In this document: positions 1-46,799 of the stretch, one piece after another
Layout: every line of letters starts with the position of its first letter
Numbering within the stretch: position 1 is the first letter of the stretch
Position numbers and translations under genes: made by a program
NCBI GenBank assembly: GCA_002699025.1
Contig: PABA01000228.1
Coordinates: 12,017-58,815 of the forward strand
Direction: 5' to 3'
Origin: Sandaracinus sp.
Lineage (GTDB): Bacteria > Myxococcota_A > Polyangia > Polyangiales > Houyiibacteriaceae
Length of the DNA: 46,799 bases
The notes under the pieces: generated by a model
The model's input: only the letters and a program-made list of their open reading frames with translations
What the model was told of the DNA's origin: nothing
The model's database searches: none

Positions 1-1731
1 GTGCTGCCGGTTCTGCTCGCGAAGGAGGGGGAGTTCGCCCACCTGTACGGGCAGACGGGGCGACCGAACTGGAGCGTGGCGCGGATGGTGGGGCTGCTGG
101 TCCTGCGTGAGCTGCTGCTGCTGAAGTCCGACCGGGAGCTGGCGGAGAGCTTCGCGTTCGACTTGCGCTTCCAGCACGCCCTGGACGTGAGCGCCCCGGA
201 GGACCGGGTGATCAGCGAGCGGTCGATCGCAGGGTTCCGAGCCCGGCTGGCGCAAGGGGATCCAGAGGGGCGGCTTCTGCAGTCGGTGTTCTCGTCGATC
301 AGCGAGACGGTGGTGCGGCGGCTGGCCCTGTCGACGAAGGAGCAGCGGACGGATTCGACGTTCGTGACGTCGAACATCCAGCGGCGGAACCGGGAGTCGT
401 TGCTGCAAGAGGTGCTGCGAACGTTCTTGCAAGAGGTGAAGCGCGCGTCGCGACTCGACGAGGTGGAGGAGCCGCTTCGGAAGTGGTTCGAGCAACTGGG
501 CGGCTGGGATTCGCCGCCGGAGCTGAGGCAGCTCGGACAGTGGATGTCGATGCTGGTGACGCAGTTTGCCGAGGATGAAGAGCTCGGTGGCGCCGAGGCG
601 TACCAGACGCTCGCGACGGTCTTGGACCAGCACTTCGTGGTGGAGGACGACGAAAGCGACTCGGACGATGAGGCGCCCCCTCCATCGAGCTCGAGCCGCA
701 TTCGACGCCGCAAGAACGCGAGCTCATCGAGCAAGGCGCGCCGAAAGAAGAAGAAGGCGCGCCGAAAGCAGAAGGCACGCAACAAGCGCGGGGGGTCGCG
801 CCGCTCCGCGAAGCGGGTGGCGCCGCGCGAGTTCGTACGCGGAGCGATCCAGTCGCCACATGATTTGGATGCGCGCAAGGGGCGCAAAGGCGTGGGGTTC
901 CAGTTCCACGTCACGGAGACGTGCGGGAACGACGGTCGCCCCGAGGTACTCACGGACGTGACCGTCGTTTCGGCCGAGAAACACGACTCGACGCAGCTCC
1001 CGGGGATCCTGGAGCGCTTGGCAGAGAAGGGGCTGACGCCCGACACCCTCTTGGCAGACGGCGCCTACCCGACGCCGGACAATCTCGAAGAGGCCGAGAA
1101 GCATGGCACCGCGTTGTGCGCCCCCGTCCACCGCGGGAACCTCGCGGCGGACGACCCGAAGATGTCGCGCGAGGATTTCTCTTTCGACGACGAGGGGCGC
1201 GTCACGGCCTGTCCCGAGGGCCACGCGCCGCGACGCCATGCCCCGCTTCGAAGCTCCGCGGTCCCTCACCGAGCACTGCATGTCCTGTTCGACGGCTCGC
1301 GCTGTGCGGCTTGCTCGCGCCGTCACCTCTGCCCCACGCAAAGCCACAACCGGGGCAAGGAGCGGAAGCTCTGCATCGCCCCTCGACTGCGGAAGCGCGA
1401 TGCCCACCTGAAGGCGCAGCAGCAGGCGCCGTGGCGGCAGCGCTATCGGCTCCGCGCCGGCGTCGAGGCCACCATGAGCGAGCTCGCGCGAGCGCACGGC
1501 GCCAAACGCTCGAGCGTCCGTGGATTGACCGCGCTTCGGGCCCAGCTGCTTCTCAAGGCCACGGCCTGCAACGTGAAGCGCTTGGTGCGGGCCCTCGTCG
1601 ACCGGCGGGCGCCTCGCTGCGCCCCTCCTCGGGCCCTCACGACCCTCCGAGTCGCCTTCCAAAGGCTTCGCGACCGGATCCGCCGAGCGAGCGCAGCCGA
1701 CCTCGTCGCCACGTTCTCTCACGCCGCCTGA
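1..1731 (+). CDS. IS1182-type DDE transposase (probably 5'-partial)
   Basis: DDE transposase that would cut and join the ends of its insertion element. The catalytic triad is visible as D118 (QRTDSTFV), D353 (LADGAY) and E489 (GVEATMSE). The N-terminal part (RPNWSVARMVG..., then SDRELAESFAFDLRFQHAL) matches the DUF772-like region of IS1182-group transposases, followed by the DST.V.SNI motif. The frame is open at base 1 and family members usually carry some 40 more N-terminal residues, so the GTG at base 1 is probably internal and the gene runs off the window. Residues about 217-280 form an acidic then Ser/Lys/Arg-rich low-complexity insert between the first two catalytic Asp residues. I could not identify terminal inverted repeats. 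The reading frame is intact in the window. Confidence 0.85.
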   Translation: MLPVLLAKEGEFAHLYGQTGRPNWSVARMVGLLVLRELLLLKSDRELAESFAFDLRFQHALDVSAPEDRVISERSIAGFRARLAQGDPEGRLLQSVFSSISETVVRRLALSTKEQRTDSTFVTSNIQRRNRESLLQEVLRTFLQEVKRASRLDEVEEPLRKWFEQLGGWDSPPELRQLGQWMSMLVTQFAEDEELGGAEAYQTLATVLDQHFVVEDDESDSDDEAPPPSSSSRIRRRKNASSSSKARRKKKKARRKQKARNKRGGSRRSAKRVAPREFVRGAIQSPHDLDARKGRKGVGFQFHVTETCGNDGRPEVLTDVTVVSAEKHDSTQLPGILERLAEKGLTPDTLLADGAYPTPDNLEEAEKHGTALCAPVHRGNLAADDPKMSREDFSFDDEGRVTACPEGHAPRRHAPLRSSAVPHRALHVLFDGSRCAACSRRHLCPTQSHNRGKERKLCIAPRLRKRDAHLKAQQQAPWRQRYRLRAGVEATMSELARAHGAKRSSVRGLTALRAQLLLKATACNVKRLVRALVDRRAPRCAPPRALTTLRVAFQRLRDRIRRASAADLVATFSHAA

Positions 1732-1789
1732 GCGCTCACACACACGTTCGGCAGCATCCGTACGTGGAGCACCCTTGCTTCAGACGAAT

Positions 1790-1815
1790 CGTGCCCGTGC
1801 CCGTGCCCGCAGGCA
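1790..1815 (+). repeat. C-rich CCCGTG hexamer tract downstream of transposase
   Basis: Three GTGCCC units followed by CCCGCAGGC, 58 nt past the transposase stop. The same tract, again ending CCCGCAGGC and followed by TCGAGGAGC, lies at 26561-26598, so this is a dispersed element rather than local slippage. Confidence 0.6.
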
Positions 1816-1882
1816 ATCGAGGAGCACGACCTCCTCACACGTGGTCGAACCGGAACGCCGCTCGATGATCACGAATGCCGTG

Positions 1883-2135
1883 CTCGGGGCGCGTGGAGCT
1901 CGGCGGCGGGCAAGGGCACGGGCACGGGCACGGGCACGGGGTGTGGCACGGGCACGGGGTGTGGTTCGACCTCCGGGTGTGCCGCCCTCGGGGCGCGCGG
2001 AGCTCGACGGCGGGCAGGGGCAGGGGCAGGGGCACGGGCACGGGGTGTAGTTCGACCTCCGGGGGTGCTGCGCTCGGGGCGCGTGGAGCTCGGCGGCGGG
2101 CAGGGGCAGGGGCACGGGCAGGGGCACGGGGTGTC
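1883..2135 (+). repeat. three imperfect ~86-104 bp units with G-rich hexamers
   Basis: Three copies start at 1883, 1987 and 2073 with CTCGGGGCGCG(T/C)GGAGCTC. Each continues into a variable run of GGGCAC/GGGCAG hexamers (about 1911-1958, 2014-2047, 2098-2132). The first two end with GGTGT(G/A)GTTCGACCTCCGGG; the third diverges after the hexamers. Unit lengths differ by 18 bp, i.e. three hexamers. The plus strand has many GGG/GGGG runs separated by two bases, so G-quadruplex formation is plausible. Apart from this, 1732-2204 holds only the tract at 1790 and the promoter element at 2190. Confidence 0.75.
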
Positions 2136-2189
2136 GGTCGTTTCGCCGTCCTGGCCTCCTTCCCCTTTCATCCCGGTGGCTTCGCCGAC

Positions 2190-2195
2190 TAGAGT
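2190..2195 (+). promoter_or_regulatory. -10-like TAGAGT next to the TPR gene start
   Basis: TAGAGT lies 9 nt before the GTG start at 2205, the longest spacer in the leaderless series. A GGGGGA just before the GTG could serve as a closely spaced ribosome site. Confidence 0.4.
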
Positions 2196-2204
2196 GCGGG
2201 GGAC

Positions 2205-5200
2205 GTGGGCAGCAGCGTCCAGGATGTCACCGCCCGTGCGAAGCAGCTGATCTCCGAGCGGAAGTACCGGGACGCCGTACGGGCGTGTCGCCGCGTGCTC
2301 CTCTCGAAGCCCGACGCCGTCCCCGTACGCCTCCTCCTCGCCCAGGCGCTCCTCGCGCTCGGGCGTCACGACGAGGTGCGCATCGAGATGCTCGCGCTCT
2401 CGAAGAAGGCGCCCGACGTCGGCGCGGCCTGGCGCCTCCTCGGGGAGGCCTACATCCGCGGGGGCCAGCCCGACGCGGCCGCCGAGGCCCTGCGCGAGGC
2501 GCTGAAGCTCGACCCGGCCGACGACGAGGCGCGGGATCTCCTCGAGGAGGTCGGCGAGGTCGACGCGCCGCCGAAGATGGAGACCATCGATCGCTGGTTC
2601 GGCGGGGAGCCCACCCACGCCGAGGCGCGCATCGACGAGATCCGCCCGCCGGACGAGCAGGCGCCGCCCGCGACCGGACCCTCCATCGACGCGCCCGCCT
2701 CCGTGGAGCTCGATCCCGAGTTCGAGGCCGAGGCGACCTCCGCCGAGCACGACGTCTCGGGGCTGCCGAGCGCGCCGCCGACCCCGAGCCCCGCCAAGCC
2801 GCGCAAGCGCACGCTCCTCGGCTTGCCCGCCGCGCCGCGCCCCGGCGCCGCGCGTCCGCCGGGCGCCGGGCTCCCCTCGGCGCCGCCGCCCCCCGGGATG
2901 CCGAAGCCCTCGGCGCCGCCGCCTCCCGGGGTGCCGAAGCCCTCGGCGCCGCCCCCTCCCGGGGTGCCGAAGCCCTCGGCGCCGCCGCCCCCCGGCGTCT
3001 CGAAGCCCTCCGCGCCTCCGCCGCGTCACCCGCGCCCGCCGAAGCGCACGGTGATGGGCTTCGGCGCCGCGCCCCCCGCTCCCGCGCCTGCGCCGACCCC
3101 GGCTTCGCCCGGCACCGAGGAGCTCGACCTCGACGAGGCGATGGTGGACGACGGCGGCACCGCCGAGCTCTCCCCCGACGACCTCCTCAGCGCGTCGGGC
3201 ACCTCCCCCCTCTCCACGGACGACCTCGCCCCGATCGACTCGGACCCCTACGCCGACCTCGGCGAGGGGCTGCCGCCGCTCGAGGGGGACGCGACCCAGG
3301 CCCGCGGCGCGGAGGTGGACGACCTCCCCGGCGAGCCCACGCAGGGGCGCCCCCCGGTGCACGACGGCTTCGGCGGCGGCGACGTCTTCGACGAGGGGCT
3401 GCCGCCGCTCGCGGGCGAGGCCACCATGGCCCGCGCGCCCGAGGATTTCGAGGACGAGGGCACGCGCCCGGCCAAGGGGCTCCGCGCCGCGCCGCCGGGT
3501 GCACCGCCCCCCGCGGCCCCGGCCGACTTCGAGGAGGAGACCACCGCGGCGCGGGGGCAGCGCTACGCCGAGGACGACCCCGAGGACTTCGAGACGACGA
3601 CCACGCGCCCCGCCGTCGACGCCGAGTTCCCCTCGGACGAGATCGACACCGGCCTGCCGCCCCTCGAGGGCGAGCCGACCATGGCCCGCCAGCCCCCCGA
3701 GGCGCCCTCCCTGCCCGGCCTCGGCGCCCCGAACGGCTTCCGCCCGAGCGCCACGCCCCAGCCCGCCGGCGCGCCCGCCCCGGCGGCGTCCGTCTCGCCC
3801 CCGGCCGGCGCCCTCCCCGCCGCGACGCCCGCCGACACGCGCGCCGCCCGGCCCACGGCGAAGACCGACGAGATGGACGCGACGCGCGGCGCGGGGCCCC
3901 CCGGGCGCACCGTGAAGCTCGGCCGCTTCCAGCTCTCGCTCCCGGTGCTCGTCGCCCTCGCCGGCGTGCCCGTCCTCCTGATCGTCGCCATCGTCGCGGG
4001 CGTCCACGCCTACCTCGGGGGCCAGGCCGAGGAGGCCATCGCCGCCGCCGCCGCGCAGGCTTCGCAGGACGGCCTCGAGAGCTCGCTCCGCGCCGCCCTC
4101 GAGCTGGACGCCGAGGAGCGCTCGGACGACGGGCCCGCCGTCGCCCGCCGCGCGCGCCTCTACGCCATGGCGGCCCACGACCACGGCTTCCAAGAGACCG
4201 AGCGCGCGCTCGCCCTGCTCGACTCGCTCGACACGGAGGGGCTCGGCTCGGCGGACGCGAAGGTCGCCCAGGTCTACCTCGCCCTCGAGGCCGGCCGCCC
4301 CCGCGACGCCGCGGACACGGCGCTGCTCCTCGACGGCACAGCCCTGGACGGAGAGGCCGGCTACGCGCGCGCTCTGGCCGCCTACGCGCGCGGCGAGCTC
4401 GAGCGGGCCGAGGTCGAGTCGGGCGCGCTCATGGAGATCCAGGGGCAGAGCCCGCGCTACGCCGCGCTCCGGGCGCGCATCCTCGCCGAGAGCGAGCAGA
4501 TCGCCGACGCCCTCGCGACGCTCCAGGCGCTCCCGAACCTGGCGCGCTCGCCGGTGGCGCGCCTCGCGAAGGCGCGGGTCCACGTCCTCGCCGAGCAGCC
4601 GCAGGAGGCCCTCGAGGAGACGGCGGCGCTCCTCGAGGAGCTCGGCTCGGCGCTCAGCGCCCGCCAGCGGGCCTTCGCGCTGCTCAGCCGGGCGGAGGCG
4701 TCGCTCCAGGCCGGGCAGCGCGAGCAGGCGGCGGCGCTCGCCGAGGAGGCGACGAACGGCCGGCCGACCGGAGACGAGTCCTTCGGGCTCCGCCTCGCCG
4801 AGCTCCAGCTCCGCCTCGGCGCGCTCGACGCCGCCCGGAACCTCCTCGAGGCGCTCCCGGAGGAGCGCGCCCGCCCCGCGCAGCATGCGCGCGTCGCCGC
4901 CGAGATCCACCTCGCGGCCGGCGACCTCGCCGCCGTCGAGGAGGTGCTCGAGCGCGCTGGCGAGACGCCCCAGACCGCCTACCTCCACGGCCGCCTCGCG
5001 GAGGCCCGCGGCGACGGCGAGGAGGCCGAGCGCCAGTACCGGACCGCGGCCGAGGAGCCCTCCGAGTACGTGCGGGCGACGGCGCGGCTGGGCGTGCTGG
5101 CGCTCCGCGAGGGCGAGGCGGAGCAGGCCATCGAGGTGCTCGAGCCGGCGCGCGCGCAGGCCCCCGGGCACGCCGAGATCGTGCCGGCGCTGATCGAGGC

Positions 5201-6239
5201 CTACCTCGAGGAGGACCAGCTCGACGAGGCGGCGCGGGTCGCGACGGAGGCGCTCGAGGCGCGGCCCGAGGCGGCCGAGCTGCTCATCGCCAAGGGGCGC
5301 GTGGACCTCGCGCGGGGCGAGGTGGACGCGGTGCTCGCGGCGCTCGCGCCCCTCGTGGACCAGCGCCCGGAGGACGCGGACCTGCACGCGATGATCGGCG
5401 AGGCGGCGCGGCGGAAGGGCCAGGCGGAGCGCGCGAACGCGGCCTTCGACCGGGCGCTCGCCGTGGACGCGACGCAGCGCACGGCGCTCCTCGGCAAGGC
5501 CCTGGTCGCCCTCGACGCCGGCGACGTGGAGGCGGCGCAGGAGGCGATCACGAAGGCGCGCGAGGGGCGCGTGGGGCGGCGCACGGTGGCCGTGCTCGAG
5601 GCGCGGCGGCTGGTGCTCGAAGGCATCGGCAACGAGGCGGCGCGTCAGCTCCGGCGGCTGGTGCGGCGCTCGCGGGACGCGGACCTCTGGGCGGCCTACG
5701 GGCGGGCGCTCGCGCAGGCGGAGAGCGACCGGGCGGCGGAGAACGCCTTCGAGCGGGCGCTCCGCTACGACGAGGATCAGGTCGAGGCGCACCTCGGGCT
5801 GGCGCTCGTGCGCACGCGGCGCGGCGCGCTCTCGGGGGCGGCGAGCGCCATCGGCGAGGCGGCGCGGGTCATCGACGCCAAGGAGCTGGGGTCGCGCTGG
5901 GAGGCGCGGCTCCTCGCGGCGCGCGGGCGGCTGCTCTTCGAGAACGGCGCCTTCGGTGACGCCGAGCGCAAGGCGCGGGAGGCCCTCGAGAAGGACGAGG
6001 ACTGCGCCGAGGCGCACCTGCTGCTCGCGGTCATCGCCGACGCGCAGGGCGGCGATCCGGTGCCCGAGCTGCGGCGCGCGCTGGCGGCGCGCTCGCCGGC
6101 GCCCGAGGTGCTCGGCCAGCTCGTGATCTTCGACCGGCGCGCGGACGATCGCTGCGAGCTCGCGCAGCGCTACATGCGGGCCGCGCCCCGGGGCATCGAC
6201 GCGCGCGACGTGCGGGCCGTGGCCCGCCGCTGCCGGTGA
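2205..6239 (+). CDS. large single-TM TPR-repeat protein
   Basis: 1344 aa, no recognised gene name. Residues about 1-110 are TPR-like helical repeats (e.g. LGEAYIRGGQPDAAAEALRE). Residues 110-575 are a long disordered linker, with four PSAPPPPG(V/M)PK-type units near 220-282 and an acidic Thr-rich stretch in which GLPPL(E/A)G(D/E).T.AR recurs near 354, 398 and 482. One transmembrane helix lies at about 579-599 (LPVLVALAGVPVLLIVAIVA). Residues 605-1344 are a long TPR solenoid. The protein is therefore likely a membrane-anchored scaffold with TPR modules on both sides; which side is cytoplasmic is inferred (N-terminus, no signal peptide). GTG start chosen because the frame opens there, right after a -10-like element. 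Two long overlapping frames in the same stretch are composition artefacts. Confidence 0.85.
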   Translation: MGSSVQDVTARAKQLISERKYRDAVRACRRVLLSKPDAVPVRLLLAQALLALGRHDEVRIEMLALSKKAPDVGAAWRLLGEAYIRGGQPDAAAEALREALKLDPADDEARDLLEEVGEVDAPPKMETIDRWFGGEPTHAEARIDEIRPPDEQAPPATGPSIDAPASVELDPEFEAEATSAEHDVSGLPSAPPTPSPAKPRKRTLLGLPAAPRPGAARPPGAGLPSAPPPPGMPKPSAPPPPGVPKPSAPPPPGVPKPSAPPPPGVSKPSAPPPRHPRPPKRTVMGFGAAPPAPAPAPTPASPGTEELDLDEAMVDDGGTAELSPDDLLSASGTSPLSTDDLAPIDSDPYADLGEGLPPLEGDATQARGAEVDDLPGEPTQGRPPVHDGFGGGDVFDEGLPPLAGEATMARAPEDFEDEGTRPAKGLRAAPPGAPPPAAPADFEEETTAARGQRYAEDDPEDFETTTTRPAVDAEFPSDEIDTGLPPLEGEPTMARQPPEAPSLPGLGAPNGFRPSATPQPAGAPAPAASVSPPAGALPAATPADTRAARPTAKTDEMDATRGAGPPGRTVKLGRFQLSLPVLVALAGVPVLLIVAIVAGVHAYLGGQAEEAIAAAAAQASQDGLESSLRAALELDAEERSDDGPAVARRARLYAMAAHDHGFQETERALALLDSLDTEGLGSADAKVAQVYLALEAGRPRDAADTALLLDGTALDGEAGYARALAAYARGELERAEVESGALMEIQGQSPRYAALRARILAESEQIADALATLQALPNLARSPVARLAKARVHVLAEQPQEALEETAALLEELGSALSARQRAFALLSRAEASLQAGQREQAAALAEEATNGRPTGDESFGLRLAELQLRLGALDAARNLLEALPEERARPAQHARVAAEIHLAAGDLAAVEEVLERAGETPQTAYLHGRLAEARGDGEEAERQYRTAAEEPSEYVRATARLGVLALREGEAEQAIEVLEPARAQAPGHAEIVPALIEAYLEEDQLDEAARVATEALEARPEAAELLIAKGRVDLARGEVDAVLAALAPLVDQRPEDADLHAMIGEAARRKGQAERANAAFDRALAVDATQRTALLGKALVALDAGDVEAAQEAITKAREGRVGRRTVAVLEARRLVLEGIGNEAARQLRRLVRRSRDADLWAAYGRALAQAESDRAAENAFERALRYDEDQVEAHLGLALVRTRRGALSGAASAIGEAARVIDAKELGSRWEARLLAARGRLLFENGAFGDAERKAREALEKDEDCAEAHLLLAVIADAQGGDPVPELRRALAARSPAPEVLGQLVIFDRRADDRCELAQRYMRAAPRGIDARDVRAVARRCR

Positions 6240-6300
6240 GCCGCTCGCGCCGCCGCCGATCGACCGAGGCGCCGGGCCGGCCCGGTCGTCGGGGGAGGCC

Positions 6301-8652
6301 ATGAGCGAGGCGACGGTGGAGACGCGGCGCGTCTTCCTGCTCGGGCGGGAGAGCTGGCCGGGGCGCGACGGCTGGGACGTGCGCTGGTGGGGGCGGGCCG
6401 AGGACGGACCGGTGATGCTCCGGCTGCCGCCACAGGAGGCGGTCTTCTTCGTTCCGCGCGGCGTGGCGACGGAGGCGGGGCGCCGGCGCCCCGTGGAGCT
6501 CCGCACGCTGCGCGGCGAGCCCGTGGACGCCGTCTACTTCACGGACCGGCGCACCTGGAAGCGCGAGGCGCGCCGCCTCCGGGACGCCGGCACGCCCGCC
6601 TGGGAGGACGACGTGAAGCCGGCGGACCGCTACCTCATGGAGCGCTTCGTCACCGCCGGCGCGCGCGTCCGCGGCCGGGCCCACCGCGACCACGGCGTGC
6701 TGATCTTCGACGCCCCGCACGTGGAGCCCGCCGAGGTCGCGCCCGCGCTCCGGGTCGCCTCCTTCGACGTCGAGTCCGAGGGCCTCGAGGGCCCGCTCAT
6801 CAGCGTCGCCGTCGTCGAGGGCGAGAAGGAGCACGTCTTCGTGCGCGACGAGGGCGGCGCCGGCGCCCGCCGCCTCGCCCTCCGCCCGCCGCCGAAGGCC
6901 GAGGTGGCCCTCTATCCGGACGAGCGCAGCACCCTCGCCGCCTTCCTCGCCTGGGTGCGCCTCAGCGATCCGGACGTGCTCATCGGCTGGAACTGCATCG
7001 ACTTCGACCTCGCCTACCTCGAGGCCCGCTGCCGCGCCCACGGCCTCCCCTTCCGCCTCGGCCGCGCCGGCGGCGTGGCCACCGTCCTCGGCGGCGGCGA
7101 TCGGCAGGCGGCCTCGGTCGCGCGCGTGCCGGGGCGCGTCGTCCTCGACGGCATCGCCACGCTCCGCGCGGCCACCTGGAGCTTCGAGCGCTGGGGCCTC
7201 GAGCACGTCGGCCAGGCGCTCCTCGGCCGCGGCAAGGCCCTCGAGCCGACCGGCGACGCCCTCGCCGAGATCCTCCGCCTCTACCGCGAGGACCTCCCGG
7301 CGCTCGTCGAGTACAACCTCGAGGACTGCCGCCTCGTGCGCGACATCTTCGCCGAGGCCCAGCTCCTCGAGTTCGCCGTCGAGCGCCAGCGCCTCACGGG
7401 CCTGACCCTCGACCGCCGCGCCGGCGCCGTCGCCGCCTTCGACCACCTCTACCTGCCGCGCCTCCACCGCGCCGGGCGCGTGGCGGCGAGCGTCGGCACC
7501 AACCCCGAGCCCATCCGGAGCCCCGGCGGCTATGTCCTCGACTCGCAGCCCGGGCTCTACGAGAACGTGCTCGTCCTCGACTTCAAGAGCCTGTACCCGA
7601 GCCTGATCCGCACCTTCCGCGTGGACCCGCTCGGCCTCGCCGAGGGCCTCGAGGCGGGCGCGGGCGTGGAGGGCTTCGGGCAGGCGCTCTTCGATCGCGA
7701 GACGCACATCCTCCCGGCGCTCATCGAGGAGCTCTGGGCGGCGCGGGACGCGGCGAAGAAGAAGGGCGACGCGGCGCTCTCGCGGGCGATCAAGATCCTC
7801 ATGAACAGCTTCTACGGGGTGCTCGGGACCCCCGTGAGCCGCTTCTACGATCCGCGGCTGGCGAGCTCGATCACGCTGCGCGGGCACGAGGTGCTGCAGC
7901 GGAGCCGGGGGTGGATCGAGGCGAAGGGGTGGCGCGTCATCTACGGCGACACGGACTCGCTCTTCGTGCTCCTCGGGCCCGAGCACGGGGGCGCGGCGGC
8001 GAAGGCGATCGGGGCCGAGCTGGCGGCGGGGCTGAACGGCTGGTGGGCCGAGACCGTGCGCGCGGAGCATGGCGTGGAGAGCCGGCTCGAGGTGGAGTTC
8101 GAGACGCACTACGCGCGCTTTCTGATGCCGACCATGCGGGGCTCGACGACCGGCTCGAAGAAGCGCTACGCGGGGACCATCGAGGGGGCGGGGGCGGGGG
8201 TCGGTGAGGGGACGCGGCTGGTGTTCAAGGGGCTCGAGGCCGTGCGGACCGACTGGACGCCGCTCGCGCGCCGCTTCCAACGCGAGCTCTTCCGGCGGGT
8301 CTTCGCCGGGGAGCCCTACGCCGAGTGGGTGCGGCGGCTGAGCGGGCAGCTCTTCGAGGGCGAGCTCGACGGGGAGCTCGTCTACCGGAAGCGGCTCCGG
8401 CGCGACCTCGGGAGCTACGCCGAGCAGGGCGCGCCGCCGCACGTGGTGGCCGCGCGGCAGCTCGAGCGGCCGGGGCGCGAGGTCGAGTACGTGATCACGA
8501 CCCACGGCCCGCAGCCCATCGGCCGGGTGAGCGCGCCAATCGACTACGCCCACTACATGCAGAAGCAGCTCGCGCCGGCGGGCGACACCATCCTCCACTT
8601 CCTCGGCGAGAGCGTGGAGCACCTCGGCGGCCGCCAGCTCAGCCTCTTCTGA
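6301..8652 (+). CDS. polB: DNA polymerase II (family B)
   Basis: 783 aa, the same length as E. coli Pol II. The 3'-5' exonuclease motifs are present: Exo I SFDVESEG (about 153-160), Exo II IGWNCIDFDLAYLEAR (about 228) and Exo III YNLEDCRLVRD (about 338). The polymerase motifs follow: A DFKSLYPSLIR (about 427), B KILMNSFYGVLG (about 498), C YGDTDS (about 548) and KKRYAG (about 620). All catalytic Asp/Glu residues are in place, so an active proofreading repair or translesion polymerase is expected. GGGGGAGG ends 2 nt before the ATG, a tight Shine-Dalgarno. I see no LexA-like palindrome in the 60-bp gap after the TPR gene, so SOS control is not supported here. Confidence 0.95.
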   Translation: MSEATVETRRVFLLGRESWPGRDGWDVRWWGRAEDGPVMLRLPPQEAVFFVPRGVATEAGRRRPVELRTLRGEPVDAVYFTDRRTWKREARRLRDAGTPAWEDDVKPADRYLMERFVTAGARVRGRAHRDHGVLIFDAPHVEPAEVAPALRVASFDVESEGLEGPLISVAVVEGEKEHVFVRDEGGAGARRLALRPPPKAEVALYPDERSTLAAFLAWVRLSDPDVLIGWNCIDFDLAYLEARCRAHGLPFRLGRAGGVATVLGGGDRQAASVARVPGRVVLDGIATLRAATWSFERWGLEHVGQALLGRGKALEPTGDALAEILRLYREDLPALVEYNLEDCRLVRDIFAEAQLLEFAVERQRLTGLTLDRRAGAVAAFDHLYLPRLHRAGRVAASVGTNPEPIRSPGGYVLDSQPGLYENVLVLDFKSLYPSLIRTFRVDPLGLAEGLEAGAGVEGFGQALFDRETHILPALIEELWAARDAAKKKGDAALSRAIKILMNSFYGVLGTPVSRFYDPRLASSITLRGHEVLQRSRGWIEAKGWRVIYGDTDSLFVLLGPEHGGAAAKAIGAELAAGLNGWWAETVRAEHGVESRLEVEFETHYARFLMPTMRGSTTGSKKRYAGTIEGAGAGVGEGTRLVFKGLEAVRTDWTPLARRFQRELFRRVFAGEPYAEWVRRLSGQLFEGELDGELVYRKRLRRDLGSYAEQGAPPHVVAARQLERPGREVEYVITTHGPQPIGRVSAPIDYAHYMQKQLAPAGDTILHFLGESVEHLGGRQLSLF

Positions 8653-8741
8653 ACGGGCCCCGGCTCCCCCCGCGCGTGCGCCCGCGGCGGTCCGCGTCGC
8701 GGTCATCCCCTCGGATCGTCGAAGCCCCCCCGCGCGGGTAG

Positions 8742-8747
8742 TAGGCT
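8742..8747 (+). promoter_or_regulatory. -10 element TAGGCT, leaderless arrangement
   Basis: TAGGCT, then 6 nt, then ATG at 8754. The expected transcription start falls on the start codon. No Shine-Dalgarno precedes the ATG. Confidence 0.55.
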
Positions 8748-8753
8748 CTCGCC

Positions 8754-9834
8754 ATGGTCGCAGGTGACGAGCTCGATGACATCGCGTCCATCCGCGAGCG
8801 GCCGGGGATGTTCGTCGGCGACGTGAGGACCCGCTCGGCCACGCACCAGCTGGTCTGGGAGGTGCTCGCGAACGCCGTCGACGAGCACCTGGCGGGGCGC
8901 TGCACGCGCATCGAGCTGACGCTGCACGCGGATGGCTCCGTGTCGGTCCGCGACGACGGCGCCGGCATCTCCCTGGACGTCGACGAGAGTGGGACTCCTT
9001 GGGTCGAGCGGGTGCTGACCACGCGCCACTTCACGGCGACCGCGGACGGGCACGCGCCGCACGTGCACCTCCGGCCTTCCCACCACGTCGGGCTGTGCAT
9101 GGTCTCGGCGCTCTCGTCCTCGCTCTCGGCGGAGGTGCGGCGCGACGGCGAGGCGTGGCGCATCGAGCTGGAGCGCGGCCGCATCCGTTCCCCCCTCGCG
9201 AAGATCGGGGACGCCGACACGACGGGGACCACGCTGCGCTTCACGCCGGACGCGGAGGTCTTCGCGAGGCCGGACCGAGGTGGAAGCGATGGCCCGGCGC
9301 GTCCGCGAGCTCGCCGCCCTGCTCCCCGGGCTCGTCACGCGCTTCTCCTGCGAAGGCCACGAGTGGGGGCGCGACGCCGGCATGGAGCAGCTCCTCGAGA
9401 GCTCCGACCATGCCCGCGTCCACGAGCGGCCGGTCACGGGCGAGGCGCGCCAGGGCGACGCCCGGGCCCGCGTCGCCTTCGAGTGGCGCGACTGGCCCCC
9501 TGCGCCGCGGATCCTCGGCTACTGCAACCTCGACCCGGCCCACGCGGGGACGCACATCGAGGGCTTCCGCCGGGGCCTCGCCGAGGGCCTCGGTCGGCGC
9601 GATCCGGGTCGCGTCTTCGAGGCGCTCTCGGGGGGCCTGGCCGCCGTCGTCTCGGTGCTCGTCATCGACCCCGAGTACCAGGGCCCCACCCGCGAAAGGA
9701 TCGGCTCGGAGGAGGCGCGCGCCGTCGTCGCGGAGGCGACGGCGAAGGCACTGCGGCGCGCCCTCGCGTCGGACCCGGAGCTCGCGAGGCGCATCACCGC
9801 GCGGCTGGAGCGCGTCCCGGAGGCGAAGCCATGA
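8754..9834 (+). pseudogene. TOPRIM-less GyrB/ParE-like ATPase-transducer, frameshifted
   Basis: The first part (8754 to about 9270) is a GHKL ATPase domain of GyrB type: RPGMFVGD, WEVLANAVDEHLAG (catalytic-Glu helix with its Asn) and VRDDGAGI. The second part, in the +1 frame from about 9271 to 9834, is the GyrB transducer domain: TEVEAMARRVRELAALLPG, THIEGFRRGL and GLAAVVSVLVIDPEYQGPT. One surplus base around 9262-9280 splits them; removing it gives about 359 aa. Two key sites deviate: the GLHGVG ATP-lid motif reads PSHHVG, and the QTK transducer loop reads PTR. No TOPRIM or DNA-binding domain follows. Frame 0 stays open to 10424, but its middle section is Arg/Pro-rich nonsense. Either a recent inactivation or a sequence error; the function of a solitary domain is unknown. 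Confidence 0.7.
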
Positions 9835-9955
9835 GCCGCGCGGCCGTGCTCGCGGGCCGCTTCGACGCGCGCGAGGGCGCCGAGCTGCGGGGGCGCGGCC
9901 TCGGCGACGCCCGACCCTCGCGCGGCGCTCCGGGTGGATCGACGACCGACGCGCG

Positions 9956-9961
9956 TATCCT
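9956..9961 (+). promoter_or_regulatory. -10 element TATCCT, leaderless arrangement
   Basis: TATCCT followed by 7 nt and the ATG at 9969. It supports the internal ATG as the real start of the lipoprotein. Confidence 0.5.
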
Positions 9962-9968
9962 CCGGCGG

Positions 9969-10424
9969 ATGAGCCTCTCGGCGTTCCGAACGGCCCGGCT
10001 GGCGCGCGCGTCCGCCGCCGCGATCGTCTCCCTCCTCCTGGCGTGCGGCGCGGCGGCGCCGACCTACCCCACCGAGGTCGTCGCCACGCCGGCGCCGACG
10101 GGCGGGGAGGAGGTCGCGGTGCACGAGGTGCGGGTCCTGCCCTCGGACGTCTCGCCCGGCTTCCGCGTGATCCGCGAGGCGGACGAGCTGGTGATCGTCG
10201 TCTCCGCGGGCATGGGCTCGGGCGACTCGATGCGTGTCGTCGGGGCCCGCTCGGTGGACGGCGTGCTCCACGTCGAGGTCCTCCACACCCTCCTCGGCGA
10301 GGGCTGCCCGAGGCTGGCGAGCGAGGAGTGGATCGGCCAGGTCGTCACCATGGCGCGCCGCGACGAGCCGGTGACGATCCACGTGACCCGACGCCGCGAC
10401 CCGCCCTGTGACGATCGGGGGTAG
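9969..10424 (+). CDS. small lipoprotein of unknown function
   Basis: 151 aa. An Arg-containing n-region (MSLSAFRTARLARA), a hydrophobic core and the lipobox LLLACG predict a lipoprotein with a mature chain of about 120 aa. The mature part (VAVHEVRVLPSDVSPGFRVI...) matches no family I know. The frame is open further upstream, and an ATG at 9831 overlaps the GyrB-like stop as ATGA, but that start would bury the signal peptide behind 46 residues. ATG 9969 with TATCCT 7 nt before it is preferred. Confidence 0.7.
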   Translation: MSLSAFRTARLARASAAAIVSLLLACGAAAPTYPTEVVATPAPTGGEEVAVHEVRVLPSDVSPGFRVIREADELVIVVSAGMGSGDSMRVVGARSVDGVLHVEVLHTLLGEGCPRLASEEWIGQVVTMARRDEPVTIHVTRRRDPPCDDRG

Positions 10425-10464
10425 CCCGGATCGCCCCCCCTGGCTGCCCGACCCTTCGTCGGCG

Positions 10465-10470
10465 TACGGT
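10465..10470 (+). promoter_or_regulatory. candidate -10 TACGGT for the aldo/keto reductase
   Basis: TANNNT hexamer 48 nt before the ATG at 10519. Here, unlike the leaderless cases, a leader with a Shine-Dalgarno follows. Confidence 0.35.
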
Positions 10471-10518
10471 CCCCGCAGATCGCGACGACGCGGCGCGACG
10501 ACGAGAGGGGAGAACGTC

Positions 10519-11529
10519 ATGGAGTATCGATTTCTGGGGAACACGGGCCTGCGCGTCTCCGAGCTCTGCCTCGGGTGCATGACCTTCGGCCAGGGCTTCT
10601 TCGGCATCGGCGAGGTCGAGCAGGAGGGCGCGACGGAGCTCGTGAAGCGGGCCCTCGAAGGCGGCATCAACTTCTTCGACACGGCCGACATCTACAGCCT
10701 CGGCCAGTCCGAGACGCTGCTCGGGGGGGCGCTGAAGGCGCTCGGCACGGACCGGGACTCGGTGGTCATCGCGACCAAGGTCCGGGGAGGCATGAACCCG
10801 GAGGGGCAGAGCGATCCGAACAACGTCGGGCTCTCCCGCAAGCACATCATCGCCGGCTGCGAGGCGAGCCTGAAGCGCCTCGGCACGGATCACATCGACC
10901 TCTACCAGATCCACGGCCCGGACCCGCGCACGCCCCTCGAGGAGACCATGCGCGCCCTCGAGGATCTCGTGCGCCAGGGCAAGGTCCGGTACGTGGGCTG
11001 CTCGAACCTCCCGGCCTGGCAGATCATGAAGGCGAACGGGCTCGCGGGATCCGGCGCGGCCTTCGTCTCGCTCCAGGCCTACTACTCGCTGCTCGGCCGG
11101 GAGCTCGAGCTCGAGCTCGTCCCCATGTGCCGGGACCAGGGCCTCGGCATCATGGTCTGGTCCCCGCTCGCCGGCGGCTTCATCACCGGCAAGTACCGCC
11201 GCGATCAGGAGGACCCCGAGGGCTCCCGCCGCACCACCTTCGACTTCCCGCCCGTGGACAAGGAGAAGGGCTACGACGTCGTGGAGAAGCTCGACGCCCT
11301 CGCGAAGGCGAAGGGCTCGACCATCCCGCGGCTGGCGCTCTCGTGGGTGCTGAAGCAGCCCGGCATCAGCTGCGCCATCATCGGCGCCAAGCGCATGAGC
11401 CAGCTCGAGGACAACCTGCTCGCCGTCGACGTGGAGTGGAGCGAGGAGGAGCTCGCGGAGCTCGCCGAGCTCACGGCCCTGCCGAACCTCTACCCCCACT
11501 GGATGCTCGCCAACTTCGCTCGCGCCTGA
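10519..11529 (+). CDS. aldo/keto reductase
   Basis: 336 aa NAD(P)H-dependent oxidoreductase of the aldo/keto reductase TIM-barrel family. The tetrad is visible: D54 and Y59 in FFDTADIYSLGQSE, K87 in VIATKV and H132 in LYQIHGPD. The C-terminal cofactor part has WSPLAGGFITGKY and CAIIGAKRMSQLEDN. The sequence resembles the YajO/IolS-type subgroup; substrate unknown. The start is fixed by GGGGAG six bases upstream of ATG 10519; a longer frame from 10408 only adds Arg/Pro-rich residues. A 13-bp GGCTTCGGCGGAC tandem (about 11541-11575) follows the stop. Confidence 0.93.
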   Translation: MEYRFLGNTGLRVSELCLGCMTFGQGFFGIGEVEQEGATELVKRALEGGINFFDTADIYSLGQSETLLGGALKALGTDRDSVVIATKVRGGMNPEGQSDPNNVGLSRKHIIAGCEASLKRLGTDHIDLYQIHGPDPRTPLEETMRALEDLVRQGKVRYVGCSNLPAWQIMKANGLAGSGAAFVSLQAYYSLLGRELELELVPMCRDQGLGIMVWSPLAGGFITGKYRRDQEDPEGSRRTTFDFPPVDKEKGYDVVEKLDALAKAKGSTIPRLALSWVLKQPGISCAIIGAKRMSQLEDNLLAVDVEWSEEELAELAELTALPNLYPHWMLANFARA

Positions 11530-11619
11530 GCCCGGCCGACGGCTTCGGCGGACGGCTTCGGCGGACGGCTTTGGCCGGCGGCTCGCGTCTCGGCGCGTCC
11601 CGCGGGGCCGGGCTCGGTG

Positions 11620-11625
11620 TACCTT
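11620..11625 (+). promoter_or_regulatory. -10 element TACCTT, leaderless arrangement
   Basis: TACCTT, 6 nt, ATG at 11632. It argues against the GTG at 11617, which would lie upstream of the -10. Confidence 0.55.
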
Positions 11626-11631
11626 CGGCCC

Positions 11632-12399
11632 ATGCGCCAACGCTTCGGTCGGGCCGTCCACGAACACCGCGCTTGCTGGGTCCGCGAGGACGAGGCGGGG
11701 CGCTGGGCCATCCTCTCGGCGGCGCCCTGGGCGCGCGGCGAGCCCACGGGGGACTTCGTCTCCGGCGACCACTTCCTCGCCCCCGTGCGTCCGGGGAAGA
11801 TCGTCTGCGTCGGGCGGAACTACCGCGCGCACGCCGCCGAGCTCGGCCACGACGTGCCCAGCGAGCCGCTGATCTTCCTCAAGCCGTCGACCGCGATCGC
11901 CGGGCCCCACGACGCCATCGAGCTGCCGGCGGCGAGCGAGCGCGTCGAGCACGAGGCGGAGCTCGGCCTGGTGATCGGGAAGTGGATCCGCGACGACACG
12001 CTCGAGGAGGCGCGCGCGGCGCTCTTCGGGCTGACCTGCGTGAACGACGTCACGGCGCGGGACATCCAGCGCGCGGAGGGGAAGTTCACGCGCGCGAAGG
12101 GCTTCGACAGCTTCTGCCCCGTCGGCCCGCACATCGTCACCGGCGTCGATCCGCTCGACCTCGAGGTGCGCTGCACGGTGAACGGCGAGGAGCGCCAGCG
12201 CGGCCGCACCTCGGACATGGTCTTCGACCCCTACGCGCTCGTGCTCTTCATCAACTCGGTGATGACCCTCGAGCCCGGCGACCTGATCGCCACCGGCACC
12301 CCCGCCGGCGTCGGACCGCTCGTCGACGGGGACTCGGTCACCGTCTCCATCGAGGAGGTCGGCGAGTTGACGAGCCGCGTGCAGGAGCGCGGCTACTGA
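11632..12399 (+). CDS. fumarylacetoacetate hydrolase family protein
   Basis: 255 aa. The FAH fold is shown by VCVGRNYRAHAAELG, FLKPSTAI, the metal ligands in VEHEAELGLVIGK (E106, E108, E110 region) and D139 in CVNDVTARD, plus ATGTPAGVG near the C-terminus. Members of this size are usually acylpyruvases, oxaloacetate decarboxylases or 2-hydroxyhepta-dienedioate isomerases rather than true tyrosine-pathway FAH. A link to the distant hpd gene is therefore not implied. The stop codon overlaps the convergent ATPase gene by 7 bp. Confidence 0.9.
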   Translation: MRQRFGRAVHEHRACWVREDEAGRWAILSAAPWARGEPTGDFVSGDHFLAPVRPGKIVCVGRNYRAHAAELGHDVPSEPLIFLKPSTAIAGPHDAIELPAASERVEHEAELGLVIGKWIRDDTLEEARAALFGLTCVNDVTARDIQRAEGKFTRAKGFDSFCPVGPHIVTGVDPLDLEVRCTVNGEERQRGRTSDMVFDPYALVLFINSVMTLEPGDLIATGTPAGVGPLVDGDSVTVSIEEVGELTSRVQERGY

Positions 12400-15101
12400 G
12401 CCGCGGCGTCCGGGCTGGGCCCTCGCGCACGGAGCCAGCCGGCGACGCGCTTGCGGAGGTAGTCGGCGCCCCAGATCAGCGGCACGCCGAGCCAGGCGAA
12501 GGCGTAGATCTCGAGGTCGACGGGGCCCGTGGCGAGCACGGTCTGGAGCGGCGCCCAGTAGAGGACGGCCCACGAGAAGACGATCTGCACGAGGATGCCG
12601 ACGACGATCAGCGGGTTCCGGAAGAGGCCCGCGTCCAGGCCGGAGCGCGTCCGCGAGCGACGCCCGATGAGGTTCCCGATCTGCATGAGCAGGATGGTCG
12701 AGAGCGCCGCGCCGGTAGCCGCCTGGTAGGTCGGGTCGTCGCTCGCCGGGATGGGCATGCCGATGCGCCAGCCGCCCTCGGCCATCACCCAGGCGAAGAT
12801 CGACAGGCTCCAGGCCGCCTCGAGCAGGCCGAGGAAGAAGTAGCTGTGCGCGATGAGCCGGAAGCTCAGGAGCGACTCCTCCCGCGAGCGTGGCGGGAGA
12901 TCCATGATCCCCTCCTCGGGCGGCTCTCGACCGAGCGCCATGGACGGCACGATGTCCGTCCCGAGGTCGATGCTGAGGATCTGGATCACGGTCAGCGCGA
13001 GCGGCACGGGGAAGAGGATGAAGAGGATGTAGGGGAGGATCTCGGGCCCGTTCGAGACCAGCACGTAGTTCGTGAACTTCTGGATGTTCGCGAAGACCGT
13101 CCGCCCCTCCTGGATGCCGGCGACGATGCTCGCGAAGTCGTCGTCGAGGAGGACGATCTGCGCCGCCTCGCGCGCCACGTCCGTGCCCTGCTTGCCCATG
13201 GCGATGCCGAGCTCGGCGGCCCGGAGCGCCGGCGCGTCGTTCACCCCGTCGCCGGTCATGGCGACCACCTTGCCGAGCCCCTGGAGCGCCTGGACGATCT
13301 TCATCTTCTGCGCCGGCGTCGTGCGCGCGAAGACCCGCGTCCCGCCCTCGAGCGCGGCCTCGAGCTCCGCGCGCGACTTCGCCTCGAGCACCTGGCCGGT
13401 CATGGCCACCTGCTCGGCCTCGGCGCCGGCCTCGACGATGCCCGCCTGCCGCGCGATCTCCGTCGCCGTCTCCGGGTGGTCGCCGGTCACCATGATGACC
13501 TCGACTCCCGCCCGCTTCGCCGCCGCGACCGCGTCCGGCACCTGCGGGCGGAGCGGGTCCTCGAGGCAGAGCAGGCCCAGCAGATCGAGGTCCCGCTCGA
13601 GCGCCTCCCGCGGCCGCTCGCCCGCCGCCTCCTCGTCGGGCCCGAGCGGTCGGCTGGCCACGGCGATCACCCGCTTGCCGCGCCGGGTCAGCGCGGTGAC
13701 GAGCGCGTCGGTCGCCGCGAGCGCCTCCTCGTCGGCGGCCTCGCCCTCGACGCGCGCGATCATCGGCCGCAGCGCCATCCACGCGCCCTTCACGGCGAAG
13801 CGCTCCGCCGAGCGGCCGCCGGCGCGGCGGAGATTCACGTCGAAGGGCAGGACCTCGGCGCGCGCCTCGTCGATCGCCTCCGGTCGCGCGCCGAGCTCCT
13901 CGAGCTTCCCCGCGAGCTCCACGTCGAGCGGGTCGCCGCGGCGCTCGCCCTCCACGAGCTTCGTCTCGCTCGCCAGGTAGGCCGCCTCGATCAGCGCCCG
14001 GAGCGCGTCCCCCTCGCAGGCTCGCGGCGCGCCGTCCGCGTCGGGGGCGCCGGCGACGGTCTCGGTCAGCCGGAGGTCGTTGCGCGTGAGCGTCCCGGTC
14101 TTGTCCGTGCACACGACCTGCACCGCGCCGAGCGTCTCGACGGCGCCGAGGCTCTTCACGAGCACCTGCCGCTTGGCCATGCGCGTCGAGCCCATGGCGA
14201 GCGCGAGCGTGAAGGTCGGGAGGAGCCCCTCGGGCACGTTCGCCACGATGATCCCCATCATGAAGACGAGGTTCACGAGGAGCGGCCGGCCGGCGACGAG
14301 GCCGTAGACGAAGAACGCCACGCCCATGCCCACGGCGATGGCCGTCAGCACCCGCACCATGTGCGCGGTCTCCCGCTCGAGGGGCGAGGGCGCGCGCTCG
14401 ACCTCCGTCGAGAGCATGGCGATGCGCCCGAACTCGGTGCGCCGGCCGGTCGCGAAGACCACCGCCCGCCCGCTCCCGCGGAGCACGCTGCAGCCGGCGA
14501 AGAGCACGTTGTCCGCGTCGACGGTGCGCGCCGCGTCGCTCGCCTCGGGCCGGCAGCGCATGGCGCGCGACTCGCCCGTGAGCGGCGCGTTGTCGACCGA
14601 GAGCCCCTCGCCGGCGAGGAGGCGCGCGTCGGCGGCGATGCGGTCGCCCTCGCCGACCTCGATCACGTCGCCGGGGACGAGCTGGTCGGCCGTGAGCCGC
14701 ACCGGATGGCCGGCGCGGAGCACCGTGACCTGCTGCGGGAGGAAGCCGAGGAGGGCCTGCATCGCGCGCTCGGCGCGGTACTCCTGCACGAAGGCGAAGA
14801 GGGCGTTGAGGAGGGCGACGCCGGAGAGGGCCCAGCCCATCAGGTCCATGCCCTCGTCGGGGGCGGCCTGGTGGGCGATGGCGCAGATGCCCGCCGCGCC
14901 GAGGAGCAGCAGCGTGAAGAAGTTGATGAGCTGCCGCCCGAGCGCCTTCAGCCAGGCGTGCCGGTCGGGCTCGGAGAGGACGTTCGGGCCGACCTGCTTC
15001 AGGCGGCGCGCGGCCTCTTCGTTCGTCAGCCCCTCGGCCGCGGAGCCGAGGAGCGAGAGGACCTCGTCCGGGGGGACGTTCTGGATCTGGCGCTGCGGCA
15101 C
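12393..15101 (-). CDS. P-type cation ATPase, Na,K-ATPase-like (P2C)
   Basis: 902 aa ion pump. TGES at 175-178 (actuator), DKTGTLT with phosphorylated D333, and GDGVNDAP at 617-624. About ten TM helices are expected. The cation sites resemble animal Na,K-ATPase rather than SERCA: VPEGLL with E291 in TM4, SNGPEILPY with S683 and E687 in TM5, and IDLGTDIVPS with D712 and D716 in TM6. The spacings 683-687-712-716 equal those of S775-E779-D804-D808 in the animal enzyme. In TM8 the Na-site-III Asp appears as N810 (MQIGNL). GTG start, 2 nt after the stop of the stress protein, so the two are co-transcribed. Exported and imported ions are not proven by sequence. Confidence 0.93.
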   Translation of the reverse strand: MPQRQIQNVPPDEVLSLLGSAAEGLTNEEAARRLKQVGPNVLSEPDRHAWLKALGRQLINFFTLLLLGAAGICAIAHQAAPDEGMDLMGWALSGVALLNALFAFVQEYRAERAMQALLGFLPQQVTVLRAGHPVRLTADQLVPGDVIEVGEGDRIAADARLLAGEGLSVDNAPLTGESRAMRCRPEASDAARTVDADNVLFAGCSVLRGSGRAVVFATGRRTEFGRIAMLSTEVERAPSPLERETAHMVRVLTAIAVGMGVAFFVYGLVAGRPLLVNLVFMMGIIVANVPEGLLPTFTLALAMGSTRMAKRQVLVKSLGAVETLGAVQVVCTDKTGTLTRNDLRLTETVAGAPDADGAPRACEGDALRALIEAAYLASETKLVEGERRGDPLDVELAGKLEELGARPEAIDEARAEVLPFDVNLRRAGGRSAERFAVKGAWMALRPMIARVEGEAADEEALAATDALVTALTRRGKRVIAVASRPLGPDEEAAGERPREALERDLDLLGLLCLEDPLRPQVPDAVAAAKRAGVEVIMVTGDHPETATEIARQAGIVEAGAEAEQVAMTGQVLEAKSRAELEAALEGGTRVFARTTPAQKMKIVQALQGLGKVVAMTGDGVNDAPALRAAELGIAMGKQGTDVAREAAQIVLLDDDFASIVAGIQEGRTVFANIQKFTNYVLVSNGPEILPYILFILFPVPLALTVIQILSIDLGTDIVPSMALGREPPEEGIMDLPPRSREESLLSFRLIAHSYFFLGLLEAAWSLSIFAWVMAEGGWRIGMPIPASDDPTYQAATGAALSTILLMQIGNLIGRRSRTRSGLDAGLFRNPLIVVGILVQIVFSWAVLYWAPLQTVLATGPVDLEIYAFAWLGVPLIWGADYLRKRVAGWLRARGPSPDAAAQ

Positions 15102-15103
15102 GC

Positions 15104-15961
15104 TCAGGCTCCCGGGGAAGCGGCGCGGAAGACGGCGACGTCGCAGGCGGCGTTGCGCAGGACGGCCTCGAGGGGATTCGAGAGGCTGAAGCGGCGCGGC
15201 AGGAGGTGGTCGCTCGCGCCGAGCAGGAGCAGGTGCGCGTGGGCGCGGTGGGCGTCCATCACGAGCTGGGTCGGCCAGGCCTCCGCGACGTCGGTGCAGC
15301 GCTCCACGCGCGGGGGCAGCTCGACGGTCCGCCGGAGCGTCGCCTCGCAGCGCTCGAGGGTCTCGAGGCCGTGGCGCTCGAGCTCGCGCAGGCGCGGGTA
15401 GGAGAGGGCGCCGAGGAAGCGGCGTTGCACCTCCGTGACGTGGAGCAGCCAGAGCTCCTCGAGGTCCGGGGCGAGGAGCTGGGCGGCCGGGGCGAGGCGC
15501 TCGACGAGCCCGGGGGACTCGGAGAGGCCGAGGGCAGCGACGCGCGGGAGGCCGAGGTTGCCCGGCTCGACGACGCGCATGGCGAGGACGGCGTGATCGT
15601 GGCGTTCGAGGAGGGCGTGGCCGCCCGTCCCCAGGGCCAGGCCGCGGCCGTGCCGGTGCGCGCGGAAGCCGACCAGCACGACGTCCTCGGCGCCGGGGCG
15701 CACGTGGTCGCTCAGGGCCGCCGCGACGTCGGGGGTGGCGGGGAGATCCCGGAAGACGAGCTCCACCCCGAGGCGCTCGGCGAAGCTCTCCTGGCGCGCG
15801 CGGTGCACCGCCGGGAGCGAGGCCCCGCCGTTCGGCACGTGGAGCACCTGGACGCGGGGCGGGTCGAGGTGGCGCGCCATGCGCAGGGCGTAGTGGAGGA
15901 TCCAGGTGGCGTGCTCCGACCCGTCGTCGGCGACGTGGATGCGCTGGATTCGCTCGGCCAT
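15104..15961 (-). CDS. tandem-domain universal stress protein (UspA family)
   Basis: 285 aa. Two Usp-like folds: residues 1-140 begin MAERIQRIHVADDGSEHATW and include VLVGFRAHRHGRGLALGTGGHALLE; residues 150-280 end in LLLLGASDHLLPRRFSLSNP, the usual nucleotide-loop G-2X-G-9X-G(S/T) region in altered form. ATG 15961 is preferred over the longer frame from 16201, whose extra 80 residues are Arg/Pro-rich; GGGAG stands a few bases upstream. It leads a two-gene operon with the P2C ATPase, suggesting a shared stress or ion-homeostasis role (inference). Confidence 0.85.
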   Translation of the reverse strand: MAERIQRIHVADDGSEHATWILHYALRMARHLDPPRVQVLHVPNGGASLPAVHRARQESFAERLGVELVFRDLPATPDVAAALSDHVRPGAEDVVLVGFRAHRHGRGLALGTGGHALLERHDHAVLAMRVVEPGNLGLPRVAALGLSESPGLVERLAPAAQLLAPDLEELWLLHVTEVQRRFLGALSYPRLRELERHGLETLERCEATLRRTVELPPRVERCTDVAEAWPTQLVMDAHRAHAHLLLLGASDHLLPRRFSLSNPLEAVLRNAACDVAVFRAASPGA

Positions 15962-16465
15962 CGGCTCCCTCGTCGCTCCCGCGTCGCCTCGGCTTCGTCT
16001 CGGGCGGAAGCCTCGCCGTGAGCGAGGCCGCGACGAGCGCGAAGCGCGGGGGATCGAAGACCTCGCCCGCGCGATTGTCAACTCCGAGGAGGGCCCGTCA
16101 CCGAGCCGCTCCGGGGCCACGGGAGCGCGCCGTGCCGCCCGGCTGTCGCGTGCGCGAGGAGCGTGTGGGCGGCGTCGGCCCCCAGCGAGCTCGCCCACCA
16201 AAGCCGGGTGACGAGCAGCCGCCGATGCGGAGAGGGACGTTCGAGCCGAGCCGAGGCTGGGCGCGACCTTCGAGGGGGTCTTCGCGATCTGGATGCTGGC
16301 GAAGGGGATCCGCCCAGCGCGCTGATGCGGGCTGGACGGGCCCCCGGCGGTCCTCGGTGGCGCGCGTTCCGCGCTCGGGCACGCAAGTCCCGACGGGCAG
16401 CTCCCCGGGTCTCGAAGGGGCCCTCCTCCGCTCCCGAGGCATCCGCCGGGGCCGTGCAGGGCGTC
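15962..16465. other. gene-free stretch upstream of the usp-ATPase operon
   Basis: 504 bp without a credible gene. It contains the candidate promoter at 16053-16081 and a perfect 7-bp-arm hairpin, GCCTCGC-CGTGA-GCGAGGC, at 16010-16028, which would lie in the leader. The remainder up to the minus-strand stop at 16466 shows nothing I can name. Confidence 0.5.
16053..16081 (-). promoter_or_regulatory. candidate sigma70 promoter for usp-ATPase operon
   Basis: On the minus strand TTGACA (16081-16076), a 17-bp spacer, then TTCGAT (16058-16053). TTGACA is a perfect -35 match and stands out in this GC-rich sequence. The leader to ATG 15961 would be about 85 nt. Confidence 0.45.
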
Positions 16466-17446
16466 TCAGCCCGTCAGGTAGATCGTGCGCGAGCGCATGG
16501 GCTGGCCCTCCGCCGGGTACGGGTTGCTGGGCAGCGGGCCGAGCGCGAGGAGACGCTCGCCGCTCGGCGACCAGCGTGGGGCGGTGGTGGGAGTGTCCAG
16601 CGCCACGGTCGCGTCGAACCCCTCCCCCCGACGCTCCCAGCGCGTGTGGGTCCCATCAGGCCCTCGTCCCCAGAAGCCGCCTCTCCCGTCCGGCGAGAGG
16701 TCGGCTCCAGTCGGCACCCGAGCACGTACCTCGTCGCCCTGGGTCGAGACGATGACGCCGCCGAGCGCGACGTCGAGCGTCTCCTCGCCACTCCAGAGCA
16801 TCGCGTCGGGCTCGTCGGCGATGGAGGGCTCGGCTTCGATCCAAGGCGCGCGGCCCAGTTCGCGCGTCTCGCCTCCCACGCGGTGCTGGAGCAGGACGCC
16901 GTCTTCGGCGCGATAGCGGAGCAGCCGTCGGGGGTCGCGGGGGTGCCACGCGGCCACCCCCGAGCCGGGCACCAGCTCGTCGAGAGGAGCCCCCGTGCGA
17001 GTGTCGAAGACATGGGCGTCCTCGACCTGCGCCAGGCCGAGCGTTTCGCTGCGGTCGAAGGACACATCGGGGTAGTAGAGGCCCGAGATCGCGAAGGTCG
17101 CGATCCAGCTCTCGCTTCCCGGGGGGCGTACGGTCAGCGCGAGATCGTAGGGGATCACCACGAGCGCCCCATTGGGGGCGACGTGCACCAGCGGGTACGT
17201 CCCCGAAGCCGGCGAAGGGCGGCCGAGGAAGCCTGCCCGCGTGGCGAGCGCCATCAGGAGCGCGCGGCCGTCGTCGACGCGTTCGGCCTCCACCTCGTGA
17301 GCGCCCGTCGTGCGCGTCGCCTCGATGCGCCAGAGCGCGCCTTCGCCGTCGCTCGCGAGGAGGGTCTCTTCGTCCAGCCAGGCGGCGTCGCGAAGGGGCA
17401 CGGCGCAGGTCAGCGAGGTGGTGAAGAGGCGCGGCGCGGCGTTCAT
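16466..17446 (-). CDS. beta-propeller-like protein of unknown function
   Basis: 326 aa beginning MNAAPRLFTTSLTCAVPLRD. Blade-like motifs recur: AAWLDEETLLASDGEGALWRIE, VAAWHPRDPRRLLRYR, GADLSPDGRGGFWGR and TAPRWSPSGERLLALG, as in TolB/WD-type propellers. There is no signal peptide, so it is probably cytoplasmic. A longer frame to 18814 exists but reads antisense through the neighbouring lipoprotein and was dropped. It is divergent from the lipoprotein at 17585 with a 138-bp gap. No specific function can be assigned. Confidence 0.65.
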   Translation of the reverse strand: MNAAPRLFTTSLTCAVPLRDAAWLDEETLLASDGEGALWRIEATRTTGAHEVEAERVDDGRALLMALATRAGFLGRPSPASGTYPLVHVAPNGALVVIPYDLALTVRPPGSESWIATFAISGLYYPDVSFDRSETLGLAQVEDAHVFDTRTGAPLDELVPGSGVAAWHPRDPRRLLRYRAEDGVLLQHRVGGETRELGRAPWIEAEPSIADEPDAMLWSGEETLDVALGGVIVSTQGDEVRARVPTGADLSPDGRGGFWGRGPDGTHTRWERRGEGFDATVALDTPTTAPRWSPSGERLLALGPLPSNPYPAEGQPMRSRTIYLTG

Positions 17447-17571
17447 GGGAGCTCTCGGCGAAAGGACCAGGAAGCGGGGTCGTGCCGAGCGCGAGGGCGG
17501 GCCCACGGACGTCGCCGAGGAGCGGCCCTCGGGTGGGCGAGGGGCGCCCGGTCTGCCGGGTTGGCGCATGG

Positions 17572-17577
17572 TACCTT
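17572..17577 (+). promoter_or_regulatory. -10 element TACCTT, leaderless arrangement
   Basis: TACCTT, 7 nt, ATG 17585; same hexamer as before the FAH gene. Confidence 0.55.
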
Positions 17578-17584
17578 GCCGATC

Positions 17585-18427
17585 ATGGCCCGCGCCTCTC
17601 TCGCCGCTCTCCTCTTCCTCTTCGTGGCGTGCTCCGACGACGGGCCCATGACGGAGACCTGCATCCCCGGGGCGAGCGTCGCCTGCACCTGCCCGGACGG
17701 GACGATGGGCGCCCAGGTCTGCACGGCGGAGGGGACCTTCAACCCGTGTTCGTGCAGCCCGGGTGCGGACGCGGGCGCGGTGGACGCGGGAGACGACGGG
17801 CCAGACGCCGGCGGCGCGGACGGCGGCGCGCCCGACGACGGTGGCGCGGAGTCGGACGGCGCGGTCGCGGGCTGCTACGACGAGGGCGCCGCGCTCGTCG
17901 CCCCGGGCGACTCGGTGGCCGTCGAGCAGGAGCACTGCACGGAACAGGACGTCGCGGACGTCTTCGCCTGCGTCTTCGACGGGGACGACAGCCCGGAGTG
18001 CGCGGACGACTTCGGGCTGACCTCCCCCTTCGACCCGGACGCCCCGAAGTCGGCGTGCGCCGACTGCTTGCTCGGCCTGGGCGGCGCGAGCGGCCCGGCC
18101 CCGGTGGCGCTCACCGGCGCCGAGGTCACCTTCCTCAACGCCTGGGCGTGCCAGGCCGCCGCTCTGGGCCAGCCCGACTGCGGCATCGAGCTCTCGCAGC
18201 GCGTCTTCTGCCAGCAGACCGCCTGCGAGGGCTGCGGGGGCGACGAGCTCGGGGCCTGCCTGAGCGAGGCCGCCGAGGGCATCTGCAGCGAGCTCGCGCT
18301 TCGCTCGGTGTGCGAGCCGCTCCTCGAGGAGGAGCTGGCGTCGGAGTGCACGGGCGCGGACTTCGAGGCGAGCTTCCTCGCCATCGGGACCTACTTCTGC
18401 GGCGGCGCGCCCGTGCGTGGAGGCTGA
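17585..18427 (+). CDS. Cys-rich lipoprotein of unknown function
   Basis: 280 aa. The signal peptide MARASLAALLFLFVAC ends in the lipobox FVAC. Then come a Cys-rich segment (CIPGASVACTCPDG.MGAQVC...CSC), a Gly/Ala/Asp low-complexity linker (about 60-98) and a C-terminal domain with many regularly placed Cys residues (CADCLLG, CQQTACEGCGG, C-terminal YFCGG), suggesting an oxidised, disulfide-bonded extracytoplasmic domain. The N-terminal Cys pattern with a D/G/A linker is typical of myxobacterial surface lipoproteins (general knowledge). The stop lies inside a 20-bp palindrome. Confidence 0.8.
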   Translation: MARASLAALLFLFVACSDDGPMTETCIPGASVACTCPDGTMGAQVCTAEGTFNPCSCSPGADAGAVDAGDDGPDAGGADGGAPDDGGAESDGAVAGCYDEGAALVAPGDSVAVEQEHCTEQDVADVFACVFDGDDSPECADDFGLTSPFDPDAPKSACADCLLGLGGASGPAPVALTGAEVTFLNAWACQAAALGQPDCGIELSQRVFCQQTACEGCGGDELGACLSEAAEGICSELALRSVCEPLLEEELASECTGADFEASFLAIGTYFCGGAPVRGG

Positions 18428-18441
18428 CTCCGGAGTCAGCC
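18422..18441. terminator. 20-bp perfect palindrome over a stop codon
   Basis: GGCTGACTCCGGAGTCAGCC is a perfect palindrome that includes the TGA of the lipoprotein gene. It has no loop and no T-run, so an operator or processing site is as likely as a terminator. Confidence 0.4.
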
Positions 18442-18482
18442 GCGAGCGGCTCCGGGGGTGTCGCCGGCCGGGCGCCGGCGCC

Positions 18483-19700
18483 ATGATGGTCGTGGTGGAC
18501 GCCCCCCGGAAGAAGCCCCCCTCGCGCTGGAAGCGCGCTCGGCGGGTCGTGCTGCTCGGCGCGCTGGCGGCGCTCGCGCTCTTCGGCGCGGCCGTGGTGA
18601 TCGACGGATGGGAGGCGTTCGGCAAGGCGCCGGAGGGGGCGCGTCGCGCGACCATGGAGGCGTCGCCGCAGTGGGAGGAGGACGCCTTCGAGAACGAGGA
18701 GCCGCTCTGGAACGACGCGCTCGGCATGTTCGGGGACGTGTTCGAGGTCTCGGACCACGCGAGCCCGGAGAGCCCGCCGGAGGTGGTCGAGGTCGGCGCG
18801 GATCGTTTCGCCACGGCGCCGGCGTCGGGCCTCCGCGTGACCTGGCTCGGGCACTCGACGTTGATCGTGGAGATCGACGGCCACCGCTTCCTCGTCGACC
18901 CGGTCTGGGGCCCGACCTCGTCGCCGGTCGAGTGGCTCGGTCCGGAGCGCTACTACCCGCCGCCGCTCGCGCTCGAGGACGTGCCGAGCGTGGACGCCGT
19001 GCTCATCTCGCACGACCACTACGACCACCTCGACTACCCGACCATCCGCGCCATCGCCGACTGGGACACGACCTTCGTCGTGCCGCTCGGGGTGGGCGCG
19101 CACCTCGAGTACTGGGGCGTGCCGGCGGAGCGCGTCGTCGAGCTCGACTGGTGGGAGCGGCACCGCTTCGGCGACCTCGAGCTCGTCGCGACGCCGGCGC
19201 GGCATGCCTCCGGGCGGCACGTCTTCGATCAGAACCGGACGCTCTGGGCGGGCTTCGCGCTGCTCGGCCCCGCGCACCGGGCCTACTACTCGGGGGACAC
19301 GGGGCTCTTCAGCGCGCTCGAGGAGATCGGCGCGCGGCTCGGGCCCTTCGACGTGACGATGATCGAGGTGGGGCAGTACGGGCCGAGCTGGCCGGACTGG
19401 CACCTCGGGCCGGAGCAGGCCGTGTACGCGCACCAGCTCGTGCGCGGGGAGGTGCTGGTGCCCGTGCACTGGGGGCTCTTCACGCTGGCCATGCACGGGT
19501 GGACCGAGCCGGTGGAGCGGACGGTCGCGGAGGGGGAGCGGCTGGGGGTGCGGGTGGCGACGCCGCGGCCGGGGGAGAGCCTCGACCCGGAGGCGGCGGT
19601 GGGCGTGTCGCGCTGGTGGCCCGAGCTGCCCTGGCAGACGGCGGCGGAGGTGCCGATCGTCGCGCGGGGCGTGGACGCGCTGCAGGCCGCGCGGCCCTAG
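18483..19700 (+). CDS. membrane-anchored MBL-fold metallohydrolase (NAPE-PLD/UlaG-like)
   Basis: 405 aa. Basic N-terminus (RKKPPSRWKRARR) and one TM helix at 21-40, so the catalytic domain is probably periplasmic. The metallo-beta-lactamase ligands are complete: H177, H179, D181 and H182 in SHDHYDHLD, H241 in TPARHASGRH, D272 in YSGDTG and H329 in PVHWGLF. LGHSTLIVEIDG, LVDPVWG and WWE correspond to the N-acyl-phosphatidylethanolamine phospholipase D-like group, so a phospholipid or N-acyl-amide substrate is possible but unproven. It starts with two successive ATGs, 55 nt after the lipoprotein stop, with no clear Shine-Dalgarno. Confidence 0.88.
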   Translation: MMVVVDAPRKKPPSRWKRARRVVLLGALAALALFGAAVVIDGWEAFGKAPEGARRATMEASPQWEEDAFENEEPLWNDALGMFGDVFEVSDHASPESPPEVVEVGADRFATAPASGLRVTWLGHSTLIVEIDGHRFLVDPVWGPTSSPVEWLGPERYYPPPLALEDVPSVDAVLISHDHYDHLDYPTIRAIADWDTTFVVPLGVGAHLEYWGVPAERVVELDWWERHRFGDLELVATPARHASGRHVFDQNRTLWAGFALLGPAHRAYYSGDTGLFSALEEIGARLGPFDVTMIEVGQYGPSWPDWHLGPEQAVYAHQLVRGEVLVPVHWGLFTLAMHGWTEPVERTVAEGERLGVRVATPRPGESLDPEAAVGVSRWWPELPWQTAAEVPIVARGVDALQAARP

Positions 19701-19863
19701 CCCGGATTCGTCACCCGTCGACGCGCCCTCGCACCATCCTTCGGGCCCGCAGCGGATCCTCGCTTCGCCGAGCTACGGCCCGTGCTCGCCCGGAGCGCCC
19801 CGCGAACCGGATTTCTGCGCCCCTCTCCCCCAAACGCGAATGGTGGCCCCCGTCGTGGGCTCG

Positions 19864-19869
19864 TAGCCT
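19864..19869 (+). promoter_or_regulatory. -10 element TAGCCT, leaderless arrangement
   Basis: TAGCCT, 6 nt, ATG 19876; no Shine-Dalgarno. Confidence 0.55.
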
Positions 19870-19875
19870 GCGCCC

Positions 19876-21210
19876 ATGTTCTCCCTCGCGCCCCGCCCGC
19901 TCGGCCTCGCTCTCCTCGCCCCCCTGCTCGCCGGCGCGTGCGCGACGTCGCGCAGCCCAGAGCCCGACGCGAGCGCCGCGCTCGATGGCGCCGCCGACGC
20001 CGCGCCGACTCCGCCCACGGGCTGCGACGATCCCGCGATCTGGACCGCGACCGCGAGCGGGGAGCTCGACCTCGGGGAGCTCGGCGACTGCCTCACGACC
20101 CACCTCCCCTGGCGAGTCGGCTCCCTCGGCGCGCGCTACGTCGGCGCCACGCGCCTGGACGGCGCCGAGACCTGCTTCCGCGTGACCCGCGCCTCGGCCG
20201 GCTCCGGCTGGGAGCCGGGCCCGCTCCCCGAAGGCCGCGTCGCGCTACCCTCCGCGCCGGCCTCCCTCACCATCGAGGCGCGCGGGCTCCTCCGGGGCGA
20301 GGTCCATGCCGGCGAGACCACCTGGAGCCACCCGGCGCCGCTCGCCCTCGGGGAGGTGCCCGAGCCGCCGCGCGCCGTGTACCTCCCGCTCGGGGCCTTC
20401 GTCGACGGCTTCGGCGACGCGCCGCAGCTCGTCTTCGCCGACCGCGTGGTCCGCGGCGGCGAGGAGGAGCCGAGCGAGGACCGGTTGCTCGACCTCTGGA
20501 AGGCGTGGGACGCGCCGGGCGCCGTCCACCTCCTGCTCACCTCGCCGGAGGAAGGGCTGCGCCTGCGCGCGCCGAGCGGCGAGGAGATCGCCCTCGGCGA
20601 CCACGACCCGGACGCCCGCGTGCTCCCGGGCGCGGTCCTGGCGGCCGTCCGCAGCGGTGACCGGGTCGTCTTCCCCTTCGAGGAGCTCGAGCCCGTGACC
20701 CTGCCCGAGGGGGCCCGCGACGCGCACCTCGCCCTGCGCGGCGTCGTCTTCCTCCGGGACGGTGTCCTCGAGCGCCGCCCGCTCGACGACGCCGAGCTGC
20801 CGGGCACGCTCCCGGAGCTCGGCGAGGTGGACGAGCTCTTCGCGGACGGGAGCGCCGTCTGGGTCCGGCGCCGCGCGACCTTCTGGCGCCTCGACTTCGA
20901 TGGCGCTCCGCCGCGCACGCTCCCGGCCGAACGGCTCGCGGCGCTGGGTTCCTTGCGCGGCGTGTTCCCGGGCGAGCCGCCGCTCCTGATCGGCGAGGAC
21001 GCCGTCGCCCCGCTCCCGGAGGCCGGCGCCGACTTCCAGGGCCCGGCGCTCGTGCCGAACGCGCTCGCGTTCGGGGGGCCGGTTCGCCGCTGGTACGCCG
21101 GCTCGCCGGAGGCCGACTCGACGCTGACCGCTGCCGCCCTCGTCGAGGGCCCGGACGGCTCGCTGCGCCTCGTGGGCGTGGTGCGGAGCGCCGTGGGCTG
21201 CGGCCTCTGA
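19876..21210 (+). CDS. large lipoprotein of unknown function
   Basis: 444 aa. The signal peptide MFSLAPRPLGLALLAPLLAGAC has lipobox LAGAC, followed by an Ala/Asp/Pro-rich linker. The rest is beta-rich and acidic with no family I recognise (FVDGFGDAPQLVFADRVV, LLIGEDAVAPLPEAGADF, ending GVVRSAVGCGL). Probably an extracytoplasmic, outer- or inner-membrane-anchored protein. The next gene also encodes a lipoprotein of similar size, but I see no clear sequence similarity between them. Confidence 0.75.
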   Translation: MFSLAPRPLGLALLAPLLAGACATSRSPEPDASAALDGAADAAPTPPTGCDDPAIWTATASGELDLGELGDCLTTHLPWRVGSLGARYVGATRLDGAETCFRVTRASAGSGWEPGPLPEGRVALPSAPASLTIEARGLLRGEVHAGETTWSHPAPLALGEVPEPPRAVYLPLGAFVDGFGDAPQLVFADRVVRGGEEEPSEDRLLDLWKAWDAPGAVHLLLTSPEEGLRLRAPSGEEIALGDHDPDARVLPGAVLAAVRSGDRVVFPFEELEPVTLPEGARDAHLALRGVVFLRDGVLERRPLDDAELPGTLPELGEVDELFADGSAVWVRRRATFWRLDFDGAPPRTLPAERLAALGSLRGVFPGEPPLLIGEDAVAPLPEAGADFQGPALVPNALAFGGPVRRWYAGSPEADSTLTAAALVEGPDGSLRLVGVVRSAVGCGL

Positions 21211-21539
21211 GTCGGAGCCGGCTTCGAGGATGGGGCCGCGCCCGGGAGGCCCGAGGACGGGTCGCTGCCGTCGTCGAGCGCATCGCACGGCGACTCACCC
21301 ATCCGCCGCGAGGCCGACCTGCGAGGCGGCGAGCGGCTGAACCGATGCGGGGGCCTGCTCGCGTCCTGGGCGTGGCGCGCCCGCTCGACGTCGCGTCGGG
21401 GCCTCCCCGGACCCGGGCCTGCTTCCGGTGAAGGGGCATGCCACGGCTCGCAACGAGTCGAGCGTCGATCCGCGTGGAGCGGTCGGCGGCTCGGACGCGG
21501 CGCGCTCCCCGGGGCGCGTCGCCCGGAGAGGAGATCGTC
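21211..21539. other. gene-free stretch between two lipoprotein genes
   Basis: 329 bp; I see no gene, convincing hairpin or TANNNT-type promoter. Only the Shine-Dalgarno at its right end, GGAGAGGAG (21525-21533), stands out. Confidence 0.4.
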
Positions 21540-22634
21540 TTGCTTCGCCACTTCCCCATCACGCTCGCGCTCATCACCTCGCTCGCCGCCTGCGGCGACT
21601 CGGGCGAGGGCGCCGCCATCCTCGCCACGGCCGAGAAGGGCACGCACGGCGCGGCCGCCCACGGTGAGCTCGTGGCCTTCCTCGACGGGGCCGAAGCGTC
21701 CACCGATCCCACGCGGGTCGGCGTGGACGTGTGCGTCGTCGACGCGGCCGGGGCGGAGCGCTTGCGCGCGCCGAGCCTGGGCGGCGTGCGTGGCCTCGCG
21801 CTCCTGCCGGACGCGGTCGCCACCCTCGAGCTGGAGGCGAGCTTCGCCGACCAGCGCGTCGTCATCCGCCCGTTCGACGGGGAGGCCGTGGTGGCCGCGC
21901 ACGAGGACGTGCCCATCGCGCTCGTCGCCACCGACGAAGGCCTGCTCTGGGTCGAGGCCGCCGCCGTGGAGGTCGACACCCGCGACGTGCCCGCCGAGGC
22001 CGAGGTGCGCCTCACGCTGGTCGAGGCCGACCCGCGCGGCGTCGTCCGCTCGCGGACGGCGGTCGGGGGCGAGCCGATCCGCACGAACTGGGCGCTCCTC
22101 TCGCCTCATCCGAAGCCCTTCGGCCTGCGGCTCGAGGGCGACACGCTCACCTTCGGCTGGGACGGGTCGGCGTCGGCCACGGGCACGGAGCTCTACGCCA
22201 TCGCGCGCGACACCGGCGAGGCGACCTTGCTCTGGCGCGGCTGCGGCAGCTACCCCGGGGGCGTCGAGGCGCCGGACTGCGGCTGCGGCGGCGACGCGCC
22301 CCGGGCGCGGCAGGTGGCCGAGGGGCTCGCGCTCTTCGAGGGGGCGCCGCTCGTCGTCGGCGCGGACTCACCCTGCGGCGCGGCGGAGGAGCGAGCGCTC
22401 CTGATGCACGGGGAGACGGCGTTCGAGCACGAGGTGCCGCTGCGCCACGTCGCCGCCGGGCCCGAGGCCGCGCTGGTGGCCGGGGCGCGCCAGCTCTTCC
22501 GCTTCGACGGCGATGGCCTCGAGGCGCTCGACGTGGCGATCGAGGGGCGGGTCACCGGGCTCGCGCGCGGCGACGCCGGCTGGATCGTCGTGACCGACGA
22601 GGCCGTGCTCGAGCTGCCCTTCGGCGCGCTCTGA
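21540..22634 (+). CDS. lipoprotein of unknown function (TTG start)
   Basis: 364 aa if translated from TTG 21540, which gives the signal peptide MLRHFPITLALITSLAAC with lipobox SLAAC. GGAGAGGAG six bases upstream is a strong Shine-Dalgarno and decides this start over the in-frame ATG at 21438, which would put 34 Arg-rich residues in front of the signal. The mature chain has repeated beta-type blades (VGVDVCVVDAAG, LRLEGDTLTFGWDGSAS, QLFRFDGDGLEALDV) and a Cys pair motif DCGCGGDAP; a propeller is possible. No family recognised. Confidence 0.75.
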   Translation: MLRHFPITLALITSLAACGDSGEGAAILATAEKGTHGAAAHGELVAFLDGAEASTDPTRVGVDVCVVDAAGAERLRAPSLGGVRGLALLPDAVATLELEASFADQRVVIRPFDGEAVVAAHEDVPIALVATDEGLLWVEAAAVEVDTRDVPAEAEVRLTLVEADPRGVVRSRTAVGGEPIRTNWALLSPHPKPFGLRLEGDTLTFGWDGSASATGTELYAIARDTGEATLLWRGCGSYPGGVEAPDCGCGGDAPRARQVAEGLALFEGAPLVVGADSPCGAAEERALLMHGETAFEHEVPLRHVAAGPEAALVAGARQLFRFDGDGLEALDVAIEGRVTGLARGDAGWIVVTDEAVLELPFGAL

Positions 22635-22826
22635 GGGCGCGCCCGGCGGCGGCCGGGGATCGTGACGCGTTCCCGGCGCCCGCTCTTCGCCCACCCGCAC
22701 CGTGACACTCGTGGGCGCACCATCGGCTTTGCGGAGAGCGCCGCGCGCGCTGGGGCGACGGGGGGGAGCCCTCGCGTGCCGGGGGGCGCGGTGAAGCCGT
22801 CTTCTCCGTGCGCGCTCCGTGTCCAG

Positions 22827-22852
22827 CAGGGGCAGGGACAGGGAGGCGGGGG
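22827..22852 (-). repeat. C-rich tract 17 nt past the 74-aa gene stop
   Basis: On the minus (coding) strand it reads CCTCCCTGTCCCTGCCCCTG, a degenerate (CCCSTG)n tract 17 nt downstream of the stop at 22870. It matches the position and orientation of the tracts at 26561 and 32686. Confidence 0.5.
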
Positions 22853-22869
22853 CTCGTCCGCGGCGGCGT

Positions 22870-23094
22870 TCAGTCGCCGCCGGTGCGGATGGCGGCGGCG
22901 ATCTCGTCGGGGGAGAGGTCCTCGCCGTCCGCGACGATGCAGCTGATGCGGCCGATCTCGGCGAGGGCGGCGCGGGCGCGGGCGCGCTCGGCCGGGTCGA
23001 CGGCGCCGAGGCCGCTCGGGTGGGCGGCGAGCCAGGCGGCGGCGAGGTCTTTGAAGAGGTAGACCCGGTTCTCGATCGTGGAGTCGTCGGCCAT
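22870..23094 (-). CDS. small conserved-looking 74-aa protein
   Basis: MADDSTIENRVYLFKDLAAA... ends in SPDEIAAAIRTGGD. It is soluble, acidic and helical, with Cys at about residue 52 (GRISCIVADGEDLSPDEI). Codon use and a clean promoter, TACCCT exactly 6 nt upstream of ATG, support a real gene despite its size. It is divergent from the glycosyltransferase gene. No function recognised. Confidence 0.65.
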   Translation of the reverse strand: MADDSTIENRVYLFKDLAAAWLAAHPSGLGAVDPAERARARAALAEIGRISCIVADGEDLSPDEIAAAIRTGGD

Positions 23095-23100
23095 GGGCGC

Positions 23101-23106
23101 AGGGTA
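23101..23106 (-). promoter_or_regulatory. -10 element TACCCT, leaderless arrangement
   Basis: On the minus strand TACCCT, 6 nt, ATG 23094. Confidence 0.55.
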
Positions 23107-23164
23107 GCGGAGGGCGGCGCGGCGCGCGGGGGGCGTCGACCTGCGCGGGCGGGGATCGTGTTGC

Positions 23165-23170
23165 TATGCT
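23165..23170 (+). promoter_or_regulatory. candidate -10 TATGCT for the glycosyltransferase
   Basis: TATGCT with an expected start near 23177; a leader of about 57 nt with GGAG (23223-23226) precedes ATG 23234. Confidence 0.4.
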
Positions 23171-23233
23171 CCGCCGCCGCCGGGGCGTGGACCGGTGCGG
23201 GGCGGGCCTGACCGCGCGCCGTGGAGCGATTCG

Positions 23234-26200
23234 ATGAGCCAGGACGAGCGCGAAGCGAAACGGGACGAGGCGGGCGAGGACGCCCCCGAGGAAGCCGAGG
23301 CGGAGACGTCGGAGGCCGAGGCGGAGACGTCGGAGGCCGCGCAGGACGCTGGTGACGCGAAGGCGGACGCCGACGAGGCGGAGACGTCGGAGGCCGACGC
23401 CGAAGACGGGTCGGCGGACGCCGACGCGGACGAGAGCGCCGAGGCGAAGTCGAAGGGGTCCAAGCGCTCCAGGAAGAAGTCGAAGAAGTCGAAGAAGAAG
23501 GCCGCGAAGGACGGCGACGCAAAGAACGACGGCGACGCAAAGCCCGCGAAGGACAGCGACGACGCGAAGGCCGGCGACGCGAAGGACGACGGCGACGCAA
23601 AGGCCGCGAAGGCCGGCGACGCGAAGGACGACGGTGACGCGAAGGCCGGCGACGCGAAGGCCGCGAAGGACGGCGAGAAGGCCGCGGAAGCCGACGACGC
23701 GGAAGCCGACGACGCGGAAGCCGACGCCGCGGAGGCCGACGGCGACGTGCCCCCCGCGGGCGGCTTCCGCCCGAGCCCGCTCCCGCCCGTGCCCCGCCGC
23801 CAGCGCGTCCGGGGCGGCGTCTTCTTCGCCGTCGGCCTCTTCGCCCTCTTCCTCCTCATGGCGAACGTCGAGCAGCTCCCCCACGGCGCGCTCGTCGGCC
23901 TCGTCGCCCTCGTCGTCGCCATCCGCGGCCTCCTCGAGCTCACGGGCGCCATCCGCATCGACCCCGACGCCGTCCCCGCCACCCCGTGGCGCGACACCGT
24001 CTTCGGCCAGCTCGAGGGCGAGCCCGTCTGGGCCGCCCCGCGCACGACCGTCCCCATCGCGCTCCTCTTCCTCGCCGGCGGCGTCCTCGCCGGCTACGCC
24101 GCGCTCCCCTGGTGCATCGCGCTGGCGCTCATCGGCCTGCTCCCCTCCGCGCGCCGCCGCCCCGGCCTGCTCGTCTTCTGCGTCGTCGGCCTGATCTACC
24201 TCCCGCTCCTCGGCACCTTCGCCCTCTGGGATCCCTGGGAGACCCACTACGGCGAGGTCGCCCGGGAGATGGTCGCCCGCGACGACTGGATCAGCCTCTG
24301 GTGGGCCCAGGAGAACTGGTTCTGGTCCAAGCCCATCCTGATCTTCTGGTCCGAGGCGCTCACCTTCAGCGCCCTGAACGTCGACGTCTCGCCCGACGCC
24401 AACCCGCTCCACCCCGAGTGGGCCGTCCGCCTCCCGGTCGTCGCCTTCAGCATGGCCGCCGTGATGGTCGCCTACGGCACCATGAAGCGCGTCTTCGGCG
24501 CCCGCGCCGGCGTCTTCGCCGCGCTCGTCCTGGCCTCGGCGCCGCACTTCTTCTTCCTCTCGCACCAGGCCATCACCGACATGTACCTCGTGTCGAACAT
24601 GGTGATGGCGGTGTGCATGCTCATCCTCGCCTTCGCCGAGGATCCGACGCGCGAGAGCCGCTGGGTGCGCTTCTTCGGCGCGAGCTGGAACGCCCACGCG
24701 CTGGTGATGGGCGGGCTCTGCATGCTCGCGATCCCGCAGGCGATGTACCTCGTCACGCGGAACGTCGAGTTCTACCCGGACGCCGGCTTCGCCTTCGTCC
24801 CCGACTCCTTCCTCTACGGCTCGGCCGGCAACCCGGCCGACCTCGTCCCCGGCAACCCGGCCCACCGGGACGTCGCCCCGCACGTCGACGCGCTCTGGGC
24901 CCAGCCCTTCGCGCAGGGCCTGCTCTGGGCCGCGGGCCTCGCGCTGATCCTCTTCCTGCTCCGCCGCGAGCGTCGCGTGCAGGCGCTGCAGATGACCGCC
25001 TTCTACGTCTTCTGCGCGCTCGCCTTCATGGGCAAGGGCATCCCGGGCATCGCGCTCCCGGGCCTGGTCGCGCTCTTCTACCTGGTCGCGTCGCGCCGCT
25101 GGAACGTGCTCTTCGACGGCCAGCTCCGCGTGGGCCCGGGCATCCTGATCACCAGCGTGATCGGCCTGCCCTGGTACGTGGCGATGTTCATCCGCCACGG
25201 CCCGGGCTTCACGGACCGGCTGCTGATCCACGACCACATCAACCGGCTCGCCTCCGGCGTGCACGGCGACACGGGGAGCATCCAGTACTTCCTCTGGCAG
25301 CTCGGCTACGCGCTCTTCCCCTGGGTCGCGCTCGTGCCAGCGGCCGTGCTCGCCTGGCTCTGGTCGAAGGACCGGGGCGTCCACGGCAAGCCCGGGGTCA
25401 CGCCCTACGGCCCCTACCGCGACGGCCCGAGCGGCGGCGACGCGGACGCCCTCGCCGCGCGCAACCGGCGCGAGACGATGATGATCGTCGGCCTCTGGTT
25501 CTTCGTGACCTTCACGCTCTTCAGCGCGATGATCACGAAGTTCCACCACTACATCTTCCCGGCCGTGCCGCCGGCGGCGCTGCTCGTGGGCGTGCTCCTC
25601 GACCGGCTCTGGGGCGAGCTCGGCTCGAAGTTCGAGGCGCGCGCGTCGTGGATGGCGACCGCGGCGGCCATGCTCGCGCCCGTGCCGCTCGCGCTCGGCT
25701 TCGGGCTCCTCTGGGGCGACGTGCGCGGCGTGCTGCCGGTCGAGCTCGCGGACGAGGCGGGCGAGGACTGGGTCTTCGAGGTCGGCGGCTCGACCTCGCT
25801 CGGCATGGCGCTGATCGCGATCGGCGCGCTGGCCTTCGTCGGCGGCGCGCGTTGGCTCTGGCAGCACCGCCTCGGCGCCAAGGCGAAGGGGCCGAAGGTG
25901 ACGCGCGAGGACCTGAGCCTCGGCGTAGCCGTGGGGGCGGGCGCCGTGCTGGTGGCGCTCGTCGGGCGGGACCTGAGCTGGGTCACCTCCGCGCGGCCGC
26001 AGGGCTACGAGCGGCTGATCCACCTCTTCGTCTACAACTACGGCCGGCCCTGGCCCGAGCACTTCGACTACCGGCCCATCCTGACCGGCTTCGCGATCAC
26101 GGCGACCGTGGTGCTCGTCGCGCTCGCCTTCCGCTGGACGCGCATGGCCGGCGCGCGGGCGCTCCTCGGCCTGGGGCTCCTCTTCAGCGCGTGGACGCTG

Positions 26201-26542
26201 AACGTCTACATGGTCGACCTCTCGCCGCACTGGGGCATGAAGGAGCTCTTCGCGGCCTACTACGCGGACCGGGACGGCCCCGAGGAGCCGGTGATCGCCT
26301 GGCAGATGAACTGGAAGGGCGAGAACTTCTACACGGGCAACCGGGTGCACGCCTTCGTCGACCTGGACAACCGGAAGATCCGCGAGTGGGTCGGCGAGCA
26401 CCGCGGCGAGACCGCGTACTTCGTCTTCGAGCACACCCGCTTCGGCTCCTTCCGCAACCTGATGCGCGGCAAGGAGATCGAGGAGATCACGGACAAGCGG
26501 CTGAACAACAAGTTCATCCTGGTCCGCATCGACACCCTCTGA
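23234..26542 (+). CDS. ArnT-like family 39 glycosyltransferase with charged N-terminal extension
   Basis: 1102 aa. Residues 1-172 are a highly charged, Ala/Lys/Asp/Glu low-complexity extension with GDAKDDGDAKA-type repeats and a Lys-rich block (KSKKSKKKAAK). The rest is a polytopic membrane glycosyltransferase. LWDPWETHYGEVAREM (about 332-347) is the catalytic Asp/Glu loop of ArnT/PMT enzymes, and WFWSKPILIFW follows as in ArnT. Such enzymes move a sugar from a polyprenyl phosphate to lipid A or protein at the periplasmic face; the acceptor here is unknown. The protein is about twice the usual ArnT length because of the extension and an extra C-terminal membrane and soluble part (FAAYYADRDGPEEPVI...). 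ATG 23234 chosen over GTG 23195 because of GGAG and the cleaner N-terminus. Confidence 0.88.
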   Translation: MSQDEREAKRDEAGEDAPEEAEAETSEAEAETSEAAQDAGDAKADADEAETSEADAEDGSADADADESAEAKSKGSKRSRKKSKKSKKKAAKDGDAKNDGDAKPAKDSDDAKAGDAKDDGDAKAAKAGDAKDDGDAKAGDAKAAKDGEKAAEADDAEADDAEADAAEADGDVPPAGGFRPSPLPPVPRRQRVRGGVFFAVGLFALFLLMANVEQLPHGALVGLVALVVAIRGLLELTGAIRIDPDAVPATPWRDTVFGQLEGEPVWAAPRTTVPIALLFLAGGVLAGYAALPWCIALALIGLLPSARRRPGLLVFCVVGLIYLPLLGTFALWDPWETHYGEVAREMVARDDWISLWWAQENWFWSKPILIFWSEALTFSALNVDVSPDANPLHPEWAVRLPVVAFSMAAVMVAYGTMKRVFGARAGVFAALVLASAPHFFFLSHQAITDMYLVSNMVMAVCMLILAFAEDPTRESRWVRFFGASWNAHALVMGGLCMLAIPQAMYLVTRNVEFYPDAGFAFVPDSFLYGSAGNPADLVPGNPAHRDVAPHVDALWAQPFAQGLLWAAGLALILFLLRRERRVQALQMTAFYVFCALAFMGKGIPGIALPGLVALFYLVASRRWNVLFDGQLRVGPGILITSVIGLPWYVAMFIRHGPGFTDRLLIHDHINRLASGVHGDTGSIQYFLWQLGYALFPWVALVPAAVLAWLWSKDRGVHGKPGVTPYGPYRDGPSGGDADALAARNRRETMMIVGLWFFVTFTLFSAMITKFHHYIFPAVPPAALLVGVLLDRLWGELGSKFEARASWMATAAAMLAPVPLALGFGLLWGDVRGVLPVELADEAGEDWVFEVGGSTSLGMALIAIGALAFVGGARWLWQHRLGAKAKGPKVTREDLSLGVAVGAGAVLVALVGRDLSWVTSARPQGYERLIHLFVYNYGRPWPEHFDYRPILTGFAITATVVLVALAFRWTRMAGARALLGLGLLFSAWTLNVYMVDLSPHWGMKELFAAYYADRDGPEEPVIAWQMNWKGENFYTGNRVHAFVDLDNRKIREWVGEHRGETAYFVFEHTRFGSFRNLMRGKEIEEITDKRLNNKFILVRIDTL

Positions 26543-26560
26543 CGAACGACCCGCCAAAGA

Positions 26561-26598
26561 CCCGTGCCCGTGCCCCTGCCCCTGCCCCTGCCCGCAGG
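26561..26598 (+). repeat. C-rich (CCCGTG/CCCCTG)n tract 19 nt past a stop
   Basis: Two CCCGTG and four CCCCTG units ending CCCGCAGGC, 19 nt after the glycosyltransferase stop. The C-rich strand is the coding strand. No other feature is apparent between here and 26799. Confidence 0.65.
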
Positions 26599-26799
26599 CC
26601 GAAGGGGTCGAGGAGCGGAACCAAGACCTCTCCGCCATCCCTTCGGTCCGGGGATCGGGTTTTCGCCGCCTCCGGCGCCGAGCCCGCCCGAGGGCGTGCG
26701 GGGATCGGGGAACCGACGCGCGTCCGCCATTCGTGAAGACACGAGAGGAGCCCCGCCACGCCGTTGCGCCCTCACCCCCGTCGACCTACCCGTGGTGCC

Positions 26800-27462
26800 A
26801 TGCGCGACGCGCTCGCCTTTCACTTCTGGACCTACCTGGTGCCACTCGGCGCGTTCGTCGTCGGCCCCGCGTTCGGGCTCCTCGCGGCGCTCGAACAGCG
26901 GGCGCGGGGGAGGAGCGCGGCGCTCGGGCTCGCGCTCGGCTGCGGAGCGAGCTGGATGGGCGGAATCGTCGGCTCGATGGCTGGCGCGCTGACCTTCGGT
27001 GACTTCCCGTACGCCTGTCCGAGCCCCTGGCTCGAGCCGCTCTTCTTCGTCCCCTGTCCCGTCGCCGGCGCGCTCGCCTGGCGCGCCTTCGCTCGGGGCC
27101 CGCGCGTCTCCTCGCGACGCGGCCGGCCGCGCGTCTGGGTCGCCATCGCCGCGGCCGTCCTCTCCCCCGTGCTCGTGCTCTCCGTCTGGGATGGGCGCCG
27201 CTGGCCGGCGCGGCGTCACCTGCCGGAGGGCGCCGTCGTGCTCGAGGAAGAGGCCCTGCTGGACGACTTCCTCGGTGACTTCAGCTACCGCCTGCGCGCC
27301 CGCATGGACCGCGCCCAGCTCGAGGCCTGGATGCGCGCCCTCGACGTCGCCCCGACCGACGACCCGAACCGCTGGGGCACGACCTTCGCGGATGGCGGGA
27401 GCCACTGGGCCGGCGCCCGCTGGGAGGACGGCGTCGCCACGTTCGAGTCGGGCTCCCTCTGA
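26800..27462 (+). CDS. small membrane protein of unknown function
   Basis: 220 aa. Hydrophobic segments at about 10-30, 40-65, 75-95 and 110-130 (e.g. YLVPLGAFVVGPAFGLLAAL, VWVAIAAAVLSPVLVLSVW) precede a soluble C-terminal domain of about 80 residues (LEEEALLDDFLGDFSYRLRARM...GVATFESGSL). No known domain. TACCCG, one base off TANNNT, lies 7 nt before the ATG. It is convergent with the TetR gene, 6 bp between stops. Confidence 0.7.
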   Translation: MRDALAFHFWTYLVPLGAFVVGPAFGLLAALEQRARGRSAALGLALGCGASWMGGIVGSMAGALTFGDFPYACPSPWLEPLFFVPCPVAGALAWRAFARGPRVSSRRGRPRVWVAIAAAVLSPVLVLSVWDGRRWPARRHLPEGAVVLEEEALLDDFLGDFSYRLRARMDRAQLEAWMRALDVAPTDDPNRWGTTFADGGSHWAGARWEDGVATFESGSL

Positions 27463-27468
27463 GCCTGC

Positions 27469-28176
27469 TCAGGGCTCCGACGCCAGCACGCCCGCGACCG
27501 CATCGCCCATGACCGTGGCGAGGAAGTCCCAGTGGTCGTCTTCCGCAATCGGTACGGCGCTGAAGATTCTCAGCTCGCGGCCCCGCACGGCGAGGTAGTT
27601 CGTGGCTGCCGCGAAGAGCGCGACGATGGCGCCGGTGCGCGGGCCGAGGGGAAAGCCGGCGGCGGCGACCTCCTCGAGCAACCCGTCGGACCACTGATCG
27701 CGCGCCTCCTCCAGGGCGACGGTGAGCGGGTTGCGTTCGACGCACTCCCAGGCGAGCAGGTCGAGGGTGACGGGCCGCCCCCGGAGGGCCGCGGCGTAGC
27801 GGCGCAGGATGACGCGCGCCATCTCGGCCGGAGGAAGCGCGAGGGCGTCGCGCTCCGGACCGAGCACCTCGTCGAGCGTCGGCCAGAAGTCTGCCGAGCG
27901 ACCGTAGGCCTTCAGGAGCCCCTCGAGGCCGTCGAAGTAGCGGTAGATGAGCACCTTGTCGACGCCAGCCGCCGCGGCCACCGCGTTCACGCCGACGGCG
28001 GCGACGCCCTCCGCGCGGAGCACGGCGCCGACCGCCTCGACGAGCTTGCGTTCGGTGGCCTCGCGCCGCGCGGCGCGCGCATCTCTCTTCTTCGCCTTCC
28101 GCTTGCGAGCGGTCACCCGCGGCACGGTAGTACGGGACGCGGCTCGCGCGAGGCGCCGGGTCTCGCTGTCGCTCAT
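27469..28176 (-). CDS. TetR family transcriptional regulator
   Basis: 235 aa. A Lys/Arg-rich leader (residues 10-45) precedes a TetR helix-turn-helix: GVAAVGVNAVAAAAGVDKVLIYRYFDGLEGLL, with the YRYF signature. The C-terminal ligand domain is unassigned (PVTLDLLAWECVERNPLTVAL). Last gene of the minus-strand set Acg-envelope protein-TetR. Palindromic GTCAC-N6-GTGAC sites on the operon promoter are its likely targets, giving autoregulation. ATG 28176 chosen because GGGAG lies 7 nt upstream; the longer frame is Arg-rich. Confidence 0.88.
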   Translation of the reverse strand: MSDSETRRLARAASRTTVPRVTARKRKAKKRDARAARREATERKLVEAVGAVLRAEGVAAVGVNAVAAAAGVDKVLIYRYFDGLEGLLKAYGRSADFWPTLDEVLGPERDALALPPAEMARVILRRYAAALRGRPVTLDLLAWECVERNPLTVALEEARDQWSDGLLEEVAAAGFPLGPRTGAIVALFAAATNYLAVRGRELRIFSAVPIAEDDHWDFLATVMGDAVAGVLASEP

Positions 28177-28270
28177 CGTCGTGCTCCCATCGCTCTGCGT
28201 CTCCCTTCGCCGCCGCGCGCGTCGTCGGCCCACGAGCGGCTTCGGACTGCGAGCGCCGGGCCGCGACGGA

Positions 28271-28939
28271 TCAACCGCCGCCGAGCGCACGGAAGTGGAA
28301 GCGCATCGTTAGATGGAGCGGCGAGACGTTCGTGCGGACGCGCCGCGTCCGGGTGCGGCCAGCGACGGTCGTCTGTTCCTGCGCGAGGCGGAAGTGGAGA
28401 TGCGGGCGCCAGAGCAGCTCGAAGGGACCTGCGCGGAAGCCGAGAGGCACGCCGATCTCGCCGAAGCTCCGGCGCGGGCTGCGGTTGTCGAGGGCCAGGG
28501 CGGCGTCGGCGCCGACGACGAGGTCGAGGCGCGGCCGCAGCGTCCGCTCCCAGAGGACGCCCTGCCGGAGCATGAAGGGCAGCGCGCCAGTGCGGAGGTT
28601 CCAGCCCAGGACGAGCTCGCTCTGGCCCTGCAGGCGTCGGCGGGGCCCTGTCCAGCGGAGGCCGGCGGCGATGCGCGGCACATAGATGTCTCGCTCGGCG
28701 GAGGTGCCGTCCCACTGGAGCTGCTCCTCGAAGCGAGCGAGCTCGAAGGCGAAGGTGGGGACGTAGCGCGGAGCCGCGGCGGAGGGCTCTACGGCGGAGG
28801 GGTCCGCGGCGGCCGCGTCCTGCGCGAACGTCGACGCCACGCCGAGCGGGAGGATGAGGAGGGCGAGCGCGAGCGGGCGAGCCAGGGGCATGGCGGAGCG
28901 GTCCTTTCGGGGGCGGTCGTCGAGGAGCGAAGGCTTCAT
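28271..28939 (-). CDS. exported envelope protein, possible small outer-membrane barrel
   Basis: 222 aa from ATG 28939, whose ATGA overlaps the Acg-gene stop and implies translational coupling. A second in-frame ATG at 28891 begins MPLARPLALALLILPLGVAS, a signal peptide cleaved near TFAQ, and may be the true start (206 aa). The mature protein alternates polar and hydrophobic residues (LQGQSELVLGWNLRTGALPF, RLDLVVGADAALALDN, LHFRLAQEQTTVAG, LHLTMRFHFRALGGG), as in a 6-10-strand outer-membrane barrel. Function unknown; co-regulation with an Acg-type oxidoreductase suggests an envelope stress or detoxification role (inference). Confidence 0.7.
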   Translation of the reverse strand: MKPSLLDDRPRKDRSAMPLARPLALALLILPLGVASTFAQDAAAADPSAVEPSAAAPRYVPTFAFELARFEEQLQWDGTSAERDIYVPRIAAGLRWTGPRRRLQGQSELVLGWNLRTGALPFMLRQGVLWERTLRPRLDLVVGADAALALDNRSPRRSFGEIGVPLGFRAGPFELLWRPHLHFRLAQEQTTVAGRTRTRRVRTNVSPLHLTMRFHFRALGGG

Positions 28940-30093
28940 CGGGTCACCCACTCGAGCGGGCGGCGAGGGCTGGCGAAGGCGTCCTCCCAAGGCACGCCGA
29001 TGCGGAAGAGGAACTGGGCCCCCGGGCGGCCAGCGAGCGCCTCGAGCCGCTCGGTCATCTCCGGGGCGAGGGCGAGCTCCTGCTCCCGGTCCTGGCGCTC
29101 GGCGAGCTGGTTGAGCGGCTGCACGGCGAGACCCTCGCTCGTCGCCCAGAGATGCATGCGCTGGTAGGCGCGGCCGCAGCGGAGCTGCTGGGCGCGGTCG
29201 TCGCGCGCGTCGGTGGACAGGATCACGAAGGCCGAGGCGCGGGTCTGGGTCGTGCGGGTCGCCGTGAGCCAGAAGTTGGCGGCTGTCTTCGCGCCGGGAC
29301 GGGCCGTACGCTTGCCGAGGGCGCGGATGGCCGCGCCGTTGCCGGTGGCGTCGAGGGTGGTGCCGTCGCGGTGGCGGCGGATCTCGTCCGCAGAGTGGCG
29401 GTACCAGACGTGGCTGGCCTCGCGCATCTCCACGTCGTCGATGATCGCGCGCGTGGCGTCGAGGGTGGCGTCGCGGAAGGCGGCCTTGTCGGCGTCGCTC
29501 TCGAGGAAGGTGAGGGCGGCGTCGGACCCGGCGAGCTCGCGGAGCTGCGCCTCGAGCCCCTCGGGGGGTGGCGCGTCGAGGTAGGGACCCCGGTTCGTGT
29601 GGCGCTCCGGGATCATCTCATAGAGGAGTGAGGCCTGCGGCTCGGCGGGGGCGAGCTCGACCCGGGCGACGTGCGCCCGGTCCCCGGGGTCCGGGAGCAG
29701 CGCGACGGTGGGCTCCCGGCCGTGGGCACGAGCAGCGAGCACGAGGTTCTCGAGGGCGCAGCCGAGGCCGAGGTGCATCTCGCGGGCGAGTGGGTCCATG
29801 GCGCCGAGCGACTTGGCCGGGTCCGCGAAGACGTCGACGCGCTCGGGGGCGATGGCGAAGAGCCACGGCTGCGTGTTGTGGGGGTTGGAGGCGAGAATGG
29901 CGGCGGCGGCGGCGACGCGCTCGGGGGCCGCCTCGCCTTCGGGGAAGCGCCAGGGGTGGTAGGCGGCGCCTTCCTCGGCCGGGTAGCCGCCGCACCCGAC
30001 GAGCAGGGCGCCGGCCGCCCCTGCCGCGACGCCGCGGAGGAGTGAGCGCCGCGAGAGGGCGCGGAAGAGGGGATCGGGACTGGGTCGAGACAT
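28936..30093 (-). CDS. Acg-type nitroreductase-family flavoprotein, Tat lipoprotein
   Basis: 385 aa. Starts with a twin-arginine signal (SRRSLLRG) and hydrophobic run ending in lipobox LLVGC, so it is exported folded and probably lipid-anchored. The body belongs to the Acg FMN-binding subgroup of nitroreductases: SNPHNTQPW near residue 72, RHTNRGPYLDAPPP, and GRAYQRMHLWATSEGLAVQPLNQ, matching Rv2032-like proteins. Those proteins bind FMN but several lack reductase activity, so catalysis here is uncertain. AAAGGAG six bases before ATG 30093 fixes the start. First gene of a three-gene operon. Confidence 0.88.
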   Translation of the reverse strand: MSRPSPDPLFRALSRRSLLRGVAAGAAGALLVGCGGYPAEEGAAYHPWRFPEGEAAPERVAAAAAILASNPHNTQPWLFAIAPERVDVFADPAKSLGAMDPLAREMHLGLGCALENLVLAARAHGREPTVALLPDPGDRAHVARVELAPAEPQASLLYEMIPERHTNRGPYLDAPPPEGLEAQLRELAGSDAALTFLESDADKAAFRDATLDATRAIIDDVEMREASHVWYRHSADEIRRHRDGTTLDATGNGAAIRALGKRTARPGAKTAANFWLTATRTTQTRASAFVILSTDARDDRAQQLRCGRAYQRMHLWATSEGLAVQPLNQLAERQDREQELALAPEMTERLEALAGRPGAQFLFRIGVPWEDAFASPRRPLEWVTR

Positions 30094-30107
30094 CGGGCGC
30101 TCCTTTG

Positions 30108-30123
30108 GTCACTGTGCGGTGAC
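30108..30123. promoter_or_regulatory. operator O1, GTCAC-N6-GTGAC
   Basis: GTCACTGTGCGGTGAC, a palindrome with perfect 5-bp arms, spanning about +1 to +16 of the predicted Acg transcript. Its arms are identical to those at 30166-30181. Confidence 0.65.
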
Positions 30124-30129
30124 AAAGTG

Positions 30130-30157
30130 AGCCTGGCGCCTCGCTGGACCGCGTCAA
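30130..30157 (-). promoter_or_regulatory. promoter of the Acg-envelope-TetR operon
   Basis: On the minus strand TTGACG (30157-30152), 16 bp, CAGGCT (30135-30130). The start would fall near 30123, at the edge of operator O1. Confidence 0.5.
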
Positions 30158-30158
30158 G

Positions 30159-30187
30159 ACAAAAAGTCACCAGGCAGTGACTTTTGT
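30159..30187. promoter_or_regulatory. operator O2, GTCAC-N6-GTGAC with extended arms
   Basis: Core GTCACCAGGCAGTGAC at 30166-30181; flanking A/T runs extend the symmetry to ACAAAA(A)GTCAC...GTGACTTTTGT. It lies immediately upstream of the -35 box, 58 bp centre to centre from O1. Confidence 0.65.
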
Positions 30188-30188
30188 C

Positions 30189-30263
30189 CGGGCGGCCGCT
30201 CCGACGGAACGCGAACGCGCCGCGAGGCGAGGCCTCACGGCGCGTTCGTTCACCGGTCTGGTC
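30189..30263 (-). terminator. distal copy of a 75-bp hairpin repeat behind the PEBP gene
   Basis: Identical to 30316-30390. It contains nested arms GAACGCGCCG/CGGCGCGTTC and GAGGC/GCCTC, forming one long hairpin with a single C/A mismatch. No U-tract. Confidence 0.6.
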
Positions 30264-30315
30264 TCCCGATCGCGGCCCGGGCTCCGGCGAAGGGAGGCCG
30301 CCGCCACGTTCGAGT

Positions 30316-30390
30316 CGGGCGGCCGCTCCGACGGAACGCGAACGCGCCGCGAGGCGAGGCCTCACGGCGCGTTCGTTCACCGGTCTGGTC
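30316..30390 (-). terminator. proximal copy of a 75-bp hairpin repeat behind the PEBP gene
   Basis: 75 bp identical to 30189-30263, only 7 bp after the PEBP stop. The position and the strong nested hairpin suggest a duplicated intrinsic-type terminator that insulates the Acg promoter. Confidence 0.6.
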
Positions 30391-30397
30391 CGGGCGC

Positions 30398-30874
30398 TCA
30401 GCCGCGCTGGTAGGTGCCGACGAGCCGGTTCATGCCGATCACGTTCGGCTCGATCTTCTCGAGGAGCTGCCAGAGCGTCAGGCCCTCCTCGAAGCTCGTC
30501 TCCGTGTCGAGGGCGAGCACCCAGAAGTAGTAGTGGTGCACGCCGTGGCCCTCGGGGGGCATGGGGCCGCCGTAGCCGGGCTTGCCGAAGTCGGCGACGC
30601 CGCTCGTCCCCTCGCTCGTGCCCTCCTCGAGGCTCGTGACGGAGGCGGGCAGGTTGTAGAGGACCCAGTGCACGAAGCCGTAGGTGTTCCCCTTCAGCAG
30701 CGGCGCGTCGGGGTCGTGGCAGATGATCGCGTAGCCCTTGGTGCCCTCGGGGGCGCCCTTCCAGCTCAGCGCGGGCGAGACGTCCTCGCCCTCGCCGGTG
30801 TGCTTCTTCGGGATGGCGCCGTGGTTGTCGAAGGCGCTCGAGGTCAGCTGCATGTCGGAAAGCGCAAAGCCCAT
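30398..30874 (-). CDS. YbhB/YbcL-type PEBP (Raf kinase inhibitor-like) protein
   Basis: 158 aa. The phosphatidylethanolamine-binding protein fold is shown by SPALSWKGAPEGTKGYAI, CHDPDAP, FVHWVLYNLP, and HHYYFWVLALDTE near the C-terminus. The DPDAP and HW motifs build the anion-binding pocket. No signal peptide, so cytoplasmic. AAAGGAG 8 nt before ATG 30874 decides the start over 30904. The cellular role of bacterial members is not established. Confidence 0.92.
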   Translation of the reverse strand: MGFALSDMQLTSSAFDNHGAIPKKHTGEGEDVSPALSWKGAPEGTKGYAIICHDPDAPLLKGNTYGFVHWVLYNLPASVTSLEEGTSEGTSGVADFGKPGYGGPMPPEGHGVHHYYFWVLALDTETSFEEGLTLWQLLEKIEPNVIGMNRLVGTYQRG

Positions 30875-30973
30875 GGTCCGGTCTCCTTTCGCGTGCGGGC
30901 GCACCCTACCCCAGCGAGCCGGCGAAGCTCCATGGGGGAGGTCACGGCGCGCGCGGGGGGCGGCGCCGCCGGC

Positions 30974-32533
30974 TCATCCGCACTGGCAGACGCCCGTCAG
31001 CACGTTCCAGCGGCAGCTGGCGCCGGGCGCGGCGAAGCACGACTCGCACGGCGGGCGGCTGCTCTCATCGAGGCTCGAGCTCGACGTCTCGCAGGAGCGA
31101 TCCCAGCGCGCGCCCCCGCTGTCGCAGTTCGCGAGCCCCCGATCGCACACGCAGAGGCCCTCGTCGCAGATCGTGCCGCTGCCGCAGGCGAGCCCGCAGC
31201 GGCCGCAGTTCGTCCCGGACTCGGGCGTCTCGCAGCCGGGGAGCGTGTTGCAGTCGTAGAAGCCCGCGTCGCAGCTGTAGACGCAGGCCCAGCCGCTGCT
31301 CCCGTCGGCGCAGCCGATCGCCGTCCCGTCCGCGCCGGCGCAGCTCTCGACGGCGTCCGCGTCCAGGTCGTCCGCCACCCCGTCGCAGTCCTCGTCGACG
31401 CCGTCGCAGCTCTCGTCGGCGCCCGGGAAGACGCCCATGTCGCCATCGTCGCAGTCGCCGGGCTCGAGCGCGTAGCCGGCCATCAGCGTGCAGCCCATGA
31501 TCGGCTCGCCCACGCCGTAGTCGTCCCCGTCGACGTCCTGCCACTGGGCCACGAGCACGCCCTCGTCGACCATGCCGTCGCAGTCGTCGTCGGACGTGTT
31601 GCAGCTCTCGCTCGAGGGCGCGGTGGCGCCGGCGCAGGCGCCCCAGGCCGCGCTGCCGTCCACCTCGTTGCAGGTCTGCTCGCCGAGCACGCAGACGCCC
31701 ACGCCGTCGAGCTCCGGATCCGTCAAGCCGCAGGGGCGCGTCGAGCCGACGGGGGAGCAGGCGCAGGGCGCGCCGTCGGTCTCGTCGATGGTCCCGTCGC
31801 AGTCGTCGTCGACACCGTTGCAGATCTCCGAGGCGCCCGGGTTGCGCTCGTTCGCGATGAGGTCCGCGACCGGGTCGTCGCTGCAGTCGCCGCCGCGCGC
31901 CGCGTAGCCCGAGGGGAGCGAGCAGGACATCACCGTGTCGTCGTCCAGGCCGTAGTTGTCGTTGTCCTCGTCGCGGTAGTAGGTGCTGTCCGGCTCCTCG
32001 TCGATGGTGCCGTCGCAGTCCTCGTCGCCCCCGCCACAGCCGTCGGTCGCGACCGGGCTGATGCCCTCGCTCGCGTCGTCGCAGTCGCGGCCGCACTCGT
32101 CGCCGTTGCAGCACTCGGAGGAGGCGTAGCCGTCGCCGTCGCCGTCCGGGCCGAAGGTGGTCGGGTCGCAGTCCTCGTCGTGCGAGGCGTCGCAGATCTC
32201 GGGGTTGCCCGGGTAGCGGTCCGGGTCCGCGTCGTCGCAGTCCGTGCCGCCGCAGGCCGCGTCCTCGGCGCCGTCGCCGTCCGCGTCGGGGCACTCGGCG
32301 GCGCACTCGTCGGCGTCCTCGTCGCAGGCCGTGGTGCAGGGCGCGGCGCCGCTCCGGCAGACGCCCTCGGAGCAGGTCTCTTCGCCGTTGCAGAAGAGGT
32401 CGTCGTCGCACTCGGCGGCCGTGGTGCAGCGGACCTCGCCGCCCGCGTCCGTGCCCCCGTCGCTGCCCGACGGCGCGTCGTCGTCGCCGCACGCGACGAG
32501 CGCGACGAGCGCCATGATGATCCCTGCGCGCAT
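30974..32533 (-). CDS. MopE-like Asp/Cys-repeat lipoprotein
   Basis: 519 aa. The signal peptide MRAGIIMALVALVAC has lipobox LVAC and is followed by a Gly/Asp/Ser linker. Four or five repeats of the putative metal-binding type follow, each with D.DGDG.(Y/A)...DCDD, then IC(D/N)G.D(D/E)DCDG..DE, for example SEICNGVDDDCDGTIDE. The C-terminal third is EGF-like Cys-rich (CGRCGLACGSGTICDEGLC). The repeats resemble the MopE copper-protein family and calcium-binding thrombospondin-type repeats; the metal is unknown. Surface-exposed and Ca2+-stabilised is the likeliest state. GGGGAGG six bases upstream supports ATG 32533; a TACGCT -10 (32552-32557) gives an 18-nt leader. Confidence 0.88.
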   Translation of the reverse strand: MRAGIIMALVALVACGDDDAPSGSDGGTDAGGEVRCTTAAECDDDLFCNGEETCSEGVCRSGAAPCTTACDEDADECAAECPDADGDGAEDAACGGTDCDDADPDRYPGNPEICDASHDEDCDPTTFGPDGDGDGYASSECCNGDECGRDCDDASEGISPVATDGCGGGDEDCDGTIDEEPDSTYYRDEDNDNYGLDDDTVMSCSLPSGYAARGGDCSDDPVADLIANERNPGASEICNGVDDDCDGTIDETDGAPCACSPVGSTRPCGLTDPELDGVGVCVLGEQTCNEVDGSAAWGACAGATAPSSESCNTSDDDCDGMVDEGVLVAQWQDVDGDDYGVGEPIMGCTLMAGYALEPGDCDDGDMGVFPGADESCDGVDEDCDGVADDLDADAVESCAGADGTAIGCADGSSGWACVYSCDAGFYDCNTLPGCETPESGTNCGRCGLACGSGTICDEGLCVCDRGLANCDSGGARWDRSCETSSSSLDESSRPPCESCFAAPGASCRWNVLTGVCQCG

Positions 32534-32551
32534 CCGATCCTCCCCGGCGCG

Positions 32552-32557
32552 AGCGTA
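32552..32557 (-). promoter_or_regulatory. candidate -10 TACGCT for the MopE-like gene
   Basis: TACGCT on the minus strand, 18 nt before ATG 32533, with a Shine-Dalgarno in between. Confidence 0.4.
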
Positions 32558-32685
32558 GCAGGGGCGGTGGCGGCGCGCCGTGGGGACGAGGCCTGCACGC
32601 TGGCGGAGGATCGGGGGGCGGCGGGGCCGGGTCGGCTTCGATGGGCTGGGGACGGGGGCGGTGGGCCCGGGGGACCCAGCCTGCG

Positions 32686-32712
32686 GGCACGGGCAGGGGC
32701 AGGGGCACGGGT
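32686..32712 (-). repeat. C-rich hexamer tract 21 nt past the LysR stop
   Basis: On the minus strand CCCGTGCCCCTGCCCCTG, then CCCGTGCCCGCAGGC: the same element, same end and same orientation to the gene as at 26561-26598. Confidence 0.65.
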
Positions 32713-32732
32713 TCTTGGGCCGCCTCTCCCGG

Positions 32733-33662
32733 CTAGGCGAAGCGCCCGCGGTGGGTGTGCTTGGCGAGCTCTTCGTGGAGGAGCTCGAGGAAGTGGCGGG
32801 CGCCGCGGCCGGGCGGGGTGGCGCGGCGGTAGGCGAGGCGCGGGGCGAAGCGGCGGCGGAAGCCCTCTTCGAAGGGGATGGGCGCGAGGCGGCCCGCCGC
32901 GAGGGCGTCGTCGGCGAGGTGGCGGGGAAGCCAGCCGAAGCCGACGCCGCCGAGGAGCGCTTCGCGCTTGGCGTGGAAGTCGCTCAGGCGCACGACGCTC
33001 GGGCTGCCGAGGTCGGCGACGCGCATGGAGCCGGCCTGCGAGGAGTCGGAGACCGTGAGCTCGACGTGGCGCGCGAGGTCCTCGCGGGTCTTGCGGGTGG
33101 ACTGGTCCGTGAGTGGGTGGTCGGGCGCGGCGACCAGGAGGACCTCGAGGGCCGGCAGGGGCTCGACGCGGAGCTCGGGGCGGTCGCCCTCGACGCCGAG
33201 CGAGAGCATGAGGTCGGCCTCGTCGGCCTCGAAGCGCTCGTGCACCCCGAGGAGGAACTCGACCTTCAGCTCGATGCGCGTCGTCGGCGCGTCGTGCGTG
33301 AAGCGGCGCACGGCGGCCATGAGCGGCTCCTGGGGCAGCACGCCGTCGAGCACGACGCGGAGGCGCGGCTCCCAGCCCTCGCCGAGCTCGCGGGCGACGT
33401 GGAGCAGGTGCTCGGCCTGCTGGAGCACGGCGCGGGCCTCGACGAGGAGCGCCTCGCCGGCGGGGAGCAGGGTCGCGCGGTGCTGGCTGCGGTCGAAGAG
33501 CGGCAGGCCGACGGCCTCCTCGAGCCCACGGACGGCGTAGGAGACGGCGGAGGTGGCGCGGCGGAGGCGCCCGGCCGCGGCGGTGAAGCTGCCGGTCTCG
33601 GCGATGGCGTCGAGCACGCGGAGCTGGTCGAGGGTGAGGGGGCTGGCGTCGAGGAGGCTCAT
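32733..33662 (-). CDS. LysR family transcriptional regulator
   Basis: 309 aa. N-terminal winged helix-turn-helix LTLDQLRVLDAIAETGSFTAAAGRL...SAVSYAVRGLEEAVGLPLFDR (residues 9-60). A periplasmic-binding-type effector domain follows (RLRVVLDGVLPQEPLMAAV, DLMLSLGV, LLVAAPDHPL, GVGFGWLPRHL). ATG 33662 gives the normal LysR length; the longer frame adds a Pro/Thr-rich leader. It is divergent from hpd across a 604-bp region with tandem repeats, so it may control hpd and itself (inference). Confidence 0.9.
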   Translation of the reverse strand: MSLLDASPLTLDQLRVLDAIAETGSFTAAAGRLRRATSAVSYAVRGLEEAVGLPLFDRSQHRATLLPAGEALLVEARAVLQQAEHLLHVARELGEGWEPRLRVVLDGVLPQEPLMAAVRRFTHDAPTTRIELKVEFLLGVHERFEADEADLMLSLGVEGDRPELRVEPLPALEVLLVAAPDHPLTDQSTRKTREDLARHVELTVSDSSQAGSMRVADLGSPSVVRLSDFHAKREALLGGVGFGWLPRHLADDALAAGRLAPIPFEEGFRRRFAPRLAYRRATPPGRGARHFLELLHEELAKHTHRGRFA

Positions 33663-33734
33663 GGCGGTGGCGCGGTGGCGGCCTGGTGGTGGCGGCGTTC
33701 TCGTGGGCTCGGGGGCCGCGGGGCCGGGTGCACC

Positions 33735-33955
33735 GTGCGTCATCTCACGCGCATCGGCCCCGCGATTCCGTCCCGGGTACGGGTGTGCGTCATCTCACGC
33801 GAATCCGTCCCGGGTACGGGCGTGCGTCATCTCACGCGAATCCGTCCCGGGCACGGTTGTGCGTCATCTCACGCGATTCCGTCCCGGGTACGGTTGTGCG
33901 TCATCTCACGCGAATCCGTCCCGGGCACGGTTGTGCGTCATCTCACGCGCGGCCC
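33735..33955. repeat. 37-bp tandem repeat array between lysR and hpd
   Basis: The 17-mer GTGCGTCATCTCACGCG occurs at 33735, 33785, 33822, 33859, 33896 and 33933. The last five are spaced exactly 37 bp; the first is 50 bp away. Between them lies (A/T)TCCGTCCCGGG(T/C)ACGG. Each unit carries two short dyads, GCGT-N6-ACGC and CCGT-N7-ACGG. The 37-bp period breaks reading frames, so it is non-coding. Confidence 0.85.
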
Positions 33956-34080
33956 GCGACTCCGTCGGTCCGCGGAGAGAGCCGCGCCAGGCACCGGAAG
34001 GGGAGCGAGGCGCGGGCGGGGAGAGGGCCGCACGCCACCCCGCGCGTCACTCCGCGCACCGCTCCGCTCGCTCCGCTCCT

Positions 34081-34101
34081 TCGTTCAGATATTTTGAACG
34101 A
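34081..34101. promoter_or_regulatory. 7-7-7 inverted repeat upstream of hpd
   Basis: TCGTTCA-N7-TGAACGA with an A/T-rich centre (GATATTT), an island of low GC in this region. Likely a regulator-binding site. Confidence 0.55.
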
Positions 34102-34113
34102 GATTAGCAGGAT

Positions 34114-34134
34114 CTTGTTCTGGAAGAGAACGAG
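34114..34134. promoter_or_regulatory. second inverted repeat upstream of hpd
   Basis: CTTGTTCT-N5-AGAACGAG, 8-bp arms with one mismatch. The half-site TCGTTC(A/T) is shared with 34081-34101; centres are 33 bp apart, about three helical turns. Confidence 0.5.
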
Positions 34135-34144
34135 TCGGCCCCCC

Positions 34145-34150
34145 TACGCT
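34145..34150 (+). promoter_or_regulatory. candidate -10 TACGCT for hpd
   Basis: TACGCT just downstream of the two inverted repeats. No good -35 is present at 16-18 bp, which fits activator dependence. The leader would be about 110 nt. Confidence 0.35.
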
Positions 34151-34266
34151 GTTCGGGCCGGTGAAGGAGGCTCCGCCCGGTCCGCGAGGCTCCGCCCTCG
34201 CACCCCGAGCCCAACGCCGCGCCGCCCGGACCCCGAAGACCGCGCCCCCGCGAGGAGAAGAAGACG

Positions 34267-35307
34267 ATGACGACCGACCCGAAGAACCCCTGCGGCCTCC
34301 GCGGCCTCTCCTTCGTCGAGTTCGCCTCCCCCGAGCCGGCCCGCCTCGACGGGCTCTTCCAGGCCTTCGGCTTCAGCCGCCTGAAGCGCCACGCGAAGAA
34401 GGACGTCCTCTACTACCGGCAGAACGACATCCACTTCCTCCTCAACCGCGAGCACGGCGGCTTCGCCTCGCAGTTCGCCGAGAAGCACGGCCCGAGCCTC
34501 TGCGCCATGGGCTGGAAGGTCGACGACGCGCAGGCCGCCTTCGACGAGGCCGTCCGCCGCGGCGCCCGCCCCTACGAGGGCGAGACCCTCTACGGCACGC
34601 CCGCCATCTACGGCATCGGCGACTCGCTCCTGCACTTCGTGGAGGAGAGCTCCACCGGCGCCCCGACGTACCTCGACGCCTTCCTCGACCTCGACGACCC
34701 GGTGCACGTCGAGGACAAGGGCTTCCTCCTCATCGACCACCTCACGAACAACGTCGAGAAGGGCACGATGGAGAAGTGGGCCTCCTTCTACAAGGACGTC
34801 TTCGGCTTCACCGAGGTGCGCTACTTCGACATCCGTGGCGCCAAGACCGGCCTCACGTCCTACGCGCTCCGCTCGCCGGACGGCTCCTTCTGCATCCCCA
34901 TCAACGAGGGCACGGAGGACAAGTCGCAGATCAACGAGTACCTGCGCGAGTACGACGGCCCGGGCGTGCAGCACCTCGCCTTCCTGACGAAGGACCTGCT
35001 CGCCAGCCTCGACGGGCTCCCGCAGGACGGGACCATCGAGACGCTCGACATCGACGACGAGTACTACGCGAAGGTCTTCGATCGGGTGCCCGGCGTGAAG
35101 GAGGACCCGGAGCGCATCCGCGCGCACCAGGTGCTCGTGGACGGCGACGAGGAGGGCTACCTCCTGCAGATCTTCACGCGGAACCTGATCGGGCCGATCT
35201 TCATCGAGATGATCCAGCGCGAGAACCACCTGGCCTTCGGCGAGGGCAACTTCGGCGCGCTCTTCCGCAGCATCGAGCGCGACCAGGAGCGCCGCGGCAC
35301 GCTGTAG
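34267..35307 (+). CDS. hpd: 4-hydroxyphenylpyruvate dioxygenase
   Basis: 346 aa, a normal length for bacterial HPPD. It converts 4-hydroxyphenylpyruvate to homogentisate in tyrosine catabolism, using Fe(II) and O2. Vicinal-oxygen-chelate domains: the N-terminal half starts GLRGLSFVEFAS; the C-terminal half carries the iron ligands H158 (LIDHLTNNV), H236 (GVQHLAFLT) and E314 (IFIEMIQ). The C-terminal gate helix GNFGALFRSIERDQ is present. AGGAG about 8 nt upstream supports ATG 34267. No homogentisate dioxygenase or maleylacetoacetate isomerase gene is adjacent. Confidence 0.96.
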   Translation: MTTDPKNPCGLRGLSFVEFASPEPARLDGLFQAFGFSRLKRHAKKDVLYYRQNDIHFLLNREHGGFASQFAEKHGPSLCAMGWKVDDAQAAFDEAVRRGARPYEGETLYGTPAIYGIGDSLLHFVEESSTGAPTYLDAFLDLDDPVHVEDKGFLLIDHLTNNVEKGTMEKWASFYKDVFGFTEVRYFDIRGAKTGLTSYALRSPDGSFCIPINEGTEDKSQINEYLREYDGPGVQHLAFLTKDLLASLDGLPQDGTIETLDIDDEYYAKVFDRVPGVKEDPERIRAHQVLVDGDEEGYLLQIFTRNLIGPIFIEMIQRENHLAFGEGNFGALFRSIERDQERRGTL

Positions 35308-35771
35308 TTTTCGGCTTACCAGCGCGCGTCTTCCGCTCGCTGGCGCTCGCTATTCTGGCTTACCAGCGCCGCCGAGGGCGGCTCGGCGCTCGCTTCGCTC
35401 GCGTCACACGGGTCGGCTCTTCGTGGGTACACGAAGGCGGCTCCGTGGGGCCGAGCTACGGGGCAGACGTGGGAGGGCTCCCCTTCGCAGTAGGGCGACT
35501 TCGCCGCATCCGCGGCCATGGCGCTCCCCTTCGCAGTGGGTGACTTCGCCCCTTCGCGGAAGGGGCTTTGCCGCTATCGAGGCGCGGCGCTCCCCTTTGC
35601 AGTCGGATGACTTCGGCTCGTTCGTGGCCGGCCTGCCCTTGACGGTGCGGTGACTTCGGCGTGGTCGCGGTCGGGGCGCGTCGTCGCTCGGCCTCGGCGC
35701 CGTGCGGAGAGCCGCCCTTTTCAGAGGATGGATCGCTGCGCGCGACCCGGGCAGCCGTGATACCCAGCCGC
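35308..35771. repeat. 464-bp intergenic region of short degenerate repeats
   Basis: No gene. GGCTTACCAGCGC occurs at 35313 and 35357. A unit of the form GCTCCCCTT(C/T)GCAGT...GACTTCG(C/G)C occurs at 35476, 35521 and 35587, with a weaker copy at 35632. Two hairpins may terminate hpd: GCCGCC-GAG-GGCGGC near 35370 and TTCGTG-GGTA-CACGAA at 35420-35435. Confidence 0.5.
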
Positions 35772-37094
35772 ATGGAGAAGCCTCCGACCCCGCGCGAGCG
35801 CCTCGCCCAGGCCCGCGCGTCCTCGCGGGCCGGCGACCCGAACGCCGCCTTCCTCGCGCTCCGCCCGCTCCTCGCCTACCCGGCGCCCGAGGAGACGCTC
35901 GCCGACGCCCGCCAGCTCTTCGTCGACGTCGCCACCGCCATCGCCGGGCCCGAGCTCGGCGCCACGCTCCGCCGCGCCGCCTCCTGGGACGACCCGCAGG
36001 CGCTCTTCGACGCGGGCTACGCCCTCTACGAGCAGCAGCTCTTCGACCTCGCCGCCACCTACCTCGCCCGCGCCGACCAGCTCGCGCCCGGGCAGCCGGC
36101 CATCGTCGGCGAGCTCGCCACGGCCCTCGAGCAGCTCATGCGCTCCGGCGACGCCGTGCGCGTCCTCCGCGGCTCGGGCGTCCCCGAGCGCGACGCGCAG
36201 GTGCGCTACCTCCTCGGCTTCCACCTGCTCATGGTCGGCGAGGTCGACGAGGCCGCCGCGCTCCTCCCGGGGCTCCGGGCGATGGCCGGCGGGGACGAGA
36301 CGCTCGCCTTCCTCGCGGACGCGCTCGAGGGCATCGTCGAGCGCCACCGGCGCCTCCGCGGCACGACGCCGCTCGACGCCCGCGACCTCACGGGCTGGCA
36401 CGCGGCGCTCCACGGCGGCCTGCTCCTCCACGAGTCGCCCCACGGCCACGCCGAGCCGATGCACGGCCGCTACGCCTTCGTCAGCGACTCCTGGGGGCTC
36501 CTCCGCGAAGGCCTCGACCGGCTCGCGGCCGTGCTCCAGGCCCTCGAGCTCGCCCCCGAGCGCGTCCTCGCCGGGCCCGATCGCGGCAGCCGCATCCTCG
36601 CGCGCGCCGCCGCCGAGCGCTTCGGCGCGCCGCTCGTGCCCTTCCTCGACCAGCCCGAGGCGCCTGGGCTGGTCGTCGTCCACGACCTCGACCGCGTCGG
36701 CGACGAGGACGTCCTCCGCGCGCTCCACCCGCACCGGCCGGGGCAGCTCCTCTTCGCCCATGCGAGCGCCTGGGTCGACCCCTTTCCCTACGCGCCCGAC
36801 GTGACGACGCTCCTCTACCAGCACCTCGTCGCCCCCTGGGAGGGCGGCGCGCCCGTGGTCGGCCCGGACGGCACGCCCACGCGCTCCGAGCCGGACGACG
36901 CGCCGGAGGAGGAGCTCGCCCGCCGCATCCTCGAGGCCGAGCCGCCCGACCAGGACGGCGCCGGCGTGCGGCCCGTCGACGACCTGATGGCCATCGCCCA
37001 CGCTCTCGGCGACGCCGCGGCCTGGCGCCAGCGCGACGGTCGCCGCGTGCATTTCCGAAAGGGCGGCCCCGTACCGAGCGCCTTCTTCACCTGA
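35772..37094 (+). CDS. TPR-like protein of unknown function
   Basis: 440 aa. The first 200 residues are helical repeats (LAQARASSRAGDPNAAFLALRP, DAGYALYEQQLFDLAATYLAR, LLGFHLLMVGEVDEAAALLPG), consistent with TPRs. The C-terminal half has a Rossmann-like or JAB-like pattern I cannot assign (ERVLAGPDRGSRILARAAAE, LVVVHDLDRVGDEDVLRAL, LLFAHASAWVDPFPY). No signal peptide. ATG 35772 chosen since upstream codons encode an Arg/Ser-rich tail. Confidence 0.75.
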   Translation: MEKPPTPRERLAQARASSRAGDPNAAFLALRPLLAYPAPEETLADARQLFVDVATAIAGPELGATLRRAASWDDPQALFDAGYALYEQQLFDLAATYLARADQLAPGQPAIVGELATALEQLMRSGDAVRVLRGSGVPERDAQVRYLLGFHLLMVGEVDEAAALLPGLRAMAGGDETLAFLADALEGIVERHRRLRGTTPLDARDLTGWHAALHGGLLLHESPHGHAEPMHGRYAFVSDSWGLLREGLDRLAAVLQALELAPERVLAGPDRGSRILARAAAERFGAPLVPFLDQPEAPGLVVVHDLDRVGDEDVLRALHPHRPGQLLFAHASAWVDPFPYAPDVTTLLYQHLVAPWEGGAPVVGPDGTPTRSEPDDAPEEELARRILEAEPPDQDGAGVRPVDDLMAIAHALGDAAAWRQRDGRRVHFRKGGPVPSAFFT

Positions 37095-37116
37095 GCCGTA
37101 CTGGCTGCGAGGGCGT

Positions 37117-37232
37117 GTCCTACGGACGCGCCATCGGGAGTCCTGCGGACGCGCCATCGGGAGTGCTGCGGACGCGCCATCGGGAGTGCTGCGAACGCGC
37201 CATCGGGAGTCCTGCGGACGCGCCATCGGGGG
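37117..37232. repeat. 23-bp tandem repeat, five copies
   Basis: GGACGCGCCATCGGGAGT(C/G)CTGC repeats with CCATCGGG at 37131, 37154, 37177, 37200 and 37223, exactly 23 bp apart. It lies between two convergent stops (37094 and 37318). Confidence 0.85.
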
Positions 37233-37317
37233 TCGCCACGCCGAGGCGTTCGGGTCTCGATGGGCAGGCCGAGGTCGCGCCGCATCCGGTGCGGAGGCGC
37301 CGACGAGCGGTGGACCC

Positions 37318-38133
37318 TCAGCCGCTCGCGGCGAGCTGCCGGCAGGTCTCCTCGGTCGTCGCGTCGAGGGGGAAGTAGCTCTCGATCTGGAGCTCCTCGA
37401 GAGTGACGTTCATCGGGCCGTTGAAGACGGTGACGGTGGTGAGGAAGCCGGCCTCGAGCTCGCCGCGGCGGAGGCGGAGCGTGATGGTCGCGCCGGGGGG
37501 CACGGAGAAGTCCGGCTGGCGCCAGCTCTCCGGGACGCCCGGCTGCGCGAGGACCGCGTCGAGGAGGGCGGCGAGGCGCTCGTCGTGGCGCCGGTGGAGG
37601 ACCTCGCGGTGGAGCCGGCTGAGGAGGGCGTGGGCCTGGCGCTCCCAGTCGACGACGAAGGGCCGGAGCTGCGCCGGGTCGAAGACCGCCTTCAGCGCGT
37701 TCGGGGTCGGGCCGAGGGCGGTGGGGTCGGCGAGGAAGGCGCCGAGGAGCGCCTGGGCGCCGTGGTTCATGCGGAGCAGATCGTAGGCGCCGTTCATGAC
37801 GATCATCGGGTAGGGCTCGTGCACGGCGAACATGCGCTCGACGGCCTGGCCGATGGGCCCGGCGAGGGCCTCCTCGACCGTGGGCTGGCCGTAGGCGCTC
37901 TCGAAGCCGGCGGCGACGAGCATCTCGTTCTGCTCGCGGAGCGGGACCTGCATGGTGGTGGCGAGGCGGAGGACCATGTCCTCGCTCGGCTGGGCGCGGC
38001 CGGTCTCGAGGAAGCTGACGTGGCGGGAGGAGACGTCGGCGGCGAGGGCGAGGTCGAGCTGGCTCATGCCCCGGCGGCCGCGCCAGTGGCGGAGCAGGGC
38101 GGAGAAGAGGCCGGGGGAGCGGTCGTCTGCCAT
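37318..38133 (-). CDS. XRE family regulator with MmyB-like sensor domain
   Basis: 271 aa. N-terminal helix-turn-helix: LRHWRGRRGMSQLDLALAADVSSRHVSFLETGRAQPSEDMVLRLA. The remainder is an MmyB-type ligand domain (PAS-like; HEPYPMIVMNGAYDLLRMN, VFDPAQLRPFVVDWE, TVFNGPMNVTLEELQIESYFPLD), a group known in some actinobacteria to bind lipid-like ligands. It is divergent from the four-gene fatty-acid-modifying operon and is a natural candidate to regulate it (inference). A leaderless promoter, TACCCT 7 nt upstream of ATG, fixes the start. Confidence 0.9.
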   Translation of the reverse strand: MADDRSPGLFSALLRHWRGRRGMSQLDLALAADVSSRHVSFLETGRAQPSEDMVLRLATTMQVPLREQNEMLVAAGFESAYGQPTVEEALAGPIGQAVERMFAVHEPYPMIVMNGAYDLLRMNHGAQALLGAFLADPTALGPTPNALKAVFDPAQLRPFVVDWERQAHALLSRLHREVLHRRHDERLAALLDAVLAQPGVPESWRQPDFSVPPGATITLRLRRGELEAGFLTTVTVFNGPMNVTLEELQIESYFPLDATTEETCRQLAASG

Positions 38134-38140
38134 GCGGGGA

Positions 38141-38146
38141 AGGGTA
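38141..38146 (-). promoter_or_regulatory. -10 element TACCCT, leaderless arrangement
   Basis: On the minus strand TACCCT, 7 nt, ATG 38133. Confidence 0.55.
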
Positions 38147-38268
38147 GGCGGTGGGCCGGCGGGCGTCCCTTCCCCGCGAGGTAAGCGAGGGCCCGGCTCG
38201 GAGCGAGCGCCCGACCCGTGCGAACCGGTGCCGACTCGTACGCGAATCCTCCCGCGTTGGCCACAAAC

Positions 38269-38354
38269 CTAGACACTGCTTGGCCTTTTCGGCTTCCCGA
38301 GCCGCGTTTGCCCCCGTGGCCTCCGTTGACAATCTAGACAATAGCTCCACAAAT
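38269..38354 (+). promoter_or_regulatory. promoter region of the fatty-acid modification operon with repeated half-sites
   Basis: TTGACA at 38326-38331 is a perfect -35; a weak -10, ACAAAT, lies 17 bp on (38349-38354), giving a very short leader. GACAAT repeats directly at 38328 and 38337 (9-bp step), and CTAGACA occurs at 38269 and 38334. These repeats overlap the -35/-10 spacer and are candidate regulator sites. Confidence 0.5.
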
Positions 38355-38364
38355 CTCGGAACCC

Positions 38365-39393
38365 ATGGACGTCCTGACCCGAGGTTGGATCCCCGACCCG
38401 CTGCTCCGCGCCGGCATCCGGCGCATCTGCGGCCAGCGCCTGCGCCGGCAAGCCCGCCTGGGCGGCGACCCGCTCGCGGAGCACGTCGCGCTCCTCCGCC
38501 GGAGCCCCATCGCGGTGGCGACGCACCAGGCGAACGACCAGCACTACGAGGTGCCCCCGGCCTTCTTCGAGGCGGTGCTGGGCCCCCACCTGAAGTACAG
38601 CTGCGGACACTGGGCTCCCGGAGCCCGCACGCTCGGCGACGCGGAGGCGGCGGCGCTCGCCCTGGTGGAAGAGCGCGCCCGCCTCGAGGACGGGCAACGC
38701 ATCCTCGAGCTCGGCTGCGGCTGGGGGTCTTTGACCCTCTGGATGGCCGAGCGCTTCCCCGCCTCCTCCGTGACCGCGGTGTCGAACTCGGCCCCCCAGC
38801 GGCGGCACATCGAGGCGCGCGCGGAGGCCCGCGGCCTCGACAACGTGACGGTGATCACCGCGGACGTGAACGACTTCGCGCCGCCCCTGGACGACGGACC
38901 CTACGACCGGGTCGTGTCGGTCGAGATGTTCGAGCACATGCGGAACTGGGAGCGCCTCCTCGGCCGTGTCGCCCGCTGGCTCGCCCCGGACGGGCTGCTC
39001 TTCCTGCACGTCTTCAGCCACCGCGAGCACGCCTACCTCTACGAGGACCGCGGGCCGAGCGACTGGATGGCGCGGGAGTTCTTCTCCGGCGGCCAGATGC
39101 CCGCCCACGACCTGATCCTCGCCTTCCAGGACGACCTCTCGCTGGTCGAGCGCTGGCGCCTGAACGGCGAGCACTACGCGAAGACCTCGGACGCCTGGCT
39201 CGCGAACCTGGACGCGCGGCGCGACGACGTGCTCGCCCTCTTCCGCGCGGACCACGGCGCGGAGGGCGCGCGGCGGCAGCTCCACCGCTGGCGCATCTTC
39301 TTCATGGCCTGCGCCGAGCTCTTCCGGTACCGGGCGGGCTCGGAATGGGGCGTCTCCCACTGGCTGCTCGCGCCGAAGGCGGCCACGGCGTGA
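38365..39393 (+). CDS. SAM-dependent methyltransferase, cyclopropane-fatty-acid-synthase-like
   Basis: 342 aa. The SAM motif ILELGCGWGSLTLWMAERFP (about 112-131), ADVNDFAP, and SVEMFEHMRNWERLL belong to the cyclopropane fatty acid synthase/mycolic acid methyltransferase group. HYEVPPAFFEAVLGPHLKYSCGHW is the usual active-site entry (HYD...F....LG...YS), here with Glu and Cys variants. It probably methylates the double bond of membrane fatty acyl chains. First gene of a four-gene set; its stop overlaps the next start as GTGA. Confidence 0.9.
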   Translation: MDVLTRGWIPDPLLRAGIRRICGQRLRRQARLGGDPLAEHVALLRRSPIAVATHQANDQHYEVPPAFFEAVLGPHLKYSCGHWAPGARTLGDAEAAALALVEERARLEDGQRILELGCGWGSLTLWMAERFPASSVTAVSNSAPQRRHIEARAEARGLDNVTVITADVNDFAPPLDDGPYDRVVSVEMFEHMRNWERLLGRVARWLAPDGLLFLHVFSHREHAYLYEDRGPSDWMAREFFSGGQMPAHDLILAFQDDLSLVERWRLNGEHYAKTSDAWLANLDARRDDVLALFRADHGAEGARRQLHRWRIFFMACAELFRYRAGSEWGVSHWLLAPKAATA

Positions 39394-40622
39394 AGATCGC
39401 GGTCGTCGGCAGCGGCATCAGCGGGATGGTCGCCGCGTGGCTCCTGAACGGGAAGCACGAGGTCACCCTCTTCGAGGCGCGCGATCGGGTCGGCGGGCAC
39501 ACGCACACCGTCGACGTCGAGCTGGGCGGGCGCACCTGGGGCGTCGACACGGGCTTCATCGTCTTCAACGAGCGCACCTACCCGAACCTGATCGAGATCT
39601 TCCGCCGCCTCGGCGTCCGGAGCCGCCCGACCAGCATGGGGTTCAGCGTCCGGCAGGACGCGACGGGGCTCGAGTACTCGAGCCAGGCCCTCCTCGCGCA
39701 GCGGCAGAACGTGCTCCGCCCGCGCTTTCTGCGCATGGTCCGCGACATCCTCCGCTTCAACCGCGAGGCGGAGCGCATCCTCGCGCGCACCGGAAGCCAC
39801 GAGACCCTCGGCGACATGCTCGGGTGCCACGGCTTCAGCCGCGACTTCGTGGACCTCTACATCGTGCCCATGGGCGCCGCGATCTGGTCCACGGACCCGG
39901 ACCGCATGCTCGGCTTCCCGGCGCGCTCCTTCGTGCGCTTCCTGGCCAACCACGGGCTCACGAGCCTCCGCGACCGGCCCACCTGGCGCGTCGTGGAGGG
40001 GGGCTCGCGGGCCTACGTCGAGAAGCTCCTCGCGCCCCTCGCGGGGAAGATCCGCACGGGCACGCCGGTCCGCGGGGTCGCGCGGGACGCGGCGGGCGTC
40101 ACGCTGAAGCTCGACGACGCGGAGGCGCGTTTCGACGCCGTCGTCCTGGCCAGCCACAGCGACCAGTCCCTCGCGATGCTCGAGGACGCCTCGGAGGCCG
40201 AGCGGGAGATCCTCGGGGCGATCCCCTACCAGGAGAACGCGACCCTCCTGCACACGGACACCTCCGTGCTGCCGCGGACGCGGCGCGCCTGGTCGAGCTG
40301 GAACTACCGCATCCCCCGGACCCGCCGGGACCGGGTCGCCGTGAGCTACGACATGAACATCCTGCAGGGCTTCGAGGACGCGCCCGAGGAGCTCATCGTC
40401 TCCCTCGGCGAGAGCGCGGTGGACCCGGCGAAGGTGCTCCGGCGGCTCACCTGGCACCACCCGCTCTTCACCCCCGAGGCGATGGCCGCGCAGAAGCGCA
40501 AGGGGGAGATCAGCGGCGTCCGGAACACCTGGTACGCCGGCGCCTACTGGCGCTACGGCTTCCACGAGGACGGCGTCATGAGCGCCCTCGACGTGACGAA
40601 GCAGCTCGGATGCCCGCTATGA
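39390..40622 (+). CDS. FAD-dependent amine oxidase-like oxidoreductase
   Basis: 410 aa. Dinucleotide-binding motif at the N-terminus (IAVVGSGISGMVAAWLL) then EARDRVGGHTHTVDVELGG, the flavin amine oxidase/NAD(P)-binding-Rossmann type. LYIVPMGAAIWSTDP, WRVVEGGSRAYVEKLL and NTWYAGAYWRYGFHEDG are typical of the family always found beside DUF1365 and CFA synthase. Likely acts on membrane fatty acyl chains, for example as a desaturase (inference). GTG start overlapping the upstream stop (GTGA); ATGA overlap with the next gene. Confidence 0.9.
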   Translation: MKIAVVGSGISGMVAAWLLNGKHEVTLFEARDRVGGHTHTVDVELGGRTWGVDTGFIVFNERTYPNLIEIFRRLGVRSRPTSMGFSVRQDATGLEYSSQALLAQRQNVLRPRFLRMVRDILRFNREAERILARTGSHETLGDMLGCHGFSRDFVDLYIVPMGAAIWSTDPDRMLGFPARSFVRFLANHGLTSLRDRPTWRVVEGGSRAYVEKLLAPLAGKIRTGTPVRGVARDAAGVTLKLDDAEARFDAVVLASHSDQSLAMLEDASEAEREILGAIPYQENATLLHTDTSVLPRTRRAWSSWNYRIPRTRRDRVAVSYDMNILQGFEDAPEELIVSLGESAVDPAKVLRRLTWHHPLFTPEAMAAQKRKGEISGVRNTWYAGAYWRYGFHEDGVMSALDVTKQLGCPL

Positions 40623-41410
40623 GCGCGGCGGCGCCCGAGCCCGTCGAGCTCTACGAGGGCACGGTCCGGCACCGGCGCCGCGCCCCGACGCGCCACGCCT
40701 TCACCTACCGGGTCGCCTTCCTGCACCTCGACCTCGACCGGCTGGAGCGGCTCGGCGCGTGGCCGCTCTTCGGGACCGACGCCCCGGCCCTCGTACGCTT
40801 CCGCCGGGAGGATCACCTCGGCGACCCGGAGCGGCCCCTCGCGGAGAGCATCCGGGAGCTCGTCGGAGAGCGCCGCGGCGTGCGCCCCGAGGGGCCGGTC
40901 ACGCTCCTGACGCAGCCCCGGGCCTTCGGCCTGAGCTTCAACCCGGTGAGCTTCTTCTACTGCTGGGACGCCGCGCGGACGCGGCCGACGCACCTCGTCG
41001 CCGAGGTGGACAACACGCCCTGGGGGGAGCGGCACGTCTACGTCGCGGACGTCGCCCTCGCCGCGCGCGGCGCGGGCGCGCCCATGGCCTTCCGGGTCCC
41101 GAAGCGCTTCCACGTCTCGCCCTTCCACGGCATGGAGCAGACCTACGAGTGGCGCTTCACGGTGCCCGGACGGAGCCTCGTCGCCCACATGGAGAACTGG
41201 GAGGACGGCGAGCTGCTCACGGACGCCACGCTCGTGCTCCGCCGCCAGCGCTGGGGCGCCGCCGCCAAGGCGCGGCTGCTGCTCCTCTACCCCTTCGGCC
41301 CGGCGCGCGTCCTCGCCGGGATCTACCGCGAAGCCTTTCGCCTCTGGCGAAAGGGCACGCCCTATCACCCTCACCCCGCGAAGCTCCGCGAGCGGACCGA
41401 GCGACCATGA
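40619..41410 (+). CDS. DUF1365 family protein
   Basis: 263 aa. Family hallmarks: LYEGTVRHRRRAPTRHAFTYRV at the start, LLTQPRAFGLSFNPVSFFYCWD in the middle, HLVAEVDNTPWGERHVYV, and KRFHVSPFHGMEQTYEWRF. A hydrophobic stretch near the end (ARLLLLYPFGPARVLAGIYR) may touch the membrane. Biochemical function not established; its fixed partners are the flavin enzyme and CFA synthase seen here. ATGA overlaps at both ends. Confidence 0.92.
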   Translation: MSAAAPEPVELYEGTVRHRRRAPTRHAFTYRVAFLHLDLDRLERLGAWPLFGTDAPALVRFRREDHLGDPERPLAESIRELVGERRGVRPEGPVTLLTQPRAFGLSFNPVSFFYCWDAARTRPTHLVAEVDNTPWGERHVYVADVALAARGAGAPMAFRVPKRFHVSPFHGMEQTYEWRFTVPGRSLVAHMENWEDGELLTDATLVLRRQRWGAAAKARLLLLYPFGPARVLAGIYREAFRLWRKGTPYHPHPAKLRERTERP

Positions 41411-42663
41411 CGACGAGCCTCCTCCCCTTCCCCCGCACCGCCGGCCCCTCCCTCCCCACCCGCCTCGCGCGCCGGCTGGTCTTCGAGCGCCTCGCGGGCC
41501 TGAGCCGGAGCCGCCTCGTGATCGAGGAGCCCACCGGCACGCGCACCTTCGGCCCGCCCGAGGCGCCGACCTTCGTCGTGCGCGTACACGACCCGGAGGC
41601 CTGGCTGCGCATGGCCCTCGGGGGCAGCCTGGGGGCCGGCGAGGCCTACGTGGAGGGGCTCTGGGACGCGGACGATCTGGTCGGGGTGGTCTGCGCGCTC
41701 GCCGGGGAGGTCGCGAAGATGAGCGCCCTCGACGGCGGCCGGCTCACCGCCCTGCGCAAGCCCCTCGACGCGGTGCTGCACGGCCTGAGGCGAAACAGCC
41801 GGGAGGGCAGCCGCAAGAACATCGCCCGCCACTACGACCTCGGGAACGACTTCTTCCGCCTCTGGCTCGACGAGGCGACGATGATGTACTCGGCGGCGCG
41901 CTTCGAGCGGGAGGGGATGACCCTCGAGGAGGCGCAGCTCAGCCGGCTCGAGCGGATCGGCCGCCAGCTCGAGCTCGGCCCGGAGGACCACCTCCTCGAG
42001 ATCGGCACCGGCTGGGGTGGCCTGGCGGTGCATGCGGCGCGCACGACCGGCTGCCGCGTCACGACGGCGACCATCTCGAAGGAGCAGCACGCGCTGGCCG
42101 TGGAGCGGGTCCGCGCGGCCGGCCTCGAGGACCGCGTCGAGGTGCTCCTCCGGGACTACCGGGACCTGGAGGGCCGCTACGACAAGGTGGTCAGCGTCGA
42201 GATGATCGAGGCGGTCGGCGCGGAGTTCCTCGAGACCTACTTCGCGAAGGTCGGCGAGCTCGTGCGGCCGGAGGGCCTGGTGCTGATCCAGGCGATCACC
42301 ATCCCGGACGCCGGCTACGAGCGCGCCGTGAAGAACGTCGACTTCGTGAAGCGCTACATCTTCCCCGGCGGCCAGTGCCCGAGCCTCGCCGCCATGAGCG
42401 GCGCGTGGAGCCGGACCACGGACCTCCGGCTGCTGCACCTCGAGGACTTCGGCGAGGGCTACGCCGAGACCCTGCGCTGCTGGCGCGAGCGCTTCGAGGC
42501 GCGGCTCCCGGAGGTGCGCGCCTTCGGCTACGACGAGGCCTTCATCCGCCTCTGGCGCTTCTACCTCGCCTACTGCGAGGGCGGCTTCCGGGAGCGCCAC
42601 TGCGGCGTCGTCCAGATGCTGCTCGCCGGCCCCGACGCCCGCGTCCGCCCGCGCCCCGCCTGA
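41407..42663 (+). CDS. cfa: cyclopropane-fatty-acyl-phospholipid synthase
   Basis: 418 aa, full family length. N-terminal lipid-binding domain (residues 1-130; MALGGSLGAGEAYVEGLWD) and C-terminal SAM methyltransferase: NIARHYDLGNDFFRLWLDEATMMYSAARF, LLEIGTGWGGLAVHAA, SKEQHALA, SVEMIEAVG, and KRYIFPGGQCPS. It would add a methylene or methyl group from SAM to unsaturated acyl chains of phospholipids. Last gene of the operon, followed by a hairpin at 42691. Two CFA-type methyltransferases in one operon suggest consecutive or alternative modifications. Confidence 0.93.
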   Translation: MTTSLLPFPRTAGPSLPTRLARRLVFERLAGLSRSRLVIEEPTGTRTFGPPEAPTFVVRVHDPEAWLRMALGGSLGAGEAYVEGLWDADDLVGVVCALAGEVAKMSALDGGRLTALRKPLDAVLHGLRRNSREGSRKNIARHYDLGNDFFRLWLDEATMMYSAARFEREGMTLEEAQLSRLERIGRQLELGPEDHLLEIGTGWGGLAVHAARTTGCRVTTATISKEQHALAVERVRAAGLEDRVEVLLRDYRDLEGRYDKVVSVEMIEAVGAEFLETYFAKVGELVRPEGLVLIQAITIPDAGYERAVKNVDFVKRYIFPGGQCPSLAAMSGAWSRTTDLRLLHLEDFGEGYAETLRCWRERFEARLPEVRAFGYDEAFIRLWRFYLAYCEGGFRERHCGVVQMLLAGPDARVRPRPA

Positions 42664-42690
42664 CGGGCCTGCTCGGAGGCCGCGCGTCCG

Positions 42691-42711
42691 GTCTCTCGCC
42701 CGGCGAGAGAC
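42691..42711. terminator. hairpin between convergent genes
   Basis: GTCTCTCGCC-C-GGCGAGAGAC, perfectly complementary (8-bp stem with a 5-nt loop in practice). 27 nt after the cfa stop and 53 nt before the minus-strand stop; could serve both directions. No T-run. Confidence 0.6.
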
Positions 42712-42763
42712 GGCGCCCAGAGGGCGCTCGGCGCAGGGGCGCGCAGGCGCACTCGCGAGCGGT

Positions 42764-45586
42764 TCAGCGCGCTCTCGGTCGCTCGATGCGGTCCGCGCAG
42801 CGGGCTTCGTCGGCCTGCCCGGAGCGGGCGCCCACGAGGCCCGAGAAGGTCCCCCCTCTCGCGCGGGGGAAGCGGCAGGCGCAGAACTCGCCGTCCCAGC
42901 CGCGCCAGGCGCAGGACCAGCCGAGCTGCTCGGCGTCGGCGCAGCAGGTGTGACACGCCTCCTCGGAGCCGGCCGTGCGGTGGCAGCGCGTCGCGAGCCC
43001 GTCGCCCAGGCTCACGGCGGACGGATCGACCCCGGGCGCCACGCTCGAGAGCGCCTCCGCGTCGAAGCGGCCGCCGGCGCGCAGGAAGCCACGGACCTGC
43101 CGCAAGCGCGGCGCGGTGACGGCGACCCCCTCGGGCGCGCCGAGCTCGAGGTCGCCTTCGACCTCGCGGAGCGCGGGCAGGGACGCCGGCGAGGCGAGCG
43201 CCCCGAGGTGGAGACGCAGGTCGCCCGCGACCTCGGCCAACGCCCCGAAGGCCGCGAAGGTCGCGAGCTCGGGGGCGCCGTCGACGTAGACGCCGTCGGC
43301 GGTGGACAGCGCGTCGAAGCCGCGGAGCGCCACGAGCGACGGCGTGTCGGCGACGACGACGTGCCGGGCGGAGGCGAGGGCGCGGAAGCCGGTGAGGCGC
43401 TCGAGCTCCGGGACCCGCTCGACGTGGAGCGAGCCATCGATGGCCTCGAGGGCGCCGAACCCCTCGATGGAGCGCAGGCGCTCGAGATCGGTGATCCAGA
43501 TCGGCCCGCCGACGCGCTCGAGCGCGGGGAAGGGCCCGAGGGACTCCAAGGTCGCGTCGTCGTCGATCCGGACGCGGCCGCCGACCTCGCGGAGCCGGGG
43601 CAGCTCGACGCGCTCGACGGCGCGATTGCGGCGGACCGTCAACGAGCCGTCGACGCGCTCGAGGGCCGGGAGGCTCAGCGCCAGCAGGTCGTGGCTGGCC
43701 ACGACCTCCAGGTCACGCCCGATCACCCGCAGACCGGTCAGCGCGCCGGTGTCGATGGCCCCCTCGGCCCGGACCACGTTCAGGTGCTCGACCCGCTCCA
43801 GGCCCGCGAGCCCGCTCAGGTCCGCGGGCCGCTCGAGCCAGAGCGCGCGGGCGTAGCGGATGCGCGACAGCGGGCTCAGGTCGACGGCAGCCGCCTCGAT
43901 CTCGAGGGAGCCGTCGATCCACTCGCAGCCGCGCTCGACGAGGTAGGCGACGTCCTCGTTCCGGCTCACGCGGCGAGGGCCACAGCGCGTGTGGCCGTCG
44001 ATGTACCGCTCGACCTCCGCGACGCGGGCCCGAGGGACGACGGTGATCCGATGCTCCCCGGTGAAGACGACGGTCCCGTCCGCCGTCACCGATGGGGGCG
44101 CCACCGCGTCGGCGCGCCTGGGGAGGTCGACCCGGGCCCGGAGCGCGCCCTCGGCTCCGTGGATCCACAGCTGCTTGGCCGAGGTCATCGCGTAGACGTC
44201 GCCGCCCGGTCCGAGGGCGAGCCCCCCGATGACCCCGTCCCCGAGCTCCCGGCGCCAGAGCTCCTCGCCCTCGAGGTCGACCGCGACGACGACGCCGTCC
44301 CGGTTCGAGGCGTAGACGCGGTCGGCGGCGGCGACCGGTCGCTCGAGCACGCCGATCCAGTCGCCCAGGTCGACGCGCCAGCGCTCGGCGCCGTCCGCGC
44401 GCCCGACGGCGACGAGCACCCCGCTCCGGGCGGCGACGAGCACGAGGTCCTCGCCCGCGAAGGTGACGTCGGTGAGCGGTCCCGCGCCGAGGTCCGTCCG
44501 CCAGCGCTCGCGTCCATCGCTCGGGTCGAGGGCGACCACCGCCGACGCGCCCTCGCCGGGTTCTTCGGGATCCCACGAGCTGAGGACCACCGCTCCGTCC
44601 TCGTCCACGAGCGGCGCCGTGGCCAGCGCGCCGGGCAGGTCCGCGCTCCAGCCGAGCGCTCCGTCGGGCTCGAGCGCGACCAGGGAGGCCTCGCCTCCTC
44701 GCGTGGCGTTCACCGGCACGAAGATCGCCGACGAGGTCAGCGCGGCGGCCGCGGCGACGGGACCATCGAGGCGGCGGCGCCAGCGCGTCCGGCCGTCCGT
44801 GTCGAGACGGGCGAAGGTGCGGGGGCCGTCGGCGCCGTAGATGGTCCCGTCGGCGGCGACCACGGGCTGCGGTCGGCGCCGCCGGTAGCGCGCGGAGCCT
44901 GCGGGGGCGCCGCCCGCGCCAGCCGCCCCACCACCGCCGAGCGCTCGGAGCAGGCTGGCCCGGCGTACGGCCTCGAGGGCCTTGGAGCGTGCGGCGCGCT
45001 GGGCTGCTCCGGTCGAGCTGGCGGAGCCGGACCGAGAGGAGGCGCCGAGGGGCTCGACGTCGCGGGCCTGCTGTTCCCAGCGGACCTCGCCGTCGAGGTC
45101 GTAGGCCCTCAGACCGTCCGGCCCGGAGACGACCAGCGCGCCCTCGTCACCGGCCGGCGCCGGTGGGCCGATGCGGGGCGCTGGCCACGGCGTGCGCCGA
45201 CCGGCCGCGCTGCCGACGATCGCGAGGACGTCGCCGCCGCGCCGCCGCTCCCGGGGCGGCCAGGCGTGGATCGCCCGCGTGTCCGCGCCGACCATGCGCA
45301 GGGCGCCGGTGCGCCGGGGGCCGCCGCCGCCGGCGGGCCATCGGGCGTCTTCGGGGTGGCCCGCGGGGGCGAGCTGCGGCTGGGCCAGCGCGGTCAGATC
45401 GCGGGCTCGGTCCGCGGCGGCGTCCTCGTCGGCGGCCTCGGGCGCCGTCTCTTCGGCGTCCTCCGTCGGGGCTGCGGGCGGAACGATCGGGGTCGGGGAC
45501 GGGACCGCCGGGGGCTCATCCGAGCTCGTGGAGGCCCCGCAGGCCACGGAGACTCCGACGAGCCCCAGGAGAAGCAGGCAACGCAT
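42764..45586 (-). CDS. lipoprotein with PQQ beta-propeller and L-domain repeats
   Basis: 940 aa. The signal peptide MRCLLLLGLVGVSVAC has lipobox VSVAC, followed by a Pro/Ala/Glu linker. Residues about 140-540 are PQQ-type propeller blades (GLRAYDLDGEVRWEQQ, GWSADLPGALATAPLVDEDG, LDPSDGRERWRTDLG, VAVDLEGEELWRRELG), interrupted near 185-245 by a Gly/Ala/Ser/Arg-rich insert. Residues about 580-860 are receptor L-domain-like leucine-rich repeats (LPALERVDGSLTVRRN, GFGALEAIDGSLHVERVPELERL). The last 80 residues hold a Cys cluster (CHTCCADAEQLGWSCAW...CAC). Probably extracellular or periplasmic, for ligand or surface recognition; exact role unknown. ATG 45586 is preferred, with TAGGGT 8 nt upstream. 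Confidence 0.85.
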   Translation of the reverse strand: MRCLLLLGLVGVSVACGASTSSDEPPAVPSPTPIVPPAAPTEDAEETAPEAADEDAAADRARDLTALAQPQLAPAGHPEDARWPAGGGGPRRTGALRMVGADTRAIHAWPPRERRRGGDVLAIVGSAAGRRTPWPAPRIGPPAPAGDEGALVVSGPDGLRAYDLDGEVRWEQQARDVEPLGASSRSGSASSTGAAQRAARSKALEAVRRASLLRALGGGGAAGAGGAPAGSARYRRRRPQPVVAADGTIYGADGPRTFARLDTDGRTRWRRRLDGPVAAAAALTSSAIFVPVNATRGGEASLVALEPDGALGWSADLPGALATAPLVDEDGAVVLSSWDPEEPGEGASAVVALDPSDGRERWRTDLGAGPLTDVTFAGEDLVLVAARSGVLVAVGRADGAERWRVDLGDWIGVLERPVAAADRVYASNRDGVVVAVDLEGEELWRRELGDGVIGGLALGPGGDVYAMTSAKQLWIHGAEGALRARVDLPRRADAVAPPSVTADGTVVFTGEHRITVVPRARVAEVERYIDGHTRCGPRRVSRNEDVAYLVERGCEWIDGSLEIEAAAVDLSPLSRIRYARALWLERPADLSGLAGLERVEHLNVVRAEGAIDTGALTGLRVIGRDLEVVASHDLLALSLPALERVDGSLTVRRNRAVERVELPRLREVGGRVRIDDDATLESLGPFPALERVGGPIWITDLERLRSIEGFGALEAIDGSLHVERVPELERLTGFRALASARHVVVADTPSLVALRGFDALSTADGVYVDGAPELATFAAFGALAEVAGDLRLHLGALASPASLPALREVEGDLELGAPEGVAVTAPRLRQVRGFLRAGGRFDAEALSSVAPGVDPSAVSLGDGLATRCHRTAGSEEACHTCCADAEQLGWSCAWRGWDGEFCACRFPRARGGTFSGLVGARSGQADEARCADRIERPRAR

Positions 45587-45594
45587 CGTCGCCG

Positions 45595-45600
45595 ACCCTA
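45595..45600 (-). promoter_or_regulatory. -10 element TAGGGT, near-leaderless arrangement
   Basis: On the minus strand TAGGGT, 8 nt, ATG 45586. Confidence 0.5.
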
Positions 45601-45647
45601 CTGCGACGGCGCGATCTCGCATCGAGCTTCCGCACGGTGCCCCGGTC

Positions 45648-45735
45648 CGGGCGAGCGACCGCCGGGCGAGCGACCGCCGGCCGACGTCACCCGCGGCGCT
45701 CACCCCCCGCGGCGCTCACCCCCCGCGGCGCTTAC
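45648..45735. repeat. short tandem repeats in a divergent promoter region
   Basis: CGGGCGAGCGACCGC twice with a 15-bp period (45648, 45663), then GCGGCGCT(C/T)ACC three times with a 16-bp period (45693, 45709, 45725). Confidence 0.7.
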
Positions 45736-45746
45736 CTCCCGCGTCA

Positions 45747-45774
45747 TTGCCGCATCGCGCCGCGCCCGCAGGCT
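45747..45774 (+). promoter_or_regulatory. candidate promoter of the alpha/beta hydrolase gene
   Basis: TTGCCG, 16 bp, CAGGCT (45769-45774), then 7 nt to ATG 45782. Same spacing and -10 hexamer as the Acg operon promoter, but leaderless. Confidence 0.45.
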
Positions 45775-45781
45775 TCTCCCC

Positions 45782-46684
45782 ATGACCGACGCACGCTCTC
45801 CGCTGGGCCCCGCGCCCGCGTTCTTCGACCTCGACGCGGCCCGCGTGGCCTGCTGGCAGATGGGCCCGACCGGCGCGCCCGACCTGCTCTTCGTGCACGG
45901 CTGGCCGCTCCACGCGGCCACCTGGCGCCACGTCGCGCCCGTGCTCGCCGAGCGCTTCCGCTGCCACCTCGTCGACCTTCCCACGACCGGCGCCTCGCCC
46001 TGGGACGCCACGACACCCGTCGGGCTCCGCCAGCACGCCGAGACGCTCCGCCAGCTCGTGGAGGCCCTCGGGCTCGCGCGCCTCGGCCTCGTCGCCCACG
46101 ACAGCGGCGGCGCCATTGCGCGCCTCCTCGCCGCCGAGCTCGGCGAGCGGGTCTACGGCATGGTGCTGAGCGGTACCGAGATCCCCGGCCACCACCCGCT
46201 CCTCTTCGACGTGCTCACCCGCACCCTCCGCCTCCCCGGGAGCGCCGCCGTCCTCCGCGGGCTCCTCCGCTCGCCGCGCTACGTGCGCTCGCGCTTCGGC
46301 TTCGGCGGCTGCTTCGCCGACCGGAGCCGCCTCGAGGGCGAGTTCGCCGAGCTCTTCATCGCGCCGCTCCAGGACCGGCGCGTGCTCGAAGGCCAGCTCC
46401 GCCTCGCCCAGGCCATCGACTGGTCCGTCGTCGCCGAGCTCGAAGAGACGCACCGCCGCATCCCCGCGCCGGCGCTCCTCCTCTGGGGCCGCCACGACCC
46501 CTTCTTCCCCGCGGCGAAGGCCGAGGCCATGGCCGACCAGTTCCCCGGCGGCGCCCGCTTCGAGTGCTTCGAGGACGCCGCCCTCCTCGCCCACGAGGAG
46601 CACCCCGAGCGCTTCGCCCGCGCCAGCCTCGCCTTCCTCGAGCGCCTCGTGGAGCCGGCGCGCCCCCTGCGCGTCACCGCCTGA
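45782..46684 (+). CDS. alpha/beta hydrolase
   Basis: 300 aa. DLLFVHGWPLHAATWRHVAPVL gives the oxyanion HG motif. LVAHDSGGAIARLLAAE has the nucleophile elbow with Asp in place of Ser-x-Gly (H-D-S-G-G), as in haloalkane dehalogenases and epoxide hydrolases, so D is the likely nucleophile. LLLWGRHDPFFPAAKAE carries the acid and AALLAHEEHPERFA the His. Dehalogenase, epoxide hydrolase or fluoroacetate-type activity is possible; the substrate is unknown. No signal peptide. Confidence 0.88.
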   Translation: MTDARSPLGPAPAFFDLDAARVACWQMGPTGAPDLLFVHGWPLHAATWRHVAPVLAERFRCHLVDLPTTGASPWDATTPVGLRQHAETLRQLVEALGLARLGLVAHDSGGAIARLLAAELGERVYGMVLSGTEIPGHHPLLFDVLTRTLRLPGSAAVLRGLLRSPRYVRSRFGFGGCFADRSRLEGEFAELFIAPLQDRRVLEGQLRLAQAIDWSVVAELEETHRRIPAPALLLWGRHDPFFPAAKAEAMADQFPGGARFECFEDAALLAHEEHPERFARASLAFLERLVEPARPLRVTA

Positions 46685-46710
46685 GCCCCACCCGCTCGGC
46701 GCCCCGGACA

Positions 46711-46799
46711 CCACGCGTCCAGCGGACGCCGCCACGCGTCCAGCGGACGCCGCCACGCGTCCAGCGGACGCCGCCACGCGTCCAGCGGACGCCGCCACG
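46711..46799. repeat. 21-bp tandem repeat running off the window
   Basis: CCACGCGTCCAGCGGACGCCG with starts at 46711, 46732, 46753, 46774 and 46795 (cut by the window end). Exactly 21 bp, near-identical copies; the full length is unknown. Confidence 0.85.

Follow-up and report, generated by a model that had tools for sequence, protein, structure and literature searches.

A stretch of the genome of Sandaracinus sp. (GCA_002699025.1) carries hexamers of the form TANNNT a few nucleotides ahead of the start codons of many of its genes, raising the question of whether these genes are transcribed from the start codon itself, as leaderless mRNAs. The window, that is, the whole stretch of DNA analysed, is 46,799 nucleotides long (G000:C1:12017-58815) and belongs to an assembly of 9.24 Mb in 238 contigs. 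We find that leaderless transcription of the sigma70 type is the best explanation and, judging from sequence, a very probable one. Ten sites in the window would function as -10 elements of housekeeping (sigma70/sigmaA-type) promoters, from which RNA polymerase would initiate at the start codon or no more than about 3 nt away from it. The resulting mRNAs would be leaderless and translated without a Shine-Dalgarno (SD) site, while SD sites would serve operon-internal genes and others in this genome that do have leaders. Three parts of this explanation are inferred: where transcription starts, which sigma factor is used and that translation proceeds from the 5' end.

The initial annotation of the window had pointed to nine TANNNT hexamers lying 9, 6, 7, 6, 7, 6, 6, 7 and 8 nt before start codons. 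All nine are present at these gaps, among 33 TANNNT in total on the two strands, and a tenth, TACCGT, had been overlooked. The ten candidate -10 boxes and the genes that they precede are as follows.

2190-2195 (+): TAGAGT, gap of 9 nt to GTG 2205; TPR-repeat protein, 2205-6239
8742-8747 (+): TAGGCT, gap of 6 nt to ATG 8754; GyrB-like ATPase, frame broken near 9275
9956-9961 (+): TATCCT, gap of 7 nt to ATG 9969; lipoprotein-like, 9969-10424, no Pfam match
11620-11625 (+): TACCTT, gap of 6 nt to ATG 11632; FAA hydrolase, 11632-12399
17572-17577 (+): TACCTT with extended -10 TGG, gap of 7 nt to ATG 17585; lipoprotein-like, 17585-18427
19864-19869 (+): TAGCCT, gap of 6 nt to ATG 19876; lipoprotein-like, 19876-21210
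23101-23106 (-): TACCCT, gap of 6 nt to ATG 23094; 74-aa protein, 22870-23094, weak RskA_N match under the cut-off
28124-28129 (-): TACCGT, the tenth box, gap of 7 nt to GTG 28116; TetR-type regulator, 27469-28116
38141-38146 (-): TACCCT, gap of 7 nt to ATG 38133; HTH plus MLTR_LBD regulator, 37318-38133
45595-45600 (-): TAGGGT, gap of 8 nt to ATG 45586; lipoprotein-like PQQ/beta-propeller protein, 42764-45586

An eleventh TANNNT within gaps 6-9, at 37785(-) with a gap of 9, is internal to the MLTR gene and seems to be a chance match. The box genes were said to mostly lack a Shine-Dalgarno; an SD core 3-12 nt upstream is found in none of the ten. Four other genes, starting at 10519, 30093(-), 30874(-) and 32533(-), had been named as SD genes, and SD-like sequence indeed lies upstream of all four.

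10519-11529 (+): aldo/keto reductase, SD-like sequence upstream
28936-30093 (-): weak nitroreductase match, SD-like sequence upstream
30398-30874 (-): PBP family, SD-like sequence upstream; a TANNNT lies further upstream at 30908(-), as in a leadered gene
30974-32533 (-): MopE-type metal-binding repeats, SD-like sequence upstream; a TANNNT lies further upstream at 32557(-)

For seven of the ten box genes the start codon has support that is independent of the motif. Lipoprotein-type signal peptides, read by eye, begin exactly at the linked start at 9969, 17585, 19876 and 45586, and Pfam matches begin close to the N-terminus at 2205 (TPR-type, from residue 7), 8754 (HATPase, from residue 30) and 38133 (HTH, from residue 10). 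The starts at 8754 and 9969 share one open frame (ORF 8754-10424) and look like two genes, the first of them GyrB-like with a frame break near 9275. This GyrB-like gene, 8754-9834, runs in two frames, with HATPase in the frame of 8754 and DNA_gyraseB in the frame of 9280-9834; the break could come from a sequencing error or a real frameshift, or mark a pseudogene. Next to it, at 6301-8652, this bacterial genome has a gene for a family-B DNA polymerase. Genes were called with a 3-periodic Markov model that is blind to upstream motifs, yielding 31 genes in the window. Four of the ten box-linked starts were not chosen by this caller, which set two of them, 2205 and 45586, at later codons downstream and overlooked the other two, 8754 and 9969; a leaderless model is advisable when gene starts are called in genomes of such type.

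Is the pattern a property of the genome? A genome-wide positional peak of TANNNT had been set beforehand as one of two tests, and it is present in the 1.55 of 9.24 Mb of the window's own genome that were sampled (GC 0.74), turning an observation on nine genes selected by eye into a genome-wide statistic. Among the 1115 complete starts given by the motif-blind caller in this sample, TANNNT stands at gaps 6, 7, 8 and 9 of 72, 33, 18 and 18 starts, together 141 genes or 12.6%; the peak is at gap 6, placing the first T at -12, and gaps 14-60 hold about 2 TANNNT per position. Shuffling of the upstream 60 nt with dinucleotides kept (20 rounds) left on average 6.55, and never more than 12, starts with TANNNT at gaps 6-9, versus the 141 observed, and 20,270 internal in-frame ATG/GTG codons gave 10 matches. 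When any ATG or GTG near the called start is allowed, the layout is seen in 185 of the 1115 genes, about 14.6% net, compared with 6 when gaps 0-3 are taken instead and 19-26 for each of seven control windows between gaps 12 and 51. Genes of the putatively leaderless kind amount to about 13-15%, roughly one in seven. Across the whole genome TANNNT-N6-ATG occurs 278 times versus 38 for the frame-matched TANNNT-N3-ATG; against a reversed-pattern control, which occurs 81 times, the excess is smaller. Scaled by the share of ATG genes at gap 6, the excess over N3 gives an estimate of about 940 of about 6,700 genes. The same peak appears in 0.80 Mb of G187, a genome of the same family, where gaps 6, 7, 8 and 9 hold 42, 18, 7 and 10 of 621 starts.

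We find that TANNNT and SD are nearly exclusive of each other. Of the 1115 starts, 133 have TANNNT only (gaps 5-9), 398 have SD only, 12 have both and 572 have neither (odds ratio 0.13, Fisher p 9e-17). This near exclusivity supports the two translation-initiation classes that had been suggested from the window; the 572 starts without either signal are presumably in part misassigned or preceded by weaker SD sites. Starts within 20 nt of a gene on the same strand number 2 of 128 among TA genes versus 141 of 393 among SD genes, a count based on gene spacing. An intact anti-SD was read in the 16S rRNA of G187 alone, the 16S of the own genome being incomplete in the assembly and a 16S being found in one of the three relatives searched.

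Promoter-like marks surround the boxes at positions that were not used in selecting the sites. Counted from the T of TA, there is an excess of T at -23 and -22 (chi-square 31.7 and 26.5), where the TT of a TTGACA box would lie at a spacing of 17 nt, and of T at -3 and G at -2 (chi-square 46.3 and 30.2), as in an extended -10. A TT at 17 nt is carried by 14 of 141 leaderless-type sites versus 1 of 275 TANNNT within genes, and the TG of an extended -10 by 27 of the 141, a minority, versus 5 of the 275. The initial annotation saw no shared -35; this holds for single sites, none of the ten in the window having a good -35 (best match 3 of 6 or less), but not for the pooled genome-wide set, in which a weak TT emerges at 17-nt spacing. 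One of the ten window sites, 17572-17577, has the extended -10. Other intergenic TANNNT carry the marks at intermediate rates (TT 24 of 472, TG 38 of 472), and TANNNT lying 14-80 nt ahead of other starts are marked in a similar way, TT being most frequent there at 18 nt (12 of 120). Because other intergenic TANNNT carry them too, at lower rates, the marks indicate a promoter and are by themselves no proof of leaderlessness; for that, the indication is how close the box lies to the start codon. C immediately precedes the start codon in 75% of the 133 TA genes versus 58% of the 398 SD genes, an excess that fits what would be expected if the purine of the start codon were +1.

Three other readings have to be weighed. 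TANNNT might not be a promoter element but a signal for translation, lying in the leader of the mRNA and contacting the ribosome or S1 in a non-SD manner. That SD and TANNNT are alternatives would suit such a signal, and the consulted part of Nakagawa 2017 states that AT-rich biases at about -20 to -10 of non-SD genes may reflect either S1 binding or a Pribnow box. Yet TT at 17-nt spacing and the TG of an extended -10 suit RNA polymerase and not the ribosome, the same marks accompany TANNNT further upstream of leadered starts, and a two-part TA...T with its first T fixed at -12 is the -10 described in the accessible text of Zheng 2011. We consider a translation signal very improbable.

The boxes could also be real promoters while many of the mRNAs carry short leaders and begin translation at start codons further downstream, in which case the assigned starts would be wrong. 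The motif-blind caller lends this some credit, having shifted two of the linked starts downstream and missed two more. It is nevertheless very improbable in view of the four signal peptides that begin at the linked start and the three domains that begin within the first 30 residues, and the sharp peak at gap 6 requires the start codon as its reference. Finally, both motif and genes were chosen by eye in the initial annotation, and the nine boxes might be chance matches; from the genome background about 0.23 sites would be expected at gaps 6-9 for 32 genes and ten are seen, and nearly all of the sequence behind the genome-wide peak lies outside the window, so that chance is hardly conceivable. 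Leaderless transcription from sigma70-type promoters thus stays the preferred reading.

Leaderless TANNNT genes are already known in bacteria, and this genome is a further case. In the accessible portion of Zheng 2011 (PMC3160421), TANNNT about 12 bp upstream, counted from its first T, is the -10 box of bacterial leaderless genes, and delta-proteobacteria with leaderless genes are given as 8 of 33 genomes, with a mean of 15.8% (5.7-20.6). As far as that portion goes, the genes studied here resemble its TA-led genes in the first T at -12, in their share of about 13-15%, in rarely having an SD on the same gene and in their single or first-gene position, here judged by their scarcity behind close same-strand genes. 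Unlike the present case, a later metagenome-type assembly, Myxococcota are not named in that portion, and the weak -35 at 17 nt and the extended -10 measured here go beyond it. An excerpt on Deinococcus-Thermus (PMC12340547) describes a -10 region adjacent to ORFs and, in Deinococcus, TANNNT that was mutated and tested as a leaderless promoter; the same TANNNT by the start, beside an SD-type motif, is found here, whereas the phylum differs and the excerpt gives about 30% of ORFs. According to an extract of PMC9581028, citing Lomsadze 2018, GeneMarkS-2 has a leaderless class, making leaderless transcription a standard class of gene finders. PMC3898074 reports a leaderless transcriptome for Mycobacterium tuberculosis, based on mapped transcription start sites, and names TANNNT; genome-wide use of leaderless genes is common to both cases, with start sites mapped there and deduced here. 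In open-licence literature, searched by titles and the beginnings of abstracts, nothing was found on leaderless genes of Myxococcota or myxobacteria. For Myxococcus xanthus there is a genome-wide map of transcription start sites, obtained by Cappable-seq (PMC8844925; data in E-MTAB-11042), the word leaderless being absent from the part of the text consulted; that map would permit a direct test within the phylum.

How widespread is the layout in the phylum? Among 188 of its genomes, TANNNT-N6-ATG exceeds the N3 control at z above 5 in 87, and in 31 z is below 2 or there is no excess. The leaderless habit therefore varies greatly within one phylum, and the causes of its gain and loss are open to comparative study. 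The own genome ranks 4th of the 188 by the N6/N3 ratio (7.3) and 64th by excess per Mb. Spearman correlation with background density is -0.82 for the ratio and 0.01 for the excess per Mb; since the ratio falls with background density, ratios are unfit for comparing genomes of different base composition.

Conservation of the layout was also examined gene by gene. Comparison with G187 by 46 reciprocal best hits (1.55 Mb of the own genome versus 0.80 Mb of G187) gave the layout in 2 of 5 partners of layout genes versus 9 of 41 of the rest, no significant difference in this small sample (p 0.58). For the FAA hydrolase, TANNNT at gaps 6-9 of a nearby start was found in 6 of 29 other loci (3 among the 4 closest homologs). 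For the HTH-MLTR_LBD regulator the layout is found in 19 of 26 testable loci of relatives, 3 of 30 having been dropped where a BLAST match was absent at the limit used. Among named genomes it is found in 57 of 78 loci versus 1-7 of 78 in seven control windows; 2 of 80 loci were dropped as lacking a start candidate, many of the genomes are MAGs, and the named and relatives' sets overlap in part. Grouped by record title, the layout precedes the regulator as follows.

Myxococcota: 11 of 14
other delta: 6 of 8
Actinobacteria: 28 of 31
beta: 4 of 5
gamma: 3 of 6
alpha: 2 of 4
Cyanobacteria: 2 of 6
others: 1 of 4

A gene-by-gene control within the same loci, from which loci of up to 6 kb and GC bins smaller than 40 kb were excluded, gave the layout for the regulator versus other genes in 10 of 19 versus 17 of 166 other first genes in Myxococcota/delta (p 3e-5), in 18 of 29 versus 48 of 166 other divergent genes in actinobacterial loci (p 0.001) and in 8 of 14 versus 10 of 209 other genes in other proteobacterial loci (p 8e-7). 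Ten proteobacterial genomes have the layout in 12 of 18 regulator copies, all 12 at gap 6; of these 18 copies, 10 are genes already in the named-genome set, and the remaining 8 show the layout in 5 cases. Against a wide claim, 13 of 15 plasmid copies are without it, and the 2 that have it compare with 0-1 in control windows (16 of 60 among 73 matches were examined, one without a start candidate). Of eight plasmid records with upstream annotation, seven copies follow a same-strand gene and one, from Vibrio, is divergent and has the layout. The layout follows the MLTR regulator gene in part of its range, perhaps limited to loci in which the gene is first or divergent. Tentatively, and giving it somewhat less than an even chance, we propose that leaderlessness is a conserved property of HTH-MLTR_LBD regulator genes and not only of genomes, such that these genes, where they stand first or divergent, retain a -10 box imposing leaderless transcription, in Myxococcota and Actinobacteria and in some beta- and gamma-Proteobacteria, including genomes in which few other genes are leaderless. 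No paper joining "leaderless" and "MmyB" was found in the open-licence literature, and the extension of the regulator case to Actinobacteria and some Proteobacteria may be new. If the regulator reading is true, the layout may serve regulation, for instance through a self-repressed promoter overlapping the start codon, and one gene family would be at hand for a direct test of a leaderless advantage.

Some further observations concern the genome and the window. By a simple rule applied to the 1.55 Mb, lipoprotein-type N-termini occur in 35 of 185 TANNNT-layout genes, compared with 34 of 390 genes with SD and 61 of 540 that have neither signal, so that the layout genes look richer in them. CarD-type factors aid the opening of weak promoters in other bacteria; the PF02559 CarD/TRCF domain has three matches in the whole genome (contigs C71, C187 and C39). 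The MLTR regulator gene at 38133(-) is divergent to a gene at 38365(+) with a cyclopropane-fatty-acid-synthase-type (CMAS) domain, the spacer between the two is rich in TANNNT, and a second CMAS gene lies at 41407-42663.

Follow-up and report, generated by a model that had tools for sequence, protein, structure and literature searches.

The gene cluster and its genome

The window, by which we mean the whole stretch of DNA that was analysed (46 799 nucleotides), carries four overlapping genes on the forward strand, preceded by candidate control elements and a divergent regulator gene.

37318..38133, − strand: divergent XRE/MmyB-like regulator (HTH + MLTR_LBD), a neighbour that is not clearly part of the system
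38267..38275, + strand: further ACCTAGACA element (AYCTAGACA match), possible auxiliary half-site
38326..38331, + strand: TTGACA, probable −35 box, 39 bp before the gene 1 start; TTGAC[AG] in the relatives G032 and G023
38334..38355, + strand: two in-phase 11-bp repeats (TAGACA-N5-TCCACA), candidate CarH-type operator; TnnACA cores at 38335-38340 and 38346-38351
38365..39393, + strand: gene 1, FufM-like SAM methyltransferase (coclaurine-NMT-like branch), predicted furan fatty acid methylase, 342 aa
39390..40622, + strand: gene 2, UfaD homologue (FAD amine-oxidase fold fatty acyl desaturase), 410 aa, GTG start
40619..41410, + strand: gene 3, UfaO homologue (DUF1365 furan-forming oxygenase), 263 aa
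41407..42663, + strand: gene 4, UfaM homologue (CFA-family fatty acyl C-methyltransferase), 418 aa

Each junction is a 4-bp overlap, as a preliminary description of this DNA had stated. The overlaps are GTGA at 39390-39393 (genes 1/2), ATGA at 40619-40622 (genes 2/3), and ATGA at 41407-41410 (genes 3/4), and we infer from these overlaps that the four proteins are made jointly. The Pfam scores (gene 1, CMAS, 156 bits; gene 2, Amino_oxidase, 94; gene 3, DUF1365, 240; gene 4, CMAS, 277) are all far above the cut-off, and the gene order 1-2-3-4 or 2-3-4 is found again in related genomes, so all four are real genes. The 4-bp overlap of genes 1 and 2 is also present in G032, where UfaD starts at 3503, just inside the end of the preceding ORF (2490-3506).

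The genome from which the window comes (G000; 9.24 Mb, 238 contigs, 95.9% complete) has 36 matches to the MYXO-CTERM domain, a marker of Myxococcota, compared with 0 in 14 control genomes, which places it in this phylum. The window also contains three repeat arrays: an intergenic array of five 23-bp repeats (GTCCTGCGGACGCGCCATCGGGA) at 37117-37234, a 37-bp repeat array at 33761-33949, and an array of exact 21-bp repeats at the end of the window (46711-46799).

Genes 2–4 and the furan fatty acid pathway

UfaM, UfaD, and UfaO have been shown in Rhodobacter sphaeroides and Rhodopseudomonas palustris to produce the monomethyl furan fatty acid 9M5-FuFA (PMC7380195). UfaM methylates cis-vaccenoyl chains (Lemke et al. 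2020; PMC7380195), UfaD turns the product into a conjugated diene, UfaO, a DUF1365 protein, closes the furan using O2-derived oxygen, and 9D5-FuFA arises when FufM (RPA0924) places another methyl on the furan (PMC7380195). The preliminary description had called the product of the operon unknown in this lineage. However, the trio of flavin enzyme, DUF1365 protein, and CFA-family protein has the known functions UfaD, UfaO, and UfaM (PMC7380195), and therefore the product can be predicted. The more general suggestion that the operon modifies acyl chains is supported. Three of its genes are homologous to UfaD, UfaO, and UfaM, with homologues of all three enzymes of the pathway in one locus.

R. 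palustris JSC-3b, which was reached by seeking relatives of gene 1 in named genomes, has one cluster (L162) with ufaD, ufaO, and ufaM arranged as published and, not linked to it, a DUF1295-FufM pair (L163). The window and JSC-3b proteins are 44.3% (UfaD), 36.6% (UfaO), 39.4% (UfaM), and 47.3% (FufM candidate) identical. Within JSC-3b, the FufM candidate is 25.4% identical to UfaM, while the published value for RPA0924 and R. sphaeroides UfaM is 26% (PMC7380195). From this value, the homology, and the neighbourhood, rather than from an accession, the JSC-3b protein is probably the counterpart of RPA0924. The window is thus like R. palustris RPA2571-2569 (ufaD-ufaO-ufaM) and RPA0924 (fufM) in all four enzymes and in the D-O-M order, although R. 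palustris has its fufM apart from the cluster (next to a DUF1295 gene in JSC-3b), whereas the fufM-type gene heads the operon in the window. With R. sphaeroides, which has ufaD-ufaO (RSP1091-1090) and an unlinked ufaM (RSP2144), it shares the enzymes of 9M5-FuFA synthesis. FufM is not reported as required for the monomethyl product there, whereas the window has a FufM-type gene.

The residues C139, H266, E239, and Y317 have active-site roles in CFA synthase. In the alignment of gene 4 with E. coli CFA synthase (6bqc), A is found at C139 and Q at H266, while E239 and Y317 are retained; R. palustris UfaM has S and Q, respectively, at the first two positions. With C139 and H266 replaced and E239 and Y317 kept, gene 4 bears the active-site signature of UfaM and not that of Cfa. 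Furthermore, the NCBIfam cut-off for CFA synthase is 400 bits, and gene 4 reaches 259 and gene 1 only 155.

The N-terminus of gene 2 contains the Rossmann sequence GSGISG. The residues that are invariant among 41 UfaO homologues, including R. palustris UfaO, are all present in gene 3. In search of a clue to the cofactor, a model of UfaO was made with AlphaFold2 on an alignment of 41 sequences, three rows from plasmid records being excluded. The model (pLDDT 89.6) has a beta-rich fold with C-terminal helices. It was compared with PDB structures for a calycin-like barrel; the best Z was 7.8 (nitrobindin, 2a13), and all Foldseek E values were at least 0.0095, so that the match, a middling beta-barrel, is too weak to use. 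The weak fold matches, all below a trustworthy level, comprise nitrobindin, the spirocyclase OssO, and FABP-like/fatty-acid-binding proteins. The DUF1365 family may include other activities.

Gene 1

What is the function of gene 1? The preliminary description had counted two CFA-type methyltransferases in the operon. This is correct for gene 4, which is of the CFA family, but not for gene 1, whose best solved relatives are the plant coclaurine (6gkv), pavine, and protoberberine N-methyltransferases, with E down to 1.2e-66 (6gkv), whereas E. coli CFA synthase gives 1.3e-29. Gene 1 retains the E-H pair found in coclaurine NMT. A maximum-likelihood tree puts gene 1 in one clade with its operon counterparts from G032 and G023 (96/99), and the FufM/CNMT group, which includes gene 1 and the R. 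palustris FufM candidate, splits from UfaM at 100/100. Judged by these comparisons, gene 1 is a methylase of the FufM/coclaurine-NMT type and no second CFA synthase. Arabidopsis AT4G33110 presumably belongs to the same plant family as the N-methyltransferase relatives of gene 1. It is 38% identical to FufM (PMC10940516).

A gene-1-like protein is also encoded in the CarH/photolyase/carotenoid island of relatives without detectable UfaO, for example G001, G011, and G017 (100% complete), and these proteins fall outside the small clade of gene 1 in the tree. Since such relatives keep a gene-1-like gene in a light island, the subfamily of gene 1 may have a substrate other than furans. The several UfaO-less relatives concerned (loci L043-L053) would have lost the furan genes, unless their branch acts on another substrate.

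Linkage of the genes in other genomes

Of the 80 FufM-like loci that we collected, all that carry a group name are alphaproteobacterial, and 57 are complete on both flanks. UfaD and UfaO are both present in 42 of the 57, UfaM as well in 27, DUF1295 in 50, and ChrR in 28. Thus, the trio is a recurring one, as the preliminary description had said, and its occurrence near ECF sigma/ChrR genes in alphaproteobacteria agrees with the ChrR count. Plasmids of Burkholderia, Acinetobacter, and Cupriavidus (L036, L038, L040) carry FufM-like, UfaD, UfaO, and UfaM homologues together; these clusters have extra DUF1295, lipocalin, chalcone-isomerase-like, or sigma/anti-sigma genes, whereas the four genes of the window form a single operon. 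The DUF1295 (steroid-reductase-like membrane) gene accompanies FufM in L036, L038, L040, L052, and L163, and in 68 of the 80 loci. Unlike in most FufM loci, no DUF1295 gene adjoins gene 1 in the window.

Among related genomes, UfaO was found in only 7 of 96. G083 and G092 have UfaD-UfaO-UfaM with FufM, G093 and G040 have D-O-M without FufM nearby, and in G016 D-O-M lies downstream of a photolyase gene, with the FufM-like gene elsewhere. In five loci of genus g2 (L043, L044, L046, L051, L053), a FufM-like methyltransferase gene lies in or near a CarH/photolyase/carotenoid island, with UfaO undetected genome-wide. In L053, a single ORF (7684-9240) begins as a CarH-type protein, with its DNA-binding N-terminus, and ends as the C-terminal portion of a FufM-like one, by fusion or as an assembly artefact of that genome. 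On plasmid pRL12 of Rhizobium johnstonii, a ufaM fragment of about 63 residues (L039:3793-3981) lies near intact-looking ufaD and fufM-like genes, which suggests decay of the pathway there.

The promoter and its repeats

Myxobacterial CarH binds tandem 11-bp nnnnTnnACAn repeats, and the −35 box is often inside one of them (PMC9304148). By sequence match, at least two such tandem repeats lie near the −35 box of the operon. The CarH-regulated carotenoid promoters of myxobacteria (PMC9304148) are alike in having 11-bp TnnACA direct repeats near the −35 box, but they serve carotenoid genes, whereas the candidate operator in the window precedes a fatty acid operon. Only one such repeat pair is present in the window, that at the operon promoter (shuffle mean 0.05), and AYCTAGACA is present just twice, both in this promoter (shuffle mean 0.05). 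The motif had been noticed on visual inspection of the window promoter before it was compared with the published repeat, and for this reason the tests in relatives weigh more than the window test. The TTGACRATCTAGACAA sequence is kept in G032, and G023 has a similar element. TTGAC[AG]ATCTAGACAA is common to the window and G032 (0/300 shuffles), and TTGACGA[TC]CTAGAC is common to G032 and G023 (0/300 shuffles); the direct comparison of the window and G023 promoters is not significant on its own. Five of eight related loci (G000, G032, G023, G092, G093) have in-phase repeats upstream of the ufa genes (G093 has four repeats), compared with about 2% of random 400-bp windows. In 237 kb of relatives' loci, there are 26 repeat pairs, with a spacing peak at 11 bp, versus 1.0 in shuffles, and this enrichment describes those loci, not random genome, because they were picked for FufM-like or ufa genes and several proved to be light islands. 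The alphaproteobacterial loci, 1.23 Mb in total, have 1 pair, compared with 4 in the reversed control.

The same repeats precede carH itself in L051 and L053. A CarH homologue in which the MerR domain and both B12 domains are present is encoded in the genome of the window (C156); its gene is not adjacent to the operon, and its surroundings are without such a repeat. Other TWGACR-N5-TNNACA sites in the genome lie before a WS/DGAT-like gene (C170) or in or near unrelated ORFs, none of them at obvious light genes. A second exact match to TTGACA-N3-TnnACA-N5-TnnACA (C11) falls close to the end of a contig and is followed by no obvious gene; by itself, therefore, the three-part pattern does not single out light genes. 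The repeats on C170 (L184:4074; G000:C170:45073) are about 150 bp before the wax-ester-synthase/DGAT-like gene, which is possibly a second lipid gene under the same control. A regulon based on a 19-base pattern around the second promoter element was dropped, with 10 matches compared with 33 in the control. A scan for sigma-70 promoters and terminators found nothing, the former because the −10 box is poor.

The preliminary description had linked the trio to light or singlet-oxygen responses in other proteobacteria, with the RpoE/ChrR and LitR regulons as examples. A neighbourhood with ECF sigma/ChrR is indeed seen in alphaproteobacteria, and the R. sphaeroides genes belong to the RpoE/ChrR regulon (singlet-oxygen control), whereas the window has candidate CarH-type operator repeats, and no ECF sigma/ChrR pair was recognised among the genes neighbouring the operon. 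Given the repeats at the promoter, their recurrence in five of the eight loci, and the CarH homologue in the genome, light control of the operon is plausible, by way of CarH rather than the RpoE/ChrR pair that accompanies these genes in alphaproteobacteria.

Proposed pathway and alternatives

We consider it probable that the operon encodes the full pathway to monomethyl and then dimethyl furan acyl chains, with repression by CarH in the dark. The substrate would be a cis-monounsaturated acyl chain of a membrane phospholipid. UfaM (gene 4) would methylate the double bond with SAM and shift it, UfaD (gene 2), with FAD and O2, would introduce a second, conjugated double bond, and UfaO (gene 3) would insert an O2-derived oxygen, closing the furan ring. 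Gene 1, of the FufM type, would then add the second ring methyl. The 4-bp overlaps would couple translation of the four genes. In the dark, the repeats behind the −35 box are probably the site at which a CarH-type B12 photoreceptor keeps the promoter repressed; illumination would then raise the output of furan lipid, which is thought to scavenge oxidants. The chemical steps, each of which has been shown in other bacteria (PMC7380195), are proposed here from homology and gene order, and the regulation by CarH from the DNA motifs only.

Since genes 2–4 match UfaD, UfaO, and UfaM, and gene 1 groups with FufM, mono- and dimethyl furan fatty acyl chains are the most likely product in the myxobacterium. 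Might gene 1 instead methylate another lipid, a carotenoid-related compound, or an amine, leaving genes 2–4 to make the monomethyl furan only? The gene-1-like proteins in the light islands of UfaO-less relatives, and the amine N-methyltransferases within the fold family, would fit this, but the gene 1/ufaD overlap, here and in G032, and the linkage of FufM-like genes to UfaD and UfaO in 42 of 57 loci make it distinctly unlikely. It is very unlikely that the pathway ends before the furan, with methyl-branched unsaturated or conjugated fatty acids as its products; UfaO is the most diverged of the four proteins (36.6%), and its catalytic residues and cofactor are not known (PMC7380195), but gene 3 is intact, has the invariant residues, and has been retained in the operon. 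We regard it as extremely unlikely that gene 4 is an ordinary cyclopropane synthase with cyclopropane or 10-methyl fatty acids as the product. Despite its CMAS domain and the CFA synthases that are its nearest solved structures, gene 4 is without the C and H of the CFA active site, scores well below the NCBIfam cut-off, and is grouped with UfaD and UfaO.

As for the regulation, the XRE/MmyB-like regulator, rather than CarH, could control the operon through the CTAGACA elements, as it is adjacent and divergently oriented. This seems unlikely, since no such regulator turned up next to the homologous genes of the examined relatives, including G032 and G023, which retain the promoter element, and the 11-bp spacing of the element fits CarH. 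Whether CarH directly controls furan fatty acid synthesis in Myxococcota, so that this synthesis joins carotenoids and photolyase in a light-protection regulon while alphaproteobacteria use RpoE/ChrR, we judge to be evenly balanced.

We found no report of furan fatty acids in myxobacteria in the literature. The chemistry of the proposed full pathway is known; what is new is the lineage, the arrangement with a fufM-type gene heading ufaD-ufaO-ufaM, and the probable regulation. A defined lipid is thereby predicted for myxobacteria. The analysis also takes the pathway of 2020 into a further phylum, where fufM is part of the ufa operon, and points to a possible B12/light switch for it. cis-11-Hexadecenoate is common in myxobacteria, and if the host uses it, the products would be C3-tailed furans (9M3/9D3), not 9M5/9D5.
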